Shown: positions 1 through 64,000 of the stretch, piece after piece
How the letters are laid out: each line of letters starts with the position of its first letter
Position numbering within the stretch: the first letter of the stretch is position 1
NCBI RefSeq assembly: GCF_004355185.1
Contig: NZ_CP037922.1
Location: 62,001 to 126,000, forward strand
From: Hymenobacter radiodurans
Lineage (GTDB): Bacteria > Bacteroidota > Bacteroidia > Cytophagales > Hymenobacteraceae
DNA length: 64,000 nucleotides
Reading direction: 5' to 3'
Translations under genes and position numbers: made by a program
The notes under the pieces: model-generated
Database searches by the model: none
What the model saw: only the letters and a program-made list of their open reading frames with translations
Told to the model about the DNA's origin: nothing

Positions 1-250
1 TATGACTCGGAAACAGCAGTACGGGCACCGTGCTGTTACTTTTAATAAAAAATATGAGCGACGCCTGGTGAGCATTCATCACCAGGCTGCCGCCCACAAA
101 AAAGTAATCGATAGGATGAGCCTCGCTCAGTGCTAGCAAATGCCGACAGCCGGCCTCGTCCAGTTGGTCGGGGTCGAGGAGCACAGCCAGTGATTTCTGG
201 CCGCGCTGACGGCGGTTGCTAAGCGTTTCATAGAGACTGCTGTGGCGCAT
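1..250 (-). CDS. Geranylgeranylglyceryl/heptaprenylglyceryl phosphate synthase family (PcrB-like), 5' part only
   Basis: Only the first 83 residues are present; the gene runs off the left edge. The ATG at 250 overlaps the end of the next minus-strand gene by 23 bases. Visible family features are LAVLLDPDQL (about residues 21-30), DYFFVGGSLV (48-57) and a PVLLFP strand (76-81), which fit the phosphate-binding TIM barrel of GGGP synthases. Known members join glycerol-1-phosphate to a polyprenyl diphosphate; the exact substrate in Bacteroidota is not readable here. Family assignment is fairly sure, chain length unknown. Confidence 0.75.
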   Translation of the reverse strand, partial: MRHSSLYETLSNRRQRGQKSLAVLLDPDQLDEAGCRHLLALSEAHPIDYFFVGGSLVMNAHQASLIFFIKSNSTVPVLLFPSH

Positions 251-1034
251 CCGCGTCGTCGTGGTGATAAGTAAAGTCGATGTCCTTTGTCTCCGGCTCC
301 ATATGCGGTACCGTCGGATTGTCTGCAAGGTCGGAATTTTTGTTCACTGGCAAATATTCACCGACTTTTTTGGCCACATACGCCATTAAAACAGCTGTTA
401 CCTGAGCGGTCAGCATCTTACCTGTATCCGACTGCAGAAAACTTTGCAATACAGAGGCTACCATACTGGGTTGCTTCTGGGAATACGACTGGCTAGCATC
501 AAATGCTGGCACCGGCAAACGGCGTGCATCATCGTAAGCTAGAGGAGGAAAAGGGTCGGTTTCGGCGGAGGCATGATATACATCAGGCGCCAAATCGGCC
601 CGACCGGCGGCCGGGTGCTGTTGGCCGCGGTCAAACTGGTGTCCACCACCGAAGCCGTAGTCGTCGCCAACACTCTGGCGGCTGGTCTCGTGCACTGCCG
701 GATTAGAAACATAAGACGCCCGATGCGCGTTTTTGCTCTGCTTTCTTTCCAGCTTTTCCCGTTTCTTCTGCGCCTTGCGAGCTAGACGGTCGTCCTCAAA
801 CTCTTCGTAGCCCTCATCGTCATCATCGTCCGAATCATCGCGGCTACGCAGTGCTTTAGAAATCAGCCAAATGCCCCCTAGAATGCCTGCTCCGATGGCG
901 GCATATTTGCCCACTTCCTGTGTTTTCTCTTTGATGTGGTCAACGTCGCCCAGCAGGGCACGCTCGTATTCGAGCTTCTGGCGCTCCAGAAATTCTTTTT
1001 CGTCCTCGAATAACGGGTTGTGTAGCTCTGCCAT
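228..1034 (-). CDS. Hypothetical protein with one membrane segment and charged linker
   Basis: This 268-residue protein is not recognised as a named family. It has a charged N-terminal helix (about residues 8-40), one hydrophobic Gly/Ala-rich segment (about 44-60, GKYAAIGAGILGGIWLI), an acidic Asp/Glu stretch, a Lys/Arg-rich stretch, and a second hydrophobic stretch near residue 205 (LTAQVTAVLMAYVAKKV). It starts 3 bases after the holin-family gene upstream and overlaps the PcrB-like gene downstream, so the three probably form one transcript. A role at the membrane is inferred only from composition and neighbours. Confidence 0.6.
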   Translation of the reverse strand: MAELHNPLFEDEKEFLERQKLEYERALLGDVDHIKEKTQEVGKYAAIGAGILGGIWLISKALRSRDDSDDDDDEGYEEFEDDRLARKAQKKREKLERKQSKNAHRASYVSNPAVHETSRQSVGDDYGFGGGHQFDRGQQHPAAGRADLAPDVYHASAETDPFPPLAYDDARRLPVPAFDASQSYSQKQPSMVASVLQSFLQSDTGKMLTAQVTAVLMAYVAKKVGEYLPVNKNSDLADNPTVPHMEPETKDIDFTYHHDDADAPQQSL

Positions 1035-1037
1035 GAG

Positions 1038-1409
1038 TTAGTTACGCTTATCAGATTTGTAAATTGTGTTATCCAATGTCTTGTTGGCTAGGCCCTGAAA
1101 TAGCTTCTTGTCGACACCTACAACAAAGATGATCAGCAGCAATAAGTAGAAGCCCGCTAGTACCCCAAAACCCCAGTAGGGGCTGTCGAGCGCCTCGTTG
1201 AGTACCAAGCCTAGAAACACATTGAGAAAAATGAAAAAGAACAGCCCAATTATCGCCATTGTAGCACCGTGCGCGGTAGCCACGAAAGCCGTTTTTGCCT
1301 TTTCCTGCGCTTCAAGGCGCACCAGATCAATGCGCGTATCGAGGTAGCCTTTCAGGTTGCCTATCAGGCTGTCATTGGGGGGCGTTTTAGAGTCGTCGTC
1401 GAAAGCCAT
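1038..1409 (-). CDS. Phage-holin-family (holin-X/DUF1469-like) small membrane protein
   Basis: This 123-residue protein has a soluble N-terminus (about 1-45) and two strongly hydrophobic segments (about 48-72 and 79-100) separated by a short turn, followed by a charged tail. The layout matches the chromosomal phage-holin/holin-X superfamily of bacterial envelope proteins, which despite the name are usually not phage genes. No other phage gene is nearby. It is first in a probable three-gene minus-strand unit with the downstream TM protein and the PcrB-like gene. Function unknown. Confidence 0.65.
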   Translation of the reverse strand: MAFDDDSKTPPNDSLIGNLKGYLDTRIDLVRLEAQEKAKTAFVATAHGATMAIIGLFFFIFLNVFLGLVLNEALDSPYWGFGVLAGFYLLLLIIFVVGVDKKLFQGLANKTLDNTIYKSDKRN

Positions 1410-1559
1410 ACGGCGTAGGATAGAATGGAAAGAAAAATTGTTAGTAGGTCGAAGGCCAGAAAAAGCGCCTAACAGCTGGTTTTTCGAGCCAAATGCACAT
1501 ACGAAAAAGGCGGGTTTGTGTCTGAAAATTGAATTACTTTTACCCTATACTGCCGTGTT

Positions 1560-2702
1560 TTGAGTCAGAATCATTATCAAGTTTTAGGTGTAGGAGCCAC
1601 GGCGTCGGCCCACGATATAAAGGCGGCCTATAAGCGCTTGGCCATCCAGTACCACCCCGATAAGCACGGCGGTAGCACCCGATACGAGGAGCAGTTTAAG
1701 GCCGTAAACGCCGCTTATCGGGTGCTCTCCGATGCTGGCCGTCGCGCTGTCTACGATCATCAGTTGCGCCGCGCCGCGCAAGCACTGGAGGCACAGCGTC
1801 AGCAGCAGGCTTACCGGCATCAGGGCCAACGCGTGTATGGTGTGCCTATGCCGCCCCCACCAGCCCCTATGCGCACCCGCACCCCAGCGGGGTCGGCAGA
1901 GCGCCACTACCGCCCTATTCCGAAGCGCCGAAAATTTACGCGCCGCGACTATCTCCTAACAGCTGGGTTCATTGGGCTATTCGTGCTGTTTATATTTTCG
2001 GTGAAAGTGACCATGGACCACGTAACGGCTGTAGGAAATTATGATGATGGCCTGCGCGCCTACGCCGAGGGGGAGTGGAGTACCGCGCACAGCTTTTTCT
2101 CCGAAGCCCTGCACTTCAAGCCCAACTACACGGAGGCACTGCGTCGTCGCGCCGAAATCACGGAGTTAGTTTACCATCAGCCAGCCGTGGCGCAAAATGA
2201 TTACCGTGCAGCGCTGCCCAACACGACGCACCCCACCGACCGAGCTTTTATTCTACACCGTTTGGGCCGCTATGAAGCGCGCCAGCAGCAGCCTATCGTA
2301 GCTGATCAGCTACTCACCCAAGCCGTGACTCTAGACTCAACCCGTGCCGGTGCTTGGATACTACGGGGCGAAATCCGATTGCTCACCAAACGGCAATTCC
2401 GCTTAGCCATCCGCGACCTGAGCACGGGGCTGCGGCAGCGTACCGTGGCGGGTAGGGCCCCCACGTTGTATGCGCTTACCTTGCGTGGCCTGGCCTACTA
2501 CCGCCTCGGTGACTACGGCCGCGCCCAACAAGATTATCAGTTGGTAGCTAAAGCCAACCCTACCAATGGGCAGGTGCATTATTTGTTGGGGCGGGTGGCC
2601 CAGCGCCAGGGCCAGCAGGAAGAAGCATGCGCTGCATTCACGCAGGCCCTACGACTGGGCTATAGTTTTGCCAGTGCCGCGCAGAAACAAAGTTGTCAGT
2701 AA
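1560..2702 (+). CDS. J-domain protein with transmembrane segment and TPR tail
   Basis: The 380-residue product begins with a DnaJ J-domain (about residues 5-67) containing the HPD tripeptide (32-34) needed to stimulate DnaK. A Gln/Pro-rich linker follows, then one transmembrane helix (about 131-151, YLLTAGFIGLFVLFIFSV), then TPR-like helical repeats to the C-terminus. No CxxCxGxG zinc repeats are present, so it is not DnaJ itself. The likely role is recruiting DnaK to the membrane for clients bound by the TPR part. The start is TTG at 1560, chosen because it directly precedes the J-domain. A terminator follows at 2720-2765. Confidence 0.8.
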   Translation: MSQNHYQVLGVGATASAHDIKAAYKRLAIQYHPDKHGGSTRYEEQFKAVNAAYRVLSDAGRRAVYDHQLRRAAQALEAQRQQQAYRHQGQRVYGVPMPPPPAPMRTRTPAGSAERHYRPIPKRRKFTRRDYLLTAGFIGLFVLFIFSVKVTMDHVTAVGNYDDGLRAYAEGEWSTAHSFFSEALHFKPNYTEALRRRAEITELVYHQPAVAQNDYRAALPNTTHPTDRAFILHRLGRYEARQQQPIVADQLLTQAVTLDSTRAGAWILRGEIRLLTKRQFRLAIRDLSTGLRQRTVAGRAPTLYALTLRGLAYYRLGDYGRAQQDYQLVAKANPTNGQVHYLLGRVAQRQGQQEEACAAFTQALRLGYSFASAAQKQSCQ

Positions 2703-2719
2703 GAAGTCATGATAGCCCT

Positions 2720-2765
2720 AAAAAAGCCCCCAGCTATCTGAGTTATAGCGCCGGGGGCTTTTTTT
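2720..2765 (+). terminator. Intrinsic terminator after J-domain gene
   Basis: An A-run, AGCCCCC, a loop of about 20 bases, then GGGGGCT followed by seven T. The A-run opposite the T-run makes it usable in both directions, and the nagB fusion gene converges on it from the right. Confidence 0.8.
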
Positions 2766-2829
2766 AGAGTTATGCCACACAATGGCAAGTAATTGGTCGA
2801 GCAGAAGACTTAATCAAGAAATGAGGGTA

Positions 2830-4745
2830 TTAGTAATGCCAGCGTACAAACGCTTCAATACCTTCATACTCAGGCAAACCTAAGCGGTCGTAGATCTGCG
2901 CAGTGGTACGGTTGCGCTCCTCGGCCCGCTGCCAGAATTCGCGCTGATCAGCACCAGGAAACAACGGCCGGTCCTTCTGCGACTGGTGCTTGAAAATGGC
3001 TCGACGCTTGCGCGTCAACTCCTCTGGGCTGATGGGTACCGCCATTTCAATCTGGTCCACATCCCATTCCTGCCATGCCCCGCGGTAGAGCCACACCCAG
3101 CAATCCTGTAGCCACTCAGCGCCTTCTGCTTTTAACCGCTGTACCGCCTGAAAAATGGCTGATAGACAAACGCGGTGCGTGCCGTGCGGATCGGATAAGT
3201 CGCCGGCGGCGTAAATCTGCTGGGGCCTGATTTTATTCAACAAATCGATGGTAAGCTGGATATCCTCTTCGCCCAAGGGCTTCTTGCGTACGCGTCCGGT
3301 TTCATAAAACGGCAAGTCCATAAAGTGCGCGTTCTCGTCGGGCACACCCGCGTACCGACACGCCGATTTCGCCTCACCCCGCCGTATCAATCCTTTAATC
3401 TGCTGTACCTCACCTGAATCGACTTGACCGGGGGCCTTATTCTGCAAAAAGTCGACGACGCGCCTATATAAGTTTTCAGCTGGCTGCTCATCGAGGCGGA
3501 AAGCTTCGTCATAGTCGGCCACAAATTCGGCGAAACGAATAGCTTCTTCATCGAATACCGCGATGTTGCCCGACGTCTGGTAAGCTACGTGCACCTCATG
3601 ACCCTGATCGACCAAGCGTAGCAAGGTGCCGCCCATCGATATGACATCATCATCAGGGTGGGGGCTAAAAATGAGCACCCGCTTCGGAAACGGCTCTGCT
3701 CGCTCGGGTCGGTGCGAGTCATCCGCATTAGGTTTGCCCCCGGCCAGCCCGTAATGGTATGCTGCAATTCATTGAACACCTTGATGTTAATGCTATAAGC
3801 CTGGCCCGATTCAGCTAGCAAATCCGATAATCCATTCTCATTGTAATCTTGGTCAGTGAGCTTGAGTATTGGCTTTTGCAACTGACGAGCCAGCCAGGTA
3901 GTTGCCTTGCGCACGAAGGCGGCATCCTGCCAGTTGCAAGGCAATCCAGCGAGCCAGGGCGTTTTTCGGGCAGTCAACTCAGCCCCGGCAGCCTCATCCA
4001 ACACGACGCGCACATGGGGATGCTTCTGCAGGTACGTAGCCGGTACCGAGTCCGTCATGTCGCCCTCGGTCATGCGCTTTATGACGGCGGCTTTGCCCTC
4101 GCCCCATGCCAGGAGCACTATTTCCCGGGCTTCCAGAATAGTGCCCACGCCCATCGTGATAGCGCGGCGCGGAACGTTCTCCTCTCCATAAAAGTCGCTG
4201 GCTGCATCGGTGCGGGTAATATGGTCGAGGGTGATGAGGCGGGTACGGGAGGTAGCACCCGAACCAGGCTCATTAAAGCCAATGTGGCCGGTGCGTCCAA
4301 TTCCCAGAATCTGTAAATCAATTCCACCTGCTTCTTTAATTTTCTCCTCGTAGCGCCGGCAAAACTCTGCAACTCCCTCCGCGGGCACCGTGCCATCCGG
4401 AATATGCACATTGCCCGCCGGAATATCGACGTGGTCGAATAAGTATTCCCGCATAAAACGCACGTAGCTCTGCAGAGACTCGGGCGCCATGGGAAAATAC
4501 TCGTCTAGGTTAAACGTTACAACATTCTGAAAGCTAAGCCCCTCCTGCTGATGCAAACGAACTAGTTCCTCATACAAGCGAGTAGGGGTAGAGCCCGTTG
4601 CCAAGCCCAGCACACAGCTTCGTTTCTCCGCTGCCCTCTGCTTAATCAAATCAGCAATATGATGCGCTACAGCTACAGATGCCTGTTCGGAATCTGGGTA
4701 AATGGTGGTGGGAATACGTTCTGTGGAGGCGTTTAGCAAGTTCAT
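2830..4745 (-). CDS. nagB: Glucosamine-6-phosphate deaminase fused to PIG-L/LmbE deacetylase, frame broken as sequenced
   Basis: The N-terminal part (from ATG 4745) is NagB: LGLATGSTPTRLYEEL, NLDEYFP and GRTGHIGFNEPGS are its substrate-binding and catalytic motifs. NagB converts glucosamine-6-phosphate to fructose-6-phosphate and ammonia. The C-terminal part is a PIG-L/LmbE metal-dependent deacetylase with SPHPDDD. NagB-PIG-L fusions of about 640 residues are known in Bacteroidota. Here the frame breaks at the C5 run 3737-3741. One added base reads GWPGGKPNADDSHRP and runs into FSPHPDDD, giving 638 residues. A TAAGTTTG promoter lies at 4796-4803. Two separate genes are unlikely because the C-terminal ORF begins inside its own catalytic motif. 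Confidence 0.88.
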
Positions 4746-5061
4746 AGAGACTGACGGATAAGATTAAGGAAACTTATCAAAAAAATGCTCTACGTCAAAC
4801 TTACAAGTCGATAATCAAAATAAATTATGTAATAAAGAAATAAAATAGAGTAATAATGTATACTGATCCGGATTTTTGCAATAAAGATGGTTGCAGCAAG
4901 TGCCTGATAATAAAATAATACTAAAATGTGTTACATGTTAAAACGTCTCCTTTTATATATTAAAACATATGATAAAATTTACTTATCATAAAGCTGTTTT
5001 GTTGTTATATATGTAGATAAAGAATTTTATAAAAATATGCTTTTAATTTTTGCTAAAGCAG
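4746..5061. other. AT-rich intergenic region
   Basis: Apart from the nagB promoter at 4796-4803, this stretch is A/T-rich with no open frame of note and no clear hairpin terminator for the glycosyltransferase gene that lies upstream of it on the minus strand. Its composition differs sharply from the GC-rich nagB gene. Confidence 0.5.
4796..4803 (-). promoter_or_regulatory. Promoter -7 element for nagB fusion
   Basis: TAAGTTTG on the minus strand matches the Bacteroidota -7 consensus TAnnTTTG, about 50 bases upstream of the ATG at 4745. Confidence 0.5.
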
Positions 5062-6147
5062 TTAAAAAATAAAAGGAAAGAGTAATAATTTAATTGTTTT
5101 ATCTGGGAATATAAATTTAGACCATAAGTATTTTATATGATTGTATCCCATAAAATATTTCAAGTAAAATTTGAAAAGAGAATACAATACGCGCCTATGC
5201 TTGCTCATTGTAAATGCGCCTTTAGCCTGTACCAAAGCAGCTTCAACATCAGTAAAGTATAGATTATTGGCTAAGGAAGCACAGTAAATAGCATAATTTG
5301 TGAGAGCTGCATTTCTTAAACTACTACGCTTGTCGATAGGTAAGTAATTCTGAATAATGTTAAACACCTTTATTATATCTCTTACATTTTGTCCGGTTTT
5401 TATAGAATGCTGAGTGATGCTATTACTAGTTAGGTATCGATAGTGCGCTAAACATTTAGGTGAATACGCAACCGGAAAATGTGCTGCTATTCTAGTCCAC
5501 ATCTCCCAATCTTCGCCGTAGTGTACCGCGAAAAAGCTCCCTAACTGTTCATACACACTTCTTTTTACTACGATAGCAGGCGGCTGTACTCGAATAGTAA
5601 TAGCCATTTTTAGTAAAAAGTCTTTTACAATGCCCTCCTCCCTTTCAAATGGAGGGTTTATAAACATTGCATCTTCAGTCATATAGGCTATATGTGTGAA
5701 GGCAGCACCTGCTTCAGGATATTTAGTGAATAACGTATCTATTTCAGTGTAAAATCCCGGCGCCACTTTATCATCGCCGTGTAAAAGATGGACCCGATGG
5801 CCAGTAGAAAGGTTTAGACAGCTTTCAAGATTACGTAGGCTCCCGAGGTTACTAGTCTGTTGAAAAAATTCAACCCTGTTCTTTCCAACAGCGTCCACTA
5901 ATGCCTTCACATCACCATCAGTACTGCAGTCATCAACAACTGCTATTTGCATCAGTTCGGGCCCTGGGTCCTGTGCAAGCACACTCTCTATCGTCTCCTG
6001 CAAATACTGCAAACAATTATACGTAGGTATCATCACCGACCACATAGGCCGGTGAACGTGTGCAGGAACCGCTGCAATCGTAGGTGGAACACTTGGGATG
6101 CGCTCCAAGGGAGTTGCAGTGTCAGCGGACGGCATTTTGACTTTCAT
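5062..6147 (-). CDS. Family 2 glycosyltransferase, AT-rich
   Basis: The 361-residue protein has a GT-A fold: WSVMIPTYN (about residues 36-44), VVDDCSTDG for nucleotide binding, LHGDD as the metal-binding DxD-like motif, and GEDWEMW as the acceptor-side ED motif. It should transfer a sugar from a nucleotide sugar to a surface glycan, but donor and acceptor are not readable. The C-terminal third is rich in Lys, Tyr, Phe and Ile and coded by AT-rich DNA; both flanks are AT-rich too. This suggests a gene acquired separately from its neighbours. It stands alone with no export genes beside it. Confidence 0.82.
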   Translation of the reverse strand: MKVKMPSADTATPLERIPSVPPTIAAVPAHVHRPMWSVMIPTYNCLQYLQETIESVLAQDPGPELMQIAVVDDCSTDGDVKALVDAVGKNRVEFFQQTSNLGSLRNLESCLNLSTGHRVHLLHGDDKVAPGFYTEIDTLFTKYPEAGAAFTHIAYMTEDAMFINPPFEREEGIVKDFLLKMAITIRVQPPAIVVKRSVYEQLGSFFAVHYGEDWEMWTRIAAHFPVAYSPKCLAHYRYLTSNSITQHSIKTGQNVRDIIKVFNIIQNYLPIDKRSSLRNAALTNYAIYCASLANNLYFTDVEAALVQAKGAFTMSKHRRVLYSLFKFYLKYFMGYNHIKYLWSKFIFPDKTIKLLLFPFIF

Positions 6148-6422
6148 CGATACCTATGCATCCTAAGTGTATGTCTATAAGATATATCCTTAGTTGTAGG
6201 CATAAAATAGGGGAGTTTCTGGCAACAAGTTAATTATTTATAGTAAAAATATAAAATTAATCATTTTGATAAAAGCTGTGATGTATCCTTGTAATAACAT
6301 TTATTAATTTATTATGTTGAAAATCAGGTTGATATACATTTCTGCAAACCGTTTCCCGAGACAACGTATGAATTTCCCTTTTAATACGATAGCTAATGGC
6401 AAATCGAAATTGCCTTAAAACG
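6148..6422. other. AT-rich upstream region of the glycosyltransferase
   Basis: This AT-rich stretch between the glycosyltransferase start and the tRNA-Phe terminator contains no convincing gene. It may hold the glycosyltransferase promoter, but I could not single out one TAnnTTTG site with confidence. Confidence 0.4.
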
Positions 6423-6459
6423 AAAAGCCCTCTCTGCAAATTGCGGAGAGGGCTTTTTT
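6423..6459 (-). terminator. Terminator of tRNA-Phe
   Basis: AAAAGCCCTCTC pairs with GAGAGGGCTTTT around an 11-base loop, directly beyond the 3' end of tRNA-Phe on the minus strand. Confidence 0.85.
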
Positions 6460-6460
6460 G

Positions 6461-6533
<73 letters not shown>

Positions 6534-6566
6534 AACTTTCCTTTGCCCTTTACGGCTTAGGAGTGG

Positions 6567-6574
6567 CAAAAGTA
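6567..6574 (-). promoter_or_regulatory. Promoter -7 element for tRNA-Phe
   Basis: TACTTTTG on the minus strand fits TAnnTTTG, 34 bases upstream of the tRNA 5' end, with a TTG about 19 bases further upstream. Confidence 0.6.
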
Positions 6575-6629
6575 GTAAACCAAAAGCAAGCTGCAACACT
6601 TACCTTAAAAAAGTTTTCGCCTAAAATCT

Positions 6630-6637
6630 TAAATTTG
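6630..6637 (+). promoter_or_regulatory. Promoter -7 element for the Fe-S membrane protein
   Basis: TAAATTTG fits TAnnTTTG about 52 bases upstream of the chosen GTG start at 6689. It also argues against any start upstream in the tRNA antisense region. Confidence 0.5.
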
Positions 6638-6688
6638 TTAGGCATAACGAGTACTTTTCGGTCGAACCCACCACCCAACTGCTTTCCC

Positions 6689-8080
6689 GTGACTATCGAA
6701 AACATTATTTTCCTGCTAGTAGCCATTATCGGCTTCGGCTTGTTTGCCTGGCAAGCGCGAAAGATCCGCGCCAACATCCTAGTAGGCCGCGACCGGGATA
6801 TGTCGGGCAATATCGGGGAGCGGCTGCAAAAAACCTTGCTGGTAGCGTTTGGACAGCAGAAAATGTTCAAGCGTATTACCCCAGCCCTGTTGCATCTGGT
6901 GGTGTACGTGGGGTTTTTGGTGATCAATATTGAGGTAATAGAAATTGTAATTGACGGCGTATTCGGTACCCACCGCTTTTTACAGTTTCTAGGACCAGTG
7001 TACAATGTGCTGATGGCGACCAATGAAATTTTGGGCGCGCTGGTGATTGTAGCGGTTATTGCTTTCTGGTGGCGGCGCAACGTGAAAAAGGTGCGTCGCT
7101 TCTCCGGGCCCGAAATGCGCGCTTGGCCGCGCATTGATGCCGATATGATTCTCTACATCGAAGTAGTGCTAATGGTAGCGCTGTTCGTGATGAACACATC
7201 GGATCTGAAGTGGCATCGTCTGCAAAATCTGGAGATGCCGGGTTCATTTCCAGTTAGCTCACTACTGTTAGGCATATTCCCGAGCGACTTGAATTTGCTG
7301 CACTTCTTGGAGCGTGCAGGGTGGTGGGCACACATCGTGGGTATTCTGATTTTTCTGAACTACCTGCCAAGCAGTAAGCACTTTCACATCATCATGGCCT
7401 TCCCGAACGTGTACTACTCGCGGCTAGTGCCGCAGGGGCAGTTCTCGAACGTGGACAGCATTACCCACGAGGTAAAAGCCATGATGGACCCCAGTTATCA
7501 GGTGCCTGCCCCACCGGTAGGGCCTGATGGCTCGGCGTTAGCACCTACCTCGTTCGGAGCCAAAGACGTAGAGGATTTGGCTTGGACTAATCTGCTTAAT
7601 GCGTACTCTTGCACGGAGTGTGGACGCTGCACTGCCTCGTGCCCGGCTAATATTACGGGTAAGCTGTTGTCGCCGCGCAAGATTATTATGGATACCCGCG
7701 ATCGGATGGAAGAGAAGTACAACTCTCCGCTGATTTTTCAGCCTAACCAATACGGTGACGCTAGCAAAGGCACGGAGCGGGTAAAAATAGAAGCTGATCA
7801 AAACACGTTGCTGCGTGGTAAAGTAACGCCCGAAGAGCTGTGGGCTTGCACTACCTGTAACGCCTGCGTGGAGTCGTGCCCAGTGAATATTAACCCGCTC
7901 GAGTCTATCATTGAGATGCGCCGCTTCTTGGTGCTGGAAGAGTCGGCTGCACCGCATTCGTTGAATGTGATGTTCTCCAACATTGAGAATAACGGTGCGC
8001 CGTGGGCTTTTTCGCCCTCCGACCGCTTCAATTGGGCCGATGAACTGTATTTGGCCGAGAAACAAGCTGTAACAGCATAA
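6689..8080 (+). CDS. Membrane-anchored 4Fe-4S ferredoxin-type protein (HdrC/NarI-like)
   Basis: I chose GTG 6689 (TIENIIFLL) because the open frame further upstream runs antisense through tRNA-Phe and across the promoter. The 463-residue protein has several transmembrane helices in its first 280 residues and two ferredoxin-type cluster motifs, CTECGRCTASCP (from Cys308) and CTTCNACVESCP (from Cys387). Together with the CCG-domain protein 58 bases downstream this resembles HdrC/HdrB or GlpC-type modules that move electrons between the quinone pool and an unidentified partner. The physiological substrate cannot be read from the sequence. Confidence 0.85.
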   Translation: MTIENIIFLLVAIIGFGLFAWQARKIRANILVGRDRDMSGNIGERLQKTLLVAFGQQKMFKRITPALLHLVVYVGFLVINIEVIEIVIDGVFGTHRFLQFLGPVYNVLMATNEILGALVIVAVIAFWWRRNVKKVRRFSGPEMRAWPRIDADMILYIEVVLMVALFVMNTSDLKWHRLQNLEMPGSFPVSSLLLGIFPSDLNLLHFLERAGWWAHIVGILIFLNYLPSSKHFHIIMAFPNVYYSRLVPQGQFSNVDSITHEVKAMMDPSYQVPAPPVGPDGSALAPTSFGAKDVEDLAWTNLLNAYSCTECGRCTASCPANITGKLLSPRKIIMDTRDRMEEKYNSPLIFQPNQYGDASKGTERVKIEADQNTLLRGKVTPEELWACTTCNACVESCPVNINPLESIIEMRRFLVLEESAAPHSLNVMFSNIENNGAPWAFSPSDRFNWADELYLAEKQAVTA

Positions 8081-8138
8081 ACCAAAGCGTCATGCCACCC
8101 AACGAATAGTATGACAAACGATATCAAAAACCAACTAA

Positions 8139-9041
8139 ATGGCTGAGCAAATCACCAAGCGTCAAGTTACCGTTCCCGTTATGGCCGATTTGGCTGCCCG
8201 CGGTGAGCAACCCGAAATCCTGTTTTGGGTGGGTTGCGCAGGCGCCTTCGACGACCGCTATAAGCGCGTGACCCGGGCTTTTGTGCGCATCCTGGAACAC
8301 GTAGGCATAAAGTACGCTGTGCTGGGCATGGAAGAAACCTGCACTGGCGACCCCGCTAAGCGCGCCGGCAACGAGTTCCTGTTTCAGATGCAGGCCATGC
8401 AGAACATCACTACCCTGGATGGCTACCAGATCAAGAAGATTGTGACGGCCTGTCCGCACTGCTTCAACACGATTAAGAACGAATACCCGGCACTGGGGGG
8501 CAATTATGAGGTGATTCACCACAGCACCTTTCTCCAGCAGCTTATCAACGAAGGCAAGGTGGGCGTGGCCGGTGGTGGCGAGTTTAAAGGCCGCCGCATT
8601 ACCTTCCACGATTCCTGCTACTTAGGTCGGGCCAACAATATTTACGAGGCGCCCCGCGATGTACTCGCAACCCTCGATGCTGATTTGGTGGAAATGAAGC
8701 GGAGCCGCGCCAATGGCCTGTGCTGCGGGGCCGGTGGCGCGCAGATGTGGAAAGAAGCGGAGCCGGGCAACAAAGAAGTGAACATTGAGCGCACGGAAGA
8801 AGCTCTCTTTACCCTTGACGGCAACGCTCCTGCATTAGCGCAAACACGTGGGGTAGAAGATGGCAATGCCGGCGCTACACCAAGCCCGCGTGCTAACGCG
8901 CAGGGGGCAATTATTGCGGTATCATGCCCTTTCTGCATGACCATGATGAGCGACGGGGTAAAGAACAAGGAGCGCGAGTCAGACGTGCAAGTTTTCGATT
9001 TGGCAGAGCTGATTGCTAGTGCTGAAGGTCTGAACGCCTAG
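8139..9041 (+). CDS. CCG-domain (cysteine-rich) Fe-S oxidoreductase subunit, HdrB-like
   Basis: The 300-residue protein carries two cysteine-rich CCG domains: CPHCFNTIKNEYP with CYLGR and GLCCGAGG, and later CPFCMTMMSDG. These ligate a special cubane cluster in HdrB and related enzymes. It lies directly after the membrane ferredoxin gene and is almost certainly its partner. Between EEALFT and IIAVSCPFC, where I would expect only a few residues, there is an extra Ala/Pro-rich segment of roughly 25-30 residues (about 8815-8905) bounded by imperfect inverted repeats. A bidirectional-looking terminator follows. Confidence 0.85.
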   Translation: MAEQITKRQVTVPVMADLAARGEQPEILFWVGCAGAFDDRYKRVTRAFVRILEHVGIKYAVLGMEETCTGDPAKRAGNEFLFQMQAMQNITTLDGYQIKKIVTACPHCFNTIKNEYPALGGNYEVIHHSTFLQQLINEGKVGVAGGGEFKGRRITFHDSCYLGRANNIYEAPRDVLATLDADLVEMKRSRANGLCCGAGGAQMWKEAEPGNKEVNIERTEEALFTLDGNAPALAQTRGVEDGNAGATPSPRANAQGAIIAVSCPFCMTMMSDGVKNKERESDVQVFDLAELIASAEGLNA

Positions 9042-9072
9042 CGTCGAGCCGAAAGGCATTTTTGTTTATTCG

Positions 9073-9108
9073 AAACAGCCTCGTCGGAACTTCCCGGCGA
9101 GGCTGTTT
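9073..9108 (+). terminator. Intrinsic terminator after Fe-S operon
   Basis: AAACAGCCTCG pairs perfectly with CGAGGCTGTTT around a 14-base loop, followed by a short T-rich tail. Confidence 0.75.
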
Positions 9109-9153
9109 CTTTGTATGATTAGAGTGTATTTCTAAGTTTCAAGCTACTCCTCC

Positions 9154-9654
9154 ATGTTTGTTCCGTTCGAAGAATTGCCCCCCAGCGCCCGCATTTGGAT
9201 TTATCAGGCCGACCGGCCACTGACGGACGCAGAGCTAGCGGCCATTGAGCCCGCGTTGGCTCAGTTTGCCGCCGAGTGGACGAGCCACGGCCGCACACTG
9301 CGCGCTTCGGCCGCCTTTCGGCACGGACAGTTTTTGGTGTTGGGATTAGATGAAGCGGTAGCCGGTGCAAGTGGCTGCTCTATTGATGCTTCCGTACGTT
9401 TTGTGCACGGCTTGGAGGAGCAATTGGGCGTAAATCTGCTGGAGAAGTCGCACCTAGCTTTTCTGGTTGATGGGCAGGTGCAGTTGCTCGACCGGCGGGC
9501 GTTGCGTGAGGCAGTGGCTACTGGTCAGCTCCAGCCCGAAACGCCTTATTTTGACAATACCATTGCCCAGCACGGCAAGCTAACGGCGGCGTGGCCCGCG
9601 CCAGCCGCTGAGACTTGGTTAGCCAAATACTTTCAACCCTCGCCGCAGCGTTAA
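9154..9654 (+). CDS. Conserved hypothetical protein (166 aa)
   Basis: A 166-residue soluble protein starting MFVPFEELPPSARIWIY. It resembles a family conserved in Bacteroidota that databases sometimes label ABC transporter ATPase, but no Walker A or signature motif is present, so I do not accept that name. No signal peptide or membrane helix is seen. It sits alone between the Fe-S operon terminator and the PorE-like gene. Codons 8-10 carry a variant of the dispersed motif (AATTGCCCCCC). Function unknown. Confidence 0.7.
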   Translation: MFVPFEELPPSARIWIYQADRPLTDAELAAIEPALAQFAAEWTSHGRTLRASAAFRHGQFLVLGLDEAVAGASGCSIDASVRFVHGLEEQLGVNLLEKSHLAFLVDGQVQLLDRRALREAVATGQLQPETPYFDNTIAQHGKLTAAWPAPAAETWLAKYFQPSPQR

Positions 9655-9754
9655 ACTTACGGCTCTACTCCTGCCGAAACTTAGTATTATTGCTAGGCAT
9701 AACAGCATTGCTAGTCTACGCCGCCAGCTTTACCCTTCCTACTGCTTTCCTTCT

Positions 9755-11685
9755 ATGAAGAATTCTATTATTGTGTGGGCTGCCGCCGGATCAGTGGCTG
9801 CGTTGGGCCTTAGCGGCTGCGCGACCTCCGAATCGGGTACGAAAGCCGATAAGCGCTTTGCTCGCGGTGAATATGAAACGGCTATTGCCTTATATAAAGC
9901 GCAGGCAGAGCGGGGCAAAAATGCCCCCAGAGCAATTTTCGGGTTGGCGAATCGTATCGACTATCCAACCGCATCGAGCAGGCAGAGCTATATTATAAAA
10001 TGGCCGTCGGAGCGGGCTTGAAGAACGCTGATGCTGGCTTCTATTATGGATTGGCGCTGAAAGCTAATGGTAAGTACGATGAAGCCATTGCCCAGTTTGA
10101 TGACTACGTAAAGCTGGGCACCAACCGTGCCTTAGCTGCCCGGGCCGAAATAGAGGCCAAAAATACACGCTTGAGCAAAGAGCTTTTGGCGCTAAAAACG
10201 CGCGATGAAATCCAACCCCTTGATCAAGTAAACTCCGAGTCGGCCGACTTTAGCGCCACCATGATTCCGGATACTAAGGAAATCGTGTTTGCCTCGGGCC
10301 GAGATGGAAAGAAGTACTTAGGCAATGGGGAAGGGTTTAATGACCTGTATGCCATTCGCTTTGAGGATGCGGAGAAGATGACCGGCGGCACCGTCCGCAA
10401 GCTGGAGCCCATCTTCAACACCGAAGGCATGCACGAGGCAAGCGCCACCTATAGCCCCGATGGCAAAATGGTCGTGTTTGCCCGCTCCAACAGTGGTAAG
10501 AAAAAGGGTTACCTGAGCGTTGACTTATGGGCTTCTTACTACCGCAGTGGCGCCTGGACCGAGCCCGCGCTCATTAATGTCAACGATCGCACCACCGACG
10601 ACTTCTCGCCCGTTTTCTCTCCCGATGGCGAAACGCTGTACTTCGCCTCCGGCCGCAAAGGTGGTGAAGGCGGCACCGATCTGTACAAAGCGACCATAGC
10701 CGCCAATGGCCGTTTCGCGCCTGCCGAAAATCTGGGCCCTGAAATCAATACGCCGGGCAATGAGAGCTTTCCTGCCATTGCTCCCGATGGCACGCTGTTT
10801 TTCTCCTCCGACGGGCACCCTGGCATTGGTAAGCTGGATGTGTTTGTGGTTGATAAGGGCAAGGTGCGCAATCTAGGCGCGCCCTTCAATAGCAGCGGCG
10901 ACGATTTTGCTCCCTACTTCACGGCCCAAAACGTGGGTGTATTCTCTTCGAACCGGGCAGGTGGCAAAGGCAGCGACGACTTGTACCGTTTCCGCCGCAA
11001 CACCACCAAGCTCGTCAACTTCTTCGTGGATGGCACTGTGCTGGAGCGCGACGCCAAAACCGGCACTACGAAGCCCGTCGCCTCCGAAAACGTGGAGCTG
11101 TTTGCCAATGGCAACCGTAAACTTCTTGAAGTCACCACCGATGCTGAAGGTAAGTTTAGCTTCAAGCTCGACTCGGCCACGACTTATGCACTAGTGGCTG
11201 ACCGCCCCGGCTACTTCACGGCCCGCACTTCCGTAACGACGGTAGGCAAGATACCAGCCCAAGATCAGCTGCCGGAATTGGTGAATGACATTCGCCTGCC
11301 CGCGACACTCACGCTCAATAAGATTGTGAAGAACGTGGCCATTGTAGTCGAGAATATCTTCTACGATTATAACAAAGCCGACATTCGGCCCGATGCCGCA
11401 ATTGAGTTGGACAAGCTAGTTGAAACGCTGAATGATAACCCCAAAATCACGATTGAGCTAAGCTCCCACACTGACTCGCGCGGTAAGGACGCGTATAACG
11501 CCAGCTTATCGCAGCGCCGCGCTCAATCGGCTGTCGATTATATCATTTCCAAAGGCATTGCGAAAGAGCGCATTACGGCCAAAGGCTATGGCGAAACGCA
11601 ACCAGTCGTTCGCAACGCCAAAACCGAGGAGCAGCACCAGCGCAACCGTCGTACGGAGTTCAAAGTGACGCGCATAGCTGAATAA
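9755..11685 (+). CDS. OmpA-family lipoprotein with TPR, PD40 propeller and CRD (PorE-like), frame broken as sequenced
   Basis: A lipoprotein signal (lipobox LSGC, Cys about 22) is followed by a TPR region, a WD40/PD40 beta-propeller with repeated FSPDG-type blades (TYSPDGK, FSPDGE), a carboxypeptidase-regulatory-like domain (about NFFVDGTV to RPGYF) and a C-terminal OmpA peptidoglycan-binding domain (SHTDSRG, LSQRRAQSAVDYI). This domain order is that of PorE, the type IX secretion component that ties the machine to peptidoglycan. The frame breaks near the C5 run 9924-9928; one added C reads NAPQSNFRVGESYRLSNRIEQAE and gives 643 residues. Other OmpA/PD40 paralogues exist, so PorE itself is not proven. 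Confidence 0.82.
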
Positions 11686-11701
11686 CGATCTGCATAGAAC
11701 C

Positions 11702-11736
11702 AAAAAAGCCCCCCGTACGTGTACGGGGGCTTTTTT
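11702..11736 (+). terminator. Intrinsic terminator after PorE-like gene
   Basis: AAAAAAGCCCCCCGTAC pairs with GTACGGGGGCTTTTTT; one of the GCCCCC-arm terminator family. Confidence 0.85.
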
Positions 11737-11958
11737 GTGCTTTGGTGTATCCCTCAATCTTGTGGTAGCAAATTTCAGCAACACACCTAAGAACAAGTAA
11801 TAGAGATAGTTAGAAACGACCTAAAGTAATAAGAGGCTGATAATTAAAACGCTAACCTTACTATGAAATCGAATAGGATTTACTATATTCAAAATGGCAT
11901 AATACTTGGCTTAAAGAAGCTATCGGGAGCATCCCTATTGCTCTCACATTCTTCACAC

Positions 11959-12732
11959 ATGAAAAAGGCCTTACTTCTGAGCATCAGTTTGCTGATGCTA
12001 TTATCGGCCCAGCTGCGTGCGGCGCCGGTTATTGTCAACTTTGCTTCCGAGCGCGGGATGCCGTTTCACTTGGTATTCGATGGGCAGCCGCTGACGCGTG
12101 GCGGCGTACGCCAAGTGTCCATCGACCGCCTCGCTCCGGGTTTCCACTGGGCTGAATTTCGAATTCCAACTCCTTACGGTCGGGCCGTTAACTACCGTAC
12201 ACGCGTGTTTCTAGATCCGGGGTTGGAGACTAGCTACGTGCTTATTGCCCGTAATGGCTTCGCGCCAGCGTTGCGGAAAGTAGCTGCCGTGCCGCTCGGC
12301 CTGGGCCGCGGACCTGGCCGTCGGGCGTATCCCGATGACGTCATTTACGATGATGACCGCCGGGAGCCGAACGCGCCCGTTGACCCTTATGGGGCGTACC
12401 ACAACGGTCCGGGCACGGCCTACCCCGGCGCTTATCAGGTAATGACGCCGCAGGATGTCGACGCGTTGGCACAAGCGCTGGCAAATCGTTCCTTCGATAG
12501 CGACAAGCTACTGGTGGCCCGCCAAGCATTGAGCGAAACGGGCATCCGGGCCGATGATTTGCGCCACCTGCTCACGCAGTTCGACTTCGATAAAGACAAG
12601 CTGGAGTTAGCCAAATATGCGTACCCTGCGGTGGCTGATCGGCAGAATTTCTATCGGGTTTACGACGTGTTTCGCTTCAGCTCCAGCGCCCGTGAGCTGG
12701 AGGCATTCGTAGAGCGCAACCGAGGTCGATAG
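11959..12732 (+). CDS. DUF4476 secreted/envelope protein
   Basis: ATG 11959 gives a clear signal peptide (MKKALLLSISLLMLLSAQLRA). An upstream in-frame start at 11863 would place about 30 odd residues before it and is less likely. The mature protein has a beta-rich N-terminal part and a C-terminal helical DUF4476 domain (about MTPQDVDALAQAL to the end) with the repeated FDxDKL pattern (FDSDKLLVARQ, FDFDKDKLELAK). DUF4476 proteins are common in Bacteroidota and of unknown function. Its 3' end faces the DUF4293 gene across a shared terminator. Confidence 0.82.
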   Translation: MKKALLLSISLLMLLSAQLRAAPVIVNFASERGMPFHLVFDGQPLTRGGVRQVSIDRLAPGFHWAEFRIPTPYGRAVNYRTRVFLDPGLETSYVLIARNGFAPALRKVAAVPLGLGRGPGRRAYPDDVIYDDDRREPNAPVDPYGAYHNGPGTAYPGAYQVMTPQDVDALAQALANRSFDSDKLLVARQALSETGIRADDLRHLLTQFDFDKDKLELAKYAYPAVADRQNFYRVYDVFRFSSSARELEAFVERNRGR

Positions 12733-12749
12733 ATAATCTATTAAGCATT

Positions 12750-12786
12750 AAAAAAGTCCCCCAGAAATAGTCTGGGGGACTTTTTT
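12750..12786. terminator. Bidirectional terminator between DUF4476 and DUF4293
   Basis: AAAAAAGTCCCCCAGA pairs with TCTGGGGGACTTTTTT; it lies between convergent genes. Confidence 0.85.
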
Positions 12787-12809
12787 GTGACTCGGTAGTG
12801 CAGTAGAAG

Positions 12810-13286
12810 TTACCGAAGCCGATCCATGCTGCGCACGAGTTGCTCGTCGCGGCGGATGAAGCGGTTGGCCAGCACATTAAGCAGCAGCGCGAGAGTAGGC
12901 AGGTAAAAGCCGGCCTCAAACTCGCCGGGAATTTTGATATTGAGCAGCTGCTCGCCGACCCCAGAGTAGTAGAAGCCCGCGCCAATGGTAGCTACAATCA
13001 GCAGAAAGTTGACTAAGCCTAGCTTAAGCTGGCGGAAACGATTTTTGAATTGGAAAATTTCATATACCGCCACTGCCGCCGAAACCAGCGCCAAAATAGC
13101 AATAAGATAGGTTGGCGTCGGCGCTGGTGAGCCCGCTTGAAGGTTTGTAAAAGCCAGTTTGTAGGCCGATAGCACTACTTCTTGCCCGGTTAGCGGGTCG
13201 GTTTTGCTCCAGATGGGCAATACCAATACACTCAGCATGGCCAAGGCCAGCAAAAGAAGGAACACGCTTTGGATTCTTTGTATCAT
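12810..13286 (-). CDS. DUF4293 family membrane protein
   Basis: ATG 13286 gives a 158-residue protein beginning MIQRIQSVFLLLLALAML, the typical start of DUF4293 proteins of Bacteroidota. Four hydrophobic segments are visible (about residues 6-25, 55-73, 83-102 and 120-138). The 29-residue upstream extension in the open frame is rejected because a TACTTTTG promoter element at 13335-13342 overlaps it. Function unknown. Confidence 0.85.
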   Translation of the reverse strand: MIQRIQSVFLLLLALAMLSVLVLPIWSKTDPLTGQEVVLSAYKLAFTNLQAGSPAPTPTYLIAILALVSAAVAVYEIFQFKNRFRQLKLGLVNFLLIVATIGAGFYYSGVGEQLLNIKIPGEFEAGFYLPTLALLLNVLANRFIRRDEQLVRSMDRLR

Positions 13287-13334
13287 CTTTGTGGTTTGAC
13301 GGTTCGCGCCGCGTTGCCGAAGCCTACGGGCCGG

Positions 13335-13342
13335 CAAAAGTA
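13335..13342 (-). promoter_or_regulatory. Promoter -7 element for DUF4293 gene
   Basis: TACTTTTG on the minus strand fits TAnnTTTG and lies 49 bases upstream of ATG 13286. Confidence 0.55.
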
Positions 13343-13377
13343 GCCAACAACGACCGTAATAACCGCATTCCAAGCCA

Positions 13378-14580
13378 ATGCTAAGTGCTTATATAGTAGA
13401 TGCCGTCCGCACCCCTATCGGACGGTTTGGCGGTGCGCTCAGTAGCGTCCGCCCCGATGATCTCGCCGCACACATACTGCGCGAGCTATTACGCCGCAAT
13501 CCAACCTTAGATAAGGCGGTCGTAGAAGACATTATTATCGGTGCCGCCAACCAGGCTGGCGAAGATAACCGCAACGTGGCTCGTATGGCTGGCCTGTTGG
13601 CCGGCTTGCCCACTACGGTACCCGGCAACACCGTAAATCGCCTGTGTGCTTCAGGTTTGCAAAGCATTATTGATGCTTCGCGGGCCGTGCGCTGTGGTGA
13701 AGGTGACGTGTATTTGGCCGGTGGCGCCGAGAGCATGACCCGGGCTCCTTTCGTGATGGCGAAGTCAGAAACAGCCTTCGGCCGGGAGCTTACTGCTCAT
13801 GATACCACCTTGGGCTGGCGTTTTGTAAATCAGAAGCTCTCGAAGCTGCATCACCCATATGCCATGGGCGAAACGGCGGAGAACGTAGCTCGCAAGTACG
13901 GCATCACGCGTTTGGAGCAGGACGAATTTGCCTTTAACTCCCAGCGCAAGTATCACCGTGCCAACGAGAAAGGCCGTTTTCGCCGCGAAATCGTGCCTGT
14001 ATTCGTGCCCAACCCGAAGGGTGATGCTGCCTTGTTTGACACCGATGAGCCACCGCGCTTGTCTACCTTGGAGAAATTAGGCACGCTGAAACCTGCTTTC
14101 CAGCCCCAAGATGGCACCGTGACGGCTGGCAACTCGGCGGGTATCAACGACGGCGCGGCCGGGGTGATAGTAGTGAGCGAAGAGGCACTGCGGCGTTATA
14201 ACCTCAAGCCTCTGGCCCGCGTGGTAGCCTCCGCCGTGGCCGGTGTAGATCCGGCTTACATGGGTCTCGGACCAGTGCCCGCCAGCCAAAAGGTATTGCA
14301 GCGCGCAGGCTTGACCATGAACGATATGGATTTGATTGAGCTAAATGAAGCGTTTGCCGCCCAGTCCATAGCCTGCATGCGCGACCTAGAGCTTGATCCT
14401 GAAAAAGTAAACGTCAATGGCGGTTCTATTGCCATCGGCCACCCGCTGGGCGCTAGCGGTTCGCGTATCACGGCGACGTTGCTGCACGAAATGCAGCGCC
14501 GTGAAGGCGTGCGCTACGGACTGGCTACTATGTGCGTAGGAGTAGGGCAGGGAGCAGCAGTAATTTACGAGAAGGTCTAA
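13378..14580 (+). CDS. Acetyl-CoA C-acyltransferase (thiolase)
   Basis: The 400-residue enzyme has all thiolase catalytic residues: nucleophile Cys90 in NRLCASGLQSI, His355 in GHPLGASGSRI and Cys386 in MCVGVGQGAAVI. Length and the opening AYIVDAVRTPIGRFGGALS fit the AtoB/PcaF type. It either condenses acetyl-CoA units or cleaves 3-ketoacyl-CoA; the preferred acyl chain cannot be read. It is followed at 16 bases by the GNAT gene, with TAAATTTGCCCCCC overlapping the stop codon. Confidence 0.92.
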   Translation: MLSAYIVDAVRTPIGRFGGALSSVRPDDLAAHILRELLRRNPTLDKAVVEDIIIGAANQAGEDNRNVARMAGLLAGLPTTVPGNTVNRLCASGLQSIIDASRAVRCGEGDVYLAGGAESMTRAPFVMAKSETAFGRELTAHDTTLGWRFVNQKLSKLHHPYAMGETAENVARKYGITRLEQDEFAFNSQRKYHRANEKGRFRREIVPVFVPNPKGDAALFDTDEPPRLSTLEKLGTLKPAFQPQDGTVTAGNSAGINDGAAGVIVVSEEALRRYNLKPLARVVASAVAGVDPAYMGLGPVPASQKVLQRAGLTMNDMDLIELNEAFAAQSIACMRDLELDPEKVNVNGGSIAIGHPLGASGSRITATLLHEMQRREGVRYGLATMCVGVGQGAAVIYEKV

Positions 14581-14596
14581 ATTTGCCCCCCGGCTT

Positions 14597-15142
14597 ATGT
14601 CTGCTGCCCGGCTGCGCCCCACGTTGGAACTACCCGTGCATGGGGCGCGGCTGCGGCCCTGGCAGCTTAGTGATGCTCAGGCATTAAGCACGCACGGTAA
14701 TAGCCGCGCCATCTGGCTTAACCTGCGCGACCGGTTTCCCAATCCCTATACGCTCACTGATGCTGAGCACCATCTGCGCTTTGTATTAAGTCCGGAAGGC
14801 ATGACCGACGTGCACCTGTGCATAGAGGTAGATGGGGAAGCGGCCGGGAGCATCAGCGTATTATTCAAGCAAGATGTCAATCGGCGGTCGGCAGAAATTG
14901 GTTACTTCTTAGGCCAACAGTTTTGGGGTCGCGGCATCACGACAGCGGCAGTTGTCGCCTTGACGGACTACGCGTTCACCAATTTTGACTTGTGCCGCCT
15001 GTATGCTGTGGTGTTTGCCCCGAATGCTGCTTCTGCACGCGTGCTGGAAAAGGCTGGTTATGAGCTAGAAGCGCGCTTGCGTAAGAGTATCACCAAGGAT
15101 GGCCAAACTATGGATTCTCTGCTTTACGCTTCAGTAAAGTAG
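14597..15142 (+). CDS. GNAT acetyltransferase, RimJ/RimL type
   Basis: This 181-residue protein shows the RimJ/RimL GNAT pattern: LRPWQLSDAQAL at the start, IGYFLGQQFWGRGITTAAVVALTDYAF for the acetyl-CoA pyrophosphate loop (G-R-G-I), and NAASARVLEKAGYELEARLRKSITKDG at the end. Such enzymes acetylate protein N-termini or small amines. It follows the thiolase closely and precedes truA by 76 bases, so co-transcription is likely. Confidence 0.85.
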   Translation: MSAARLRPTLELPVHGARLRPWQLSDAQALSTHGNSRAIWLNLRDRFPNPYTLTDAEHHLRFVLSPEGMTDVHLCIEVDGEAAGSISVLFKQDVNRRSAEIGYFLGQQFWGRGITTAAVVALTDYAFTNFDLCRLYAVVFAPNAASARVLEKAGYELEARLRKSITKDGQTMDSLLYASVK

Positions 15143-15218
15143 CATAAGCAGTAGCTTGCGTCGTATTAAACGGCCTCAGACAGTGCAGCAATTGTGCTCG
15201 TCAAAGCCTCCGCTCTAC

Positions 15219-16009
15219 ATGCGCTATTTTCTTCATCTGGCTTACGATGGTACCCGTTTTCACGGCTGGCAGGTGCAGCCTAACACCCTTACGGTACAGC
15301 AAGAGCTAGACCGCTGCCTCTCGCAGGTATTACGTCAGTCCGTCTATACGGTAGGCAGTGGCCGCACCGATACGGGCGTGCACGCCAGCCACCAGGTAGC
15401 GCACTTCGACGCCGATTTGCCCCCCACGCTGGACGAGGCCACCATTTTGTATCGCCTCAACCGCGCATTGCCCCCGACATTGCCGTGCGGCGCTTGCATG
15501 CCGTACCCGACAAAGCCCACGCCCGCTTCGATGCCGAAGCTCGCACCTACGAGTACTTCGTGCGCCTCATTCCTGATCCTTTTGGCGTTAATCAAAGCCT
15601 TTACCTAGATCGTGCGCCGAATGTGGGCGCTATGAATACCGCTGCTGCTTACCTCATCGGCTCCCGCGATTTTACCAGCTTTTCCAAAGTGAAAGGCGGC
15701 GAAAACCACTACATCTGTGTGTGTTATGAAGCGGGCTGGCATCCTATTCCGGGCGGTTTGGTGTTTCGCATTCGAGCCAACCGCTTTGTGCGCGGTATGG
15801 TGCGCTTGGTGGTAGGAACGCTGCTGAGCGTAGGCCGGGGCAAATTGACCCCCGAGGAATTTGGCCATATCCTACATACCCAAAGCCGTATTGCCGCTAG
15901 TGGCGCTGCGGTGGCGAAAGGCTTATTCCTGAGCCGAGTTGAGTACCCGTCGGAGTTGGTTGCAGCCGAAGAGCCTACCGGAATGCCGTACTTTGTGCCG
16001 ACTTCTTAA
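15219..16009 (+). CDS. truA: tRNA pseudouridine synthase A, frame broken as sequenced
   Basis: TruA makes pseudouridine at positions 38-40 of tRNA anticodon arms. ATG 15219 (MRYFLHLAYDGTRFHGWQ) is chosen over an upstream in-frame ATG at 15156 because it starts exactly at the conserved first strand. The catalytic Asp51 lies in GRTDTGVHA. The frame breaks at the C5 run 15471-15475; one added C reads RALPPDIAVRRLHAVPDKAH and joins both halves into 263 residues, the usual length. RFVRGMVRLVVGTLL near the C-terminus is the other family signature. An essential-type gene with this lesion points to assembly error rather than decay. Confidence 0.9.
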
Positions 16010-16066
16010 CATCCTTCCTCCGCAGGAGTGACGGGTGTGGGGGCAAAAGTGAGTATAAGCCGACGC

Positions 16067-16074
16067 TATTTTTG
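16067..16074 (+). promoter_or_regulatory. Promoter -7 element for ABC exporter
   Basis: TATTTTTG fits TAnnTTTG, 65 bases upstream of the GTG at 16139. Confidence 0.5.
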
Positions 16075-16138
16075 CAACCTCTAAGGCTTATGTGTGGTTA
16101 CTTCTCCTTAGTACCCTGTATCGATTAAAAAACCCTCT

Positions 16139-17959
16139 GTGGAGCAAACAACTACTGCCACCAAAACCGGCAACATCTTCGATTGGCAGGTGCTAAGCCG
16201 CCTGATGAAGTATGTGCGGCCGTACCGGCGGATATTTTATTTTCTAATTTTCCTGACCGTTGCTACGGCCGCGCTGGGCACCCTGCGCCCTTTTTTGATC
16301 CAGAAAATGGTGGACCGCAGTATCGAGCAGGGCGACTTGACGGGCGTGAACCAGATGTTTGTGCTGCTGCTGGTGCTGCTGGTAGCTCACACGCTGGTAA
16401 GCTATCTGCAAACCTACTTCGGCGGTTGGCTGGGTCAGTATATCGTGCGCGATATTCGGGTTGATCTGTATCAACACATTCTAAATCTGCGCCTTAAGTT
16501 CTTCGACCGCACACCCATTGGAGTGCTGGTAACCCGCAATATTTCCGACGTAGAAACTTTGTCGGATGTGTTTAGTGAAGGCTTGGCGGCCATGATTGGC
16601 GACATTCTCCAACTGCTGTTCATTATGGGCTTTATGTTCTGGATTGACTGGCGCCTCACACTGGTGAGCCTTTCAGTCATTCCACCTCTGATTATCAGCA
16701 CCTACGTATTCAAGGAAAAGGTGAAGCAGTCGTTTCAGGAGGTGCGCACGGCGGTGGCCAACCTGAATTCCTTCGTGCAGGAGCACCTGACGGGCATGAA
16801 TGTGGTGCAGATCTTCAACAACGAAGAGCGCGAGTTTCGCAAGTTCAAAGCCATTAACCAGGAGCATACGAGGGCCAATGTGAAGTCGGTACTGTATTAC
16901 TCCATCTACTTCCCGGTGGCTGAGGTGTTGGCCGCTATTGGCGTAGGGTTGCTGGTATGGTATGCGGCGCAGGGCCAGATTGAGGGCACTATCTCAAAGG
17001 GGGCGCTCATTGCCTTTATCCTGTATAATGCGCTGTTCTTCCGGCCAATTCGGCAAATTGCTGACCGTTTCAATACGTTGCAGCTTGGCTTGGTAAGCAC
17101 GGATCGTCTGCTGAAATTGCTTGATAGCAAGGAGCTTATTGCCGATACTGGCACGCTGGCGCCATCCGCCATCCGTGGGGATGTGGCCTTTGAAAAAGTC
17201 TGGTTTGCCTACAACGACGAAGAGTACGTGCTGCGCGACATCAGCTTTAACGTAAAAGCTGGTCAGACCATCGCCTTCGTGGGGGCTACGGGTGCGGGCA
17301 AAACCTCTATTATCAACCTGCTCAGCCGCTTCTACGAAATCAACAAAGGTACTATCCGCGTCGATGGACACGATCTGCGCGAGTTCGACCTGAAAGAGTT
17401 GCGCCGTCATATTGGGGTGGTATTGCAGGATGTGTTCTTGTTTGCAGGCACCATCGCCGACAACATCACGCTGGGAAATAAGGATATTACGGAAGCCCAA
17501 ATCTGGGAAGCGGCCGATTTGGTGGGTGCCCGACGCTTTATTGAGCGACTACCGGGCGGCTTGCATTATCCTGTAATGGAGCGCGGGGCCACACTTTCCG
17601 TTGGTCAGCGCCAGCTTATTAGCTTCGTGCGAGCCATGGTATACCAGCCGCAGATTATTATTCTGGATGAGGCTACTTCCTCGGTCGATAGCGAAACGGA
17701 GGAGCTGATACAAGAGGCTATCGACAAACTTATGGAGGGCCGTACCTCACTGGTTATTGCGCACCGTCTCAGCACCATTCAGAAAGCCGACCGCATTATT
17801 GTGCTCGACCGTGGCGAGATCAAGGAATCGGGGACGCACGAAGAGTTATTGCGTCATGGAGGCTTCTATCAGCAGCTCTACCAGATGCAGTACAAAGACG
17901 TGAGCATGGAGCTGAACAGTGAAAAAGTGGATCTGGGAAGTAGTGCTCGCACTTCTTAA
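16139..17959 (+). CDS. ABC exporter half-transporter (MsbA/MdlB type)
   Basis: The 606-residue protein fuses an ABC transmembrane domain (six helices within about residues 30-320) to a nucleotide-binding domain with Walker A GATGAGKTS (about 382), signature LSVGQRQ (about 487), Walker B IIILDEATSSVD (about 505) and the switch IAHRLST. It should work as a dimer exporting a lipid or amphiphile. The start codon is GTG. The broken exporter gene at 20512-22295 is a related half-transporter, but they are not adjacent and need not form one heterodimer. Confidence 0.9.
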   Translation: MEQTTTATKTGNIFDWQVLSRLMKYVRPYRRIFYFLIFLTVATAALGTLRPFLIQKMVDRSIEQGDLTGVNQMFVLLLVLLVAHTLVSYLQTYFGGWLGQYIVRDIRVDLYQHILNLRLKFFDRTPIGVLVTRNISDVETLSDVFSEGLAAMIGDILQLLFIMGFMFWIDWRLTLVSLSVIPPLIISTYVFKEKVKQSFQEVRTAVANLNSFVQEHLTGMNVVQIFNNEEREFRKFKAINQEHTRANVKSVLYYSIYFPVAEVLAAIGVGLLVWYAAQGQIEGTISKGALIAFILYNALFFRPIRQIADRFNTLQLGLVSTDRLLKLLDSKELIADTGTLAPSAIRGDVAFEKVWFAYNDEEYVLRDISFNVKAGQTIAFVGATGAGKTSIINLLSRFYEINKGTIRVDGHDLREFDLKELRRHIGVVLQDVFLFAGTIADNITLGNKDITEAQIWEAADLVGARRFIERLPGGLHYPVMERGATLSVGQRQLISFVRAMVYQPQIIILDEATSSVDSETEELIQEAIDKLMEGRTSLVIAHRLSTIQKADRIIVLDRGEIKESGTHEELLRHGGFYQQLYQMQYKDVSMELNSEKVDLGSSARTS

Positions 17960-18000
17960 TTCATATTGTACTTTGTAGCACTCACTTTAAACACTACATA

Positions 18001-18522
18001 ATGCGTTGGTTCTGGCTTATCGGTTTTGCTCTGGTGCTTATTCTGGGTGGCGTGTATGCGTATCTGGGAGGTTTCCGTCAGCCTGAAGTAACGGTGATAA
18101 CCACAGCAAAGCCTATTTATCTGGCTGGGCGCTACTACAATGGGCCCGTTCAGGGGGATGAGTTTGGCCCTTTGTTTAGACAAGCACAGCAGTACAAGGA
18201 GAAGAATCACCTCCAGGGCACACTCGGCAATATTTATTACAACGACCCCGAGGCGGCCGGTGACACAGTGAAAGCCTTTATCGGCCTTATCGTAGCGGAT
18301 ACAGTTTCACAGAATTTGCCCCCCGGCTATCGTTATAGCACATTCAGCGGTGGGCAGCGGGTAGTACAGGCCCGCCTGAACGCCAGTTATATGCTGGCCC
18401 CCGGCAAGCTGTACAGTGGCATTAAAGAATACGCAAAGCAACAGAAGATACCCCTGCGCCAAGTATATGTGGAGCAATTTCCGGACGCCGGGCCGGCAGA
18501 AGTGCTGGCGGTTGTGAAGTAA
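18001..18522 (+). CDS. GyrI-like small-molecule-binding domain protein with N-terminal membrane anchor
   Basis: The 173-residue product begins with a hydrophobic anchor (about residues 3-24) followed by a domain whose pattern (PIYLAGRYYNGP, ending VYVEQFPDAGPAEVLAVVK) resembles GyrI-like/SOUL small-molecule-binding domains. I hold this fold call only moderately. It follows the ABC exporter by 41 bases and may share its transcript. Its stop codon abuts the left arm of a 27-base-pair hairpin. Confidence 0.55.
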   Translation: MRWFWLIGFALVLILGGVYAYLGGFRQPEVTVITTAKPIYLAGRYYNGPVQGDEFGPLFRQAQQYKEKNHLQGTLGNIYYNDPEAAGDTVKAFIGLIVADTVSQNLPPGYRYSTFSGGQRVVQARLNASYMLAPGKLYSGIKEYAKQQKIPLRQVYVEQFPDAGPAEVLAVVK

Positions 18523-18586
18523 TAGCCATTCTACCATACAAAAGCCCCCGAGGATATCTGGGGGCTTTTGTATGGTAGAATGGCTA
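18523..18586. terminator. Bidirectional terminator with a 27-bp perfect stem
   Basis: The arms 18523-18549 and 18560-18586 are perfect inverse complements around a 10-base loop. The inner part is the usual AAAAGCCCCC/GGGGGCTTTT terminator; the outer part extends it right to the stop codons of the two convergent genes. Confidence 0.9.
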
Positions 18587-18587
18587 C

Positions 18588-19288
18588 TTATTGGCGACCT
18601 ATGTAATAAGAAGCTCCTAGCGTGAGACTGCTCAAGCCAAAATTGGCTCCAAAGCTTGAGGTTTTAGTTTCCCTATCATATTGTCCCTCCTGTAAACTTG
18701 AAGGCTTAGTGCGAGTGCGAGAATAGCCAATACTACCAGCAGTCAGTTCCAAACCTAGTTTATGAGAAGGAAAGAAAACTAGTGCTGGAGTGATACTGAC
18801 ACCCCCCCATTAGTTTTACTTTTACGTTCATTATCAATTCCATCAAATGTAGTGGTAGTAACTTGATGATTTAATCCAGCTGATAATTGGCTATAAAATC
18901 CGAAGCTCTCAATCGGGAAATAGTAGTAACGCAGAAAAGGCGCTACATTATAAGTGATAGATTTTGTTATCAGTTTGTTCGGGCGGGCGGGATCGGCACT
19001 TTCAGAATAAGGCCTAATTTCTTTTGTTGTACCAAATCCAAAAGACAGCCCTGCAGCTAGATTGTCAGCTATAAAGTAACCTGCATTTGGATTGATATTA
19101 AAATTTTGATAAGTGAGCTCTATTGGGTTTGGACCGGCAGGAATGACTGACCCAACATACTTGCTCTCATTAGTAGACCAATTGTATCCAATACTTCCCC
19201 CAATTAAAGAGGTGCCTCTACTTATTTGAGCTTGAGCTATTGAGAAGTTTAGAGATAAGAGTAATGCCAGAAAAACGATCTTCTTCAT
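18588..19288 (-). CDS. Outer-membrane beta-barrel protein, frame broken as sequenced
   Basis: A signal peptide (MKKIVFLALLLSLNFSIAQA) is followed by alternating beta strands typical of small porin-like OMP_b-brl proteins (for example GGSIGYNWS, LSFGFGTT, VAPFLRYYYFP). As sequenced the frame stops at 18779. Adding one base to the C7 run 18802-18808 continues it through GLELTAGSIGYSRTRTK and SLTLGASYYIGRQ to a stop at 18588, giving 233 residues that end in a plausible last strand. Function unknown; it is likely an outer-membrane protein. Confidence 0.75.
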
Positions 19289-19401
19289 ACAGATAGTGGA
19301 AAAGGAAGTAAAGAGATAAAGTGATTGAATACCAAGCTGGCAAAGAACGCAACCCTAACTTCATCTAGTATAGTAGATATAATAATTAAATTATAATATA
19401 T

Positions 19402-19437
19402 AAAAAAGCCCCCAAACAATCGTCTGGGGGCTTTTTT
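19402..19437 (-). terminator. Terminator after tRNA-Pro(CGG)
   Basis: AAAAAAGCCCCC and GGGGGCTTTTTT arms, just beyond the 3' end of the tRNA on the minus strand; it could also serve the other direction. Confidence 0.8.
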
Positions 19438-19452
19438 GAGAGTTAGAGTAAG

Positions 19453-19526
19453 TCGGGGTGGCAGGATTCGAACCTACGGCCTCGTCGTCCCGAACGACGC
19501 GCGCTACCGGGCTGCGCTACACCCCG
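19453..19526 (-). tRNA. tRNA-Pro (CGG)
   Basis: Acceptor CGGGGTG/CACCCCG, anticodon stem CGTCG-TTCGGGA-CGACG giving anticodon CGG, T loop TTCGAAT. The 3' CCA is not encoded. Confidence 0.93.
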
Positions 19527-19569
19527 AGAGAGGTGCCGGTGGCGGCACCAAGCCTTCCTTTTACTGCCC

Positions 19570-19607
19570 AAAAAAAGCCTCCGAATCGAAATTCGAAGGC
19601 TTCTTTT
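19570..19607 (-). terminator. Terminator between the two tRNA-Pro genes
   Basis: Stem GCCTCCGAAT/ATTCGAAGGC with one internal mismatch and flanking A and T runs. It separates tRNA-Pro(GGG) from tRNA-Pro(CGG). Confidence 0.65.
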
Positions 19608-19626
19608 AAACAGCGAACTGTTTCTG

Positions 19627-19700
19627 TCGGAGTGGCAGGATTCGAACCTACGACCTCCAGCACCCCATGCTGGCGCGATACCAGGCTACGCTACACCCCG
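19627..19700 (-). tRNA. tRNA-Pro (GGG)
   Basis: Acceptor CGGGGTG pairs with CACTCCG with one G-U pair; anticodon stem CCAGC-ATGGGGT-GCTGG gives anticodon GGG. The 3' CCA is not encoded. A TATCTTTG promoter element lies just upstream. Confidence 0.93.
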
Positions 19701-19714
19701 ATAGAATCGAGTCG

Positions 19715-19722
19715 CAAAGATA
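19715..19722 (-). promoter_or_regulatory. Promoter -7 element for tRNA-Pro(GGG)
   Basis: TATCTTTG on the minus strand fits TAnnTTTG, 15 bases upstream of the tRNA 5' end. Confidence 0.6.
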
Positions 19723-19972
19723 AGAGACGATTTGGGTTTGGCACAATCTTCGGAAGGATAAAATTTGCGGCTAAAACTGATAAAGCTACCCTAACACAAA
19801 CCTAAAAATTTGATGAAAGGAAGAAGGCGTTTGCCAGCAATTAGGCTGGGCCCTACTTATCGGTTGAGGCTGAATAGAATGCAGTTGTAAAGAGGAAAAT
19901 TAGAATAGAAGAATACCAACTGCGTTATACTTTTACAGGATATTGACTTTGTCTCTTTCGTTTCGGATGCAT

Positions 19973-20446
19973 ATGAAAAAATTTACTGTATTGCTGGGCT
20001 TAGGAATGGTCTTTTTGCTAACGGTGCCAACTCTAGCCCAAACGAAAACCGCTGCGAAGCCCGTGGCACCCGCAGCTAAGCCAGCCGCCCCTGCACTAAC
20101 CGCATCGGCTGCCGCTGAGAAGTCCACCGATGCTGCTGAGCCAGCTACTGGTGTCCCTTCCTTGATAACTGATAAGATGGAAGCGCCAGCCGCCACTTCT
20201 GGAGCACTTAAGGTGAGTTTGGATAACAACCCGTTAACCAAGAGCCTTATCGTGCGCACCGACGCCGCCGGTCCTACCCGCGTGGAAATAAACGACGGCG
20301 AAGGCCGACCTGTACTGACGCGAAATATGATGGTTGGTAATAAGCCGACCTCACTCGACGTAAGTCGCTTGCCTGCTGGCTACTACATTGTACAATGCAC
20401 CGCCGGCGAACGAAAAGGTATGCGCCGGGTGATGCTTGGTCAATAA
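19973..20446 (+). CDS. Small secreted protein with T9SS-type C-terminal domain
   Basis: ATG 19973 gives a signal peptide (MKKFTVLLGLGMVFLLTVPTLA), then an Ala/Pro/Lys-rich linker of about 55 residues, then one beta-rich domain (about LKVSLDNNPLTKSLIVR to the end) with NDGEGRPVL, LDVSRLPAGYYIVQCTAG and a terminal KGMRRVMLGQ. The last part resembles the type A sorting domain of type IX secretion cargo. There is no recognisable effector domain between signal and tail. Upstream in-frame ATGs (19943, 19967) would put extra residues before the signal peptide. Confidence 0.65.
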   Translation: MKKFTVLLGLGMVFLLTVPTLAQTKTAAKPVAPAAKPAAPALTASAAAEKSTDAAEPATGVPSLITDKMEAPAATSGALKVSLDNNPLTKSLIVRTDAAGPTRVEINDGEGRPVLTRNMMVGNKPTSLDVSRLPAGYYIVQCTAGERKGMRRVMLGQ

Positions 20447-20451
20447 TAGCA

Positions 20452-20501
20452 ACGACACAAAAAAGCCCCCCAGAACAAGTCTGGGGGCTTTTTTGTGTCG
20501 T
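20452..20501. terminator. Bidirectional terminator, 19-bp perfect stem
   Basis: Arms 20452-20470 and 20483-20501 pair perfectly (ACGACACAAAAAAGCCCCC and its complement) between the T9SS-tail gene and the convergent ABC exporter gene. Confidence 0.9.
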
Positions 20502-20511
20502 AATGCCAACC

Positions 20512-22295
20512 TTACACTTCTTCCGTCTGCAGCTGCCGTTCGTAGAGAGCACGGTAGAGGCCATTTGCGTCCGCCATCAGTGCAGCGTGGGTGCCATGCT
20601 GCACAATCTGGCCGTCGTCGAGCACAAGAATCTCATCAGCTAGCTTCACCGATGATACTCGATGAGAGATAATCAGACTGGTGCGGTTGGCCATAATGCG
20701 TTGAAGGCTACCCAGAATGGCATTCTCCGTGTTGGTATCTACAGCTGAGAGCGAGTCATCCAGAATCAGAATTTTGGGCTCCTTAACCAAAGCTCGGGCA
20801 ATACTGACGCGCTGTTTTTGCCCCCCAGACAGCGTAATGCCTCGCTCACCGAGCTTGGTGTCGAAGCCCAGCGGAAACTGTACGATGTTATCGTACACGT
20901 TGGCGTCTTTGGCCGCTTGCAGCATTCTTTCCTCCGTCGGGTTTTCGAGGCCGAAATTGATATTGTTGCGGATAGAGTCCGAAAACAGGAACACATCCTG
21001 GGGTACGTAGCCAATTTGCTCCCGCAACGACGTCAGGGCATAGTCGCGCACATCGGTACCGTCTACCAGAATGCTGCCGTCGGTTACATCGTAAAGACGA
21101 CAAAGCAGGGCCGCTACGGTGCTTTTGCCTGAGCCCGTATTGCCGATAACCGCCAGCGTTTGACCGGGCCGAATCCGGAAGCTGACGTTTTTAAGAGCCT
21201 GAATACCAGTGTCGGGATATGTGAAAGACACATTGTCGAATACGATATCACCTTGAATGTCGCGCTCTACATTTTGGCGGGAGATGATGTCCGTCTTCTG
21301 ATTCATGAACTCGTTGATGCGTGCCTGTGAAGCTTCTGCCCGCTGCACGAGGCTGCTAGTCCAGCCCAGGGCCGTAACGGGCCAGGTAAGCAGGTTTACA
21401 TAAATCAGAAACTCGGCAATACTGCCTACGCTGATAGTGCCACGAATAACTTCCTGTCCCCAATCCAGACGGTGATAATGGTGCTTAAGCCGACTAGAAA
21501 CAGAATCAGCGGGAAAAACAGGGAGTTCACAAAGTTCAGACTCAATGACTTCTCCCGGTAGTTGTCGCTAGCGACGGTGAACTGCTGGTGCGAATCTTCT
21601 TCACGGACAAACGACTTCAGTACTCGGATGCCCGAAAACGCCTCCTGCACGAACGTTGTCATGCTAGAGAGTGAGCGTTGAATTTCATCCGACTTGCGCT
21701 CAATCAGATTATTGACGTAGAAAATGCTGATAGAGAGAATCGGCAGCGGCAAAAGTGTGTAAATCGTCAGCTTCACGTTCACCATCAGCATCAGCGGGAT
21801 GATGAGCACAAATAGAACGACGAGCTGCAGGAAGTACATGATGGCCGGCCCGATGTACATGCGCACCCGGCCCACGTCCTCGGAGATGCGCGACATCAGG
21901 TCGCCGGTATTGTGGCGCCGGTAGAAGCTCAGCGGCAACGATTGGTAATGCTGAAAAATCTCGTTCTTCTGGTCGTTCTCTACCCGCCGCGACATCACAA
22001 TGAGCGTCTGGCGCATGAAGAACAGGAAAATGCCCCGCAGCAGCGCCATAATTACAATGAGCAGACCGTAAAGGAGCACGTTGCGCCCAAACAGCTCGTA
22101 CACGCCGCTTTGCGCCTGCGTGCCGGCAAAAAGGTGATACAAGTCGATGCCTTCATTCACCAAATCGAAGGCGTAGCGCACGATTTGGGCCGGGAAAATA
22201 GCCAGCAGCGTCGACAGCGCCACGAATAGCACCCCGCCCAGGAAATGCCATTTATAGCGATACAAATACTTATTGGTAGAGGCAAGAGCGCGCAC
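20512..22295 (-). CDS. ABC exporter half-transporter, frame broken as sequenced
   Basis: The transmembrane domain (from ATG 22295) and the nucleotide-binding domain are in different frames. Adding one base at the C4 run 21458-21461 (G on the coding strand) reads VWIGGQEVIRGTISVGSIAEFLIYVN and joins them into 594 residues. The NBD has Walker A GNTGSGKST, signature LSGGQKQR (encoded across a copy of the dispersed 11-mer) and Walker B ILILDDSLSAVD. The family is the MsbA/MdlA-type exporters. Asp-Asp in place of the usual Asp-Glu in Walker B suggests a degenerate site and possible heterodimer formation. Confidence 0.85.
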
Positions 22296-22381
22296 AGGTC
22301 GAGGGGTTGGGATGGGGTAGCGAAGGGAGTCGCCAAGCGGTGTAAGCCCGACGGCTGGGGGGCAAAATCAGAAAATCGGGT

Positions 22382-22389
22382 TACTTTTG
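22382..22389 (+). promoter_or_regulatory. Possible promoter -7 element merged with the C-run motif
   Basis: TACTTTTG followed by CCCCC points towards the leucine dehydrogenase gene, 175 bases downstream. Confidence 0.35.
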
Positions 22390-22563
22390 CCCCCAAATTG
22401 AGGGGTAATGCTAAGCTCCAGCTCCGCAAATCGTCGTACGTCTAACGTTAGTTACGACCACAACGATTCACCATGTTGGAGCTTCGTCTTGCCCTCAAAG
22501 ATACAACAACCGCTTTCCACCCAGTTTACCTTCCCACCCACCCAATTTTAATTTTTGTCCCGC

Positions 22564-23655
22564 ATGGTTGAAATCCAAGAGTTGACCAATACTTCGGTCT
22601 TCGGTCAGATTGCCGAGCATCAACACGAACAGGTCGTATTCTGCCACGACCACGAAACTGGCCTCAAGGCCATTATCGGTATTCACAACACGGTGCTTGG
22701 CCCAGCTTTGGGCGGTACTCGCATGTGGGAATACGCTTCCGACGCAGAAGCCCTGAACGACGTGCTGCGTTTATCACGCGGCATGACCTACAAGGCAGCC
22801 ATTTCGGGCTTGAACCTAGGCGGTGGCAAAGCCGTCATCATTGGCGACGCCAAAACGCAAAAAACCGAAGCCTTGCTACGCAAGTTTGGTCGCTTCGTGA
22901 AGAATCTCAACGGCAAGTATATCACGGCCGAAGACGTAGGGATGACGACCAAGGATATGCAGTATATCCGCATGGAAACCAAGCACGTAGCTGGCCTTCC
23001 TGAGAGCATGGGCGGTTCTGGCGACCCTTCACCCGTGACGGCTTTTGGTACCTATATGGGTATGAAAGCCGCTGCCAAGAAAGCCTTTGGATCGGAGAGC
23101 TTGGCTGGCAAGCGCATTGCGGTGCAGGGCGTAGGCCACGTGGGGGGCTATTTGTTGGAGCACCTCATTAAGGAAGGCGCCAAAATTGTGCTGACCGACT
23201 ACTACGAGGACCGCAAGCTAGAAATGGCGGCCAAGTATAACGCGGTAGCCGTGGGCCTCGATGAAATCTACGATCAGGAGGTAGATATCTACTCACCTTG
23301 CGCGCTGGGTGCCACCATCAACAGTGACACAATTGACCGCTTGAAGTGCCGCGTTATTGCGGGCTGCGCCAACAACCAGCTGCAGGACGAGAACGTGCAT
23401 GGGCCGGCGCTGGTAGAGCGCGGCATCATTTACGCTCCCGACTTCCTTATTAATGCTGGGGGGCTAATTAATGTCTACTCCGAGGTAATTGGCGGTAGCC
23501 GCAAGTCGGCCCTGAGCCAGACTGAAAAGATTTACGACTTCACCACAGAAGTGCTTAACAAGGCTGAGCTTGAGGGAATTCATCCTCAAAAAGCCGCTAT
23601 TCGCCAAGCTGAGCAGCGTATTGCTGCATTAGGCAAGGTAAAATCAACTTATTAA
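22564..23655 (+). CDS. Leucine dehydrogenase (Glu/Leu/Phe/Val dehydrogenase family)
   Basis: ATG 22564 is preferred to an in-frame TTG three codons upstream. The 363-residue length, the opening MVEIQELTNTSVFGQIAEHQHEQVVF and the glycine-rich GLNLGGGKAVIIGD with its catalytic Lys, plus Asp in AEDVGMTTKDM, fit branched-chain amino-acid dehydrogenases rather than GDH. The Rossmann motif is VQGVGHVGGYLLEHL. It reversibly deaminates leucine-type amino acids with NAD. It stands alone upstream of nusB, a common order in Bacteroidota. Confidence 0.88.
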   Translation: MVEIQELTNTSVFGQIAEHQHEQVVFCHDHETGLKAIIGIHNTVLGPALGGTRMWEYASDAEALNDVLRLSRGMTYKAAISGLNLGGGKAVIIGDAKTQKTEALLRKFGRFVKNLNGKYITAEDVGMTTKDMQYIRMETKHVAGLPESMGGSGDPSPVTAFGTYMGMKAAAKKAFGSESLAGKRIAVQGVGHVGGYLLEHLIKEGAKIVLTDYYEDRKLEMAAKYNAVAVGLDEIYDQEVDIYSPCALGATINSDTIDRLKCRVIAGCANNQLQDENVHGPALVERGIIYAPDFLINAGGLINVYSEVIGGSRKSALSQTEKIYDFTTEVLNKAELEGIHPQKAAIRQAEQRIAALGKVKSTY

Positions 23656-23770
23656 TTGCGTTGCGCGTTGTGGGTTGCCTTTTGACCGGTAACAGAACAG
23701 CTTTTTTATAGAGCAGTATCTTCTGACTGACAACAGGCAACTCACAACTCGTAACAGACACCACACCAGA

Positions 23771-24955
23771 ATGCTCAATCGTCGCTCGCTTCGCATCAAG
23801 GTTATGCAGGCCCTATACGCTTACCATCAGGCAGTAGGGTCAGATTTTCTGCTGGCCAATGACCGCATTGCCGAGGAATTTGCCCCCGACCTCACTTCCC
23901 CCGAACCCCAGGACCGCAAGGTGCTGCAAGGTCAGCGCAAGCTGGCCGAGGTCATCTTTAAGGAATGGCATAAGACCAAAGCTGACCCGGAAAAAACCGA
24001 AGATGTTGCCGTAAACGAGGCTGTGGCCGATGCCATCAGCTTCTATGAAAAGCAGGTCAAGAAAGAAGGGACCTTCTTTGAGGGGCAAATGCTGCACGCC
24101 GCGGAGAGCATTCACGACCAATATATTCATCTGCTGAACCTGCCTACCACTTTGCTGCGGGTGATGGAAGACGAGCGCGACCGTGAAGCACGTCGGTTTA
24201 CGCCTTCTAAGGAAGCACTACTCGACACTACTCGCTTTGAGCAAAACCAAGTGCTGGAGAAGCTCGTGGGCAATAAGCAGCTGCAGGACCTCACCATTCG
24301 GCGCAAGCTGCAATGGAACGGCGAGCAGGAGATGGAAGCGCTTCGCACCGCTTGGCGTCAGGAAATAAAGCAGGACGCCGAGTTTCAGGCGTACTTGGCC
24401 GCACCGGGGGGCAATTATACCGAAGACCAGGAAGCGCTGAAGCACCTGTACAAAACCTTCGTGTTTAAGGAAGGCGCACTGGCTACCCAGCTAGATGAGG
24501 CTGACCTGAACTGGGAGGAAAATCGTCCGGTTGTGAAAAACCTAGTGGTGAAGACTATAAAGATGCTCGACGAGGCGGCCGACGAGAATCTTGAGCTTAT
24601 GGCACTGTCAGCCAACTGGGCCGAGGACAAGGAATTTGCCCAAAGCCTTTATCAGCAAACGCTTGCGGATGACGAGCGCTACGAAAAGCTGATTGCCGAG
24701 TCAGTACAGAACTGGGATGTGGAGCGCGTAGCCCAACTCGACAAGATCGTGCTGAAGATGGCCCTCTGCGAAATGCACCTTTTCCGTAGCATTCCGGTGA
24801 AGGTGACCATCAACGAGTACATCGAAATTAGCAAGATGTATAGCACACCTAAAAGCAAGCAGTTTATCAACGGTATTCTGGACAAGCTGGCCCAGGATTT
24901 GACGGCTAGCGGTGCTATCCGCAAGTCGGGTCGTGGCTTGCTTGACAATCAGTAA
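23771..24955 (+). CDS. nusB: Transcription antitermination factor NusB with long N-terminal extension
   Basis: The C-terminal about 140 residues are the helical NusB domain (NWDVERVAQLDKIVLKMALCEM, SIPVKVTINEYIEISKMYSTPKSKQFINGILDKL). NusB binds boxA RNA with S10 in antitermination complexes. At 394 residues it is far longer than the roughly 140-residue enterobacterial protein; the extra N-terminal helical region begins MLNRRSLRIKVMQALYAY, itself NusB-like, and is typical of Bacteroidota. It heads the nusB-ytxH-icd-DUF1573-yajC-ybbR-coaE stretch. Confidence 0.9.
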   Translation: MLNRRSLRIKVMQALYAYHQAVGSDFLLANDRIAEEFAPDLTSPEPQDRKVLQGQRKLAEVIFKEWHKTKADPEKTEDVAVNEAVADAISFYEKQVKKEGTFFEGQMLHAAESIHDQYIHLLNLPTTLLRVMEDERDREARRFTPSKEALLDTTRFEQNQVLEKLVGNKQLQDLTIRRKLQWNGEQEMEALRTAWRQEIKQDAEFQAYLAAPGGNYTEDQEALKHLYKTFVFKEGALATQLDEADLNWEENRPVVKNLVVKTIKMLDEAADENLELMALSANWAEDKEFAQSLYQQTLADDERYEKLIAESVQNWDVERVAQLDKIVLKMALCEMHLFRSIPVKVTINEYIEISKMYSTPKSKQFINGILDKLAQDLTASGAIRKSGRGLLDNQ

Positions 24956-25099
24956 TGGTTAAAGCTTAGTACAAGCAGAAAGCAAGCGAGACATCGACCC
25001 ATTATTCGGTTGACTATATATCTCATTTTGCGTCTTTGCGTACTCAGTAGTAACTAACGTCTCATTTCTCACCTGTTTGTACTCACTTCTCTAAAAAAT

Positions 25100-25411
25100 A
25101 TGGGTAGCAAAACCACTACCGGCCTTGTGTGCTTCGCGGGCGGTGCCCTTACCGGAGCCGTTTTGGGTCTGCTGTACGCGCCTGAAAAAGGCCGCGAAAC
25201 CCGCAGCTGGCTTAGTTATCAGCTTGAAAAGTACCGTGAGGTGCTAGCTGATCTTACCGAAAGCTTAGTGACGAGCCGGGTAGATGCCGGCCCATCCACA
25301 GCCAAGTCGGAGGGGCAGAAAGTAATTCGCGAAGCCAAAGACAAAGCGGAGCAACTGCTCGGCGATGTCGACCAGCTCATCAACCAAATCAATTCCCGTA
25401 AGACGGTTTAG
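25100..25411 (+). CDS. YtxH-domain protein
   Basis: The 103-residue protein has a Gly/Ala-rich hydrophobic N-terminus (GLVCFAGGALTGAVLGLLYAPEKGRETR), the YtxH signature, and a charged helical tail. Such small proteins are often stress- or envelope-related in Bacillota and Bacteroidota, without a defined biochemical role. It lies 144 bases downstream of nusB. Confidence 0.8.
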   Translation: MGSKTTTGLVCFAGGALTGAVLGLLYAPEKGRETRSWLSYQLEKYREVLADLTESLVTSRVDAGPSTAKSEGQKVIREAKDKAEQLLGDVDQLINQINSRKTV

Positions 25412-25430
25412 ATAATGCGCTGATTTGACG

Positions 25431-25479
25431 GTGTGCTGATGTGCTTAGGATGGTTCTCCATCGGGGCGCATCAGCACAC
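25431..25479. repeat. Inverted repeat downstream of the ytxH-like gene
   Basis: GTGTGCTGATG (25431-25441) and CATCAGCACAC (25469-25479) are perfect inverse complements around 27 bases. There is no T-run, so termination is uncertain. Confidence 0.5.
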
Positions 25480-25577
25480 TCGCATTTCACGCAACCAAGT
25501 AACGGCTGCACTTTACCTAAAAATGCCGATTCGTTTTGCGGCACATTTGCACATCAAACAATCAGTAGATCAATAGA

Positions 25578-26579
25578 ATGCATACAATCACCCTTATTCC
25601 CGGCGACGGCATCGGACCCGAAATCACGAAGGCCGTTACGGATATTTTCAGTGCCGCCCAGGTGCCCGTGCAGTGGGAAGAGCAGAACGCTGGCCAAACG
25701 ACTTTCGACCAATCGGGCGAGTTGATTCCGCAGGCGTTGCTGGATTCGTTGGAGAAAAACCGCGTGGCCCTGAAAGGCCCCATCACGACGCCCGTAGGCA
25801 AAGGATTCCGCAGTATCAATGTATCACTGCGCCAGAAGTACGATCTGTACCAAAACGTGCGCCCATCCAAGACCAACCCTGGCATTGTGACGCGCTACGA
25901 AGGGATTGACTTGGTGCTGTTTCGCGAAAATACCGAGGGCTTATACTCAGGCCTCGAAGTATGGGATGAGCGCTTAGGCATTGCCGACTCTTTCAACCGC
26001 ATCACAGTGGAGGGCTCGCGCAAAATTTGCCGGGCGGCGTTTGCGTACGCGGCCAAGCATAACCGCAAAAAGGTGACGCTGGCGCACAAGGCTAACATCC
26101 TCAAGATGGCGGGTACACTTATGATCAATGCCTGCAAAGAGGCGGCCGCTGAGTTTCCGCAAATTCAGTTTGAGGATAAGATTATTGATAACATGTGCAT
26201 GCAGCTCGTCAATAAGCCCGAGCAGTTTGATGTTATCGTGACGACCAACCTCTTCGGTGATATTCTGTCTGACCTTTGCGCTGGCCTCGTAGGGGGCTTA
26301 GGCGTAGTAGCGGGGGCCAATATTGGCGATGATATGGCCGTATTTGAAGCGGTGCACGGCTCGGCTCCTGACATTGCCGGCCAAGGCAAAGCTAATCCTA
26401 CGGCTTTGCTCCGCTCAGCCCTGATGATGCTGCACCACCTCGGCGAGCACACGCACGCCGACCGCCTCGAAGCTGCCTTGGACGCTACCTTGCTGCAAAA
26501 GGAAAAGTGTACTGGCGACTTGGGAGGTAAGGCCTCAACCAGCGAATTTGCCCAGGCGGTAATTGATAATTTGAAATAG
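25578..26579 (+). CDS. NAD-dependent isocitrate dehydrogenase
   Basis: The 333-residue protein starts MHTITLIPGDGIGPEI and carries NLFGDILSDLCAGLVGGLGV and EAVHGSAPDIAGQGKANP, signatures of the isocitrate/isopropylmalate dehydrogenase family. The NVRPSKTNPG and FRENTEGLYSGLE segments favour the NAD-dependent isocitrate type over isopropylmalate dehydrogenase. It decarboxylates isocitrate to 2-oxoglutarate in the TCA cycle. No leu genes are nearby, which supports this. A half-terminator follows the stop codon directly. Confidence 0.85.
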   Translation: MHTITLIPGDGIGPEITKAVTDIFSAAQVPVQWEEQNAGQTTFDQSGELIPQALLDSLEKNRVALKGPITTPVGKGFRSINVSLRQKYDLYQNVRPSKTNPGIVTRYEGIDLVLFRENTEGLYSGLEVWDERLGIADSFNRITVEGSRKICRAAFAYAAKHNRKKVTLAHKANILKMAGTLMINACKEAAAEFPQIQFEDKIIDNMCMQLVNKPEQFDVIVTTNLFGDILSDLCAGLVGGLGVVAGANIGDDMAVFEAVHGSAPDIAGQGKANPTALLRSALMMLHHLGEHTHADRLEAALDATLLQKEKCTGDLGGKASTSEFAQAVIDNLK

Positions 26580-26733
26580 AAAAAAGCCCCCCAGCGCCTA
26601 ATTTTGTGCGCCTCACTAGGGCCAAGTGGCTGCTAGGTGCCGGAACCCCGCCCAGCATTCACCTGTTGTAGCTTTTTTAATTGAAAACGAAGAACTTAGG
26701 CTGTCCAAATAAGATGGTCTGCTAACAAACTCC

Positions 26734-27258
26734 ATGAAACGTACCCTCATTCCCTCCTTGTTCGCCTTTGCCGTGTTGCTAGGTGCTTGCAACAATGAAA
26801 AGTCCACGGAAGTAGGCGCCGCCGGCATGAATGCTGCCGCTACTGCCGCCGATGCTACGGCCAGCCCGGTAGTTGACAACCCCAACGTGGCCAGCGAAAC
26901 GGAAGCGCCTAACCCGAATGCGCCGGTGATGACCTTCGCTGAAACCGAGCACAACTTCGGCGACATCAAGCCGGGCGAGGTAGTGAAGCACACCTTTACG
27001 TTCACCAACACCGGAAAAAGCCCCCTGCTAATTGAAAATGCAACGGCTTCCTGCGGCTGCACTACTCCTAACTGGACCAAAGAGCCCATTGCTCCCGGTG
27101 GTAAAGGAACCATTGATGTGCAGTTTGACAGCCAAGGCAAAACTGGCCTTCAGAACAAGCAAATAGCTATTCGGGCCAACACTCAGCCTACTATCACCCA
27201 GATTGCTATTCGGACCAACATCCTGCCTGACGGCCAAAACGGACCGTTAGCTCAATAA
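26734..27258 (+). CDS. DUF1573 lipoprotein
   Basis: A lipoprotein signal peptide (lipobox LLGAC) is followed by an Ala-rich linker and one DUF1573 Ig-like domain (FAETEHNFGDIKPGE, FTNTGKSPLLIENATASCGCTTP). DUF1573 proteins are abundant in Bacteroidota; the conserved CGCT is diagnostic, the function unknown. It precedes yajC, with a terminator between them. Confidence 0.9.
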   Translation: MKRTLIPSLFAFAVLLGACNNEKSTEVGAAGMNAAATAADATASPVVDNPNVASETEAPNPNAPVMTFAETEHNFGDIKPGEVVKHTFTFTNTGKSPLLIENATASCGCTTPNWTKEPIAPGGKGTIDVQFDSQGKTGLQNKQIAIRANTQPTITQIAIRTNILPDGQNGPLAQ

Positions 27259-27267
27259 AACGGTAAG

Positions 27268-27300
27268 CAAGAGCGGCCCACAAGCCGCTCTTGTTATTTT
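27268..27300 (+). terminator. Terminator after DUF1573 gene
   Basis: CAAGAGCGGC pairs perfectly with GCCGCTCTTG around a 6-base loop, followed by a T-rich tail. Confidence 0.8.
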
Positions 27301-27367
27301 TGCTGACCCGGGCGCCGCCAGCTCTTTGGTGGCCGCGGCGTTTTTTCTTCAACCCAACACCTCTCCG

Positions 27368-27684
27368 ATGTTCCTCACGCTTTTATTGCAAGCCCCGGCG
27401 GGGGCATTACCCAGTTTCTGTTTCCGGTGGCTATTGCCGCCGTGGTTTATTTCTTCATGATCCGGCCTCAGCAGAAGCGGGCGGCTACGGCACGTAAGTT
27501 CCGCGAGTCGCTGACCAAAGGTGCTACGGTGGTTACGATTGGTGGCCTGCATGGCAAAATCGTGGATGTGCACGAAGAATCAGTGATTATTGAAGTAGAC
27601 CGAGGCACCCGCCTCAAGTTTGACCGTAGCGCTATCGCGCGGGAAGTAACGCCGGCCGCGAAGGCTCCTGTAACGACGCCCTAA
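27368..27684 (+). CDS. yajC: Preprotein translocase subunit YajC, frame broken as sequenced
   Basis: YajC is a single-span SecDF partner. The first ATG at 27368 (MFLTLLLQAPAG) is out of frame with the body (PVAIAAVVYFFMIRPQQKR). Adding one G to the G5 run 27400-27404 reads APAGGITQFLFPVAIAAVVY, the expected N-terminus, and gives 105 residues. Without this the only start would be a GTG inside the membrane helix. The order with the downstream ybbR-like and coaE genes is conserved in Bacteroidota. Confidence 0.9.
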
Positions 27685-27703
27685 TTTCCTTAACTATACT
27701 GCT

Positions 27704-28669
27704 TTGCCGCTCACTCGTGCTGCCCGTCTGGTTCGCTGGTTCACCAGTCCGTTTTACGGACAGGAGAGCAGCTACTGGCGGGCAGTTACCGTTTGTTTTA
27801 TGGCGGCTTCCACGTTTTGGCTGCTGAATGCGCTGAACAAAACGTATTCTACCCGCATTACCTATCCCTTGACTTGGCGCTACGATACCACGCGTTACAT
27901 ACCCGTGCAGCCGCTTCCCAGTGAAGTAGCCGTAAACGTGACGGGGCGCGGGTGGAAGTTGTTGCGTAAGGCCCTGATGCTGGACGTGAAGCCAGCGGAG
28001 GTACCCGTAAGCAGAGTGCCGACCGCTACCCGCTTTGTTACAGGAAGTTCATTGCGGCCAGCCTTACAGACCGCGATGGAAGGTATGCAGTTCAACTATA
28101 TTCTGACCGATACACTTTGGGTTGAATTTGATGAGCTAATAACGCGCCGGCTGCCGTTGACGCTCAGCCCGGATGTTGATGGCTCCGCTTTGCCCTACGC
28201 CGCACGCTTTGTACCCGAAAGCATTGCCTTTCGGGGGCCGGCCCGTACCGTAAATCGATTGGCTAGCCCCTATCCTGTGCACTTGCCCAAAGCACCGGCT
28301 GGTAGTAGCGACGGTGCCATTATAGTGCCTATCGGCGGTCCGGCCTCGGTGGAAACCAATGTGCAAGAAATTCAGGTGCGCCTACAGCCGCGCCCTCTGC
28401 TAACCGTGCCTGTGCAGATAGTACCTGAGCTGAATAATTTTCCGGTGGGGGAGAAGTTTGGGTTTTTTCCTGCTACCGTAACCGTAGAGGTACAATGCTT
28501 CCCTGAGGACACTGCCCGTTTGAACCTGCAGGAACTGAGGGTAATGCTGAACTATCGTAAGCTAACTGCTCCCGATTCCAGCCTGGAGCCTATGCTTGTA
28601 CAGGCTCCGTCATTAGCCCGTGGCACCCTTATAAAAACACCCGCCGTGCGGGTTTCACGGGTTAGATGA
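27704..28669 (+). CDS. YbbR-like domain protein
   Basis: The 321-residue protein has one membrane helix (about residues 27-46) and then repeated beta-rich YbbR-type domains (EVAVNVTGRGWKLL; later IAFRGPARTVNRL and IQVRLQPRPLLTVPVQI). YbbR regulates the CdaA cyclase in Bacillota, but no such cyclase is in this window, so a general envelope role is all I infer. The start is TTG at 27704, 19 bases after yajC. Its stop overlaps the coaE start in ATGAG. Confidence 0.75.
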   Translation: MPLTRAARLVRWFTSPFYGQESSYWRAVTVCFMAASTFWLLNALNKTYSTRITYPLTWRYDTTRYIPVQPLPSEVAVNVTGRGWKLLRKALMLDVKPAEVPVSRVPTATRFVTGSSLRPALQTAMEGMQFNYILTDTLWVEFDELITRRLPLTLSPDVDGSALPYAARFVPESIAFRGPARTVNRLASPYPVHLPKAPAGSSDGAIIVPIGGPASVETNVQEIQVRLQPRPLLTVPVQIVPELNNFPVGEKFGFFPATVTVEVQCFPEDTARLNLQELRVMLNYRKLTAPDSSLEPMLVQAPSLARGTLIKTPAVRVSRVR

Positions 28670-29271
28670 GTATGCTGCGGATTGGTATTACCGGCGGAAT
28701 TGGGTCGGGGAAGAGTATTGTCTGCCGGTTGTTTCAACTGTTGGGCGTGCCGGTTTATGATTCCGACTATCGAGCCAAATGGATCATGGCCAATGATTTA
28801 GGTCTGCGAGCCGAACTATTGACCACATTTGGTTCCCAGACGTTTAGCGAGTCGGGCCAGCTGGATAGAGCCTATTTGGCCCGCGTTGCCTTCTCAGACC
28901 CCGCGCAGCTAACCCAGCTCAATACTTTGGTGCACCCGCACGTAGGCCGCGACTTTGAAACTTGGGCCGTAGTGCAGCAGCAAGCAGGACACGCCTACTC
29001 GTTAAAGGAGGCAGCTTTGCTTTTTGAGTCGGGTGCCTACCGCCAGCTCGACCGTATTATTACGGTTTTTGCCCCCCAAGACGTGCGACAAGCCCGCGTA
29101 TTACGCCGCGACCCCCACCGTACTGCTGCCGATATTCTGGCTATTGTCGGCAAGCAGATGAGCGAGGAGGAAAAGGTCCAGCGGGCCGATTACGTCGTGT
29201 ACAATGATGATCAGCAATTATTGATACCGCAGGTGCTGGCGCTCGATACGCTGTTTCGGCAGCAGGTGTAG
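28666..29271 (+). CDS. coaE: Dephospho-CoA kinase
   Basis: CoaE phosphorylates dephospho-CoA in the last step of CoA synthesis. The P-loop GGIGSGKS spans residues 10-17, VYDSDYRAKWIM is the CoA-site Asp motif, and LVHPHVGRDF and ERD-type lid residues follow. The 201-residue length is normal. It overlaps the ybbR-like gene by 4 bases, implying translational coupling. A copy of the dispersed 11-mer encodes VFAPQD at 29067-29077. Confidence 0.92.
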   Translation: MSMLRIGITGGIGSGKSIVCRLFQLLGVPVYDSDYRAKWIMANDLGLRAELLTTFGSQTFSESGQLDRAYLARVAFSDPAQLTQLNTLVHPHVGRDFETWAVVQQQAGHAYSLKEAALLFESGAYRQLDRIITVFAPQDVRQARVLRRDPHRTAADILAIVGKQMSEEEKVQRADYVVYNDDQQLLIPQVLALDTLFRQQV

Positions 29272-29278
29272 CTGAGGG

Positions 29279-30451
29279 CTACCTGATTATCGCGCTACGC
29301 TCGAATTTTCGGGTGGGGTCGAAAAGCTTGCGGTACGTCACGTGCGTTTTGGAAATGCGGGCTCCGATGGAGCGGGTAAGAGCCAACATACGCGGGTTGA
29401 AGTCGCCGATCCAGTTCATCTCAATTTCCGTGTAGCCTGCCGCCACAAGTGCCTCTTGCGCGTGCACCAGCATCGCCGACTCGACGCCCTTGCCTTGGTG
29501 AGCGGGTACCACGCCGAAGATGACCCCAAACATTTTGCGCGGCTGTCGGCGTTCGTAGCGCCATTTTTCCCATACAAACCGAATTTTGCCCCCCAGATTT
29601 AGCCTTGGCCCTACGTGCTTAAAAATCTGATTCAACTCGGGCAAACTCACAAAAAAAGCGACGGGCTCACCCTGGTGATAAGCAAACCAAAGCAGGCGCG
29701 TGTCCATAACGGGCCGCATTTGGCGCACCAGCTGGTGCGCTTTGTCCAACGTCATCGGGTTGATACCCGAATGATTAGCCCAAGCCAGGTTATACACATG
29801 ATGAAAATCATGGGCCATCTGGTCGGCTGAGCGACCTACTGAGTGGGCAAACGTGTAAGCTGGCTCCTCCTGCGCGTAGCGCTCAGCGGTGCGCGTAAAG
29901 CTTGGGTGCAGAGGCTCAGCTACTTCCCGGTGACAGGTGTACTGCTTGAAGTACACCTGAAAGCCATAGTTTTCAAACAGCTGCTGATAATAAGGCGGAT
30001 GATAAAACATCCCATAGTTAGGCTCCGTGAAGCCCGAGACCAGCAAGCCCCAAAACCGGTCGCGCTCCCCAAAGTTGATAGGCCCATCCATGGCCTGCAT
30101 CCCACGCGTCAGTAGCCACTCCTGGGCAACACCAAAGAGTTGGTTGGCTGCGGCCTGATCATTAATGCACTCAAAAAAACCGATTCCACCGGTCGGTAAC
30201 GTAGGATCGGTGTGTGCGGTAAGCTCATTCACAAAAGCGGCGATGCGACCAATGGCCCGACCTTGTGCATTGGTCAGAACCCAGCGAGTGGCTGTGCCAT
30301 GCTGAAAGTTGGGATTGCGTCGCGTGTCGAATACGGCCTCAACATCATTATCGAGGGGCGAAATCCAGTTAGGATGGTGTTGATAAATTTGGGCCGGCAG
30401 CTCCAGAAATTGCCGCCGGTGCTGAGCAGTAGAAACTTCAAGCAGTGACAT
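29279..30451 (-). CDS. GNAT-like protein (about 390 aa, YghO type)
   Basis: ATG 30451 (MSLLEVSTAQHRRQFLELPAQIY) is preferred to 30478, since the extra nine residues are unlike the family. The protein begins with a segment typical of the long GNAT-like proteins of Bacteroidota (HPNWISPLDNDVEAVFD, RNPNFQH) and has an acetyl-CoA-loop region near the C-terminus (VPAHQGKGVESAMLVHAQEAL). The acceptor is unknown. It converges on coaE with only 7 bases between stop codons and no hairpin. Confidence 0.7.
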   Translation of the reverse strand: MSLLEVSTAQHRRQFLELPAQIYQHHPNWISPLDNDVEAVFDTRRNPNFQHGTATRWVLTNAQGRAIGRIAAFVNELTAHTDPTLPTGGIGFFECINDQAAANQLFGVAQEWLLTRGMQAMDGPINFGERDRFWGLLVSGFTEPNYGMFYHPPYYQQLFENYGFQVYFKQYTCHREVAEPLHPSFTRTAERYAQEEPAYTFAHSVGRSADQMAHDFHHVYNLAWANHSGINPMTLDKAHQLVRQMRPVMDTRLLWFAYHQGEPVAFFVSLPELNQIFKHVGPRLNLGGKIRFVWEKWRYERRQPRKMFGVIFGVVPAHQGKGVESAMLVHAQEALVAAGYTEIEMNWIGDFNPRMLALTRSIGARISKTHVTYRKLFDPTRKFERSAIIR

Positions 30452-30523
30452 CACGCAGTAAGGAACGATACCGGGCACGCGAGCGGTATAGTTATAAAAA
30501 AGGTTAACCCGCTATCAGCCGAC

Positions 30524-32149
30524 TTACTTATCAGAGCGTCGAAAAACCGACAGGATGCGCACGCCATTAACCTGAATAGTATGTACTTCCCGACCGATGG
30601 TGTCGGGAAAAGAATGCGTTCGATAACGATAGTTGGTGAGGGTATAGTCGGCGTTTTGGTGGTTTGTGAAGCGTAGGCGGGCGCGGTCGGCGGGGGGCAA
30701 AATTAGCGAGTTCGTATAAACTAGGTGACCACTGGGCCAGGGCGAGTATACGTTGATTGTGGGAGCCTGGTCGTGCATAAGTGCCCATTCAAGCCCCTGA
30801 CGGTAGGAAAGGCCCCAATAGTCGAGGTCGAAGTTGTGCTGAGCGAAGCTGGGGGGCAAAATGCTGAAATACGTCTGCTGGTGCGGATGGTCGCGCACTA
30901 TGCGCCAGGCCGCGTGTACCATTCCGCCGCTGACAACTAGGGCCGCACTTATAGCCACCGGCCGCCACTGAGGCCGCTGCCGCGCTGTTGCCGCGAGCGT
31001 ATGCACGCCATGCACCGCCAGAAGTATCAGCGCTGGATAGATGAAGTATAAGTGCCGCCAGCCATCATACACTACCGGACGCAATGCCATGACCAGTAGC
31101 ACAGGTACCAGTAGCCAGCTCACGAAAAGCAGATCGAGGCGCCCGGCAAATGAACTTACGCTTGCTCGCCCTCGCCAACTTATCTTCCGCAGCCAGAGGC
31201 CCACTCCGATTAAGGCGGATATTACGTAAGGTAAAGGCGTTGTGATGATTATCCATACTGGGATATAATGCCAGGGAAGCTGCGTGCCCGGCAAGACTTG
31301 CCCAAAGTATACCACCCGCCCCGCCCAGGGGTATTGGCTAATTCGCTGCGTAGCCGCTAAAAGTTCTTTCCAGGGCAAGGCCCATAAGTAGGGCCACCCC
31401 AACACCGTAAAAATCAGCGCGGCCACAGTATATACTCCGCCCACTCGCAGCAACATTCCGCGCTCATTCCGCGCTCGGTGGCGGGCTTCCAGCCACAGCA
31501 TAACCAGCGTTACGACTAGCAGCAGCAACCCCTGCACGCGCACATCGACGGCCAGCGCCGTGGCGAGCCCGTGGACGAGGGCGCGCCCCCGCGTCGGGTG
31601 GTGCAGCAGCCGCACCAGCGTGTAGATAGCCAGCGTGAAGAAGGCCATATACACGATGTCTTTGCCGTTGTAGAAAGCCTCGGCAAAAAACCGGGGCGAG
31701 AGCACGAGCAGCCCCGTGCCCAATAACCCCCAACGCCAGCTTTCAAACCGTTGCTTTCCGAGCTGATACAAGGCCCAAACCCCGAGCACGAAAACAAGAA
31801 AGACGCAAAGGTGACGAAGACGATAGAACGCCTGTGAATCGCCATGAGTAAAAACAAAGCTGAGCAGGGCCAACGGCAGCTCGAACGCTACACCATGATC
31901 AGCATCCGCAAAGTTCTGGATGTCGGGAATCAGGCGACTGCTGGGTTGGCTGGCTACCAACTCGGGAGCTACCAACTGAGCCAGGTACTTTGCACTGACT
32001 AGCCCATTGAGGTGGTTGTTCGGCTCATCCCACGATACGCCGTAGTCATTATGCAGCCACAAACCTATGCTGATCAACACCCCAAAAAAGCCCCCTACAA
32101 TCCACTGGCTGCTCGACTTAAAGAAACGAAAGCGAAACAAGTCAGGCAT
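30524..32149 (-). CDS. GT39/ArnT-like membrane glycosyltransferase
   Basis: The 541-residue protein has about ten hydrophobic segments and, in its first periplasmic loop, NDYGVSWDEPNNHLN, the acidic motif (Asp-Glu) typical of GT-C glycosyltransferases that use polyprenyl-phosphate sugars. A soluble C-terminal tail follows. Substrate unknown. Two copies of the dispersed 11-mer (30692, 30851) both encode Ile-Leu-Pro-Pro. It begins 75 bases beyond a long hairpin. Confidence 0.75.
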   Translation of the reverse strand: MPDLFRFRFFKSSSQWIVGGFFGVLISIGLWLHNDYGVSWDEPNNHLNGLVSAKYLAQLVAPELVASQPSSRLIPDIQNFADADHGVAFELPLALLSFVFTHGDSQAFYRLRHLCVFLVFVLGVWALYQLGKQRFESWRWGLLGTGLLVLSPRFFAEAFYNGKDIVYMAFFTLAIYTLVRLLHHPTRGRALVHGLATALAVDVRVQGLLLLVVTLVMLWLEARHRARNERGMLLRVGGVYTVAALIFTVLGWPYLWALPWKELLAATQRISQYPWAGRVVYFGQVLPGTQLPWHYIPVWIIITTPLPYVISALIGVGLWLRKISWRGRASVSSFAGRLDLLFVSWLLVPVLLVMALRPVVYDGWRHLYFIYPALILLAVHGVHTLAATARQRPQWRPVAISAALVVSGGMVHAAWRIVRDHPHQQTYFSILPPSFAQHNFDLDYWGLSYRQGLEWALMHDQAPTINVYSPWPSGHLVYTNSLILPPADRARLRFTNHQNADYTLTNYRYRTHSFPDTIGREVHTIQVNGVRILSVFRRSDK

Positions 32150-32223
32150 AAATAGGGCTGCTGTGGCGGCGCAAGTTAACAGCTAGCCGAGCAAGTGTAG
32201 TAACACAGACTGGTTGTTGAGTA

Positions 32224-32291
32224 GCTATTTGGTAGTCACAAAAAAGCCCGCTTCAATTATGAAGCGGGCTTTTTTGTGACTACCAAATAGC
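32224..32291 (-). terminator. Terminator with a 31-bp perfect stem
   Basis: Arms 32224-32254 and 32261-32291 are perfect inverse complements around a 6-base loop. The core is AAAAAAGCCCGCTTC/GAAGCGGGCTTTTTT. The outer arm ends one base from the stop codon of the lipocalin-like gene, which it terminates. Confidence 0.9.
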
Positions 32292-32292
32292 C

Positions 32293-32778
32293 TTATATAG
32301 ACCCATAAGTAACGGTACGGACCGTAGTGGCGCCATTGCTCGTCGATGTCTGCTTAACAGTCATAGTAGAGGACGTTAAATCGGCCGGACCGCTGAGCGT
32401 AGGAGGGAAATTGGGGCATAAGCAGGGTTCCGTAAAGGTGATAACCGTCTTATCAGCATTCCAGCTCCAGGTGCCCTTCGCTGTCTGCGGATCGGGAGCA
32501 GCGCATTTGCTAGGGCCTTCATTTATCTCTAATTCGCCATTATCGTTAAAGCGGATGAAGTCATCCTTACCACAAGCCTGCAATGCGGCGTAATTATCGA
32601 CTGTTGTGGTAGCACCGGCACTAGTAGTGGTCACGCTAACATCCGCTGTTGCGCGCCAATCTTTATTAATCAGCAGAGTTGTCTTAGGATCTGTTGCATC
32701 TGGCTCATTCTCTTCACCACAAGCAGTAAAAGTTACAGCCAGTAATAAGGAAAGGCTAAAAGTCAGTAAGTGTTTCAT
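32293..32778 (-). CDS. Lipocalin-like lipoprotein
   Basis: A lipoprotein signal (lipobox VTFTAC) precedes a beta-rich domain with the lipocalin-like pattern of Bacteroidota (LLINKDWRATA, DDFIRFNDNGELEINEG, KGTWSWNADKTVITFTE, LTSSTMTVKQ). Two pairs of cysteines (CGKDD..KCAA, PCLCP) may form disulfides. It is presumably anchored in the outer membrane; its ligand is unknown. Confidence 0.78.
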   Translation of the reverse strand: MKHLLTFSLSLLLAVTFTACGEENEPDATDPKTTLLINKDWRATADVSVTTTSAGATTTVDNYAALQACGKDDFIRFNDNGELEINEGPSKCAAPDPQTAKGTWSWNADKTVITFTEPCLCPNFPPTLSGPADLTSSTMTVKQTSTSNGATTVRTVTYGSI

Positions 32779-32968
32779 AATACAGAAAGGGTAGGGAGAG
32801 AGGGTATTATTAATGTAGCGGTGTAGCTACTGTAATGACAAGCTGAATACGCTATACGCTCCAGCAGGTTACTTTATTATAAAGATCCCACTAAAACGGA
32901 TAAATATATTGATTTTTTACGGCCTTTAACCTGCTACATGTCTTACCAATCTTAAAACTATAAACAAA

Positions 32969-32998
32969 AAAAGGACAGCCGTTACCGACTGTCCTTTT
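32969..32998 (-). terminator. Terminator of tRNA-Val
   Basis: AAAAGGACAG pairs with CTGTCCTTTT around a 10-base loop directly beyond the tRNA 3' end. Confidence 0.85.
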
Positions 32999-33000
32999 AG

Positions 33001-33075
33001 TGGGAGATACTGGGTTCGAACCAGTGACCCTCTGCTTGTAAGGCAGATGCTCTGAACCAGCTGAGCTAATCTCCC
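33001..33075 (-). tRNA. tRNA-Val (UAC)
   Basis: Acceptor GGGAGAT/ATCTCCC, anticodon stem CTGCC-TTACAA-GCAG region giving anticodon TAC (UAC), T loop TTCGAAC. The 3' CCA is not encoded. Confidence 0.94.
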
Positions 33076-33158
33076 TTTGTTCCCGTTTGGGATGGCAAAT
33101 ATGGCAGGTCATTTTCGAATACGCAAAAAAAACCGCGACCTTCGGGCTATAATTTTTA

Positions 33159-35789
33159 GTGAGGGAGGCCAAAAAACCTCTCAACTGTTTCACTACCAGA
33201 AAATTTCGGTTGTTGATTCGTTTAAAAAAGTTTTTTCTGTACTCGCTGCTGGGAGGCATTTTGCTGCTGTTGGGGGGCATTTTGGGAATCTGGCTGGGGG
33301 AGGAGCGCATCATTGCGCTGTTTGTGCGGGAAGCCAACCGGCACCTGCGTACACCTGTGCAAGTGGGTAAAATTGATCTTTCGTTGATCGATCAGTTTCC
33401 GCGAGTGTCGGTAACGCTGCAGAATGTGGTAGTGGGGGGCTCTTTACCTCAAGATACCGTGGCTCTGGCGCGCGCCCGTCGCTTATACTGCGCCTTCGAC
33501 GTTTGGGACCTTGTAGCTGGTCGTTACCGCATTCGGGCCGTGACCCTGGACTCAGCAACGGTGCAGGTGCGCTATGATGCGCAAAGCCAACCTAACTGGG
33601 ACGTCTTTCGGGCCGATTCATCGGGCACATCCGATGATAAGCCCTTCGCATTTGATTTGGAACGTATCGTGCTGCGGCGGGTGCTGGTAATATACGATGA
33701 TGCAGCGCGGCGGCAGCGGCATACTATCCGAGCCCACGACTTGCGCGCGGGCCTTTCGGTAACGGATGAGCTCATTGATATTCAAGCCGATGGGAAGGCG
33801 CGTATCGAAGGGATTGAGCTAGGGCAGGATAAATACTTTCGGCAAAAGGAGTTGACACTGAAGACCCTGATAGCTATTGACCGCCCAGGCCGACGAGTTA
33901 CCATTCAGCCCTCCGATTTGCGCATTGGGCCCGCTACGTATGGTGTGGCGGGTACGGTAGGATATGGAGGCGAAACGCAACTGGATTTACGCTTGGAGGG
34001 TCGGCAGACAGACATCCAATCGGTGGTGGCGTTGCTGCCGTCGCGCCTGGCTGGAAACTTAAGCGCTTACCGTAGTAGGGGTGAGGTGTATTTTAGAGGT
34101 ACGGTACGCGGAGCTATGTCTGCGCGCAGCAATCCGCGGGTAGATGTGCAGTTTGGCTGTCGCGATGCTTCCTTCTATCATCCTGAGTACCGCGAGACCG
34201 TGGAACACGTCTATCTGACGGGGTCCTTTGATAATGGCAACAAGCGGTCGTTGAGCACGTCTACGTTGGCTTTGCGGCAGGTGCGCGGCACGCTACACGG
34301 GCGGGCGCTGGGGGGCAATTTGCGCTATCATAACTTCGAAGACCCAACGGTACAACTCGACCTGCGGGCTGACCTTGACGTAGCCCGTGCGTTGCGCTTC
34401 TACCCAGTAGCCGCCGTGCGTACAGCCAGTGGTGATGCGCGCCTAGCCGTGCGCTTCAACGGCAACCTGCGAGCCTTCCGGGCCCAACCTGCAACCGCCG
34501 CCGTGCAGTCTAGCGGCGACCTGACGCTACGAGGTGTGAGTTTGCGCCTGCGCGATTTTGGGCAGCCGTTTACGGGGCTCAGTGGCAACTTTATTCTGCG
34601 TCGTAACGATGTAGCCGTTAGTGATTTTAAGGGGCGAATAGGTCGCTCTGACTTTCAATTAAACGGCCTGTTCAAAAATGCGCTGGGGTGGCTATTGCTT
34701 CCCCGCCAACAGCTCTTAGTGGAGGCCGATGTGGAGTCGCGCTTACTTGATTTTGACCAGCTGCTGAGCGCGCAATTAGCTGACGCTGCGCAGAAAAGCC
34801 CCCCAAAGGGTAAAAAGCGCGGGCCGCAATCCGAATACGAGTTTCACGTAGCCCCCAATCTGGCCTTAGACGTACAGGCCAGCGTAGGCCGAGTGCAATT
34901 TCGGCGGTTCCGGGGGCGTAACCTCAATGGCACGGTGCGCCTGCGCGACCAAGTTATTTCTTCGCCTACGCTGAGTGTGGCAGCGGCTGGCGGCCAAGCC
35001 AGCATTCGAGGAAGCATTGATGCGCGCCAGCCCGATTTGCTGAAGGTGCATACCACCATGGCCTGCTCGCAGCTGCCGCTTGATAGTCTGTTTTACGTGT
35101 TTGAGGACTTTGGCCAGAAGTTTATTACGGCTCGTCACCTACGCGGCCGCCTCACGGCTTCGGGCGAGTCGGACCTGTACTTTGACCGCCGTCTGACGCC
35201 GCTTACTGACCGAATGGAAGCCGAAGTAAGAGCAACGGTGCGCGATGGGGAACTCAATAATTTTGAGCCGTTGCAGAAGCTTTCTATGATAGCTCGTCGG
35301 GACCAATTGCGCCATTTGCGCTTCGCAGAGCTCACCAACAACTTCTATATTCAGAGCCGGACAGTGTATATGCCGGAAATGGAAATCCGCTCTAACGTGC
35401 GCACTGCCTCCATTATTCGCGTTACGGGCACGCATACCTTTGATCAGCAGATGGATTATCACCTCTCTATTCCGGTATTGCCGGGGCTGCTGCATCGGGC
35501 ATCTATGGGGGGAAGCGGCACCACTGGGCCCAACCTGTTGCTGGCTATTCAGGGCGATGAGAACAACTTCAAAGTAAGCTATGATCGGGCGCGCGCGCAG
35601 GCTAACCGGGCTGCCGCAACGCCCCCCGGCAGCGGTCCGCGTCCTAATCTGAGTGATGCACTGGATGTCACTACCGATCCTGTTGCGACGCCTGCGACTC
35701 GGCCGGCAGAGGCGCGAAAGCCATTTGAGCTGAAAAAGCCGGTAAAGAAGCCAGCCCAGCCACAACCCGACGAGTATTTCGATTTCTAG
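33159..35789 (+). CDS. AsmA-like outer-membrane assembly/lipid-transport protein
   Basis: This 876-residue protein has one N-terminal membrane helix (LKKFFLYSLLGGILLLLGGILGIW) followed by long beta-rich repeats of the AsmA/YhdP type (VQVGKIDLSLIDQFPRVSVTLQNV at the front, an AsmA C-terminal region near HTFDQQMDYHLSIPVLPG). AsmA-family proteins bridge inner and outer membrane and are thought to move phospholipid. A Pro/Ala/Lys-rich tail ends it. The GTG at 33159 is the first possible start; TTG codons at 33210 or 33213 sit closer to the helix and are equally possible. Confidence 0.75.
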   Translation: MREAKKPLNCFTTRKFRLLIRLKKFFLYSLLGGILLLLGGILGIWLGEERIIALFVREANRHLRTPVQVGKIDLSLIDQFPRVSVTLQNVVVGGSLPQDTVALARARRLYCAFDVWDLVAGRYRIRAVTLDSATVQVRYDAQSQPNWDVFRADSSGTSDDKPFAFDLERIVLRRVLVIYDDAARRQRHTIRAHDLRAGLSVTDELIDIQADGKARIEGIELGQDKYFRQKELTLKTLIAIDRPGRRVTIQPSDLRIGPATYGVAGTVGYGGETQLDLRLEGRQTDIQSVVALLPSRLAGNLSAYRSRGEVYFRGTVRGAMSARSNPRVDVQFGCRDASFYHPEYRETVEHVYLTGSFDNGNKRSLSTSTLALRQVRGTLHGRALGGNLRYHNFEDPTVQLDLRADLDVARALRFYPVAAVRTASGDARLAVRFNGNLRAFRAQPATAAVQSSGDLTLRGVSLRLRDFGQPFTGLSGNFILRRNDVAVSDFKGRIGRSDFQLNGLFKNALGWLLLPRQQLLVEADVESRLLDFDQLLSAQLADAAQKSPPKGKKRGPQSEYEFHVAPNLALDVQASVGRVQFRRFRGRNLNGTVRLRDQVISSPTLSVAAAGGQASIRGSIDARQPDLLKVHTTMACSQLPLDSLFYVFEDFGQKFITARHLRGRLTASGESDLYFDRRLTPLTDRMEAEVRATVRDGELNNFEPLQKLSMIARRDQLRHLRFAELTNNFYIQSRTVYMPEMEIRSNVRTASIIRVTGTHTFDQQMDYHLSIPVLPGLLHRASMGGSGTTGPNLLLAIQGDENNFKVSYDRARAQANRAAATPPGSGPRPNLSDALDVTTDPVATPATRPAEARKPFELKKPVKKPAQPQPDEYFDF

Positions 35790-35808
35790 CCTTACTTAAA
35801 AGCGTGGC

Positions 35809-35835
35809 AAAAGGGTTGTGCTACAACTCTTTTTT
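35809..35835 (+). terminator. Terminator after AsmA-like gene
   Basis: AAAAGGGTTGT pairs with ACAACTCTTTT (one G-U) around a 3-base loop and ends in T-run. Confidence 0.65.
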
Positions 35836-35919
35836 GCGGGGTATAGTCGAGCATCAACATTTCCCGATAGAGTGCGTTAAGGAGAGCAGTACTTTTCTTT
35901 CCTCCCAACCTCAACCGCT

Positions 35920-36816
35920 ATGGACAACACGCAAGTATTACAGAATTACTCTGAACAGGAGAAAACCGCTTACCTCAGCGTAATTGCCAGCTTGGCCTCC
36001 GCCGACCGTCAGGCCTCAGACGCCGAGATAGAGTTTTTGCAGCAGCTCGCTCAAGCTGCTGGTCTCTCCAGTGGCTCTACCCAACAGGTAGTAAGCGCCG
36101 CTCAGGATGCCACTAACAGCACTGTACAGCAGAATCTGGACGCGTTGAAAGGTAGTGAGCTACGCTTTTCGCTGGTAACCGACCTGATCAGCTTTGCCCG
36201 CGCCGATGGAGCTTATTCCAACGACGAAGAGGCAATGGTTAATAAGATTTCCACGTATCTCGGCATTAATCAGCAACAGCAGCACACGCTGGAGCAAGTA
36301 GTTGACCAAGCCGAGAAAGTGCCTCACGATGCGAACGATCCTGCCAAGCAGGGCTTCTTCGGCGGCATTACTGATAAACTTGAAAGTGCCGGCATCCCCA
36401 AAGGCGCCCTGATGGGTGGTCTGCTGGGTGTAGTGGCCCCGATGGTGCTGTCGCGCGTAATGGGCGGCAACCGGGGTGGTGCGATGAGCAGCGGTGGCTT
36501 AGGTGGCCTAATGGGCGGTGGCTCTATGGGTGGCCTGATGGGCGGCATGGGCGGTAGCGGCATGGGTGGCTTGTTGGGTGGTCTGCTCGGCGGCGGCTTG
36601 CTAGGCAACGTACTAGGCGGTGGTGGCCAGCAATTGCCCCAGCGTGGCTCGCACGTAGGCAGCGGCGGCTTAGGATCCCTCACGTCCATCTTGGGCGGTT
36701 TGGGCGGCCGCCCAAACTCGGCACCCCGTTCCGCCGGCGGCGGCGGTCTGGGCAGCCTCCTCGGTGGCGGCAGCGGTATGGGCGGCCTGCTGGGCGGTCT
36801 GCTCGGCGGCCGCTAG
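35920..36816 (+). CDS. TerB-domain protein with Gly/Met-rich tail
   Basis: The first about 140 residues form a TerB-like helical domain (EQEKTAYLSVIASLASADRQASDAEIEFLQQ, FARADGAYSNDEEAMVNKIS) with the acidic metal-binding pattern of the family. From about residue 160 comes a Gly-rich low-complexity tail with repeated GGLMGG and GGLLGG units rich in Met and Leu. TerB proteins are linked to metal or stress responses. The tail could mediate assembly or membrane insertion; this is inference. It converges on mscS with a shared terminator. Confidence 0.75.
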   Translation: MDNTQVLQNYSEQEKTAYLSVIASLASADRQASDAEIEFLQQLAQAAGLSSGSTQQVVSAAQDATNSTVQQNLDALKGSELRFSLVTDLISFARADGAYSNDEEAMVNKISTYLGINQQQQHTLEQVVDQAEKVPHDANDPAKQGFFGGITDKLESAGIPKGALMGGLLGVVAPMVLSRVMGGNRGGAMSSGGLGGLMGGGSMGGLMGGMGGSGMGGLLGGLLGGGLLGNVLGGGGQQLPQRGSHVGSGGLGSLTSILGGLGGRPNSAPRSAGGGGLGSLLGGGSGMGGLLGGLLGGR

Positions 36817-36842
36817 AACCAGTCTATAATAGTCTGACACAT

Positions 36843-36876
36843 AAAAAGCCCCCAGAATATTTCTGGGGGCTTTTTT
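36843..36876. terminator. Bidirectional terminator between TerB-like gene and mscS
   Basis: AAAAAGCCCCCAGAA pairs perfectly with TTCTGGGGGCTTTTT around a 3-base loop. Confidence 0.9.
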
Positions 36877-36905
36877 GCGTAATAATGGTAGAAGCTACGC
36901 AGTTG

Positions 36906-38050
36906 TTATTTCCCCAAAACGGGCTGATCAACAGATTCGAGACCTTGCAGCCGGTCGGCAGGCGATTGAGTGCTGGCCAGCATATTGGCAAACTTGCCGC
37001 CGTGGCGCTCCACTGCCTCCACAATAGCATAGTTCAATTCCTCTTTCACCGCCAGAAACTCATCGTAGTTATTCGTCTCGACAAAATACTGAACAGCGGC
37101 TTCCTTGGCGGTAGGGGTGAGAGCTGTGAACTGCAACTGCACTTCATTAGTCGTAAGCGGGTGCGCCCGAATAGTGGCCGTAGCATCGGCAATAATGCGA
37201 CGAAGCTGGTCGCTGGTCGTTTCGTGGCTGATAGTGAGCGTGAAGTTGACGCGCCGGGCGGTACGCAGCGACAAATTATCCAACGGCTTATCAATCATCG
37301 ACTTATTAGGCACCGTGACGTAGCTTTTCTCCACCGTACGCAGACGAGTACTGCGGAAACCTACCTTCTCAACGGTGCCGGTTACGCCGCCCACAGTTAC
37401 CAGGTCGCCTACATTAAAGGGGCGATCAAGGAAGATGGTGAAGGAAGCGATGAGGTTTTCGAGGCTTTCCTTGGCCGCAAATGCTACAGCCAAGCCGCCG
37501 ATGCCTAAGCCGCCAATTAGGGCCGTCACATTCACGCCAAAGCCTTTGCCGAGAATAATCAGAAAGGCAATGATCATCACAAACACCTTCAGCAGATCCT
37601 TGGCAAAAGGGATCAACTGATTATTCAGGCGTGAAGGAACGATTTCGGCTTTGCGGCTGAATACCAGTACAAAAAAATCGATCAGCCGAAGAACTACCCA
37701 GCAAATGGCCGTGATAAAACCAATCTGGTAAACCCGAAAAACAAGCAGCTCAAGCCAGTGCTCGCTTTTGTCCAGATCGGAAGTGCGAACCGGATAATTA
37801 AGCACTTTGAACGCCAGAAAAATAGTGATCAAAACGACGACAACTTCAATCGGTTTGATGAGCAGCACCTGAAACTGGGTTTCGCTAACACCCTCCGTTT
37901 GCTTGCGCAGAAACCGAAACAGCAGACGCGATAACAAGCGCGACAGTAGGGTTTTGAAAGCGTAGCCCACCAGCATAATAACCCGCACACGAGGTAAGTA
38001 CCGATGTTGTTGCCGAAAAATCGATATTGAAGAAATTCGTTGACAGTCAT
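36906..38050 (-). CDS. MscS-family mechanosensitive channel, N-terminal frame broken as sequenced
   Basis: The channel has membrane helices in its N-terminal half, a pore-lining helix with small residues (GGLGIGGLAVAFAAKESLENL) and the beta domain PFNVGDLVTVGGVTGTVEKVGFRSTRLRT. It opens under membrane tension to release solutes. The natural start MTVNEFLQYRFFGNNIGTYL (ATG 38050) is one frame away from the body. Adding one base at the C3 run 37982-37984 reads YLVCGVIMLVGYAFKTLLSR and restores 381 residues. A GTG at 37988 would otherwise remove the first helix. Confidence 0.85.
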
Positions 38051-38095
38051 AGTATTATAAAATACGATTGCCCTCTTTAGCGAACAATCAACGAA

Positions 38096-39320
38096 CTATA
38101 CAAGCTCCCGCAAGGCCATTTCAAACGACTTCTGCGCTAGTCCCGTACGGCCGTCGCCCTGCTGGCGTGTGCGCTCCAAAGCCCGACGAATAACGCGTGA
38201 CGTATCGCTAAAAATGGCTTGGTCGGTGATTTCGGCGTTGGTCTCCATCAAGTAAGCAAATACCCGAGCCATACCGCAGTTGGCAATAAAATCGGGAATG
38301 ACGGAAGCGTGTTGGTCGGCGTACTCGCCGGTAGGCCCGAAGAAGATTTCGGGATCTTGAAAAGGCACGTTGGCTCCGCAGGAAATCACCTCCAGGCCGC
38401 CGGCCAGCATTTGCTCTACTTGGCTGCGCGAAACCAGACGGGATGAGGCGGCAGGAATAAATATCTCGGCTCCTGAAGACCAGATGCGCTGGCTAATTTC
38501 CTCAAATGAGAGCAAGCCACTGGCAATGAGTGTATTGTTTTTTCTAGCGAGAAACAGCTCACGAATCTCTTCCAGCGAAAACCCATTCTCATTCAGCAAG
38601 CCACCGGCCCGGTCGATGATGCCCGTAATATGAACACCCTGGCTGGCAAGGTAATACGCTGCCGCCGCGCCTACATTACCCCAACCCTGAATGAGGGCAC
38701 GCTTACCAACTAACTCACCGCCCCAGAGCTCATAATAGTGGCGTACCGCCTCTGCCACGCCGTAACCAGTAATTAGGTCGGCCACGGTGTACTTGCGGCT
38801 CAGGCTAGGCGTGAACGTCGCATCTTCAATTACCTTCACTACTCCCTGGCGCAACTGCCCCAGCTTCTGAATCTTCTGCGGCTCCGTGGCGTGGTAATGA
38901 CCGTTTACGATACCCTCTTGGGGTGCCACAGGCCATAGTCCTCGGTAATAGGAATCACGTCGTGAATTTCGTCCACATTCAAGTCGCCGCCGGTGCCGTA
39001 ATAATTCTTGAGCAACGGAATAACGGCCTTGTACCAGCGCTCCAGCACGCCGCGCTTGCGCGGGTCATGCGGGTCGAAGTTGATGCCCGATTTTGCCCCC
39101 CGATGGCCGGCCCTGATACCGTGAACTTTACTTCCATGGTTTTAGCCAGGCTTTCGACCTCGCGCTTATCCAGGCCCTGGCGCATGCGGGTTCCGCCGCC
39201 GGCGGCTCCGCCGCGCAGAGAGTTAATGACGACCCAGCCTTCGGCCTCAGTTTCAGCGTCCTTCCATTCAAAAACTATTTCGGGACGCTTATTTTCAAAT
39301 TGGGCCAGTAGGTCTTTCAT
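38096..39320 (-). CDS. Glutamate dehydrogenase family protein, two frame breaks as sequenced
   Basis: ATG 39320 (MKDLLAQFENKRPEIVFEW) starts a Glu/Leu/Phe/Val dehydrogenase. The N-terminal part has RGGAAGGGTRMRQG and VKFTVSGPAIGG. The frame breaks at the C6 run 39096-39101 (repair reads GGAKSGINFDPHDPRKRG) and again at the G4 run 38920-38923 (repair reads GLWHPQEGIVNGHYH). With both repairs the protein is 408 residues and ends in the Rossmann domain (IQGWGNVGAAAAYYL). Glutamate is the likely substrate, but the active-site reading is not decisive. TACCTTTG promoter at 39360-39367. Confidence 0.8.
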
Positions 39321-39359
39321 TAGAAATACAAGAAAATTAACAGAGTGAAAAATATGGTG

Positions 39360-39367
39360 CAAAGGTA
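39360..39367 (-). promoter_or_regulatory. Promoter -7 element for the glutamate dehydrogenase gene
   Basis: TACCTTTG on the minus strand fits TAnnTTTG, 40 bases upstream of ATG 39320. Confidence 0.55.
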
Positions 39368-39551
39368 AGTAGACCCATGCTAGCGCTCAGGAATTAGCTT
39401 TTATAACTAAATTTTTTGTGAGTAAAGCCACAAGAAACTCGGCGAAAACCAAATCTTTTCAGGGCTATGTTCGTTTCAAAGGAACTTTGCAGGTATAGAA
39501 TATCGTATGATCCTTATTCTCTCCCTAAGTTTTCCACCTTTGTACTAGTAT

Positions 39552-39860
39552 ATGAAACCACTGCTGGCGCGCGTAGAATCCAAGAAAGTAGACAAGGCTG
39601 CCGCAATGCTGAAAGTGTTGGCCCACCCTAAACGCCTTGCAATCGTGGATTTGCTGGGTAAGGAGGACAAGATGACTGTAACGGAGATTTACCGTTCTCT
39701 CGACTTGCCTCAAGCCATTGCTTCTCAGCATCTTATCACTTTGAAAGACCGTGGCATTCTGTCCTCATTCAAAGTAGGCACCAAGATCTACTACTCCCTA
39801 TCTATTCCTAAGCTGCTTGATGTGATCGACTCACTCGAGGACTGCTGCGAATCTATGTAA
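39552..39860 (+). CDS. ArsR-family winged-helix regulator
   Basis: The 102-residue protein is a single winged helix: KVLAHPKRLAIVDLLG, TVTEIYRSLDLPQAIASQHLITLKDRGILSSFKVGTKIYYSL. The recognition helix is around QAIASQHLITL. The usual CxC metal site in helix 3 is missing; the only cysteines are a C-terminal CC pair, so a redox or other signal is possible. It faces away from the glutamate dehydrogenase gene, leaving its targets open. Confidence 0.85.
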   Translation: MKPLLARVESKKVDKAAAMLKVLAHPKRLAIVDLLGKEDKMTVTEIYRSLDLPQAIASQHLITLKDRGILSSFKVGTKIYYSLSIPKLLDVIDSLEDCCESM

Positions 39861-39881
39861 TCACCTGTTTCGCTCACGAAA

Positions 39882-39924
39882 CCAAACGAAAAAAGACCGC
39901 TATTAGCGGTCTTTTTTCGTTTGG
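39882..39924. terminator. Bidirectional terminator, 21-base palindromic arms
   Basis: Arms 39882-39902 and 39904-39924 are perfect inverse complements with a single central base, core AGACCGC/GCGGTCT flanked by A and T runs. It lies between arsR and the true 3' end of hemA. Confidence 0.88.
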
Positions 39925-39947
39925 GGTTAGTAGCAAGTAAAGGCTTA

Positions 39948-41221
39948 CTAATGGGCAGTTGTCGGCTGGTTCTCTAAGTCGAACAACTCCGTGATAATAT
40001 CAATTACTTGGTCTGCTTCGCCGCGTTTGCAGGCTGCTTTCAACTGCAATACCGGCTGCTTCAGAAACTTCTGCATCAGGGAGCGGGTAATTTCGTCCAT
40101 GCGCTTGGCTTCCTCGGGGGCATTTTCTTCTGGTAACGGTCCATTTCTTCCTGCCGAATCTGCTCCAAGGCATTCTTCAGCTTCTGAATAGTGGGCGACA
40201 CCAGCATTTCCTTGGTCCAGTCGGAGAGGCTAGCAATGCTTTCGGCGATAATAGCGCGCACCTGCGGTACGGCGGCCAAGCGCCGCTCTAGCGCCGCGCT
40301 AGCTTTGCTATGGATAGCGTCGATGTTGTATACCAGCACGCCGGGCACGTTTTCCACTTCGGCCTCTACGCTACGGGGTACCGAGAGGTCGATGAAAAAC
40401 TTGTAGTTCAGTACGTCGAGGCGCGCCACCATATCGGTGGTGAAGAAGGGCGAATCGCGGTTGATGGACGAGATAACTACATCGGCGTCTTTCAAGCCAG
40501 TTACCAAGTCTTCGAAGTCGAACACGCGCAAGCCACACTCAGTCGCTAATTCTTCGGCCTTAGTACGGGTACGGTTACAGATGCTCACATTCGTGAACAA
40601 GTTGCTGTCGCCGAGGTGGCGACATACATCAGCCCCAATTTCACCTAATCCTACCACCAGAATGCTGGGGTTAGCAACGTCGGCGGTCAATTCCTCCACC
40701 AGTTCCAAGGTGGCGTAAGAGGTAGACGCGGCCCCGTCGCGGAAGCTGGTCTCTTGCTGTACGCGCTTGTTAGTGAAGAAGATAGTGTGCATCAGGCGGT
40801 GCAAGAACGGACCAGCGGCGTCCGCATCGGCAGCCCATTGATAAGCGTTCTTTACCTGATTGCTGATTTGTAAGTCGCCTACCACCTGAGCGTCGAGGCC
40901 CATAGCTACCTCAAAAAGGTGCTGAACGGCCGTCTCATAGGTATCGAGCACGTCGAAGTAGGACGCATAGGCGTGGCTTTCAGGCAAGCCCTTCAGGTGG
41001 CCTAGTGCCGTAATGATGGCCGTGCTGTGGTCGTGATCGGCGGTGTAATACACCTCCGTCCGGTTGCAGGTGCTGAGCACGAGCAGGTCGCTGAGACCCA
41101 GGTCGTGATGGAGCGTATGTAGGAAGCGGCGGCAAGCGGCCTCGTCTAATGCAATAAGCTCCCGAATGGCTAAGGGCGCTTTCTTGAAAGACAGGCTGAC
41201 AGCCTTGAATGGGTGGAGCAT
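39948..41221 (-). CDS. hemA: Glutamyl-tRNA reductase, 3' frame broken as sequenced
   Basis: HemA reduces glutamyl-tRNA to glutamate semialdehyde, the first committed step of tetrapyrrole synthesis. Catalytic Cys52 lies in VLSTCNRTEVYY; the NADPH domain has VVGLGEIGADVCRHLG. As sequenced the frame ends at 40076. Adding one base at the G5 run 40118-40122 reads KKMPPEEAKRMDEITRSLMQKFLKQP and continues to a TAG at 39948, giving the normal 424 residues with the dimerisation helices. Its promoter region merges with a copy of the dispersed motif. Confidence 0.92.
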
Positions 41222-41250
41222 AGCTGGTGCTAGTGCGAGAATCTGGGGGG

Positions 41251-41258
41251 CAAAAATA
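41251..41258 (-). promoter_or_regulatory. hemA promoter -7 element fused to the dispersed motif
   Basis: TATTTTTG on the minus strand fits TAnnTTTG and runs straight into CCCCCCAG, 24 bases upstream of ATG 41221. The start site would fall within or just after the C-run. Confidence 0.55.
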
Positions 41259-41536
41259 CGGCGGAAATCGCTAGTGTGAAAACAGCCGACACTCCATAGT
41301 GGTTCGAGGGTATGTAAAGTATCGTGCCAAAACGCTTATAACCCGGCTGGGGGGCTTTTTGGTGCGCAGATAAACTTAAAAAATTCGTGTAGCGACCTGC
41401 TACGAAGCAGAACCGTGGAACCTGAGTTGAGGGGAAAGCGTCTGCATCGGGCGCGGGCACGTATCTTCGTTGCCCGTGCGTTTGTAGTTCTTCGCGCCTC
41501 CCGTGGGGGCTTTTCTGCCTTACAGCTTTTCTGCCT

Positions 41537-42721
41537 TTGCTACCGATTTACGATCAGAAGTCCCGTATTAAGCTTGTGGTGCTGGCTGGCGCTTTGCTTA
41601 TTGCCGCTGCCACGGTTATCTACACCAATATTCTGGTAGGCCGCCTGTCTGAGCGCGAGCAGCAGCAGATTGACTTATACGCCAAGGCCCAGCGCTACAT
41701 TATCAGCACGGAGGAGGAAACCAACCTGGTGTTTGTGCAGGAACAGATTATTGATGCCAACACGACCATCCCTATCATCTTCACCGACGATCAGGGGAAT
41801 ATTCAGGGCACCAAAAACATCGACCTGCCCAAGGGCATGTCGGAGGAAGCTTCGATTAAGTTTTTGCGCGAGCGAATCGAGAAGATGAAAGCCCAGCACC
41901 CACCCATTGTGGTGGAGTACGCGGCGGGGCTGCGCAATTATATTTATTACCAAGACTCGGTGCTGCTCACGCAGTTGCGCTACTATCCGCTGGTGCAACT
42001 GGCTATTATTGCCTGCCTAGGTGTTATTGCCTACTTCGCCTTCAGCTACTCACGCAGGGCCGAGCAAAACCGCGTGTGGGTAGGTCTAGCCAAAGAAACG
42101 GCTCACCAACTGGGTACGCCTCTAAGCAGCCTGATGGCTTGGCACACCTATCTGAAAGAGTCGGAGCGGTTCCGGGACGAGCCAATCGTGGAGGAACTGG
42201 GTAAAGATGTGCGGCGCCTGGAAATTATCACCGAGCGCTTCTCCAATATTGGATCGGTGCCCGTGCTCAAGGATGAAAATATTTTGCAGGTGACTCAGAA
42301 CGCCATTGCTTACCTGCAAAGTCGGGTATCAAAGAAAGTGGTGTTCAAGATTGAAACCAGCCTGCCTACGCACACACCAGCCAAGCTTAATATTCCGCTG
42401 TTCGACTGGGTAATTGAGAATATCTGCAAAAACGCCATCGATGCGATGGATGGCCGTGGTAGCATTACTATTCATCTGCGTCGCCCGGCCCGCAATAAGT
42501 CCCAAGTGGCCATCGACATCACCGACACCGGCAAAGGCATTTCCAAGAGCAAGATTGATCGTGTATTCCTGCCCGGCTACACTACCAAAAAGCGGGGTTG
42601 GGGCCTAGGGTTGGCGTTGGCTAAGCGAATTATCGAGAATTACCACCAAGGCCGACTATTTGTGAAGTGGTCGGAGCTAGGGAAAGGAACCACCTTTCGG
42701 ATAATCCTGAATGGCGAATAG
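41537..42721 (+). CDS. Membrane sensor histidine kinase
   Basis: Two membrane helices (about residues 12-30 and 146-165) bracket a periplasmic region. The kinase part has the H-box ETAHQLGTPLSSL, N-box ENICKNAIDAM, DTGKGI and GWGLGLALAKRII. It should phosphorylate itself on the H-box His and then a response regulator, but no regulator gene is adjacent. There is no HAMP or PAS domain visible. The start (TTG 41537) is uncertain; no ATG precedes the first helix in frame. Confidence 0.85.
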   Translation: MLPIYDQKSRIKLVVLAGALLIAAATVIYTNILVGRLSEREQQQIDLYAKAQRYIISTEEETNLVFVQEQIIDANTTIPIIFTDDQGNIQGTKNIDLPKGMSEEASIKFLRERIEKMKAQHPPIVVEYAAGLRNYIYYQDSVLLTQLRYYPLVQLAIIACLGVIAYFAFSYSRRAEQNRVWVGLAKETAHQLGTPLSSLMAWHTYLKESERFRDEPIVEELGKDVRRLEIITERFSNIGSVPVLKDENILQVTQNAIAYLQSRVSKKVVFKIETSLPTHTPAKLNIPLFDWVIENICKNAIDAMDGRGSITIHLRRPARNKSQVAIDITDTGKGISKSKIDRVFLPGYTTKKRGWGLGLALAKRIIENYHQGRLFVKWSELGKGTTFRIILNGE

Positions 42722-42733
42722 CGAATCGGCTTT

Positions 42734-43852
42734 CTAACGCGTAATGCTGCTAGGCGCTGAGCTTTCCACCGGAAGCGTACGAGGTGATTTTACTTCTTTA
42801 CGATTGGTTATTTCCACGTAGCTGTTGCCGCTGACTGGTTTACCATTGTGGGTGCCCGTCACGCGGCACATGCCTTCCCAGTAGCTCATCTTGATGCCAG
42901 GTAGTAGCTTGAGCGTCAGCTCCTGATCGGGTATGATTGGTTCAATGGTAAGGTCATAGCCTTGTTTGGGTACCCGCAGGCGCCACTTGCTAGGGTAGCG
43001 CAGCTTGGAGGTAGGGCTCGTCCAATAATCGAGGGTTTCGAGCTGAAAGTCCTCGGCGGCAAGGTGCGTGTTCTGGGCTTGGGGGCCAAAATGCGAGCCG
43101 CCGCTCACCGTTTGGCCGGTGGCTTTATTGAAAAGCTGATACGCCATAATTTCCTCACGTGGCTCATCAAGCTGTACCGAAAACCAATCCCAGCCGAGGT
43201 CTTTCGTGGTCACCGAGTTGCAGTTCCATTGGCGGTCGTACCACAGCTCGCCTTCCACTTCCCGCGGCTTGCCATCAATTTCAATTGTACCGATAGCCGT
43301 GAGGCGCGGATAGCTATAGTAGCCAGCCTGAGCCACTGGCCCGTATTTTTCGTAGCCCGTGCCGCCGTGGAGCAAGATAGCCTTGGCGGGCGTAGTGGTA
43401 AGGTTCACGGCTAAACCCCGATGGGCAGCCATGCGCGCCTGTAGACGGTAGCGGCCTTCCTGACCGCTTAAGGTCCAACGCTCATCCTTTTTCTTCATGG
43501 ATAGGCTGAGCGGAAGCATGGCAGGAAGCAATTTAGGCAGCCGTTCTACCTTGTAATCGTAGCGGAATTGCTTGGTTTGTGGGTCGGTGAGAGCAAAGTT
43601 CACCATTTGATAGTCCTGCTTACCCGTGGGGTTGAAGTGGAAGAATACGTACTCCACACCATAGGTCTCACCAGTTGCCTTGTCCTTCAAATGGCCGGTG
43701 AAGTACCACCACTCCAGAGAATTACGTAGGTGAGGCGCTTCCTCTTGGGGCAGTTGAGCACGTTCGGTGAAAACGTCGTGCTTGTTGGTAGGCTTAAGCG
43801 TACAGGCAGTAGCAAAGAATAGCGATAGGGAAAGCAGCAGAATATTTCTCAT
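42734..43852 (-). CDS. CrtC/AttH-like lipocalin-fold lipoprotein
   Basis: A lipoprotein signal (FFATAC) leads into a double lipocalin-type fold: LEWWYFTGHLKDKATGETYGVEYVFFHF is the hallmark of the CrtC/AttH (carotenoid 1,2-hydratase-like) family, and GELWYDRQWNCNSV and GWDWFSVQLD follow. Carotenoid hydration is known for CrtC itself; lipoprotein AttH-like members need not share it. No carotenoid genes lie nearby, so I do not assign a reaction. A dispersed-motif copy sits 20 bases before the start. Confidence 0.78.
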   Translation of the reverse strand: MRNILLLSLSLFFATACTLKPTNKHDVFTERAQLPQEEAPHLRNSLEWWYFTGHLKDKATGETYGVEYVFFHFNPTGKQDYQMVNFALTDPQTKQFRYDYKVERLPKLLPAMLPLSLSMKKKDERWTLSGQEGRYRLQARMAAHRGLAVNLTTTPAKAILLHGGTGYEKYGPVAQAGYYSYPRLTAIGTIEIDGKPREVEGELWYDRQWNCNSVTTKDLGWDWFSVQLDEPREEIMAYQLFNKATGQTVSGGSHFGPQAQNTHLAAEDFQLETLDYWTSPTSKLRYPSKWRLRVPKQGYDLTIEPIIPDQELTLKLLPGIKMSYWEGMCRVTGTHNGKPVSGNSYVEITNRKEVKSPRTLPVESSAPSSITR

Positions 43853-43900
43853 ACCCCGAAAGAAGGACTTTGGGGGGCAAAAGGTTTGCTGAAATCGAAG

Positions 43901-44668
43901 TTAGTGGCGTTGAAACGGACGGGTAGCTCGCTGCCATAGGCCACGTGGGGTATACCAGGGAGCCACATTGTAGCCACCGATCATGGCAACTTCACCCAGT
44001 AGCACGGTGTCCGGCGCCAGCTTGATAACCAGCACAGCAGAATTTTTTGGATCAACGGTATACTCTCGATGGATATAGCCTATTGAACTCAATAACAATT
44101 TGACAGCTTTCACTTTCCGAAACTCGTCGGGAAGAATCAACTCAAATTGTCCGTCCGTATTGGTGCTAACTCTCACATTAGTGCCTACGACCAGCACGCT
44201 AACGCCCGGAAGTGGCTGCCGTGACGCCGAATCGAGCACAGTGCCGCTCACCACGCTGGGGGGCAAATTTGCCAAGAATGGCTCCACACGGCGTGGTACT
44301 GCCACCATTCCCATTGTAATGACGTGCTGCTGCGTCGAGATGGGGCGCTGAGCCTGCGCTTCCGGTGCCGCTCCCGCCTGCATGCCCACTACTGCCAACG
44401 TCGCCGCTACCCATTGCTGCCAACGCGAAGCGTGCGTAGCCGGCGCTACTAACAGTGGCCGATTCAGCTGCTGCGTTGCAAATCGCCCACAGGTGCTACC
44501 CGCCGGCCGCTGCTGGAGCCACTGTACTACTTCGGCATCGGTCATGCGCGTAAAATCCACGACTACTTTGTCGCAGGCGGCGCAGTGACGACCTTGGGCA
44601 GCGGGTGTCATCTGGGCCCAGCCTTCATGACAGGGCTTTGGAATAGTAATAGTGGGGCGATGCGACAT
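43901..44668 (-). CDS. Cys-rich N-domain / TM / CarboxypepD_reg protein
   Basis: The N-terminal part has four spaced cysteines (PCHEGWAQM, HCAACDKVVVDF, TCGRF) resembling a small metal-binding domain that recurs in Hymenobacter-type proteins. A membrane helix (about residues 85-105) leads to a carboxypeptidase-regulatory-like beta-sandwich (SGTVLDSASRQPLPGVSVLVVGTNV, STNTDGQFEL). The arrangement suggests a cytoplasmic sensor-like domain linked to a periplasmic Ig-like domain. Function unknown. Confidence 0.65.
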   Translation of the reverse strand: MSHRPTITIPKPCHEGWAQMTPAAQGRHCAACDKVVVDFTRMTDAEVVQWLQQRPAGSTCGRFATQQLNRPLLVAPATHASRWQQWVAATLAVVGMQAGAAPEAQAQRPISTQQHVITMGMVAVPRRVEPFLANLPPSVVSGTVLDSASRQPLPGVSVLVVGTNVRVSTNTDGQFELILPDEFRKVKAVKLLLSSIGYIHREYTVDPKNSAVLVIKLAPDTVLLGEVAMIGGYNVAPWYTPRGLWQRATRPFQRH

Positions 44669-44891
44669 AATTGCGAGGGATTAGCGTTTCCCTGCTGATG
44701 CCACGCCGGAGATAATTCCACACGAAATAGCCAAAAATTTTGCCCCCCCCAAACTAAGTCAGGGCAAAGCGCTCCGCGGCTCTGGTCTTCAATTGGGCGC
44801 CATCTGACAAGAAGCTAGCGCCGGGGTGTGCAGCCCCGCCGCAATATTCTTTATCTTTTGCCCCCCAAACCTTCTGCCCTTCACCCTTCGA

Positions 44892-46640
44892 ATGAGTTCT
44901 TTTTCCTCCCTCTTCCGTCGTAAAGACATTTCCACCATCCTGCAAAACCCGCCTGTCGACACTGCCGCCCACCCTGGTAGCACGGAAGAAGGTGCCTTGG
45001 AACGCAACCTCACCGTGCGCGACCTCACCGCGCTGGGTATTGCTGCTGTTATTGGGGCCGGTATTTTCAGCACCATCGGCAATGCCAGCCACGACGGCGG
45101 CCCGGCTGTGTCGCTGCTTTTTGTATTCACCGCCATTGCCTGCGCATTTTCGGCGCTGTGCTACGCGCAGTTTGCCGCTACCATTCCCATCAGTGGCTCG
45201 GCTTATACCTACGCTTACGCATCCTTTGGGGAGTTAACGGCCTGGATAATTGGCTGGGCTCTGATTATGGAATATGCGGTAGGCAACATCGTGGTCGCTA
45301 TTTCCTGGTCCGATTACTTCACCGGACTCATGCAAGGCATTGGGCTAGAGGTGCCTGCTTACCTAAGTATGGGTTTTCAGAGCGCTTATCAAGGCTACCA
45401 TACTGTGCTGGAGCTGATGCTAGCCGGGCGGCCCCTCACCGAGGCCTCGCCCGCCGATATGGCTGGCTATCAAACTTGGATTAGCGCGCCAGAACTCACT
45501 GATTCTCTTCGCTTAGTCATCGACCTGCCTGCTTTCGGTATTACGTTTCTGATTACCTGCCTTGTGTACGTGGGGATTAAAGAATCAAAAAATGCCTCCA
45601 ATTTATTGGTGCTACTCAAACTCATTGTAGTAGCCATAGTAATTATAGTAGGCGTTTTCTATGTGAATACTGGCAACTGGACCCCTTTCGCGCCTAACGG
45701 CGTGAGCGGTGTGCTCAAAGGCGTATCGGCCGTATTCTTCGCCTACATTGGCTTCGACGCCATCAGCACCACCGCCGAAGAGTGCAAAAACCCGCAGCGC
45801 GATTTGCCCCGCGCTATGATATACGCGTTGATTATCTGTACGGTACTTTATGTGATTATTACGCTGGTACTCACCGGTATGGTATCGTATAAGGAACTCG
45901 GTGTAGGTGACCCGCTGGCTTTCGTTTTCACCAAAGTTGGTCTGCCAAAGCTGGCGGGCTTGGTAGCGGTAAGTGCTATTTTCGCTATGGCGTCAGTGCT
46001 GCTCGTGTTCCAGATTGGCCAGCCCCGCATCTGGATGTCGATGTCGCGCGACGGACTTTTGCCCCCCGTGTTTGCCCGCGTACATCCCCGCTTCCGCACC
46101 CCGTCTTTTAGCACCATTGTCACGGGCCTATTCGTGGGTATCCCGGCTTTGTTGCTCAATATGGACTTAGTAATCGACCTAACCAGCATCGGTACCTTGT
46201 TCGCCTTTGCGCTGGTGTGTGGCGGTATTCTGCTCATTGATCCACACGGTACTTCCGACGCACGCTTCAAGGTGCCTTACCTCAATGGCAAGTTCCTTGT
46301 GCCGCTGGTAGTACTCGTGGGGGGCATTTTATTACTGACTTATAACGGCGAGCAGGTAGCCGAGTTCGGCCGTGCCGTGCGCGGCGACAGTGGCTACGAA
46401 GGCTTCCGTCACTACATCCCGATGCTGGTGTTTCTGGGCTTCTGCGTGTACCTGAGCATTGCTTCCTTTCGCAATCGGCTCTCGTTGCTGCCAGTGCTAG
46501 GCCTGCTCACCAACCTCTACCTGATGACGCAGCTAGGCGTGAGCAACTGGCTACTGTTTTTTGCCTGGTTGGTGATGGGGCTCGGCGTGTATTTTGGCTA
46601 CGGCTACAAGCATAGCAAGCTGGGCCTGAAGAAGGTCTGA
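44892..46640 (+). CDS. APC-family amino-acid permease
   Basis: ATG 44892 ([14 protein letters not shown]) is chosen over the open frame further upstream, which crosses a copy of the dispersed motif. The 582-residue protein has twelve or more membrane helices with the APC signatures [33 protein letters not shown] and the [16 protein letters not shown] block. It is of the cationic amino acid transporter type; the substrate is not certain. It stands alone. Confidence 0.85.
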
Positions 46641-46856
46641 TTGTAGTTATGCCACTAATGGCGAATGATGGTTCATTGGCTCTAATAATTGGGTAGAAGC
46701 CGCCAGCGGAGGGATTAAGTGCCTTACTCACTTTATTATACTATCCTTGATAATTGCTCCTAACCTAGTGCACAGTGACCGTTACGAGTAATTTCCGTCA
46801 AGAATACGTTGCTTATCCTCGATCATATCGTAAGGTAAATTTCATCTACTTATATC

Positions 46857-47780
46857 ATGCGGAAGAATTTGATTCTTAGTGTTGCTGATAGTTACGCCTA
46901 TGAAGATATATCCCGATTCTTAAAATCTCTATTTAAAACTAGTTTCCGAGGTCATTTATGCTTGTTCGTTGGACCTAATAACGATCCAACTTTAATCAAA
47001 AAACTGCAAAAATTACCTATTGAGCTGATTCCGTTTCAGTATGATTTTCCCTTTGTTACGCAGCCCCATCCAGAGAATGTCAATTTTCTCCCGAGCCCCA
47101 TCCATATTTACAACTACCGCCACTTTCTGTATTATGATTACTTGCTGCGTAAGGGCCAACTCTATGAGCACGTATTGCTAACAGATATCAAAGACGTTAT
47201 CTTTCAAAAAGACCCCTTTGATTTTCCAATAAAGAATGCTCTGCATGTAGCCATGGAGACGCAAACTATTGTGGAGTGCACCTGGACGTGGGAGTGGTTG
47301 CTGGCTGGCTATGACGAAGCCATATTAGAAGAAATTAAGGATAAACGGGTAACGTGTGCGGGCACTACCTTGGGGCCAACTGCCCAAGTGATGCGCTACC
47401 TGCGCACGATACTGGCTGCAATAGCGACTACGAAAGACGCCGTGAACTGCGTAGACCAAGCAATTCACAATTTCTTGTTCTACCAAGGAGCATTAGAGCC
47501 GACCATCCAGTTGGATAATCAGCAAGGAATTATCATGACGGTAGGCACGGCTGACCCGTCCCCTTACATCTACGATAAGCGGGGCTATTTACTTCGCCGG
47601 GACGGTCAACCTGTGTTGACCATCCATCAGGCTGATCGACATCCCCAGATGCTTCAGGAGCTAGATAAATTCATTTTCAAGCCCACGGTGGCTCAGACGA
47701 TAAGTAAGCCGTTTAATGTGGGCTTCGCATTCGTGGTAGATATGGCGCGTTTGCTGCGGCGGACCCTGCGGCAAATCTAA
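46857..47780 (+). CDS. Putative GT-A glycosyltransferase-like protein
   Basis: The 307-residue protein opens with MRKNLILSVADSYAYEDISRFLKSL and has HVLLTDIKDVIFQKDPF, the Asp-x-x-Asp block common in GT-A enzymes that bind a nucleotide sugar through a metal. Later AMETQTIVECTWTWEWL and VDQAIHNFLFY could bind acceptor. I recognise the fold, not the family member. It is on the opposite strand to the polysaccharide export genes and converges on them. Confidence 0.65.
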   Translation: MRKNLILSVADSYAYEDISRFLKSLFKTSFRGHLCLFVGPNNDPTLIKKLQKLPIELIPFQYDFPFVTQPHPENVNFLPSPIHIYNYRHFLYYDYLLRKGQLYEHVLLTDIKDVIFQKDPFDFPIKNALHVAMETQTIVECTWTWEWLLAGYDEAILEEIKDKRVTCAGTTLGPTAQVMRYLRTILAAIATTKDAVNCVDQAIHNFLFYQGALEPTIQLDNQQGIIMTVGTADPSPYIYDKRGYLLRRDGQPVLTIHQADRHPQMLQELDKFIFKPTVAQTISKPFNVGFAFVVDMARLLRRTLRQI

Positions 47781-47898
47781 CGGCAGTCGTAGAAGCATTA
47801 TGCTCTGTCTCAGTCTGGGGGCTTTTGGGGCTCCTCAATTAACAAATCGTCACGCGGCCGGTCATGAAAATAGTTGGGCTACGCAACGGTTACACCCT

Positions 47899-48801
47899 TT
47901 ACAGTCTTATTCTGTTCTTCAATCTTACAGCTAGGCCACGTAGGCCATGGAGTAACGGGTGATGGTAGGGAAAGAGTGCTGCGGCGAGTGCTTGTTGCAC
48001 GGCTCTGTTAGAAAAATGGCCATGCAATAAGTAAGTGGAAAACCATTCCAAAAAATGCCGGCGCACACGATGATACAGCCCTTGCTGATTTACGGCCTGG
48101 ACAATGGAGCCTACGCGCTGGCGGTAGTAGTTATGACAAGCTGCCGAGATATAGACTTGTTCGGTTAGATAAACTTTTGTTAAAAAGGCTTGATCCTCAT
48201 AAAGTTGAAACTCTTTATTGAAGGATTCTTCAAAGCCTCCGACGGCTAGGTATGCCCGCCTATGGATCATTAAACCGGACGGGCAGGGTGCGGCAGTAGT
48301 ACCCAATGGGTACAACCGCAATAGCAACTCTGCGGGCGGATATACCCGGTCGGCGGGTGCACCCACTGGGATGAGCACGTCGGCCTGGGCTGAGCCATCC
48401 CAGCTGTACCAATACAAGGAAGCCTCGGCCACCATCCCAATTTCTGGGTGGCGCTGGAAAAGAGCTACTTGCGTAGCGAGTTTTGCGGGAAGCCAAATAT
48501 CATCCGCATCTAAAATAGCGATGAGTGACCCCCGACCTTGCCGAATGCCGAAATTGCGGCTGGCACTAAGCCCACGGTTCGCGTGTCCGGAGTGTTCGCA
48601 GTAAAAAATTTTGCTTGGAAATTGTGCCGCGTATTCTTTGGCTATAGCTGTACTTTGGTCGGTCGAGCCGTCGTCAACCAGCAATAGCTCCCAGTGTGCA
48701 TATTCCTGCTGCAACACGCTCTCGACCGCTTGCGCTAGAAAACGCGCCTCATTTAAGAAGGCGGTAACGACTGTTACCAGTGGATAGGCAGCGTGTTCCA
48801 T
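47899..48801 (-). CDS. Family 2 glycosyltransferase
   Basis: The 300-residue GT2 has YPLVTVVTAFLNE, LLVDDGSTDQST, LDADDIWLPAKL (metal-binding DxD) and EDQAFLTK (catalytic ED). It is the last gene of the minus-strand polysaccharide unit that begins at wzm. Start ATG 48801 is 12 bases after the deacetylase stop. It probably adds one sugar to the exported glycan. Confidence 0.85.
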   Translation of the reverse strand: MEHAAYPLVTVVTAFLNEARFLAQAVESVLQQEYAHWELLLVDDGSTDQSTAIAKEYAAQFPSKIFYCEHSGHANRGLSASRNFGIRQGRGSLIAILDADDIWLPAKLATQVALFQRHPEIGMVAEASLYWYSWDGSAQADVLIPVGAPADRVYPPAELLLRLYPLGTTAAPCPSGLMIHRRAYLAVGGFEESFNKEFQLYEDQAFLTKVYLTEQVYISAACHNYYRQRVGSIVQAVNQQGLYHRVRRHFLEWFSTYLLHGHFSNRAVQQALAAALFPYHHPLLHGLRGLAVRLKNRIRL

Positions 48802-48813
48802 ATAAGCGCGATG

Positions 48814-49833
48814 TTAAGAGCTTTGTCGCCATCCTTGCAACTGTTGCGCAAAGTTCAACGCAGGCATGTCTCGGACTTGAAAACGACCAAGACGATATTT
48901 ATCAGAGACCGAACCGATTGGTAAAGCTTCTGTAGTGAAGGCGGCCCGAAATCCTAACTCGGCAGCTAAGGCTACGGTTTCAGGAATGTAGTTTCCGTAG
49001 GGATACGTGAGATACTGTATGCGTTTGCCCGTTACGGTTTCTAAAAAAGCTTTGTTGTCGACTAATTCTTGCTGTTGTACTGCGCGCGGGTGGAAAGACA
49101 AAGCAGGATGCGAGTGTGTATGCGCGCCAAGCGTGTGTAGGGAGCTTTGACTTAGGTCTTGCAGTTGCTGCCGCGAAAGACTGCGGTACGTCGGGCGCTG
49201 ACTGGGAGCAACCCCCGCCCACTGCCGGACTTGGTGCAGCTGCCGCTGCTGTTCGTCGGAAGGCAAGGGGCGCAGTAACTCCCAAATCTGCAGAAATAAC
49301 TTAGCCCGTAACGTAGGAGGAGGCACCTCACTGGCTGACCACTGTTTATGTTGAGCTCGTAGGGAAGCACTTAAACTGACCTCTGAGTCTAGCGCTAGAT
49401 ATAGTTCTGTGTTCGCAACGGTGCCGAAGAATGCTTGTGGTAATTCCTTTGTCAGTAGTATAATATCTTCTAGTTCATCCCACCAGAATTCAGTGGCTGT
49501 ATCTATCGTCTGAGACGCAATGAAAAATGTAGCCGGCAAACCGTAGGTGTCAAGTATAGGCTTAGCAACAAGACCATTGTCTGCGTAGCCATCATCAAAG
49601 GTTAGGACAACGCTCCGCGGTTTGAGGGTTCTTTTGTCTATTGCTTCCACTAGTTCCTCTACGGAAATCACCCTCGCTTTGCGATGTAAGAACTCCATCT
49701 GCTGCTCAAAGTGACTGGGCGACACAGCTAGATTCCACACGTCGGACTCGAGTTCTGCCACCCGATGGTACATGAGCACGCACACATGTGCTCGGGGGGC
49801 AAAACCTAGAAAAGATCCTATCTTATTGAGCAA
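48814..49833 (-). CDS. NodB-type polysaccharide deacetylase
   Basis: The 339-residue protein has the NodB catalytic motif VVLTFDDGYADNGL (Asp-Asp) and the metal site HTHSHPALS, with YLTYPYGNY later. It removes acetyl groups from N-acetylhexosamines in a surface glycan. There is no signal peptide, so it probably works on cytoplasmic or membrane-linked intermediates. It overlaps the upstream gene by 11 bases. A dispersed-motif copy (49794-49804) encodes Gly-Phe-Ala-Pro-Arg near the start. Confidence 0.82.
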   Translation of the reverse strand: MLNKIGSFLGFAPRAHVCVLMYHRVAELESDVWNLAVSPSHFEQQMEFLHRKARVISVEELVEAIDKRTLKPRSVVLTFDDGYADNGLVAKPILDTYGLPATFFIASQTIDTATEFWWDELEDIILLTKELPQAFFGTVANTELYLALDSEVSLSASLRAQHKQWSASEVPPPTLRAKLFLQIWELLRPLPSDEQQRQLHQVRQWAGVAPSQRPTYRSLSRQQLQDLSQSSLHTLGAHTHSHPALSFHPRAVQQQELVDNKAFLETVTGKRIQYLTYPYGNYIPETVALAAELGFRAAFTTEALPIGSVSDKYRLGRFQVRDMPALNFAQQLQGWRQSS

Positions 49834-51456
49834 GGGGTAAGACCTTAACGGCTTTCACCGTGTTGATAACCTGAAAATGCGGGTCATGGTCCTGTAATTG
49901 CTGCGTCGTTACCTCCGACACGCCCATGCCATACAGAAAGGCGGCAGCAATAAGCACATTGCCATGTGACTGAATTTTGCTGGTTCCCGGCCCAGGAAAC
50001 GCGTCCGCAAAAAGGCGCTGCAGCGCCTTATCGGTAAAAGACCAGTACCAGGTTTCTTTCCACTCCCCATGATCAATGGGAGTAATGCCGGGCACTGTAA
50101 GCAACAACGTGCCGCCCGGCTTCAGCAGCCGATAGCAGGTATCCAGTGCCTGCTTATAATCGTAAATAAGATGCAGTGTTTGGGTGAGCACAATACAGTC
50201 AAATAAATTATCCGCCACGTGTTGCACGTTGCTCAGGTCACCAATGATGGTGGCGCGAGGATTGCTCGCGTCTACGTGCAAAATATCGCTCTGGGTGATG
50301 TCTGAGCCAAAGCGGAGCGTATACTCATTATCGCCAATCTCTAAGATGCGCCCCCGAATGGCTGCGGCCTCTCGTTGCAGAAATTGCTCGATATAATAGC
50401 GGTCTACTGGTCCTCCTCGGTCGTAGCCAAATACAGTACTAAACGGCTTGGTTCGCCCCAAATCGCCAAGTTCTACCTGTCCGACTGGCGGCAAGTATCC
50501 TTGATAGAGACCCTTCTGAGACAGGAAGCGTAGGCCCACCGTAGGCGCGTACCTCTTGAGGATTTTCTTGAACATAGAGGTTGTTGGTCCGAAGAGATAA
50601 CGAAAAAGTAGCGCGGGGTAGTGCTTGCTAAGGGTTAGAAGTTCTATATAGGTAGCCCTAGCAGCGCCGGGGGCAGCAAGGCGATTATATAACTCCGTGC
50701 TATAATAACCTTTCCAAATAAGTTGACCTAGACTGTACGCTTCCTGCTCTGCTGCGTTCCGTAAGTGTGGTTTTTGCCGATGCAATACTGCTAACACAGT
50801 GGTGAGCATCAAGGGTATGTTGCCGGACATATTCGTAGTATGCATGCGGTAAGCAGCGATGCGCTGAGTGTGATGGGCGACGGGATAGGTGCGGGCCAAG
50901 CGCAAATACAGGTCGTAGTCTTCACATGCAGGCAGCGTAGGATCATAGGCATATGCTGCAAATACCCAGCGCTGAAACATTACTGTCGCATGCATCCCAA
51001 TATAGTTTCCTTGCAGCAGAGCCATGTAATAATCACCCACCACGGCCGGTGTGTCCACTGTACGCATACTCGTGCCCACAACTTTGTAGTGGCCACCTGA
51101 GACAAATGCCAGCGCAGGATTTTGCTGCAGGTAGCCCGCATTGATACGAAGAGCTCCGGGTAGGAGCCAATCATCTGCGTCTAGAAAGACGAGGTACTGC
51201 CCTGTGCTGCGGGCAATGCCCGTATTACGAGCGGCGGATAGCCCTTGATTTTCTTGATAAATGTAGGTGATGGATGGATGACTCTTTGCTACCGTCCGGG
51301 TTGAGTCCGTGGAACCGTCATCGACGACGACGACCTCAATAGCGGGATAATCTTGCTGCCAGATGCTGGCCAAGGCCTCCGGTAAATACCTGCCGTGATT
51401 ATAGCAGGGGATGATAACAGAAACTAGAGGATATAGAACAGAGGGGGGGAGTCCAT
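49823..51456 (-). CDS. GT2 glycosyltransferase fused to a class I SAM methyltransferase, start frame broken
   Basis: The N-terminal half is GT2 (LVSVIIPCYNHGRYLP, VVVDDGSTDSTR, LDADDWLLPGA, CEDYDLYLR). The C-terminal half is a SAM-dependent methyltransferase (IRGRILEIGDNEYTLRFG, DLSNVQHVADNLFDCIVLTQTLHLI, LLKPGGTLLLTVPG). As sequenced the longest start lies inside the upstream gene at 51514. Adding one base to the G7 run 51443-51449 opens MDSPPSVLYPLVSV from ATG 51456, which overlaps the upstream stop as TGATG. The fusion suggests sugar addition and methylation in one protein. Repaired length 544. Confidence 0.8.
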
Positions 51457-52721
51457 CACGAGAGGCAGCGCTGTGGCGTACGATGGCGATAGTAGAAAGC
51501 AATACCAGCGGCAACCCCTTTCACCTCCGCCCACAAGGTGCGACTGCGAAAACGAAAGTATGGAAAGCCTATTTTAATCTGATGAGCATAGTACTTAGGT
51601 AAATGAAAGTAGGTATGCTTGGCATAACCGACTTTAGGAGACTGGTCATGTTGGATGAGCGCAGCAGCAGCATGCCCACGCATATAGTAAAAGAGTTGAC
51701 GCTTCAATTCCTTCATTCCCTTCCGATGCTCATGGTATACTATGGCGCGTGGATTATAGCGAATAGTATGCCCGTGTAATAAAATTCGGTACCACATCTC
51801 CGAATCACCGCTACAACCGGCCGCACCAGCATCCAGCAACTCATTAAAATACCCTACCTCCTCAAAGATGGATTTTCGGAAGGCCATGTTGGCACCTGCT
51901 CCAATATCCCATACTCGGGGTGCAGACTCTGCTGTAGGCCGGAGGAATGACTCATCGTAGAACTTATCTACATAACCCCGATTAAAACTCCAGTGCTGCT
52001 CAAAAATCAACTGAGCCTCTGTCTGCAAGGCCGCAGCAATGACCAAACCTGTCATCGCAGAAGTAGTTGGCTCGTGAAAGGTTTCCCAAATTCTAAAGAT
52101 CAAATTAGGATGCACAACCACATCATCGTCTATGAAAGCTACTACAGGGCAGTGAGCTGCTACAATACCCGCATTACGGGCTATATCGAGACCGATCCTT
52201 GGTTCCCTAATATAAACTACGCCTGAAAATTCTTGTACGATTTCTCGGGTGCAATTATCAGTAGGAGCGTTGTCGACTACGACTATTTCCTTTGGCCGAC
52301 ACGGCATCGCATATAAAGATTTTAGGCAGCGAGCCAGCACCGCCGCACGGTTGCGTGTGCAGATAACTACGGAGATAGGAACTTCCGCTGGCAAAGAAAT
52401 AGGTAACACAACCGTTAAAGCCGTTGCCATCCAAGCATTCCATGTGTCGGTATTTATTAGGTGGAGCCAGAGCGAGTAGGACAGCGAGCTTAAGGAATGA
52501 GGTTGCTCATACTGGCGCAATGCTGGTTGAATAGCTGCGTACACTGCCGAGTAGTATGCCTCTTCCGTGAACTCTTGGTTTGGTTCGATAAACAATTGTC
52601 CAAGAGCTATCTCATGCCACCAAAACACTAGATAGTTGCCCTGCGACCGGGTTAGGGGCGGGGATACCAGCGGCTCATGCATCGGGACATGAATAATGTG
52701 GTAAGGGAGAGCGTCGCTCAT
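51456..52721 (-). CDS. GT2 glycosyltransferase with N-terminal extension
   Basis: The GT2 domain starts near residue 118 (PISVVICTRNRAAVL) with VVDNAPTDN, FIDDDVVVHP and CSGDSEMWYR. About 115 residues precede it and are not recognised; they contain no signal peptide. The gene lies 6 bases after wzt and its stop overlaps the next start in TGATG. The first or an early sugar transfer in the cluster is a reasonable guess. Confidence 0.85.
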   Translation of the reverse strand: MSDALPYHIIHVPMHEPLVSPPLTRSQGNYLVFWWHEIALGQLFIEPNQEFTEEAYYSAVYAAIQPALRQYEQPHSLSSLSYSLWLHLINTDTWNAWMATALTVVLPISLPAEVPISVVICTRNRAAVLARCLKSLYAMPCRPKEIVVVDNAPTDNCTREIVQEFSGVVYIREPRIGLDIARNAGIVAAHCPVVAFIDDDVVVHPNLIFRIWETFHEPTTSAMTGLVIAAALQTEAQLIFEQHWSFNRGYVDKFYDESFLRPTAESAPRVWDIGAGANMAFRKSIFEEVGYFNELLDAGAAGCSGDSEMWYRILLHGHTIRYNPRAIVYHEHRKGMKELKRQLFYYMRGHAAAALIQHDQSPKVGYAKHTYFHLPKYYAHQIKIGFPYFRFRSRTLWAEVKGVAAGIAFYYRHRTPQRCLS

Positions 52722-52727
52722 ACCTAG

Positions 52728-54011
52728 TTACAAAAAAATGACGGGCTGGGTAGACAATCGGAAGGGAAGGTGCGGCCGAACGGCCCCCATCCATTTACCA
52801 TAACCTTGCATATCGCCCCGAAAATCTTCTAGTTCAAAAGACAAACACTCCTCATAGTAAAATATTTCTTCGGAGGCATTCTGCACGATAACCAAAGAAA
52901 TATAATAAGATCCGTCGTTCAGAAAGTTGCCCGGAATGTGACATTCACCAGTTACGACTCCGGTGGCACAGGGGATAGGTTGAGCCGGAGCGTCGAAGAT
53001 GCACTCCCCCGCGTAGGAGAACAGGTGTAGGCCTGCACTGAGCAGAGCCTCATCCATTAGGTTCCAAAACTCGAATTTTACCGTCAGTGCCGCCCGTACA
53101 TCTAGGGGGGCATCCGGCGTTGGCAAGTGAGGAATAAGTTCCACGGATTTGAATCGAACTCGATTGTTGCCCGGAGCTTGCTCTATAGTAGCCCAGGTTT
53201 GGCTAAGCTTAAGTTGTTGAACATGGGTAAGGTAGCTATTGACAACGCTGCCTGCATTTCCTCTTTCCTGCACTTGGCCATGTTGTAGCCACAAACCATA
53301 ATCGCAGAGGTTAGTAATAGCTTGCATGCTGTGACTGACAAAGAGAATAGTGCGGCCTTCACTGTGGGCTACCTCCTTCATTTTACCTAAGCACTTCTTC
53401 TGGAACTCAGCGTCGCCGACGGCAAGTACTTCATCGATAATCAGAATATCGGGTTCCAAGTGAGCGGCTACAGCGAAAGCCAGTCGTACATACATTCCGG
53501 ATGAATAGCGCTTTACGGGGGTATCTAAGAATTTTTCCACCCCGGAAAAAGCTACTATCTCGTCGAATTTGGTGCGAATTTCGGCTTTACTCATTCCCAG
53601 GATATAGCCGCTGAGGTAGATGTTTTCACGACCAGAAAGCTCTGAATGGAACCCTGTACCTACTTCCAATAGGCTACTCACTTTGCCTCGGCCTCGGACA
53701 AAACCAGCGGAGGGACGAATGATGCGCGATATGATTTTAAGGAGCGTGGATTTGCCCGCGCCATTGCTACCAATAATGCCCCAGACCTCGCCCTGCTTTA
53801 CCTCAAAGTTTATGTCTTGCAGGGCCCAGAGAGCCTGACTCTGGGCAGCATTAGGCGACTGGGCGTCGGGCAGCTGAAAAAAAGGATCCTGTTGTTTTCT
53901 GACCGTTGTGGTCCACCAACGTTGCAGGTCCTGTAGCAGGTAGCCCGTACCGATGGTGCCTAAACGGTAAACTTTGGATAACTTCTCAACTTGGATAACT
54001 ACTTCTGACAT
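52728..54011 (-). CDS. wzt: Polysaccharide ABC exporter ATPase with C-terminal carbohydrate-binding domain (Wzt)
   Basis: The 427-residue ATPase has Walker A GSNGAGKSTLL, signature YSSGMYVRLAF and Walker B ILIIDEVLAVGD, close to the O-antigen/teichoic acid exporters. After about residue 270 a beta-rich Wzt-C domain follows (VRFKSVELIPHL, GECHIPGNFLNDGSYYISLVIV), which in studied systems recognises the finished glycan end. It lies 6 bases downstream of the permease gene and forms one exporter with it. Confidence 0.9.
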   Translation of the reverse strand: MSEVVIQVEKLSKVYRLGTIGTGYLLQDLQRWWTTTVRKQQDPFFQLPDAQSPNAAQSQALWALQDINFEVKQGEVWGIIGSNGAGKSTLLKIISRIIRPSAGFVRGRGKVSSLLEVGTGFHSELSGRENIYLSGYILGMSKAEIRTKFDEIVAFSGVEKFLDTPVKRYSSGMYVRLAFAVAAHLEPDILIIDEVLAVGDAEFQKKCLGKMKEVAHSEGRTILFVSHSMQAITNLCDYGLWLQHGQVQERGNAGSVVNSYLTHVQQLKLSQTWATIEQAPGNNRVRFKSVELIPHLPTPDAPLDVRAALTVKFEFWNLMDEALLSAGLHLFSYAGECIFDAPAQPIPCATGVVTGECHIPGNFLNDGSYYISLVIVQNASEEIFYYEECLSFELEDFRGDMQGYGKWMGAVRPHLPFRLSTQPVIFL

Positions 54012-54017
54012 ACGACC

Positions 54018-54875
54018 TTAGATAGTATCTATTAGCTTATCCCCTTGCTTATTGAAAATAAGCAGCGCGGCCAGCAGGAGCACAGCCGTAGTGATGAAGC
54101 TGTAAGCGAATAGGGGAAAAGTTACCACTCCTTGGCCCAAAAGGGAGCGGCGAAATAGCTCAAATAGGGGCGTAAGAGGATTTAGCTGCACGAGCCAGCG
54201 CCACTTTTCTGATACATACCCGACTGGATAAATGACGGGAGTCAGGAACATGAGCAGACGGGTTCCTAATCCTATCAGGTAGCTCATGTCCCGGTATTTT
54301 GCCGTTAATACAGAGAAGAACAAACCTAGTGCAAAGCTGATACCTCCAACCAGCAAAATTGCTACGGGCGCAAGCAGTAGCCACTGAATGTCAGGTAGTT
54401 GTAAGCCCTTGAAAATGATATAATATGCCAGCACTACTGCCAGCAAGCCGAACTGAATACCGAAGTTGAACAGGTAACCGCTTAGGCGCGCAAAGGGAAT
54501 AATAAGACGCGGGAAATAGACCTTGCTGAATACCTGGGCGTTGTCGCGGAAAGTGGATGAGATGCTGGTAAATGTATCGTTGAACAGGTTCCAGAGGATA
54601 ATGCCTGCTAGATAAAAAAGTACGGGCGGAGTACCTCCTGTTGAGATGCCAACTACTTTGCCGAAGACAATGACATACGTAATCAGGGTTAGGAGCGGCT
54701 GTAACAGCACCCACAGCGGTCCCAGAATAGTCTGCTGATAGACGAGCAGGAAGTCGCGGCGTACCAGCCCCGACGCTAAATGGCGGTAGGCCCAGAGGTC
54801 GGGTAGGCTAGTACCCCACCAGCTGGTTTTGGATCCGATTTCCCAATCCCATTTATTATCAGTGCGAATAGACAT
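54018..54875 (-). CDS. wzm: Polysaccharide ABC exporter permease (Wzm)
   Basis: The 285-residue ABC-2 type permease has six membrane helices and the family opening LWAYRHLASGLVRRDFLLVYQQTILGPLWVLLQPLL, with LNPLTPLFELFRRSLLGQG near the end. It pairs with Wzt to carry lipid-linked glycan across the inner membrane. It is the first gene of the cluster; a TACATTTG element at 55027-55034 may be the promoter for the whole unit. Confidence 0.9.
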   Translation of the reverse strand: MSIRTDNKWDWEIGSKTSWWGTSLPDLWAYRHLASGLVRRDFLLVYQQTILGPLWVLLQPLLTLITYVIVFGKVVGISTGGTPPVLFYLAGIILWNLFNDTFTSISSTFRDNAQVFSKVYFPRLIIPFARLSGYLFNFGIQFGLLAVVLAYYIIFKGLQLPDIQWLLLAPVAILLVGGISFALGLFFSVLTAKYRDMSYLIGLGTRLLMFLTPVIYPVGYVSEKWRWLVQLNPLTPLFELFRRSLLGQGVVTFPLFAYSFITTAVLLLAALLIFNKQGDKLIDTI

Positions 54876-55174
54876 GTGTTGTGTGTGATACTGGCCCTAA
54901 GACCAGGCAGAAATTCTGAAACTAGAGCAGTGCTCGGGATAAGCTAGCTCGTGTAGCTTAGGTGATAAAGAAAGGTAAGGCTGATTCGTGTTCGGACCAA
55001 ACTACAGAAAAGCCCCCCGCACGCAGCAAATGTAGCGGTAGCTTTCACGGAATGACGCACAAGGGTTTCAATTAAATCCTTGATTCTCACAACTATTTCA
55101 GGAATGCATACGATGTGCTTTGCTTGCTAACGAGCCCAAACTGAACCGGCCGTGAACTGCGTACATAGCGCACT
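54876..55174. other. Divergent intergenic region between wzm and lpxR
   Basis: The region holds the candidate wzm promoter at 55027-55034 and a half-terminator-like AAAAGCCCCCC (55011-55021). Nothing else is recognised and no ORF is convincing. Confidence 0.5.
55027..55034 (-). promoter_or_regulatory. Candidate promoter of the polysaccharide operon
   Basis: TACATTTG on the minus strand fits TAnnTTTG, about 150 bases upstream of wzm. Confidence 0.45.
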
Positions 55175-56155
55175 ATGCGCTACTGGCTGAGCACTTTGCT
55201 GCTGATTTTTATCCTTATCGAAACCGGGCGGGCCCAAAAAATGCCCCCCGACAGTAGCGTCGTCAGTTCTGACCACATCATTGCTTATTCATTCGCCAAC
55301 GACGCCTTTTTTCGCACCGATTATTATTTTACCCAAGGCATGACCCTGAATGTAGTGCTGCCCGTGCTGGCTAAGTCGCCGGTAAATAAAATCCTGTTGG
55401 GGGGCAAAATGGCGGCGGTGCGCTATTATGGCGTGAAGGTATTTTATGATGGCTTTACGCCCCTGCGAATACAGGATGCTTTTATTCGGGTGGGCGACCG
55501 GCCGTATGCCTCCTATATCTATGCTTCGCTGTACCGCGTAGCCAATCAGCCCCAACAACGGCAGCGCCTTACTGCTGGTCTCGACATAGGATTTATGGGG
55601 CCGGCTGCCGGGGCCAAGGGTTTTCAAACCAAAGTGCATGAACTGCTGGATGCACCCACGCCGCGAGGTTGGGATTATCAAGTGCAAAACGATCTGGTGC
55701 TGGGCTATCAGCTAGGCTTCGAAAAACAGCTGCTGGGGGGCAAATTTGCGGAGCTAATTGGTACGGCGAGAACCTCGGTGGGTACACTGAATACCCTGGC
55801 AGCCACAGGTTTGCTATTGCGCATGGGCAAGATGAATCCGTATTTCCGTAACCTGGGCGTAAGCTCGGCGGCAGGGCGTGCTGGGGGGCAAAAATTTCAG
55901 CTTTATGCCCAAGGTCGCCTGGAAGGAAGAGCGGTGGGCTACAATGCTACGATGCAAGGCGGAATACTTAATCGGCAGAGTCCTTATACGCTGCGTGCTG
56001 AGCAGTTGAAGCGCACAGTAGTGCAGGGCAGCGGCGGAGTAGTGCTTGCCTACGGTGGCCTCCGCTTCGAGCCATCGGCTACTTGGGTGTCTCCGGAGTT
56101 TCGGGGCGGACGGGCGCACCGGTGGGTTCAGTTTGAGGTTTGGGTGGCTTTTTAG
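55175..56155 (+). CDS. lpxR: Lipid A deacylase LpxR family protein
   Basis: After a signal peptide comes the DUF2219/LpxR barrel: FANDAFFRTDYYFTQGM (Asn-Asp and Thr-Asp block), RVGDRPYASYIYASLYR, and KVHELLDAPTPRGWDYQ with the His and Trp of the active site. LpxR removes the 3'-acyloxyacyl chains of lipid A at the outer membrane. Placement next to a polysaccharide export operon suggests surface remodelling. Three dispersed-motif copies (one with AAAT) lie within it, encoding Gly-Gly-Lys or Gly-Gly-Gln. Confidence 0.82.
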   Translation: MRYWLSTLLLIFILIETGRAQKMPPDSSVVSSDHIIAYSFANDAFFRTDYYFTQGMTLNVVLPVLAKSPVNKILLGGKMAAVRYYGVKVFYDGFTPLRIQDAFIRVGDRPYASYIYASLYRVANQPQQRQRLTAGLDIGFMGPAAGAKGFQTKVHELLDAPTPRGWDYQVQNDLVLGYQLGFEKQLLGGKFAELIGTARTSVGTLNTLAATGLLLRMGKMNPYFRNLGVSSAAGRAGGQKFQLYAQGRLEGRAVGYNATMQGGILNRQSPYTLRAEQLKRTVVQGSGGVVLAYGGLRFEPSATWVSPEFRGGRAHRWVQFEVWVAF

Positions 56156-56230
56156 CCGCACATAAACCTGCCAGAATCCGTAGGCAGAGAGCTAAAATCC
56201 GGCAATACGACTTACTGCGTATGTTGTGCC

Positions 56231-56365
56231 ATGCCCAAAACAGTGCGAAAAAGACGTTATAAACCGGCTAAGTGGCGTCGATTTATACAAGCTAATTGGC
56301 CCTGGAGCTTGGCATTGGCGGCCTTCACGGCGCTGGGCCTTTTAGTATGGCACCACGGCTGGTAA
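56231..56365 (+). CDS. Small single-span membrane protein (44 aa)
   Basis: MPKTVRKRRYKPAKWRRF is a basic N-terminus, followed by one hydrophobic helix (about residues 24-40, WSLALAAFTALGLLVW) and HHGW at the end. Too short for most gene finders. The basic start and single helix are typical of small membrane proteins, but there is no family recognition. Confidence 0.5.
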   Translation: MPKTVRKRRYKPAKWRRFIQANWPWSLALAAFTALGLLVWHHGW

Positions 56366-56415
56366 GTACCGGATAAATTCTGCCGACGACGGTAAGACGC
56401 AGGTGGCGGCGGGAG

Positions 56416-57354
56416 CTACTTTGCTTTGTTTACCATAAAAACGCCCCCCAGGATGATAATCATCCCCAGGCAATGCAGCAGGTTGATGGTTTCGCCATCC
56501 AACACGCCCCAGCCCAGCGCTACAATAGGCACCAGATAGGTATTGGAGCTGGCAAAAAGCGCCGTGGACTCCTGAATCAGCTTATTGAACAGTACCATCG
56601 CCACGGCTGTGCTCATAAAGGCCAGCAGCGCAATGTAGCCCAGGGCCGACCAGGCGCCGGGCACGGTGGAGAGCTTCGTGAGAAAATCGGTGAAGCCGAA
56701 AAGAAAAATCAGGGCGGGCCCACCGATCAGCAGCAGAATCAGGCTGGTGACGGCCAGCGACGGCAGGCCATGCAGCTGGTGCTTGATCACGTTTACACTC
56801 ACCCCGTAGCCCATGGTGGCGAGCACAATATAGAGGCCGTACCAGGCATTGCCCAGGCCGGTAGGAGTGGCCGAGCCGCCGCTGCCGCCTAGGCCCATCA
56901 GAACCACCGTACCCACAAAGCCGAGCCCGATACCTAAAGCTCGCAGTGGCGTAATGGGCTGTCGGAAAAATAACGCACCCACCAGCAATGTGAATACGAC
57001 CGTCAGGGCATTAAGAACGCCCGCCAGCCCCGAGGCCAGCTTGGTTTCGGCGTAGGCAAAAAGAAAAGCTGGAATAAACGTGCCCACCACGCCGCTCAGC
57101 AGCAAATACTTGAAGCGGCCACGCTCCACGCGCCGCACGTGGCGCAGCCCGAACGGCAACAGTACCAGCGCCGCAATGCTCACCCGCGCCGCCCCCAGTT
57201 CTAAGGCCGAAAACACCTCCAGCCCTTTCTTCATCAAAATAAACGAGGTGCCCCAGATGCAAGCCAGCACAACCAACAACACCCAGGCCGAGGCTGGAAT
57301 GCGCTGAATAGGCGCGATAGTAACCGCCGGAGCGACCGTAGCAGATGAAGGCAT
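56416..57354 (-). CDS. EamA/DMT-family exporter
   Basis: ATG 57354 is chosen so that the protein starts MPSSATVAP shortly before the first helix; the longer frame has 17 further residues encoded across a half-terminator sequence. The 312-residue protein has ten membrane helices in two EamA repeats (VLACIWGTSFILMKKGLE; GYGVSVNVIKHQLHGL). It may export an amino acid or metabolite; the substrate is unknown. Confidence 0.85.
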   Translation of the reverse strand: MPSSATVAPAVTIAPIQRIPASAWVLLVVLACIWGTSFILMKKGLEVFSALELGAARVSIAALVLLPFGLRHVRRVERGRFKYLLLSGVVGTFIPAFLFAYAETKLASGLAGVLNALTVVFTLLVGALFFRQPITPLRALGIGLGFVGTVVLMGLGGSGGSATPTGLGNAWYGLYIVLATMGYGVSVNVIKHQLHGLPSLAVTSLILLLIGGPALIFLFGFTDFLTKLSTVPGAWSALGYIALLAFMSTAVAMVLFNKLIQESTALFASSNTYLVPIVALGWGVLDGETINLLHCLGMIIILGGVFMVNKAK

Positions 57355-57439
57355 TGTAGAGGAAACTGGGGGGCTTTTTTTAAGAAAAATACGAGAACAC
57401 CCCACTGGCTAGGGCGGGCTTTTAGGCTAAAGCAGAGTG

Positions 57440-58429
57440 CTACCCTACCATTACCGGCTCGGCAGCGGCAATTTCTTCCAGAATTTCCAGAATGATTGCG
57501 GGCTGCTCAGCGTCTACAAGTCGGGTGCGCCACTGCTTGGCGCCTTCCAGGCCCCGGAAATACTGAGCATAGTGGCGGCGCATCTCAAACACGCCCACGC
57601 GCGGACCTTTCCACTCAATACTCTTCTCGAAATGCATGCGGCACATGGCTACGCGCTCCTCAATAGTGGGCGGCGCCAGCTTTTCGCCAGTAGCCAGGTA
57701 GTGCTTAATTTCGCGAAAAATCCAGGGGTAGCCAATGCTGGCCCGGCCCACCATAATACCATCGACGCCGTAGCGCTCTTTGTAAAGCGCCGCCTTTTCG
57801 GGCGAATCGATGTCGCCGTTGCCGAAGATGGGAATACGAATGCGCGGGTTGTTTTTGATCCGGTGAATAAGCGTCCAGTCGGCTTCGCCTTTGTAGAGCT
57901 GCACGCGGGTGCGGCCATGCACGGTAAGCGCCTCAATACCAATATCCTGCAAGCGCTCGGCTACTTCCTCCACGTTTTTGGTGTCATCGTCCCAGCCCAG
58001 GCGAGTTTTTACCGTCACGGGCAGGTGCGTATTCCGCACCACGGCAGAAGTCATTTCCACCATTTTTGGAATATCGCGCAGCAGGGCTGCTCCGGCTCCC
58101 CGGCAAGCCACTTGCTTCACGGGGCAGCCGTAGTTAATGTCAATCAGGTCGGGGCCAGCAGCGGTGCTGATGGCAGAGCACTCGCCCATGGTGGCCACAT
58201 CGGAGCCAAACAGCTGAATGCCGATGGGCCGTTCATAGTCGAACACGTCGAGCTTTTTGCGGCTTTTGGCTGCGTCCCGAATCAGGCCTTCCGAGGAAAT
58301 AAACTCAGTGTACATCAAATCAGCCCCATTGGCTTTGCATACGGCCCGGAACGGTGGATCGGAAACGTCCTCCATTGGAGCTAACAGCAAGGGGAAATCG
58401 GGTAGAGCGAGGTCGCGGATGTGTACCAC
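57440..58429 (-). CDS. dusB: tRNA-dihydrouridine synthase
   Basis: The FMN enzyme of 329 residues opens with LLLAPMEDVSDPPFR, has the catalytic Cys in DINYGCPVKQV, and VTVKTRLGWDDDTKNVEEVAERLQDIGIEALTVHGRTR and FGNGDI later. It reduces uridine to dihydrouridine in tRNA. The family match is strong; DusB is the usual single Dus in Bacteroidota, and I assign it on that basis. Confidence 0.9.
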   Translation of the reverse strand: MVHIRDLALPDFPLLLAPMEDVSDPPFRAVCKANGADLMYTEFISSEGLIRDAAKSRKKLDVFDYERPIGIQLFGSDVATMGECSAISTAAGPDLIDINYGCPVKQVACRGAGAALLRDIPKMVEMTSAVVRNTHLPVTVKTRLGWDDDTKNVEEVAERLQDIGIEALTVHGRTRVQLYKGEADWTLIHRIKNNPRIRIPIFGNGDIDSPEKAALYKERYGVDGIMVGRASIGYPWIFREIKHYLATGEKLAPPTIEERVAMCRMHFEKSIEWKGPRVGVFEMRRHYAQYFRGLEGAKQWRTRLVDAEQPAIILEILEEIAAAEPVMVG

Positions 58430-58498
58430 AAGTAGGCAGTTAGAGGAATTTGCGCAAATTTACGACACTTCCAAGTTTCCCGTAACCACCTGTCTGCT

Positions 58499-59554
58499 AT
58501 GAAAGGTTTCGTGTCCAGCCGATTGCACCCATTGCTGACCCTGGTCTTGCTCGTTGGCCTAATGGTGGGCGGCTTGTGCATAGCCACATTTTTAATTGCA
58601 GTCTTGGCTAGCAGCATCTACGGTATTGGCTTGCTGGAAATGGGCAACGTCACAAGCCGGCCCGACTCGCACCCCGATGGTTGGGCGTTACTTATGCTCA
58701 GCCAGGGCCTGACCTTGTTTATCGGCTTTGCCGGTTCGGCGTTGGTGCTGGCCTGGATGCAAGGCTACCGCTGGACTGAGTATTTTGCCCCCCGCCGCCC
58801 CACGCGCACCGAATGGCTGCTACTGGCCGGGCTGCTTGTCATCGTTAGCCTCCCCGCCATGTCGAGCCTGATAGAATGGAATGCTAAAATGCACTTCCCG
58901 CCGTTCATGCAGGGGTTCGAAACGTGGGCCCGCCAACTGGAGGATAAGGCAGAAGCCATGACCAAGTCGCTGACTCAATTTAATACAGTAACACGCCTGT
59001 TAGTAGCGCTGCTCGTCATTGCCATCGTGCCGGCCATTAGTGAGGAGTTGGTTTTCCGCGGGGTCGTCCAGCGCAACCTGGTGCAGTGGACGGGCAGTCA
59101 CCACGTCGGTATCTGGCTGTCGGCCGCCATTTTCAGCGCCATCCACTTCCAGTTTTTTGGCTTCATTCCGCGCCTGGCTTTGGGCGTGATTTTTGGCTAC
59201 CTCTACGCCTGGAGCGGCAATATTCTGGTGCCTATGGCTGCACACTTTACCCAGAATGCCTTTCAGCTTGTCCTGCTATACTTAGTGCAGCAGCGCGCTT
59301 TGACGACTGATGCCTTCAATCCTGACTCAACGGAAAGCCTTCCGTGGCCGCTGGTGCTGCTTTCGGCATTGCTTTCGGCTGGTATTCTATATTATCTGTA
59401 CCAAAAAATGGCCCCCGCTACCGAGCCGACGGAGGCGCATACCATTGCTAGCACTGGTATAGCCGTGCGCACTGCCGATGCGCCCGTGCCACATGAGCGC
59501 CACACGCTCAGCGGCCGGGGCATTGAAGTCGATGATGACAAGTCGGCTTCCTAA
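58499..59554 (+). CDS. CPBP-family intramembrane metalloprotease
   Basis: The 351-residue protein has about eight helices and the CPBP (CAAX protease) motifs EELVFRG (about residue 182), AAIFSAIHFQFFGF and MAAHFTQN. These form the active site of Rce1-type proteases. Bacterial members cut peptides in the membrane or act in bacteriocin immunity; the substrate is unknown. It stands 144 bases from cdsA. A motif copy encodes Phe-Ala-Pro-Arg at 58783-58793. Confidence 0.87.
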   Translation: MKGFVSSRLHPLLTLVLLVGLMVGGLCIATFLIAVLASSIYGIGLLEMGNVTSRPDSHPDGWALLMLSQGLTLFIGFAGSALVLAWMQGYRWTEYFAPRRPTRTEWLLLAGLLVIVSLPAMSSLIEWNAKMHFPPFMQGFETWARQLEDKAEAMTKSLTQFNTVTRLLVALLVIAIVPAISEELVFRGVVQRNLVQWTGSHHVGIWLSAAIFSAIHFQFFGFIPRLALGVIFGYLYAWSGNILVPMAAHFTQNAFQLVLLYLVQQRALTTDAFNPDSTESLPWPLVLLSALLSAGILYYLYQKMAPATEPTEAHTIASTGIAVRTADAPVPHERHTLSGRGIEVDDDKSAS

Positions 59555-59644
59555 CTTTTATCTTCCATTAACCTCGCTATTTTGCCCCCCACGCCCGCCC
59601 CAGCCGAATCTACTCTGACCGACCAGCCGCCGGGCAAGAAGCCG

Positions 59645-60553
59645 ATGTCCAACCTCACGCAGCGCATTATTTTTGGTGCTATTGGCGCTGCGCTACTATT
59701 CGGCTGCATCTGGTACAGCGCGTGGAGCTTCGCCGTATTTTTTGCCTTAGTACAGGCCAAGATGCTGCTTGAGTTTTACCGCATGATGCGCAAGACTGGC
59801 TACGCTCCGGTGGCAGCTATGGGGGTGGGGGTGAGTGTGTTGCTTTTTATGGGCGTGCACTTAATTGCCGGAGCTGGACATTACAATACGGAAGGCAACT
59901 CGGCCATTCAGATTTACAATGCGGATGCTGCACCGGGTAGCTCAGTGGCTTTTTATTCGTTTGGCTTTCTAATTCAGCGGGCCTTACTTTGCAGCCTGGT
60001 CCTCATACCCGTCCTGCTGATACTGCGGGAAATGATTCTGTGGCCACGTTCCAAAAACCCCTTCGGGAACATTGGGGTGAATCTGCTGGGCTTATTCTAC
60101 GTGAGCATCCCGATGAGCTTGCTCAGCGTGCTGGCCTTCACCGAAACCGGCTACGACTTCCGCCGAGTTCTCGCCCTGCTTTTCCTCGTCTGGACCGCTG
60201 ACATTGGTGCTTACGCCGCTGGCAAAACTATGGGCAAGCATAAATTGGCCCCCAACATCTCGCCCGGCAAAACGTGGGAAGGTTGGATTGGCGGCGCCCT
60301 GCTTACCCTGGTGATGGGCTGGGCCTTAGGCTATTTACTGCCCGATATGCCACTCTCGCACCGCCTAGTTGCTGCTGCCGTCGTCGCCGTATTTGGAGTG
60401 CTCGGCGACCTGGCCGAATCGATGCTGAAGCGCAGTGTAGGCGTGAAAGACTCCGGCCGTATTCTGCCGGGTCATGGTGGATTGCTTGACCGGTTTGACG
60501 CGTTGCTGCTGGTCCTGCCGGTGCTGGTGCTGCTACAGCTATTAGTGGAGTAA
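59645..60553 (+). CDS. cdsA: Phosphatidate cytidylyltransferase
   Basis: CdsA makes CDP-diacylglycerol from phosphatidate and CTP. The 302-residue protein has several helices and the family signature SPGKTWEGWIGG and GDLAESMLKRSVGVKDSGRILPGHGGLLDRFD. ATG 59645 is preferred to TTG 59582, which would add a Pro-rich non-membrane stretch and begins inside the dispersed motif (59580-59590). Confidence 0.9.
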   Translation: MSNLTQRIIFGAIGAALLFGCIWYSAWSFAVFFALVQAKMLLEFYRMMRKTGYAPVAAMGVGVSVLLFMGVHLIAGAGHYNTEGNSAIQIYNADAAPGSSVAFYSFGFLIQRALLCSLVLIPVLLILREMILWPRSKNPFGNIGVNLLGLFYVSIPMSLLSVLAFTETGYDFRRVLALLFLVWTADIGAYAAGKTMGKHKLAPNISPGKTWEGWIGGALLTLVMGWALGYLLPDMPLSHRLVAAAVVAVFGVLGDLAESMLKRSVGVKDSGRILPGHGGLLDRFDALLLVLPVLVLLQLLVE

Positions 60554-60872
60554 GCCTGACCATATCAGCGCACTGCTTGATTTGTGGAGTTTGCCGCCAG
60601 AAATCTTCTACTATATTCTTGATTTTCAGGGTTCTGCTAACTAGGCTCCGCGGCATTCAGCTGTGGAGCTTAAGCCTGTTTCCTTTCCCCGAACTGGGAA
60701 AAGCATATGGATTGGGGCAATTATTGCACAGCGAAGCACCAAGGCGGTTTATTCAGCGTATGCACAAACCTAGTACCTTTGACCACCCCAAACACAGGGG
60801 GCATTTTGGGCTCCACCCGGCCTTTATGCGTCCTGAATTATAGTCCCACCCTTTTTCAACTCTTCCTCTTCT
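60554..60872. other. Intergenic region upstream of glutamate dehydrogenase
   Basis: This 319-base stretch contains a good TAnnTTTG promoter at 60774-60781. No terminator for cdsA and no gene is recognised. Confidence 0.5.
60774..60781 (+). promoter_or_regulatory. Promoter -7 element for glutamate dehydrogenase
   Basis: TACCTTTG fits TAnnTTTG, about 92 bases upstream of ATG 60873. Confidence 0.55.
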
Positions 60873-62159
60873 ATGGCTGTCACCACGGTGTACAAAGAGC
60901 CGGCTCCAATTGTGGACCGCGAAAATCCGCTTGAATCAATGATGTCGCGTTTTAATATCGCGGCGGAGATTCTGGGTCTGGATGAATCAACTTACAACGT
61001 TTTAAAAGCGCCTGATAAGCAGGTAATCGTCAATATTCCCGTGACCATGGACAATGGCCAAATTCGGGTGTTTGAAGGCTACCGCGTGGTTCACAACACG
61101 ATTCTGGGTCCGTCGAAAGGCGGTATCCGCTACGACATGCACGTGCACCTCGATGAGGTAAAAGCTTTGGCTGCCTGGATGACCTGGAAGTGCGCCGTAG
61201 TTGATATTCCCTATGGCGGAGCCAAGGGCGGTATTATCTGCGACCCCACCACGATGAGTGCCGGCGAAATCGAGCGTATGACCCGTGGCTACACGCTGGC
61301 TCTGAAAGACGTGTTTGGCCCCGACCGCGACATCCCGGCTCCCGACATGGGTACTGGTCCGCGCGAAATGGCCTGGCTGATGGATGAATTCTCTAAAACC
61401 ACAGGCGCTACGTCGCCCGCCGTTGTGACGGGCAAGCCCTTGGTAATGGGGGGCTCTTTGGGTCGGGTAGAAGCTACCGGTCGGGGCGTAATGGTATCTG
61501 CCATTGCGGCTATGAAAAAGCTCGGTATGGACCCCACCAAGTCATCGGCAGCGGTACAGGGATTTGGCAACGTAGGCTCGTGGGCGGCTAAGCTGCTCTG
61601 CGAGAAAGGTGTGAAAATCAAGGGCGTATCTGACATCAGCGGTGCTTACTGGAACGAGGAAGGCATCAACATCGATGAAGCTATTGCCTACAAAAACGCG
61701 CATAACGGCCGCTTAGAGGGCTACACTGGTGCCACTGCCATGGACCCCGACGACCTCCTAATCAGCGCTGTAGACGTACTGGTACCAGCTGCTGTTGAGG
61801 ACGTAATAACGGAGCACAACGCTGAGCGAATTCAGGCGAAGCTGATCGTGGAAGGTGCCAACGGCCCAACCTCAGCCAGCGCCGACGACATTATCAACCG
61901 TAAGGGTATTATGGTAGTGCCCGACATTCTGGCTAACTCTGGCGGCGTTACCGTGTCCTACTTCGAGTGGGTGCAGAACCGCTTGGGCTATAAGTGGAGC
62001 GAGGGCATGGTGATTGAGCGCGCCGCGCGCATCATGAACGACGCCTTCGAGAAAGTGTACGCTACCAGCCAGAAATATAAAGTGCCTATGCGCATCGCGG
62101 CTTACGTAGTAGCAATTGATAAAGTAGCTCAGACGTACAAGTTCCGCGGCGGCTACTAG
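60873..62159 (+). CDS. Glu/Leu/Phe/Val dehydrogenase, glutamate dehydrogenase type
   Basis: The 428-residue protein matches the NAD-type glutamate dehydrogenase of Bacteroidota and Bacillota: RVVHNTILGPSKGGIRY, AAWMTWKCAVVDIPYGGAKGGI (catalytic Lys in YGGAKGG), PAPDMGTGPREMAWLMDEF, and a Rossmann motif VQGFGNVGSWAAKL. It reversibly deaminates glutamate to 2-oxoglutarate. It is the third family member in this window and the longest. Confidence 0.9.
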   Translation: MAVTTVYKEPAPIVDRENPLESMMSRFNIAAEILGLDESTYNVLKAPDKQVIVNIPVTMDNGQIRVFEGYRVVHNTILGPSKGGIRYDMHVHLDEVKALAAWMTWKCAVVDIPYGGAKGGIICDPTTMSAGEIERMTRGYTLALKDVFGPDRDIPAPDMGTGPREMAWLMDEFSKTTGATSPAVVTGKPLVMGGSLGRVEATGRGVMVSAIAAMKKLGMDPTKSSAAVQGFGNVGSWAAKLLCEKGVKIKGVSDISGAYWNEEGINIDEAIAYKNAHNGRLEGYTGATAMDPDDLLISAVDVLVPAAVEDVITEHNAERIQAKLIVEGANGPTSASADDIINRKGIMVVPDILANSGGVTVSYFEWVQNRLGYKWSEGMVIERAARIMNDAFEKVYATSQKYKVPMRIAAYVVAIDKVAQTYKFRGGY

Positions 62160-62256
62160 GCCTTTCGTGGTTACGCCACAGTCAGCTTCATGGGTTATTA
62201 GACCAAATAGCTGAATTGCGCGTATGTAAACAGAGTAGTCGTAAAACTGTCTAATT

Positions 62257-62290
62257 GATAGCCCGGACCCTTTAGTCCGGGCTATCTTTG
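62257..62290 (+). terminator. Terminator after glutamate dehydrogenase
   Basis: GATAGCCCGGAC pairs perfectly with GTCCGGGCTATC around a 6-base loop, then a short T-run. Confidence 0.8.
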
Positions 62291-62425
62291 TCAGGCTTTT
62301 GTACATTCGTGACTAAACCCGACAACAAACCCAGTTTTCTTATCTGTTTGATTAGCTGAAACCTTGTAGCCGCGCATTTTGTCGGTTGGGTTCAGCCTTA
62401 GGTCAGCGCAGCTAATCTGCGATTT

Positions 62426-63106
62426 ATGAAGATTCACAAAGAAGGACGACGTATACTATTCTTTACGCTGCTGGCTCTGCTAGCTGTTAATTTGTTGCTG
62501 TTCCGATTTAATAGTCGCAACGAAACCTTCAATATCATTTTCGTCGTGGCATCGGCCGTGGCGTTTCTGCTGCTGTTGCAGTTTTTCCGCAGCCCTTACC
62601 GCAACCTGCTCACCCACGAGGATTTGCTAATTGCGCCTGCTGATGGAAAAGTGGTCGTGATTGAAGACGTACACGAACCGGAATACTTTGATGATGTGCG
62701 CAAGCAGATCAGCATCTTCATGTCGCCTATCAATGTGCACATCACCCGCAACCCGATTTCGGGTGTAGTGCGCTATTTCAAATATCACCCCGGCAATTAC
62801 CTAGTGGCCTGGCACCCCAAAAGCAGCACCAAAAACGAGCGTACTACGGTAGTAGTACAATCGGAAGCCGGGCCGATGGTCCTTTTTCGGCAGATTGCCG
62901 GCGCTATGGCCCGTCGCATTGTCTGGTACGTGAGCGAAGGCGACGAAGTAAGCCAGGGCGAAGAGTTCGGATTCATTAAGTTTGGCTCCCGTGTCGATAT
63001 TTATGTGCCGCTGGATACAATACTGAAAGTGCAGCTTGGAGATAAAGTGAAAGGCGGCGAAACGGTTATTGCCCAACTAAAAACGGAAACGCCCAGTCTG
63101 TTCTAG
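62426..63106 (+). CDS. psd: Phosphatidylserine decarboxylase (short type)
   Basis: The 226-residue proenzyme has two N-terminal helices and the Psd core: APADGKVVVIEDV, FMSPINVHITRNPISG, ERTTVVV, and the self-cleavage site FGSR (Gly187-Ser188), where cleavage generates the pyruvoyl group. It makes phosphatidylethanolamine from phosphatidylserine. The short length is typical of Bacteroidota. cdsA nearby feeds the same pathway, though the genes are not in one operon. Confidence 0.92.
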   Translation: MKIHKEGRRILFFTLLALLAVNLLLFRFNSRNETFNIIFVVASAVAFLLLLQFFRSPYRNLLTHEDLLIAPADGKVVVIEDVHEPEYFDDVRKQISIFMSPINVHITRNPISGVVRYFKYHPGNYLVAWHPKSSTKNERTTVVVQSEAGPMVLFRQIAGAMARRIVWYVSEGDEVSQGEEFGFIKFGSRVDIYVPLDTILKVQLGDKVKGGETVIAQLKTETPSLF

Positions 63107-63143
63107 TTCGTAGCTCGTTCATGCGAACGAGGATAAACAGCAC

Positions 63144-63179
63144 AAAAAAGCCCCCCAGACTTGCTCTGGGGGCTTTTTT
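63144..63179. terminator. Bidirectional terminator between psd and the DHFR-like gene
   Basis: AAAAAAGCCCCCCAGA pairs with TCTGGGGGCTTTTTT; convergent genes lie on each side. Confidence 0.9.
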
Positions 63180-63711
63180 ATTCGATGTTGGTGAGTTGGT
63201 AATGCAACAGTATCATCCCATTGGGCCAGGCATGATTGCGTAGCAGCTTAATCGGCTGTGCAGATTTTGGAGCTTCCCACAGCGGAATACCTTCGCCTAG
63301 TAGCCTCGGAACCACAAATAGCATCAGCTCATCCACCAGCGCTGCCGCCAGCAACGGGGCTGCCAGCTTGCTGCCGCCAATAAGCCAGATTGTGCCGCCT
63401 TCCTGCTGCCGCAATTGCCCGACAAACTCAACTGCCTCCGCCGTTACAAACCTGACGGATGAGTGTGCCGCCTCAGCGGGAGGGTTGCTGGTAAAAACGT
63501 AGTTGACAAGCTCTGGGTACGACCACTCACCAAAGGTGAGTATCTGTTCATAAGTAATGCGACCCATCAATGTAGCATCGACGGAAGCTAAAAAATCAGC
63601 GTAGCCATAATCTGATTCTGGTAGAATAGGCGGCAGCCAGTCAACAGAGCCATCGGACGAGGCAATATACCCGTCAAGGCTCGCGGCAATATATAGGACC
63701 ACTTTGCGCAT
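63178..63711 (-). CDS. Dihydrofolate reductase/RibD C-terminal family protein
   Basis: The 177-residue protein has VVLYIAASLDGYIA, DATLMGRITYEQI, the GGTIWLIGGSKLAAPLL nucleotide loop and LLGEGIPLW, the pattern of stand-alone RibD-C/DHFR-fold reductases. Whether it reduces a pterin, flavin precursor or other substrate is not known. It overlaps the terminator by two bases. Confidence 0.85.
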   Translation of the reverse strand: MRKVVLYIAASLDGYIASSDGSVDWLPPILPESDYGYADFLASVDATLMGRITYEQILTFGEWSYPELVNYVFTSNPPAEAAHSSVRFVTAEAVEFVGQLRQQEGGTIWLIGGSKLAAPLLAAALVDELMLFVVPRLLGEGIPLWEAPKSAQPIKLLRNHAWPNGMILLHYQLTNIE

Positions 63712-64000
63712 AAGCCAAGATACAGGTTTGGGATAATCCGGCCATAGAATACAGTGGCTTGTCTAAGTTAAAGCCAAGGAATACTGGAGGGTATCCACCT
63801 AGCTGAACAGTTATAATAATCTGTTCTATCAGATGGCACTAGGATTTCCTGATACTGCGGTGAAGTCACCGAAGTACGTGCTAGTTGTTGAGCAAGTAGG
63901 AGAATTCTAAAGTACGTGTAGTAGGCTTTTCCACAATGATTTAGCAGTTGTATCCTAAATCAAGCCTTAAACAATCCTAAAGTCACGTTAATAAATCAAA
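63712..64000. other. AT-rich right-end region, no gene recognised
   Basis: No convincing coding region, tRNA or terminator is seen in these 289 bases; they may hold the promoter of the DHFR-like gene and the flank of the next gene. Confidence 0.4.

Follow-up and report, generated by a model that had tools for sequence, protein, structure and literature searches.

A clade-specific DNA word repeated throughout the genome of Hymenobacter radiodurans, possibly a self-recognition sequence

Why does one short word recur so often, on both strands, in a 64-kb stretch of the Hymenobacter radiodurans chromosome (hereafter the window)? The exact 11-mer TTTTGCCCCCC occurs 17 times between positions 20816 and 59590, which the first-pass annotation had called far beyond chance. 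Our controls bear this out: 100 dinucleotide shuffles gave a mean of 0.09 copies and a maximum of 1, and Markov models of order 3 and order 5 predicted 0.08 and 0.6 copies, the second value being already inflated by the word's own copies. The genome as a whole contains 456 copies (250 on the forward and 206 on the reverse strand) versus a single copy of the mirrored word, so that the count is neither near the Markov expectation nor confined to the window. Base composition and dinucleotide content were rejected as causes by the shuffles, the Markov expectations and the mirrored-word controls.

Over-represented as it is, the 11-mer proved to be a sub-word of a degenerate motif, approximately 5'-AAAWWTGCCCCCC(A/G)-3' (W = A/T). 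Its logo was built from sites on a grid of 66 chromosome stretches of 20 kb, picked from the same genome independently of word positions, and reads A A A W W T/A G C C C C C C A/G, with little additional signal in the flanks. The TTTT of the annotated word is dispensable: there are 39 copies of WWWWGCCCCCC (W4GCCCCCC) in the window and 2,991 in the genome, compared to 28 of the mirrored control. The range given by the annotation holds all 17 exact copies, but W4GCCCCCC sites span 8495 to 63156 and lie beyond it on both sides (Table 1). The density of the exact 11-mer is 266 per Mb in the window (17 in 64 kb) versus 81 per Mb on the grid, while for W4GCCCCCC the window is average (609 versus 613 per Mb).

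Table 1. Positions of the exact 11-mer and of further W4GCCCCCC sites in the window
Site	Position	Strand	Occurrence in other genomes
exact 11-mer TTTTGCCCCCC	20816..20826	+	
exact 11-mer	22357..22367	-	
exact 11-mer in CoaE-like gene	29067..29077	+	in 4/4 word-bearing genomes; substitutions in seven aligned outgroup loci
exact 11-mer	29584..29594	+	in 3/4 word-bearing genomes; G064 has ATTTGCCCCCC
exact 11-mer	30692..30702	-	in 4/4 word-bearing genomes
exact 11-mer	30851..30861	-	in 3/4 word-bearing genomes; G010 one C shorter
exact 11-mer	39091..39101	+	
exact 11-mer	41245..41255	-	
exact 11-mer	43872..43882	-	
exact 11-mer	44738..44748	+	
exact 11-mer	44856..44866	+	
exact 11-mer	46057..46067	+	
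exact 11-mer	49794..49804	-	
exact 11-mer	55399..55409	-	
exact 11-mer	55883..55893	-	
exact 11-mer	58783..58793	+	
exact 11-mer	59580..59590	+	
W4GCCCCCC	8495..8505	-	
W4GCCCCCC	9173..9183	+	
W4GCCCCCC	11704..11714	+	
W4GCCCCCC	14581..14591	+	
W4GCCCCCC	15415..15425	+	
W4GCCCCCC	18314..18324	+	
W4GCCCCCC	20461..20471	+	
W4GCCCCCC	23142..23152	-	
W4GCCCCCC	23458..23468	-	
W4GCCCCCC	24406..24416	-	
W4GCCCCCC	26582..26592	+	
W4GCCCCCC	33272..33282	-	
W4GCCCCCC	34310..34320	-	
W4GCCCCCC	34794..34804	+	
W4GCCCCCC	41349..41359	-	
W4GCCCCCC	44258..44268	-	
W4GCCCCCC	46319..46329	-	
W4GCCCCCC	55008..55018	+	
W4GCCCCCC	55239..55249	+	
W4GCCCCCC	55735..55745	-	
W4GCCCCCC	57368..57378	-	
W4GCCCCCC	63146..63156	+	

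Among 120 Hymenobacter genomes, only four carry W4GCCCCCC in bulk: H. roseosalivarius, H. qilianensis, Hymenobacter sp. BT188 and the genome studied here (2,483, 3,096 and 3,473 copies in the other three). The remaining 116 have at most 48 copies each. The annotation had framed the word at the level of the Hymenobacteraceae, which is too wide, since it is limited to one clade within Hymenobacter. Elsewhere in the genus different words are found, CTACCCCC (14 of 120 genomes) and RCCTAGG (10 of 120), and the strong genome sets of the three words do not overlap. According to a two-gene tree, CTACCCCC and RCCTAGG each recur in separate clades, as if a specificity gene had moved between species. 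At orthologous sites they are kept at or slightly above background in most pairs, and therefore the three words may not be one system. Few terminators contain them (CCTAGG in 3 of 41, TACCCC in 2 of 52). Among the literature matches listed, titles and the beginnings of abstracts gave no description of these words in Hymenobacter.

At four sites that could be aligned to outgroups, the outgroups differ by substitutions and no inserts are missing; at these sites the word arose through substitution. As the annotation had proposed, we also examined orthologous sites, where the motif is retained in 48 of 70, 34 of 71 and 28 of 34 cases, over identical-11-mer backgrounds of 0.30, 0.23 and 0.19. Retention amounts to 35/48, 27/48 and 20/23 at coding sites and is lower at intergenic ones (13/22, 7/23 and 8/11). 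The conservation acts at the DNA level; third codon positions are 93–97% identical inside words versus 64–71% elsewhere. Within the window, segments alignable to all three relatives held 802 words per Mb, those alignable to two 255, to one 472 (2 sites) and to none 147 (1 site in 6.8 kb).

The word is present in all 66 grid stretches at similar density (421 sites on the forward and 388 on the reverse strand). Strand bias relative to replication, another point raised by the annotation, is absent, with 226/210 and 195/178 grid sites on the two arms. The 551 coding sites occupy all six sense and frame classes, which agrees with the earlier view that protein sequence is not the driver; codon or protein drive was rejected on this ground. 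The word is enriched in intergenic DNA (1161 versus 502 per Mb), where 150 of 155 hairpins of the type AAAAAAGCCCCC..GGGGGC are located. As an inverted pair, GCCCCC/GGGGGC is part of 190 of 294 terminator-like hairpins on the grid; the other three word genomes have it in 87 of 149, versus 5 of 92 in no-word genomes. Even spacing, sought as a mark of uptake words, was not significant in a comparison with simulations (CV 0.90 versus 0.94 simulated, with 10% of simulations as low).

Genome-wide excess, clade restriction, origin through substitution at the four aligned sites, DNA-level conservation, lack of replichore skew and use in terminators are the observations to be explained. We see about an even chance that the word serves this one clade for self-recognition, most likely as an uptake word like the DUS of Neisseriaceae or the USS of Pasteurellaceae; both uptake as the process and the existence of a receptor are what we infer. 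The word would have accumulated via point substitution and would be actively maintained in the clade. A putative DNA-binding protein would prefer fragments with AAAWWTGCCCCCC(A/G), and word-carrying DNA from kin would be taken up or recombined more often. With such DNA favoured, the word would spread and be repaired by recombination.

DUS and USS likewise exist in thousands of copies on both strands, in genes as well as terminator hairpins, have a point-mutation origin and differ between related lineages. For DUS dialects that predominate in their genome, counts of 943 to 3,603 are reported, and DUS pairs occur in terminators (PMC3630211). Their excess also drops steeply at one mismatch, 92-fold for USS and 82-fold for DUS under another expectation model than ours (PMC1939737); here it falls 52-fold, from 188-fold for the perfect word to 3.6-fold for the one-mismatch word. 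In contrast to these systems, Hymenobacter belongs to another phylum, the PF00437 profile detected no pilus ATPase, and receptor and uptake preference are putative. Moreover, the words within Hymenobacter resemble each other less than the described DUS dialects do.

Of the uptake genes, ComEC turned up in all 18 genomes searched for it and DprA in all 24, but they are equally frequent in no-word genomes and hence do not explain the word. The profile of the PilB/PilT-type ATPase (PF00437) gave no match above the cut-off in 18 genomes, the four word genomes included, and weak sub-cut-off matches in three; it matched all 14 known control genomes, 13 of them above the cut-off. This absence, if real, would make a classical type IV pilin system impossible and suggest pilus-independent machinery like that of Riemerella. 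Within the Bacteroidota, R. columbina is reported to favour its own DNA in competition (PMC7965970), and R. anatipestifer to require ComEC, DprA, ComF, RecA and surface proteins unlike known machinery (PMC8459023). Ten ORFs scanned on one side of comEC (locus L162) included no uptake genes, only ordinary metabolic and signalling genes and one TonB-plug protein, and no receptor for the word was found. It is possible, if doubtful, that Hymenobacter recognises or takes up self DNA in a pilus-independent, sequence-specific way and that the recognition word has switched within the genus among three or more dissimilar words (W4GCCCCCC, CTACCCCC and RCCTAGG).

The annotation had listed uptake, which we prefer, alongside segregation, methylation, repair and a mutational trace. 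A repair-driven origin, in which a methylase or mismatch repair enzyme peculiar to the lineage pushes substitutions towards the word and the word has no function under selection, seems unlikely to us. Conservation by itself does not separate drive from selection, and the precursor W4GCCGCCC is under expectation (11 versus 24.5), though it is also low in no-word genomes (6 versus 10.8). In cyanobacteria, HIP1 and the alternate HIPs would offer a parallel: these iterated words, about one per kb, differ by lineage and supplant each other, and for HIP1 a methylase that matches its specificity is described (PMC4390886). HIPs are palindromes, as is the CCTAGG word of other Hymenobacter, whereas the logo of W4GCCCCCC is non-palindromic and the two methylase families searched are not clade-wide: the C5 methylase profile PF00145 matched none of the four word genomes and PF01555 two of them, missing in our genome and in G152. 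A profile search for the Vsr endonuclease, positive in 5 of 14 known control genomes, also found it in none of the four. The lack of PF00145 and Vsr matches disfavours C5 methylation and Vsr repair. C-to-T variants of the word are not depleted; at each of the five inner C positions they exceed expectation.

A binding site for a clade-specific chromosome-organising or nucleoid protein would fit the similar density in the 66 sampled stretches on both strands, the intergenic enrichment and the A-tract adjoining the C-run, which may confer a distinctive DNA shape. However, known chromosome-ordering words are strand-skewed or regional, and this reading calls for one small clade to have acquired a new global binder; we regard it as improbable. 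Chi and KOPS are short, abundant, genome-wide words like the one found here and are read by proteins, but they are skewed along the replichores. Segregation-type words are disfavoured by the missing skew on either replichore. A recombination signal read like Chi by the RecBCD/AddAB enzyme of the clade is more improbable still: the word is abundant and G-rich on one strand, as known Chi sites are, yet E. coli Chi lies mostly on the leading strand and our word has no orientation bias on either arm. There is hardly any likelihood of a by-product of base composition, codon use, C-run slippage or a dispersed mobile repeat. C-runs slip easily and many terminators carry the word, but the mirrored control, the six sense and frame classes and the substitutions in outgroups speak against it, and the C-run peaks sharply at C6 with an 80-fold fall at C7, which disfavours slippage. 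A REP-like mobile repeat was rejected, as no longer unit is gapped in relatives at the four sites and the flanks are nearly free of signal.

To our knowledge, just a few bacterial groups have well-documented self-recognition words in strong excess. Even a repair bias, if that were the cause, would stand out for its strength. As a self-recognition sequence, the word would point to a new DNA-binding receptor. A DNA-level word in Bacteroidota with no detected pilus ATPase, and with different words in sister lineages, would be a natural study system in which to ask how such words arise, switch and genetically isolate species.

The over-representation of TTTTGCCCCCC claimed in the first-pass annotation holds: the window contains 17 exact copies against a shuffle mean of 0.09, and the whole genome (4.92 Mb) contains 456, with a single copy of the mirrored (reversed-order) word. 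Word ranking showed that the excess belongs to a family of related words with a common core of at least four A/T, then G, then six C. This core, W4GCCCCCC (W = A/T), has 2,991 genomic copies and its mirrored control 28; in 20 of the 66 grid stretches, 246 copies were observed where first-order resampling yielded 6. Among 72 other genomes of the genus, TTTTGCCCCCC is high in two, H. qilianensis (G010, 373) and H. roseosalivarius (G064, 426), with at most 9 copies in the remaining 70 and at most 12 in 46 genomes of the same order. Four of 120 genus genomes, H. radiodurans and Hymenobacter sp. BT188 (G152) included, carry 2,483 to 3,473 copies of W4GCCCCCC, and the other 116 at most 48. Next in DNA similarity comes G032 (73% identity in a match of 1.7 kb), which has only 14 copies and lacks the word. 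The word is real, its excess large, and it is clade-specific.

Densities come from a grid of 66 stretches of 20 kb (1.32 Mb; L120-L178 without L162, plus L043-L050) picked blind to word positions; L031-L042, picked with word places known, entered the word ranking and not the rates. The grid holds 613 sites per Mb (421 forward, 388 reverse), with a minimum of 6 per stretch, a mean of 12.3 and a variance of 10.1. A 20-kb stretch from contig C1 (190 kb) falls below every grid stretch, with 4 sites. Judged by eye from a table, the sign of the GC skew switches at about 2.4 and 4.4 Mb; the two arms have forward/reverse counts of 226/210 and 195/178.

By a simple ORF call that kept the longest ORFs from 100 aa upwards, 551 of the 809 sites lie in coding sequence (502 per Mb) and 215 between genes (1,161 per Mb); a further 13 fall on edges, and 30 sites beyond the first or last ORF of a stretch were dropped from this split. 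As proposed from the window, several frames and senses are used, in fact all six classes (gene sense 127, 115 and 14; antisense 165, 41 and 89), the rarest encoding Ser/Cys-Pro-Pro. Of 155 inverted pairs of AAAAAAGCCCCC and GGGGGC, 150 lie between genes. GCCCCC or GGGGGC is present in 190 of 294 terminator-like hairpins of the own grid and 87 of 149 in the other three word genomes, versus 5 of 92 in no-word genomes, in a scan of both strands that may count one hairpin twice; the terminators of the clade have therefore been taken over by the word. This resembles DUS, the Neisseriaceae uptake word, for which PMC3630211 describes paired copies in terminators.

The motif logo rests on 1,025 of 1,256 W3GCCCCC sites, after exclusion of 231 that are followed by GGGGGC in the next 60 bases, and its seed fixes the nine central columns by construction. 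It reads A-rich positions, two W, T/A, G, five C, a further C (74%), A/G and a weak G, with little signal beyond. The base after C6 is A in 593 cases, G in 189, T in 16 and C in 11. The length of the C run is discrete (C6 604 per Mb, C5 285, C7 7.6). Over the window and stretches of the clade, the C5:C6 ratio varies by genome: 0.66 in our window, 0.81 in G010, 0.22 in G152 and 0.10 in G064. The perfect word was observed 809 times versus 4.3 expected and one-mismatch words 686 times versus 191, 376 of these at the last C, so that the excess falls 52-fold, or about 104-fold if the last position is left aside. For USS, the Pasteurellaceae uptake word, and DUS, PMC1939737 gives drops of 92- and 82-fold, with expectation from base composition alone, a different model from ours.

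Conservation was scored in the window against three relatives and in a further 54 kb against G152 and G010 only. At orthologous sites the motif is retained in 48/70 cases in G152, 34/71 in G010 and 28/34 in G064, over backgrounds of 0.30, 0.23 and 0.19 identical 11-mers; indels number 5, 19 and 3. Retention is 35/48, 27/48 and 20/23 at coding sites and 13/22, 7/23 and 8/11 at intergenic ones. All four genomes share the motif at 14 of 49 fully aligned window sites, and at 5 more only G010 departs, by an indel. The 19 indels among its 71 aligned sites (one viewed site has a C fewer) could be homopolymer sequencing errors; completeness of this genome is 93%. Third codon positions are identical inside words in 174/187 (G152), 174/184 (G010) and 85/88 (G064) cases, versus 0.71, 0.68 and 0.64 in the rest of the genes (p 1e-13, 2e-18 and 5e-13 by Fisher's test, with neighbouring positions non-independent). 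It is therefore the DNA that is under constraint or drive, and the suggestion that protein sequence does not drive the word stands. Window density is 802 per Mb (33 sites) where three relatives align, 255 (3) with two, 472 (2) with one and 147 (1) with none. The segment 46652-55137, with glycosyltransferase and ABC transporter genes, has 2 word sites in 8.5 kb; it is missing in the stretches aligned from G152 and G064, and mostly in those from G010 (to 52761).

Other words were sought by ranking 20-kb loci and then searching the 120 genomes. CTACCCCC has 982-5,005 matches in 14 genomes (next highest 531) and RCCTAGG 1,940-10,475 in 10 (next highest 1,246), where one palindromic site may score on both strands. 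Absolute RCCTAGG counts are used because its mirrored control, GGATCCR, is scarce in many genomes of the genus. There it is nearly absent, at 0-10 per strand, and in others ordinary, a pattern resembling restriction-site avoidance. The strong sets of the three words do not overlap. G136 is intermediate (CTACCCCC 531, RCCTAGG 1,199), and RCCTAGG is raised in some CTACCCCC genomes (G014 927, G056 838). The logos read CCCTACCCCC(C) and (A/C)CCTAGG(T/G). CTACCCCC and CCTAGG show up in separate clades of a midpoint-rooted two-gene FastTree of 58 loci, printed without support values, with some genomes twice and weak labels from 4-7-kb loci; 4 of 62 loci, H. roseosalivarius among them, were dropped for missing or short matches.

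Orthologous retention of CTACCCCC is 7/12 and 6/13 for one pair in both directions (background 0.39), and 3/14 (0.26), 4/14 (0.24) and 3/6 (0.14) for further pairs; that of CCTAGG is 24/34 (0.50), 3/13 (0.29), 3/13 (0.30) and 4/11 (0.29). Against no-word relatives it is 1/8 (0.27), 0/13 (0.33) and 1/13 (0.31), as expected if both words are derived. Retention is mostly near background, which counts against our reading; both words therefore turn over, and they may reflect another process than W4GCCCCCC. Elsewhere, GGGGCCCC, possibly a fourth word, is enriched in two loci of G012 (L069 and L070; 56 copies in 40 kb where 9.6 are expected). Words of the TTAGCTG type have a high rank in L089 and L103, and in L089 stand in a tandem array near 17820-17876. 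L077 of Hymenobacter citatus carries inverted pairs at a distance of some 55 bp, reminiscent of REP-type elements.

Inverted pairs around GCGAAGGACCT in L077 (0-based starts)
Feature	Position
Inverted pair	near 2658-2714
Inverted pair	near 8878-8933
Inverted pair	near 10602-10657

What maintains the word? An inserted unit is ruled out at four aligned sites (eleven loci, seven of them outgroup), where the outgroups carry substitutions and no insert is missing. A conversion enzyme acting on C-to-T variants of the word would predict their depletion. These variants exceed expectation at every inner C, which would fit decay products; W4GCCGCCC is under expectation (11 versus 24.5), likewise in no-word genomes (6 versus 10.8). 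Profile searches found a C5 methylase and Vsr in none of the four word genomes and PF01555 methylases in two, so none of the three families is common to the clade.

The word would behave like the uptake words DUS and USS. We do not file it with them, because a search of 18 genomes for pilus machinery gave no pilus ATPase above cut-off and because uptake is only proposed. ComEC (18/18) and DprA (24/24) were found in every genome searched, and core transformation genes are therefore present with and without the word. Transformation of R. anatipestifer involves ComEC, DprA, ComF, RecA and further proteins not homologous to any known machinery (PMC8459023). For R. columbina a preference for self DNA is described, and the A-rich words that the authors list are only about 2- to 8-fold over base-composition expectation (PMC7965970). 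These Riemerella findings make a pilus-independent self-preference plausible in Bacteroidota, and an uptake-like self-recognition word with a putative receptor is, in our evenly balanced judgement, the most likely cause.
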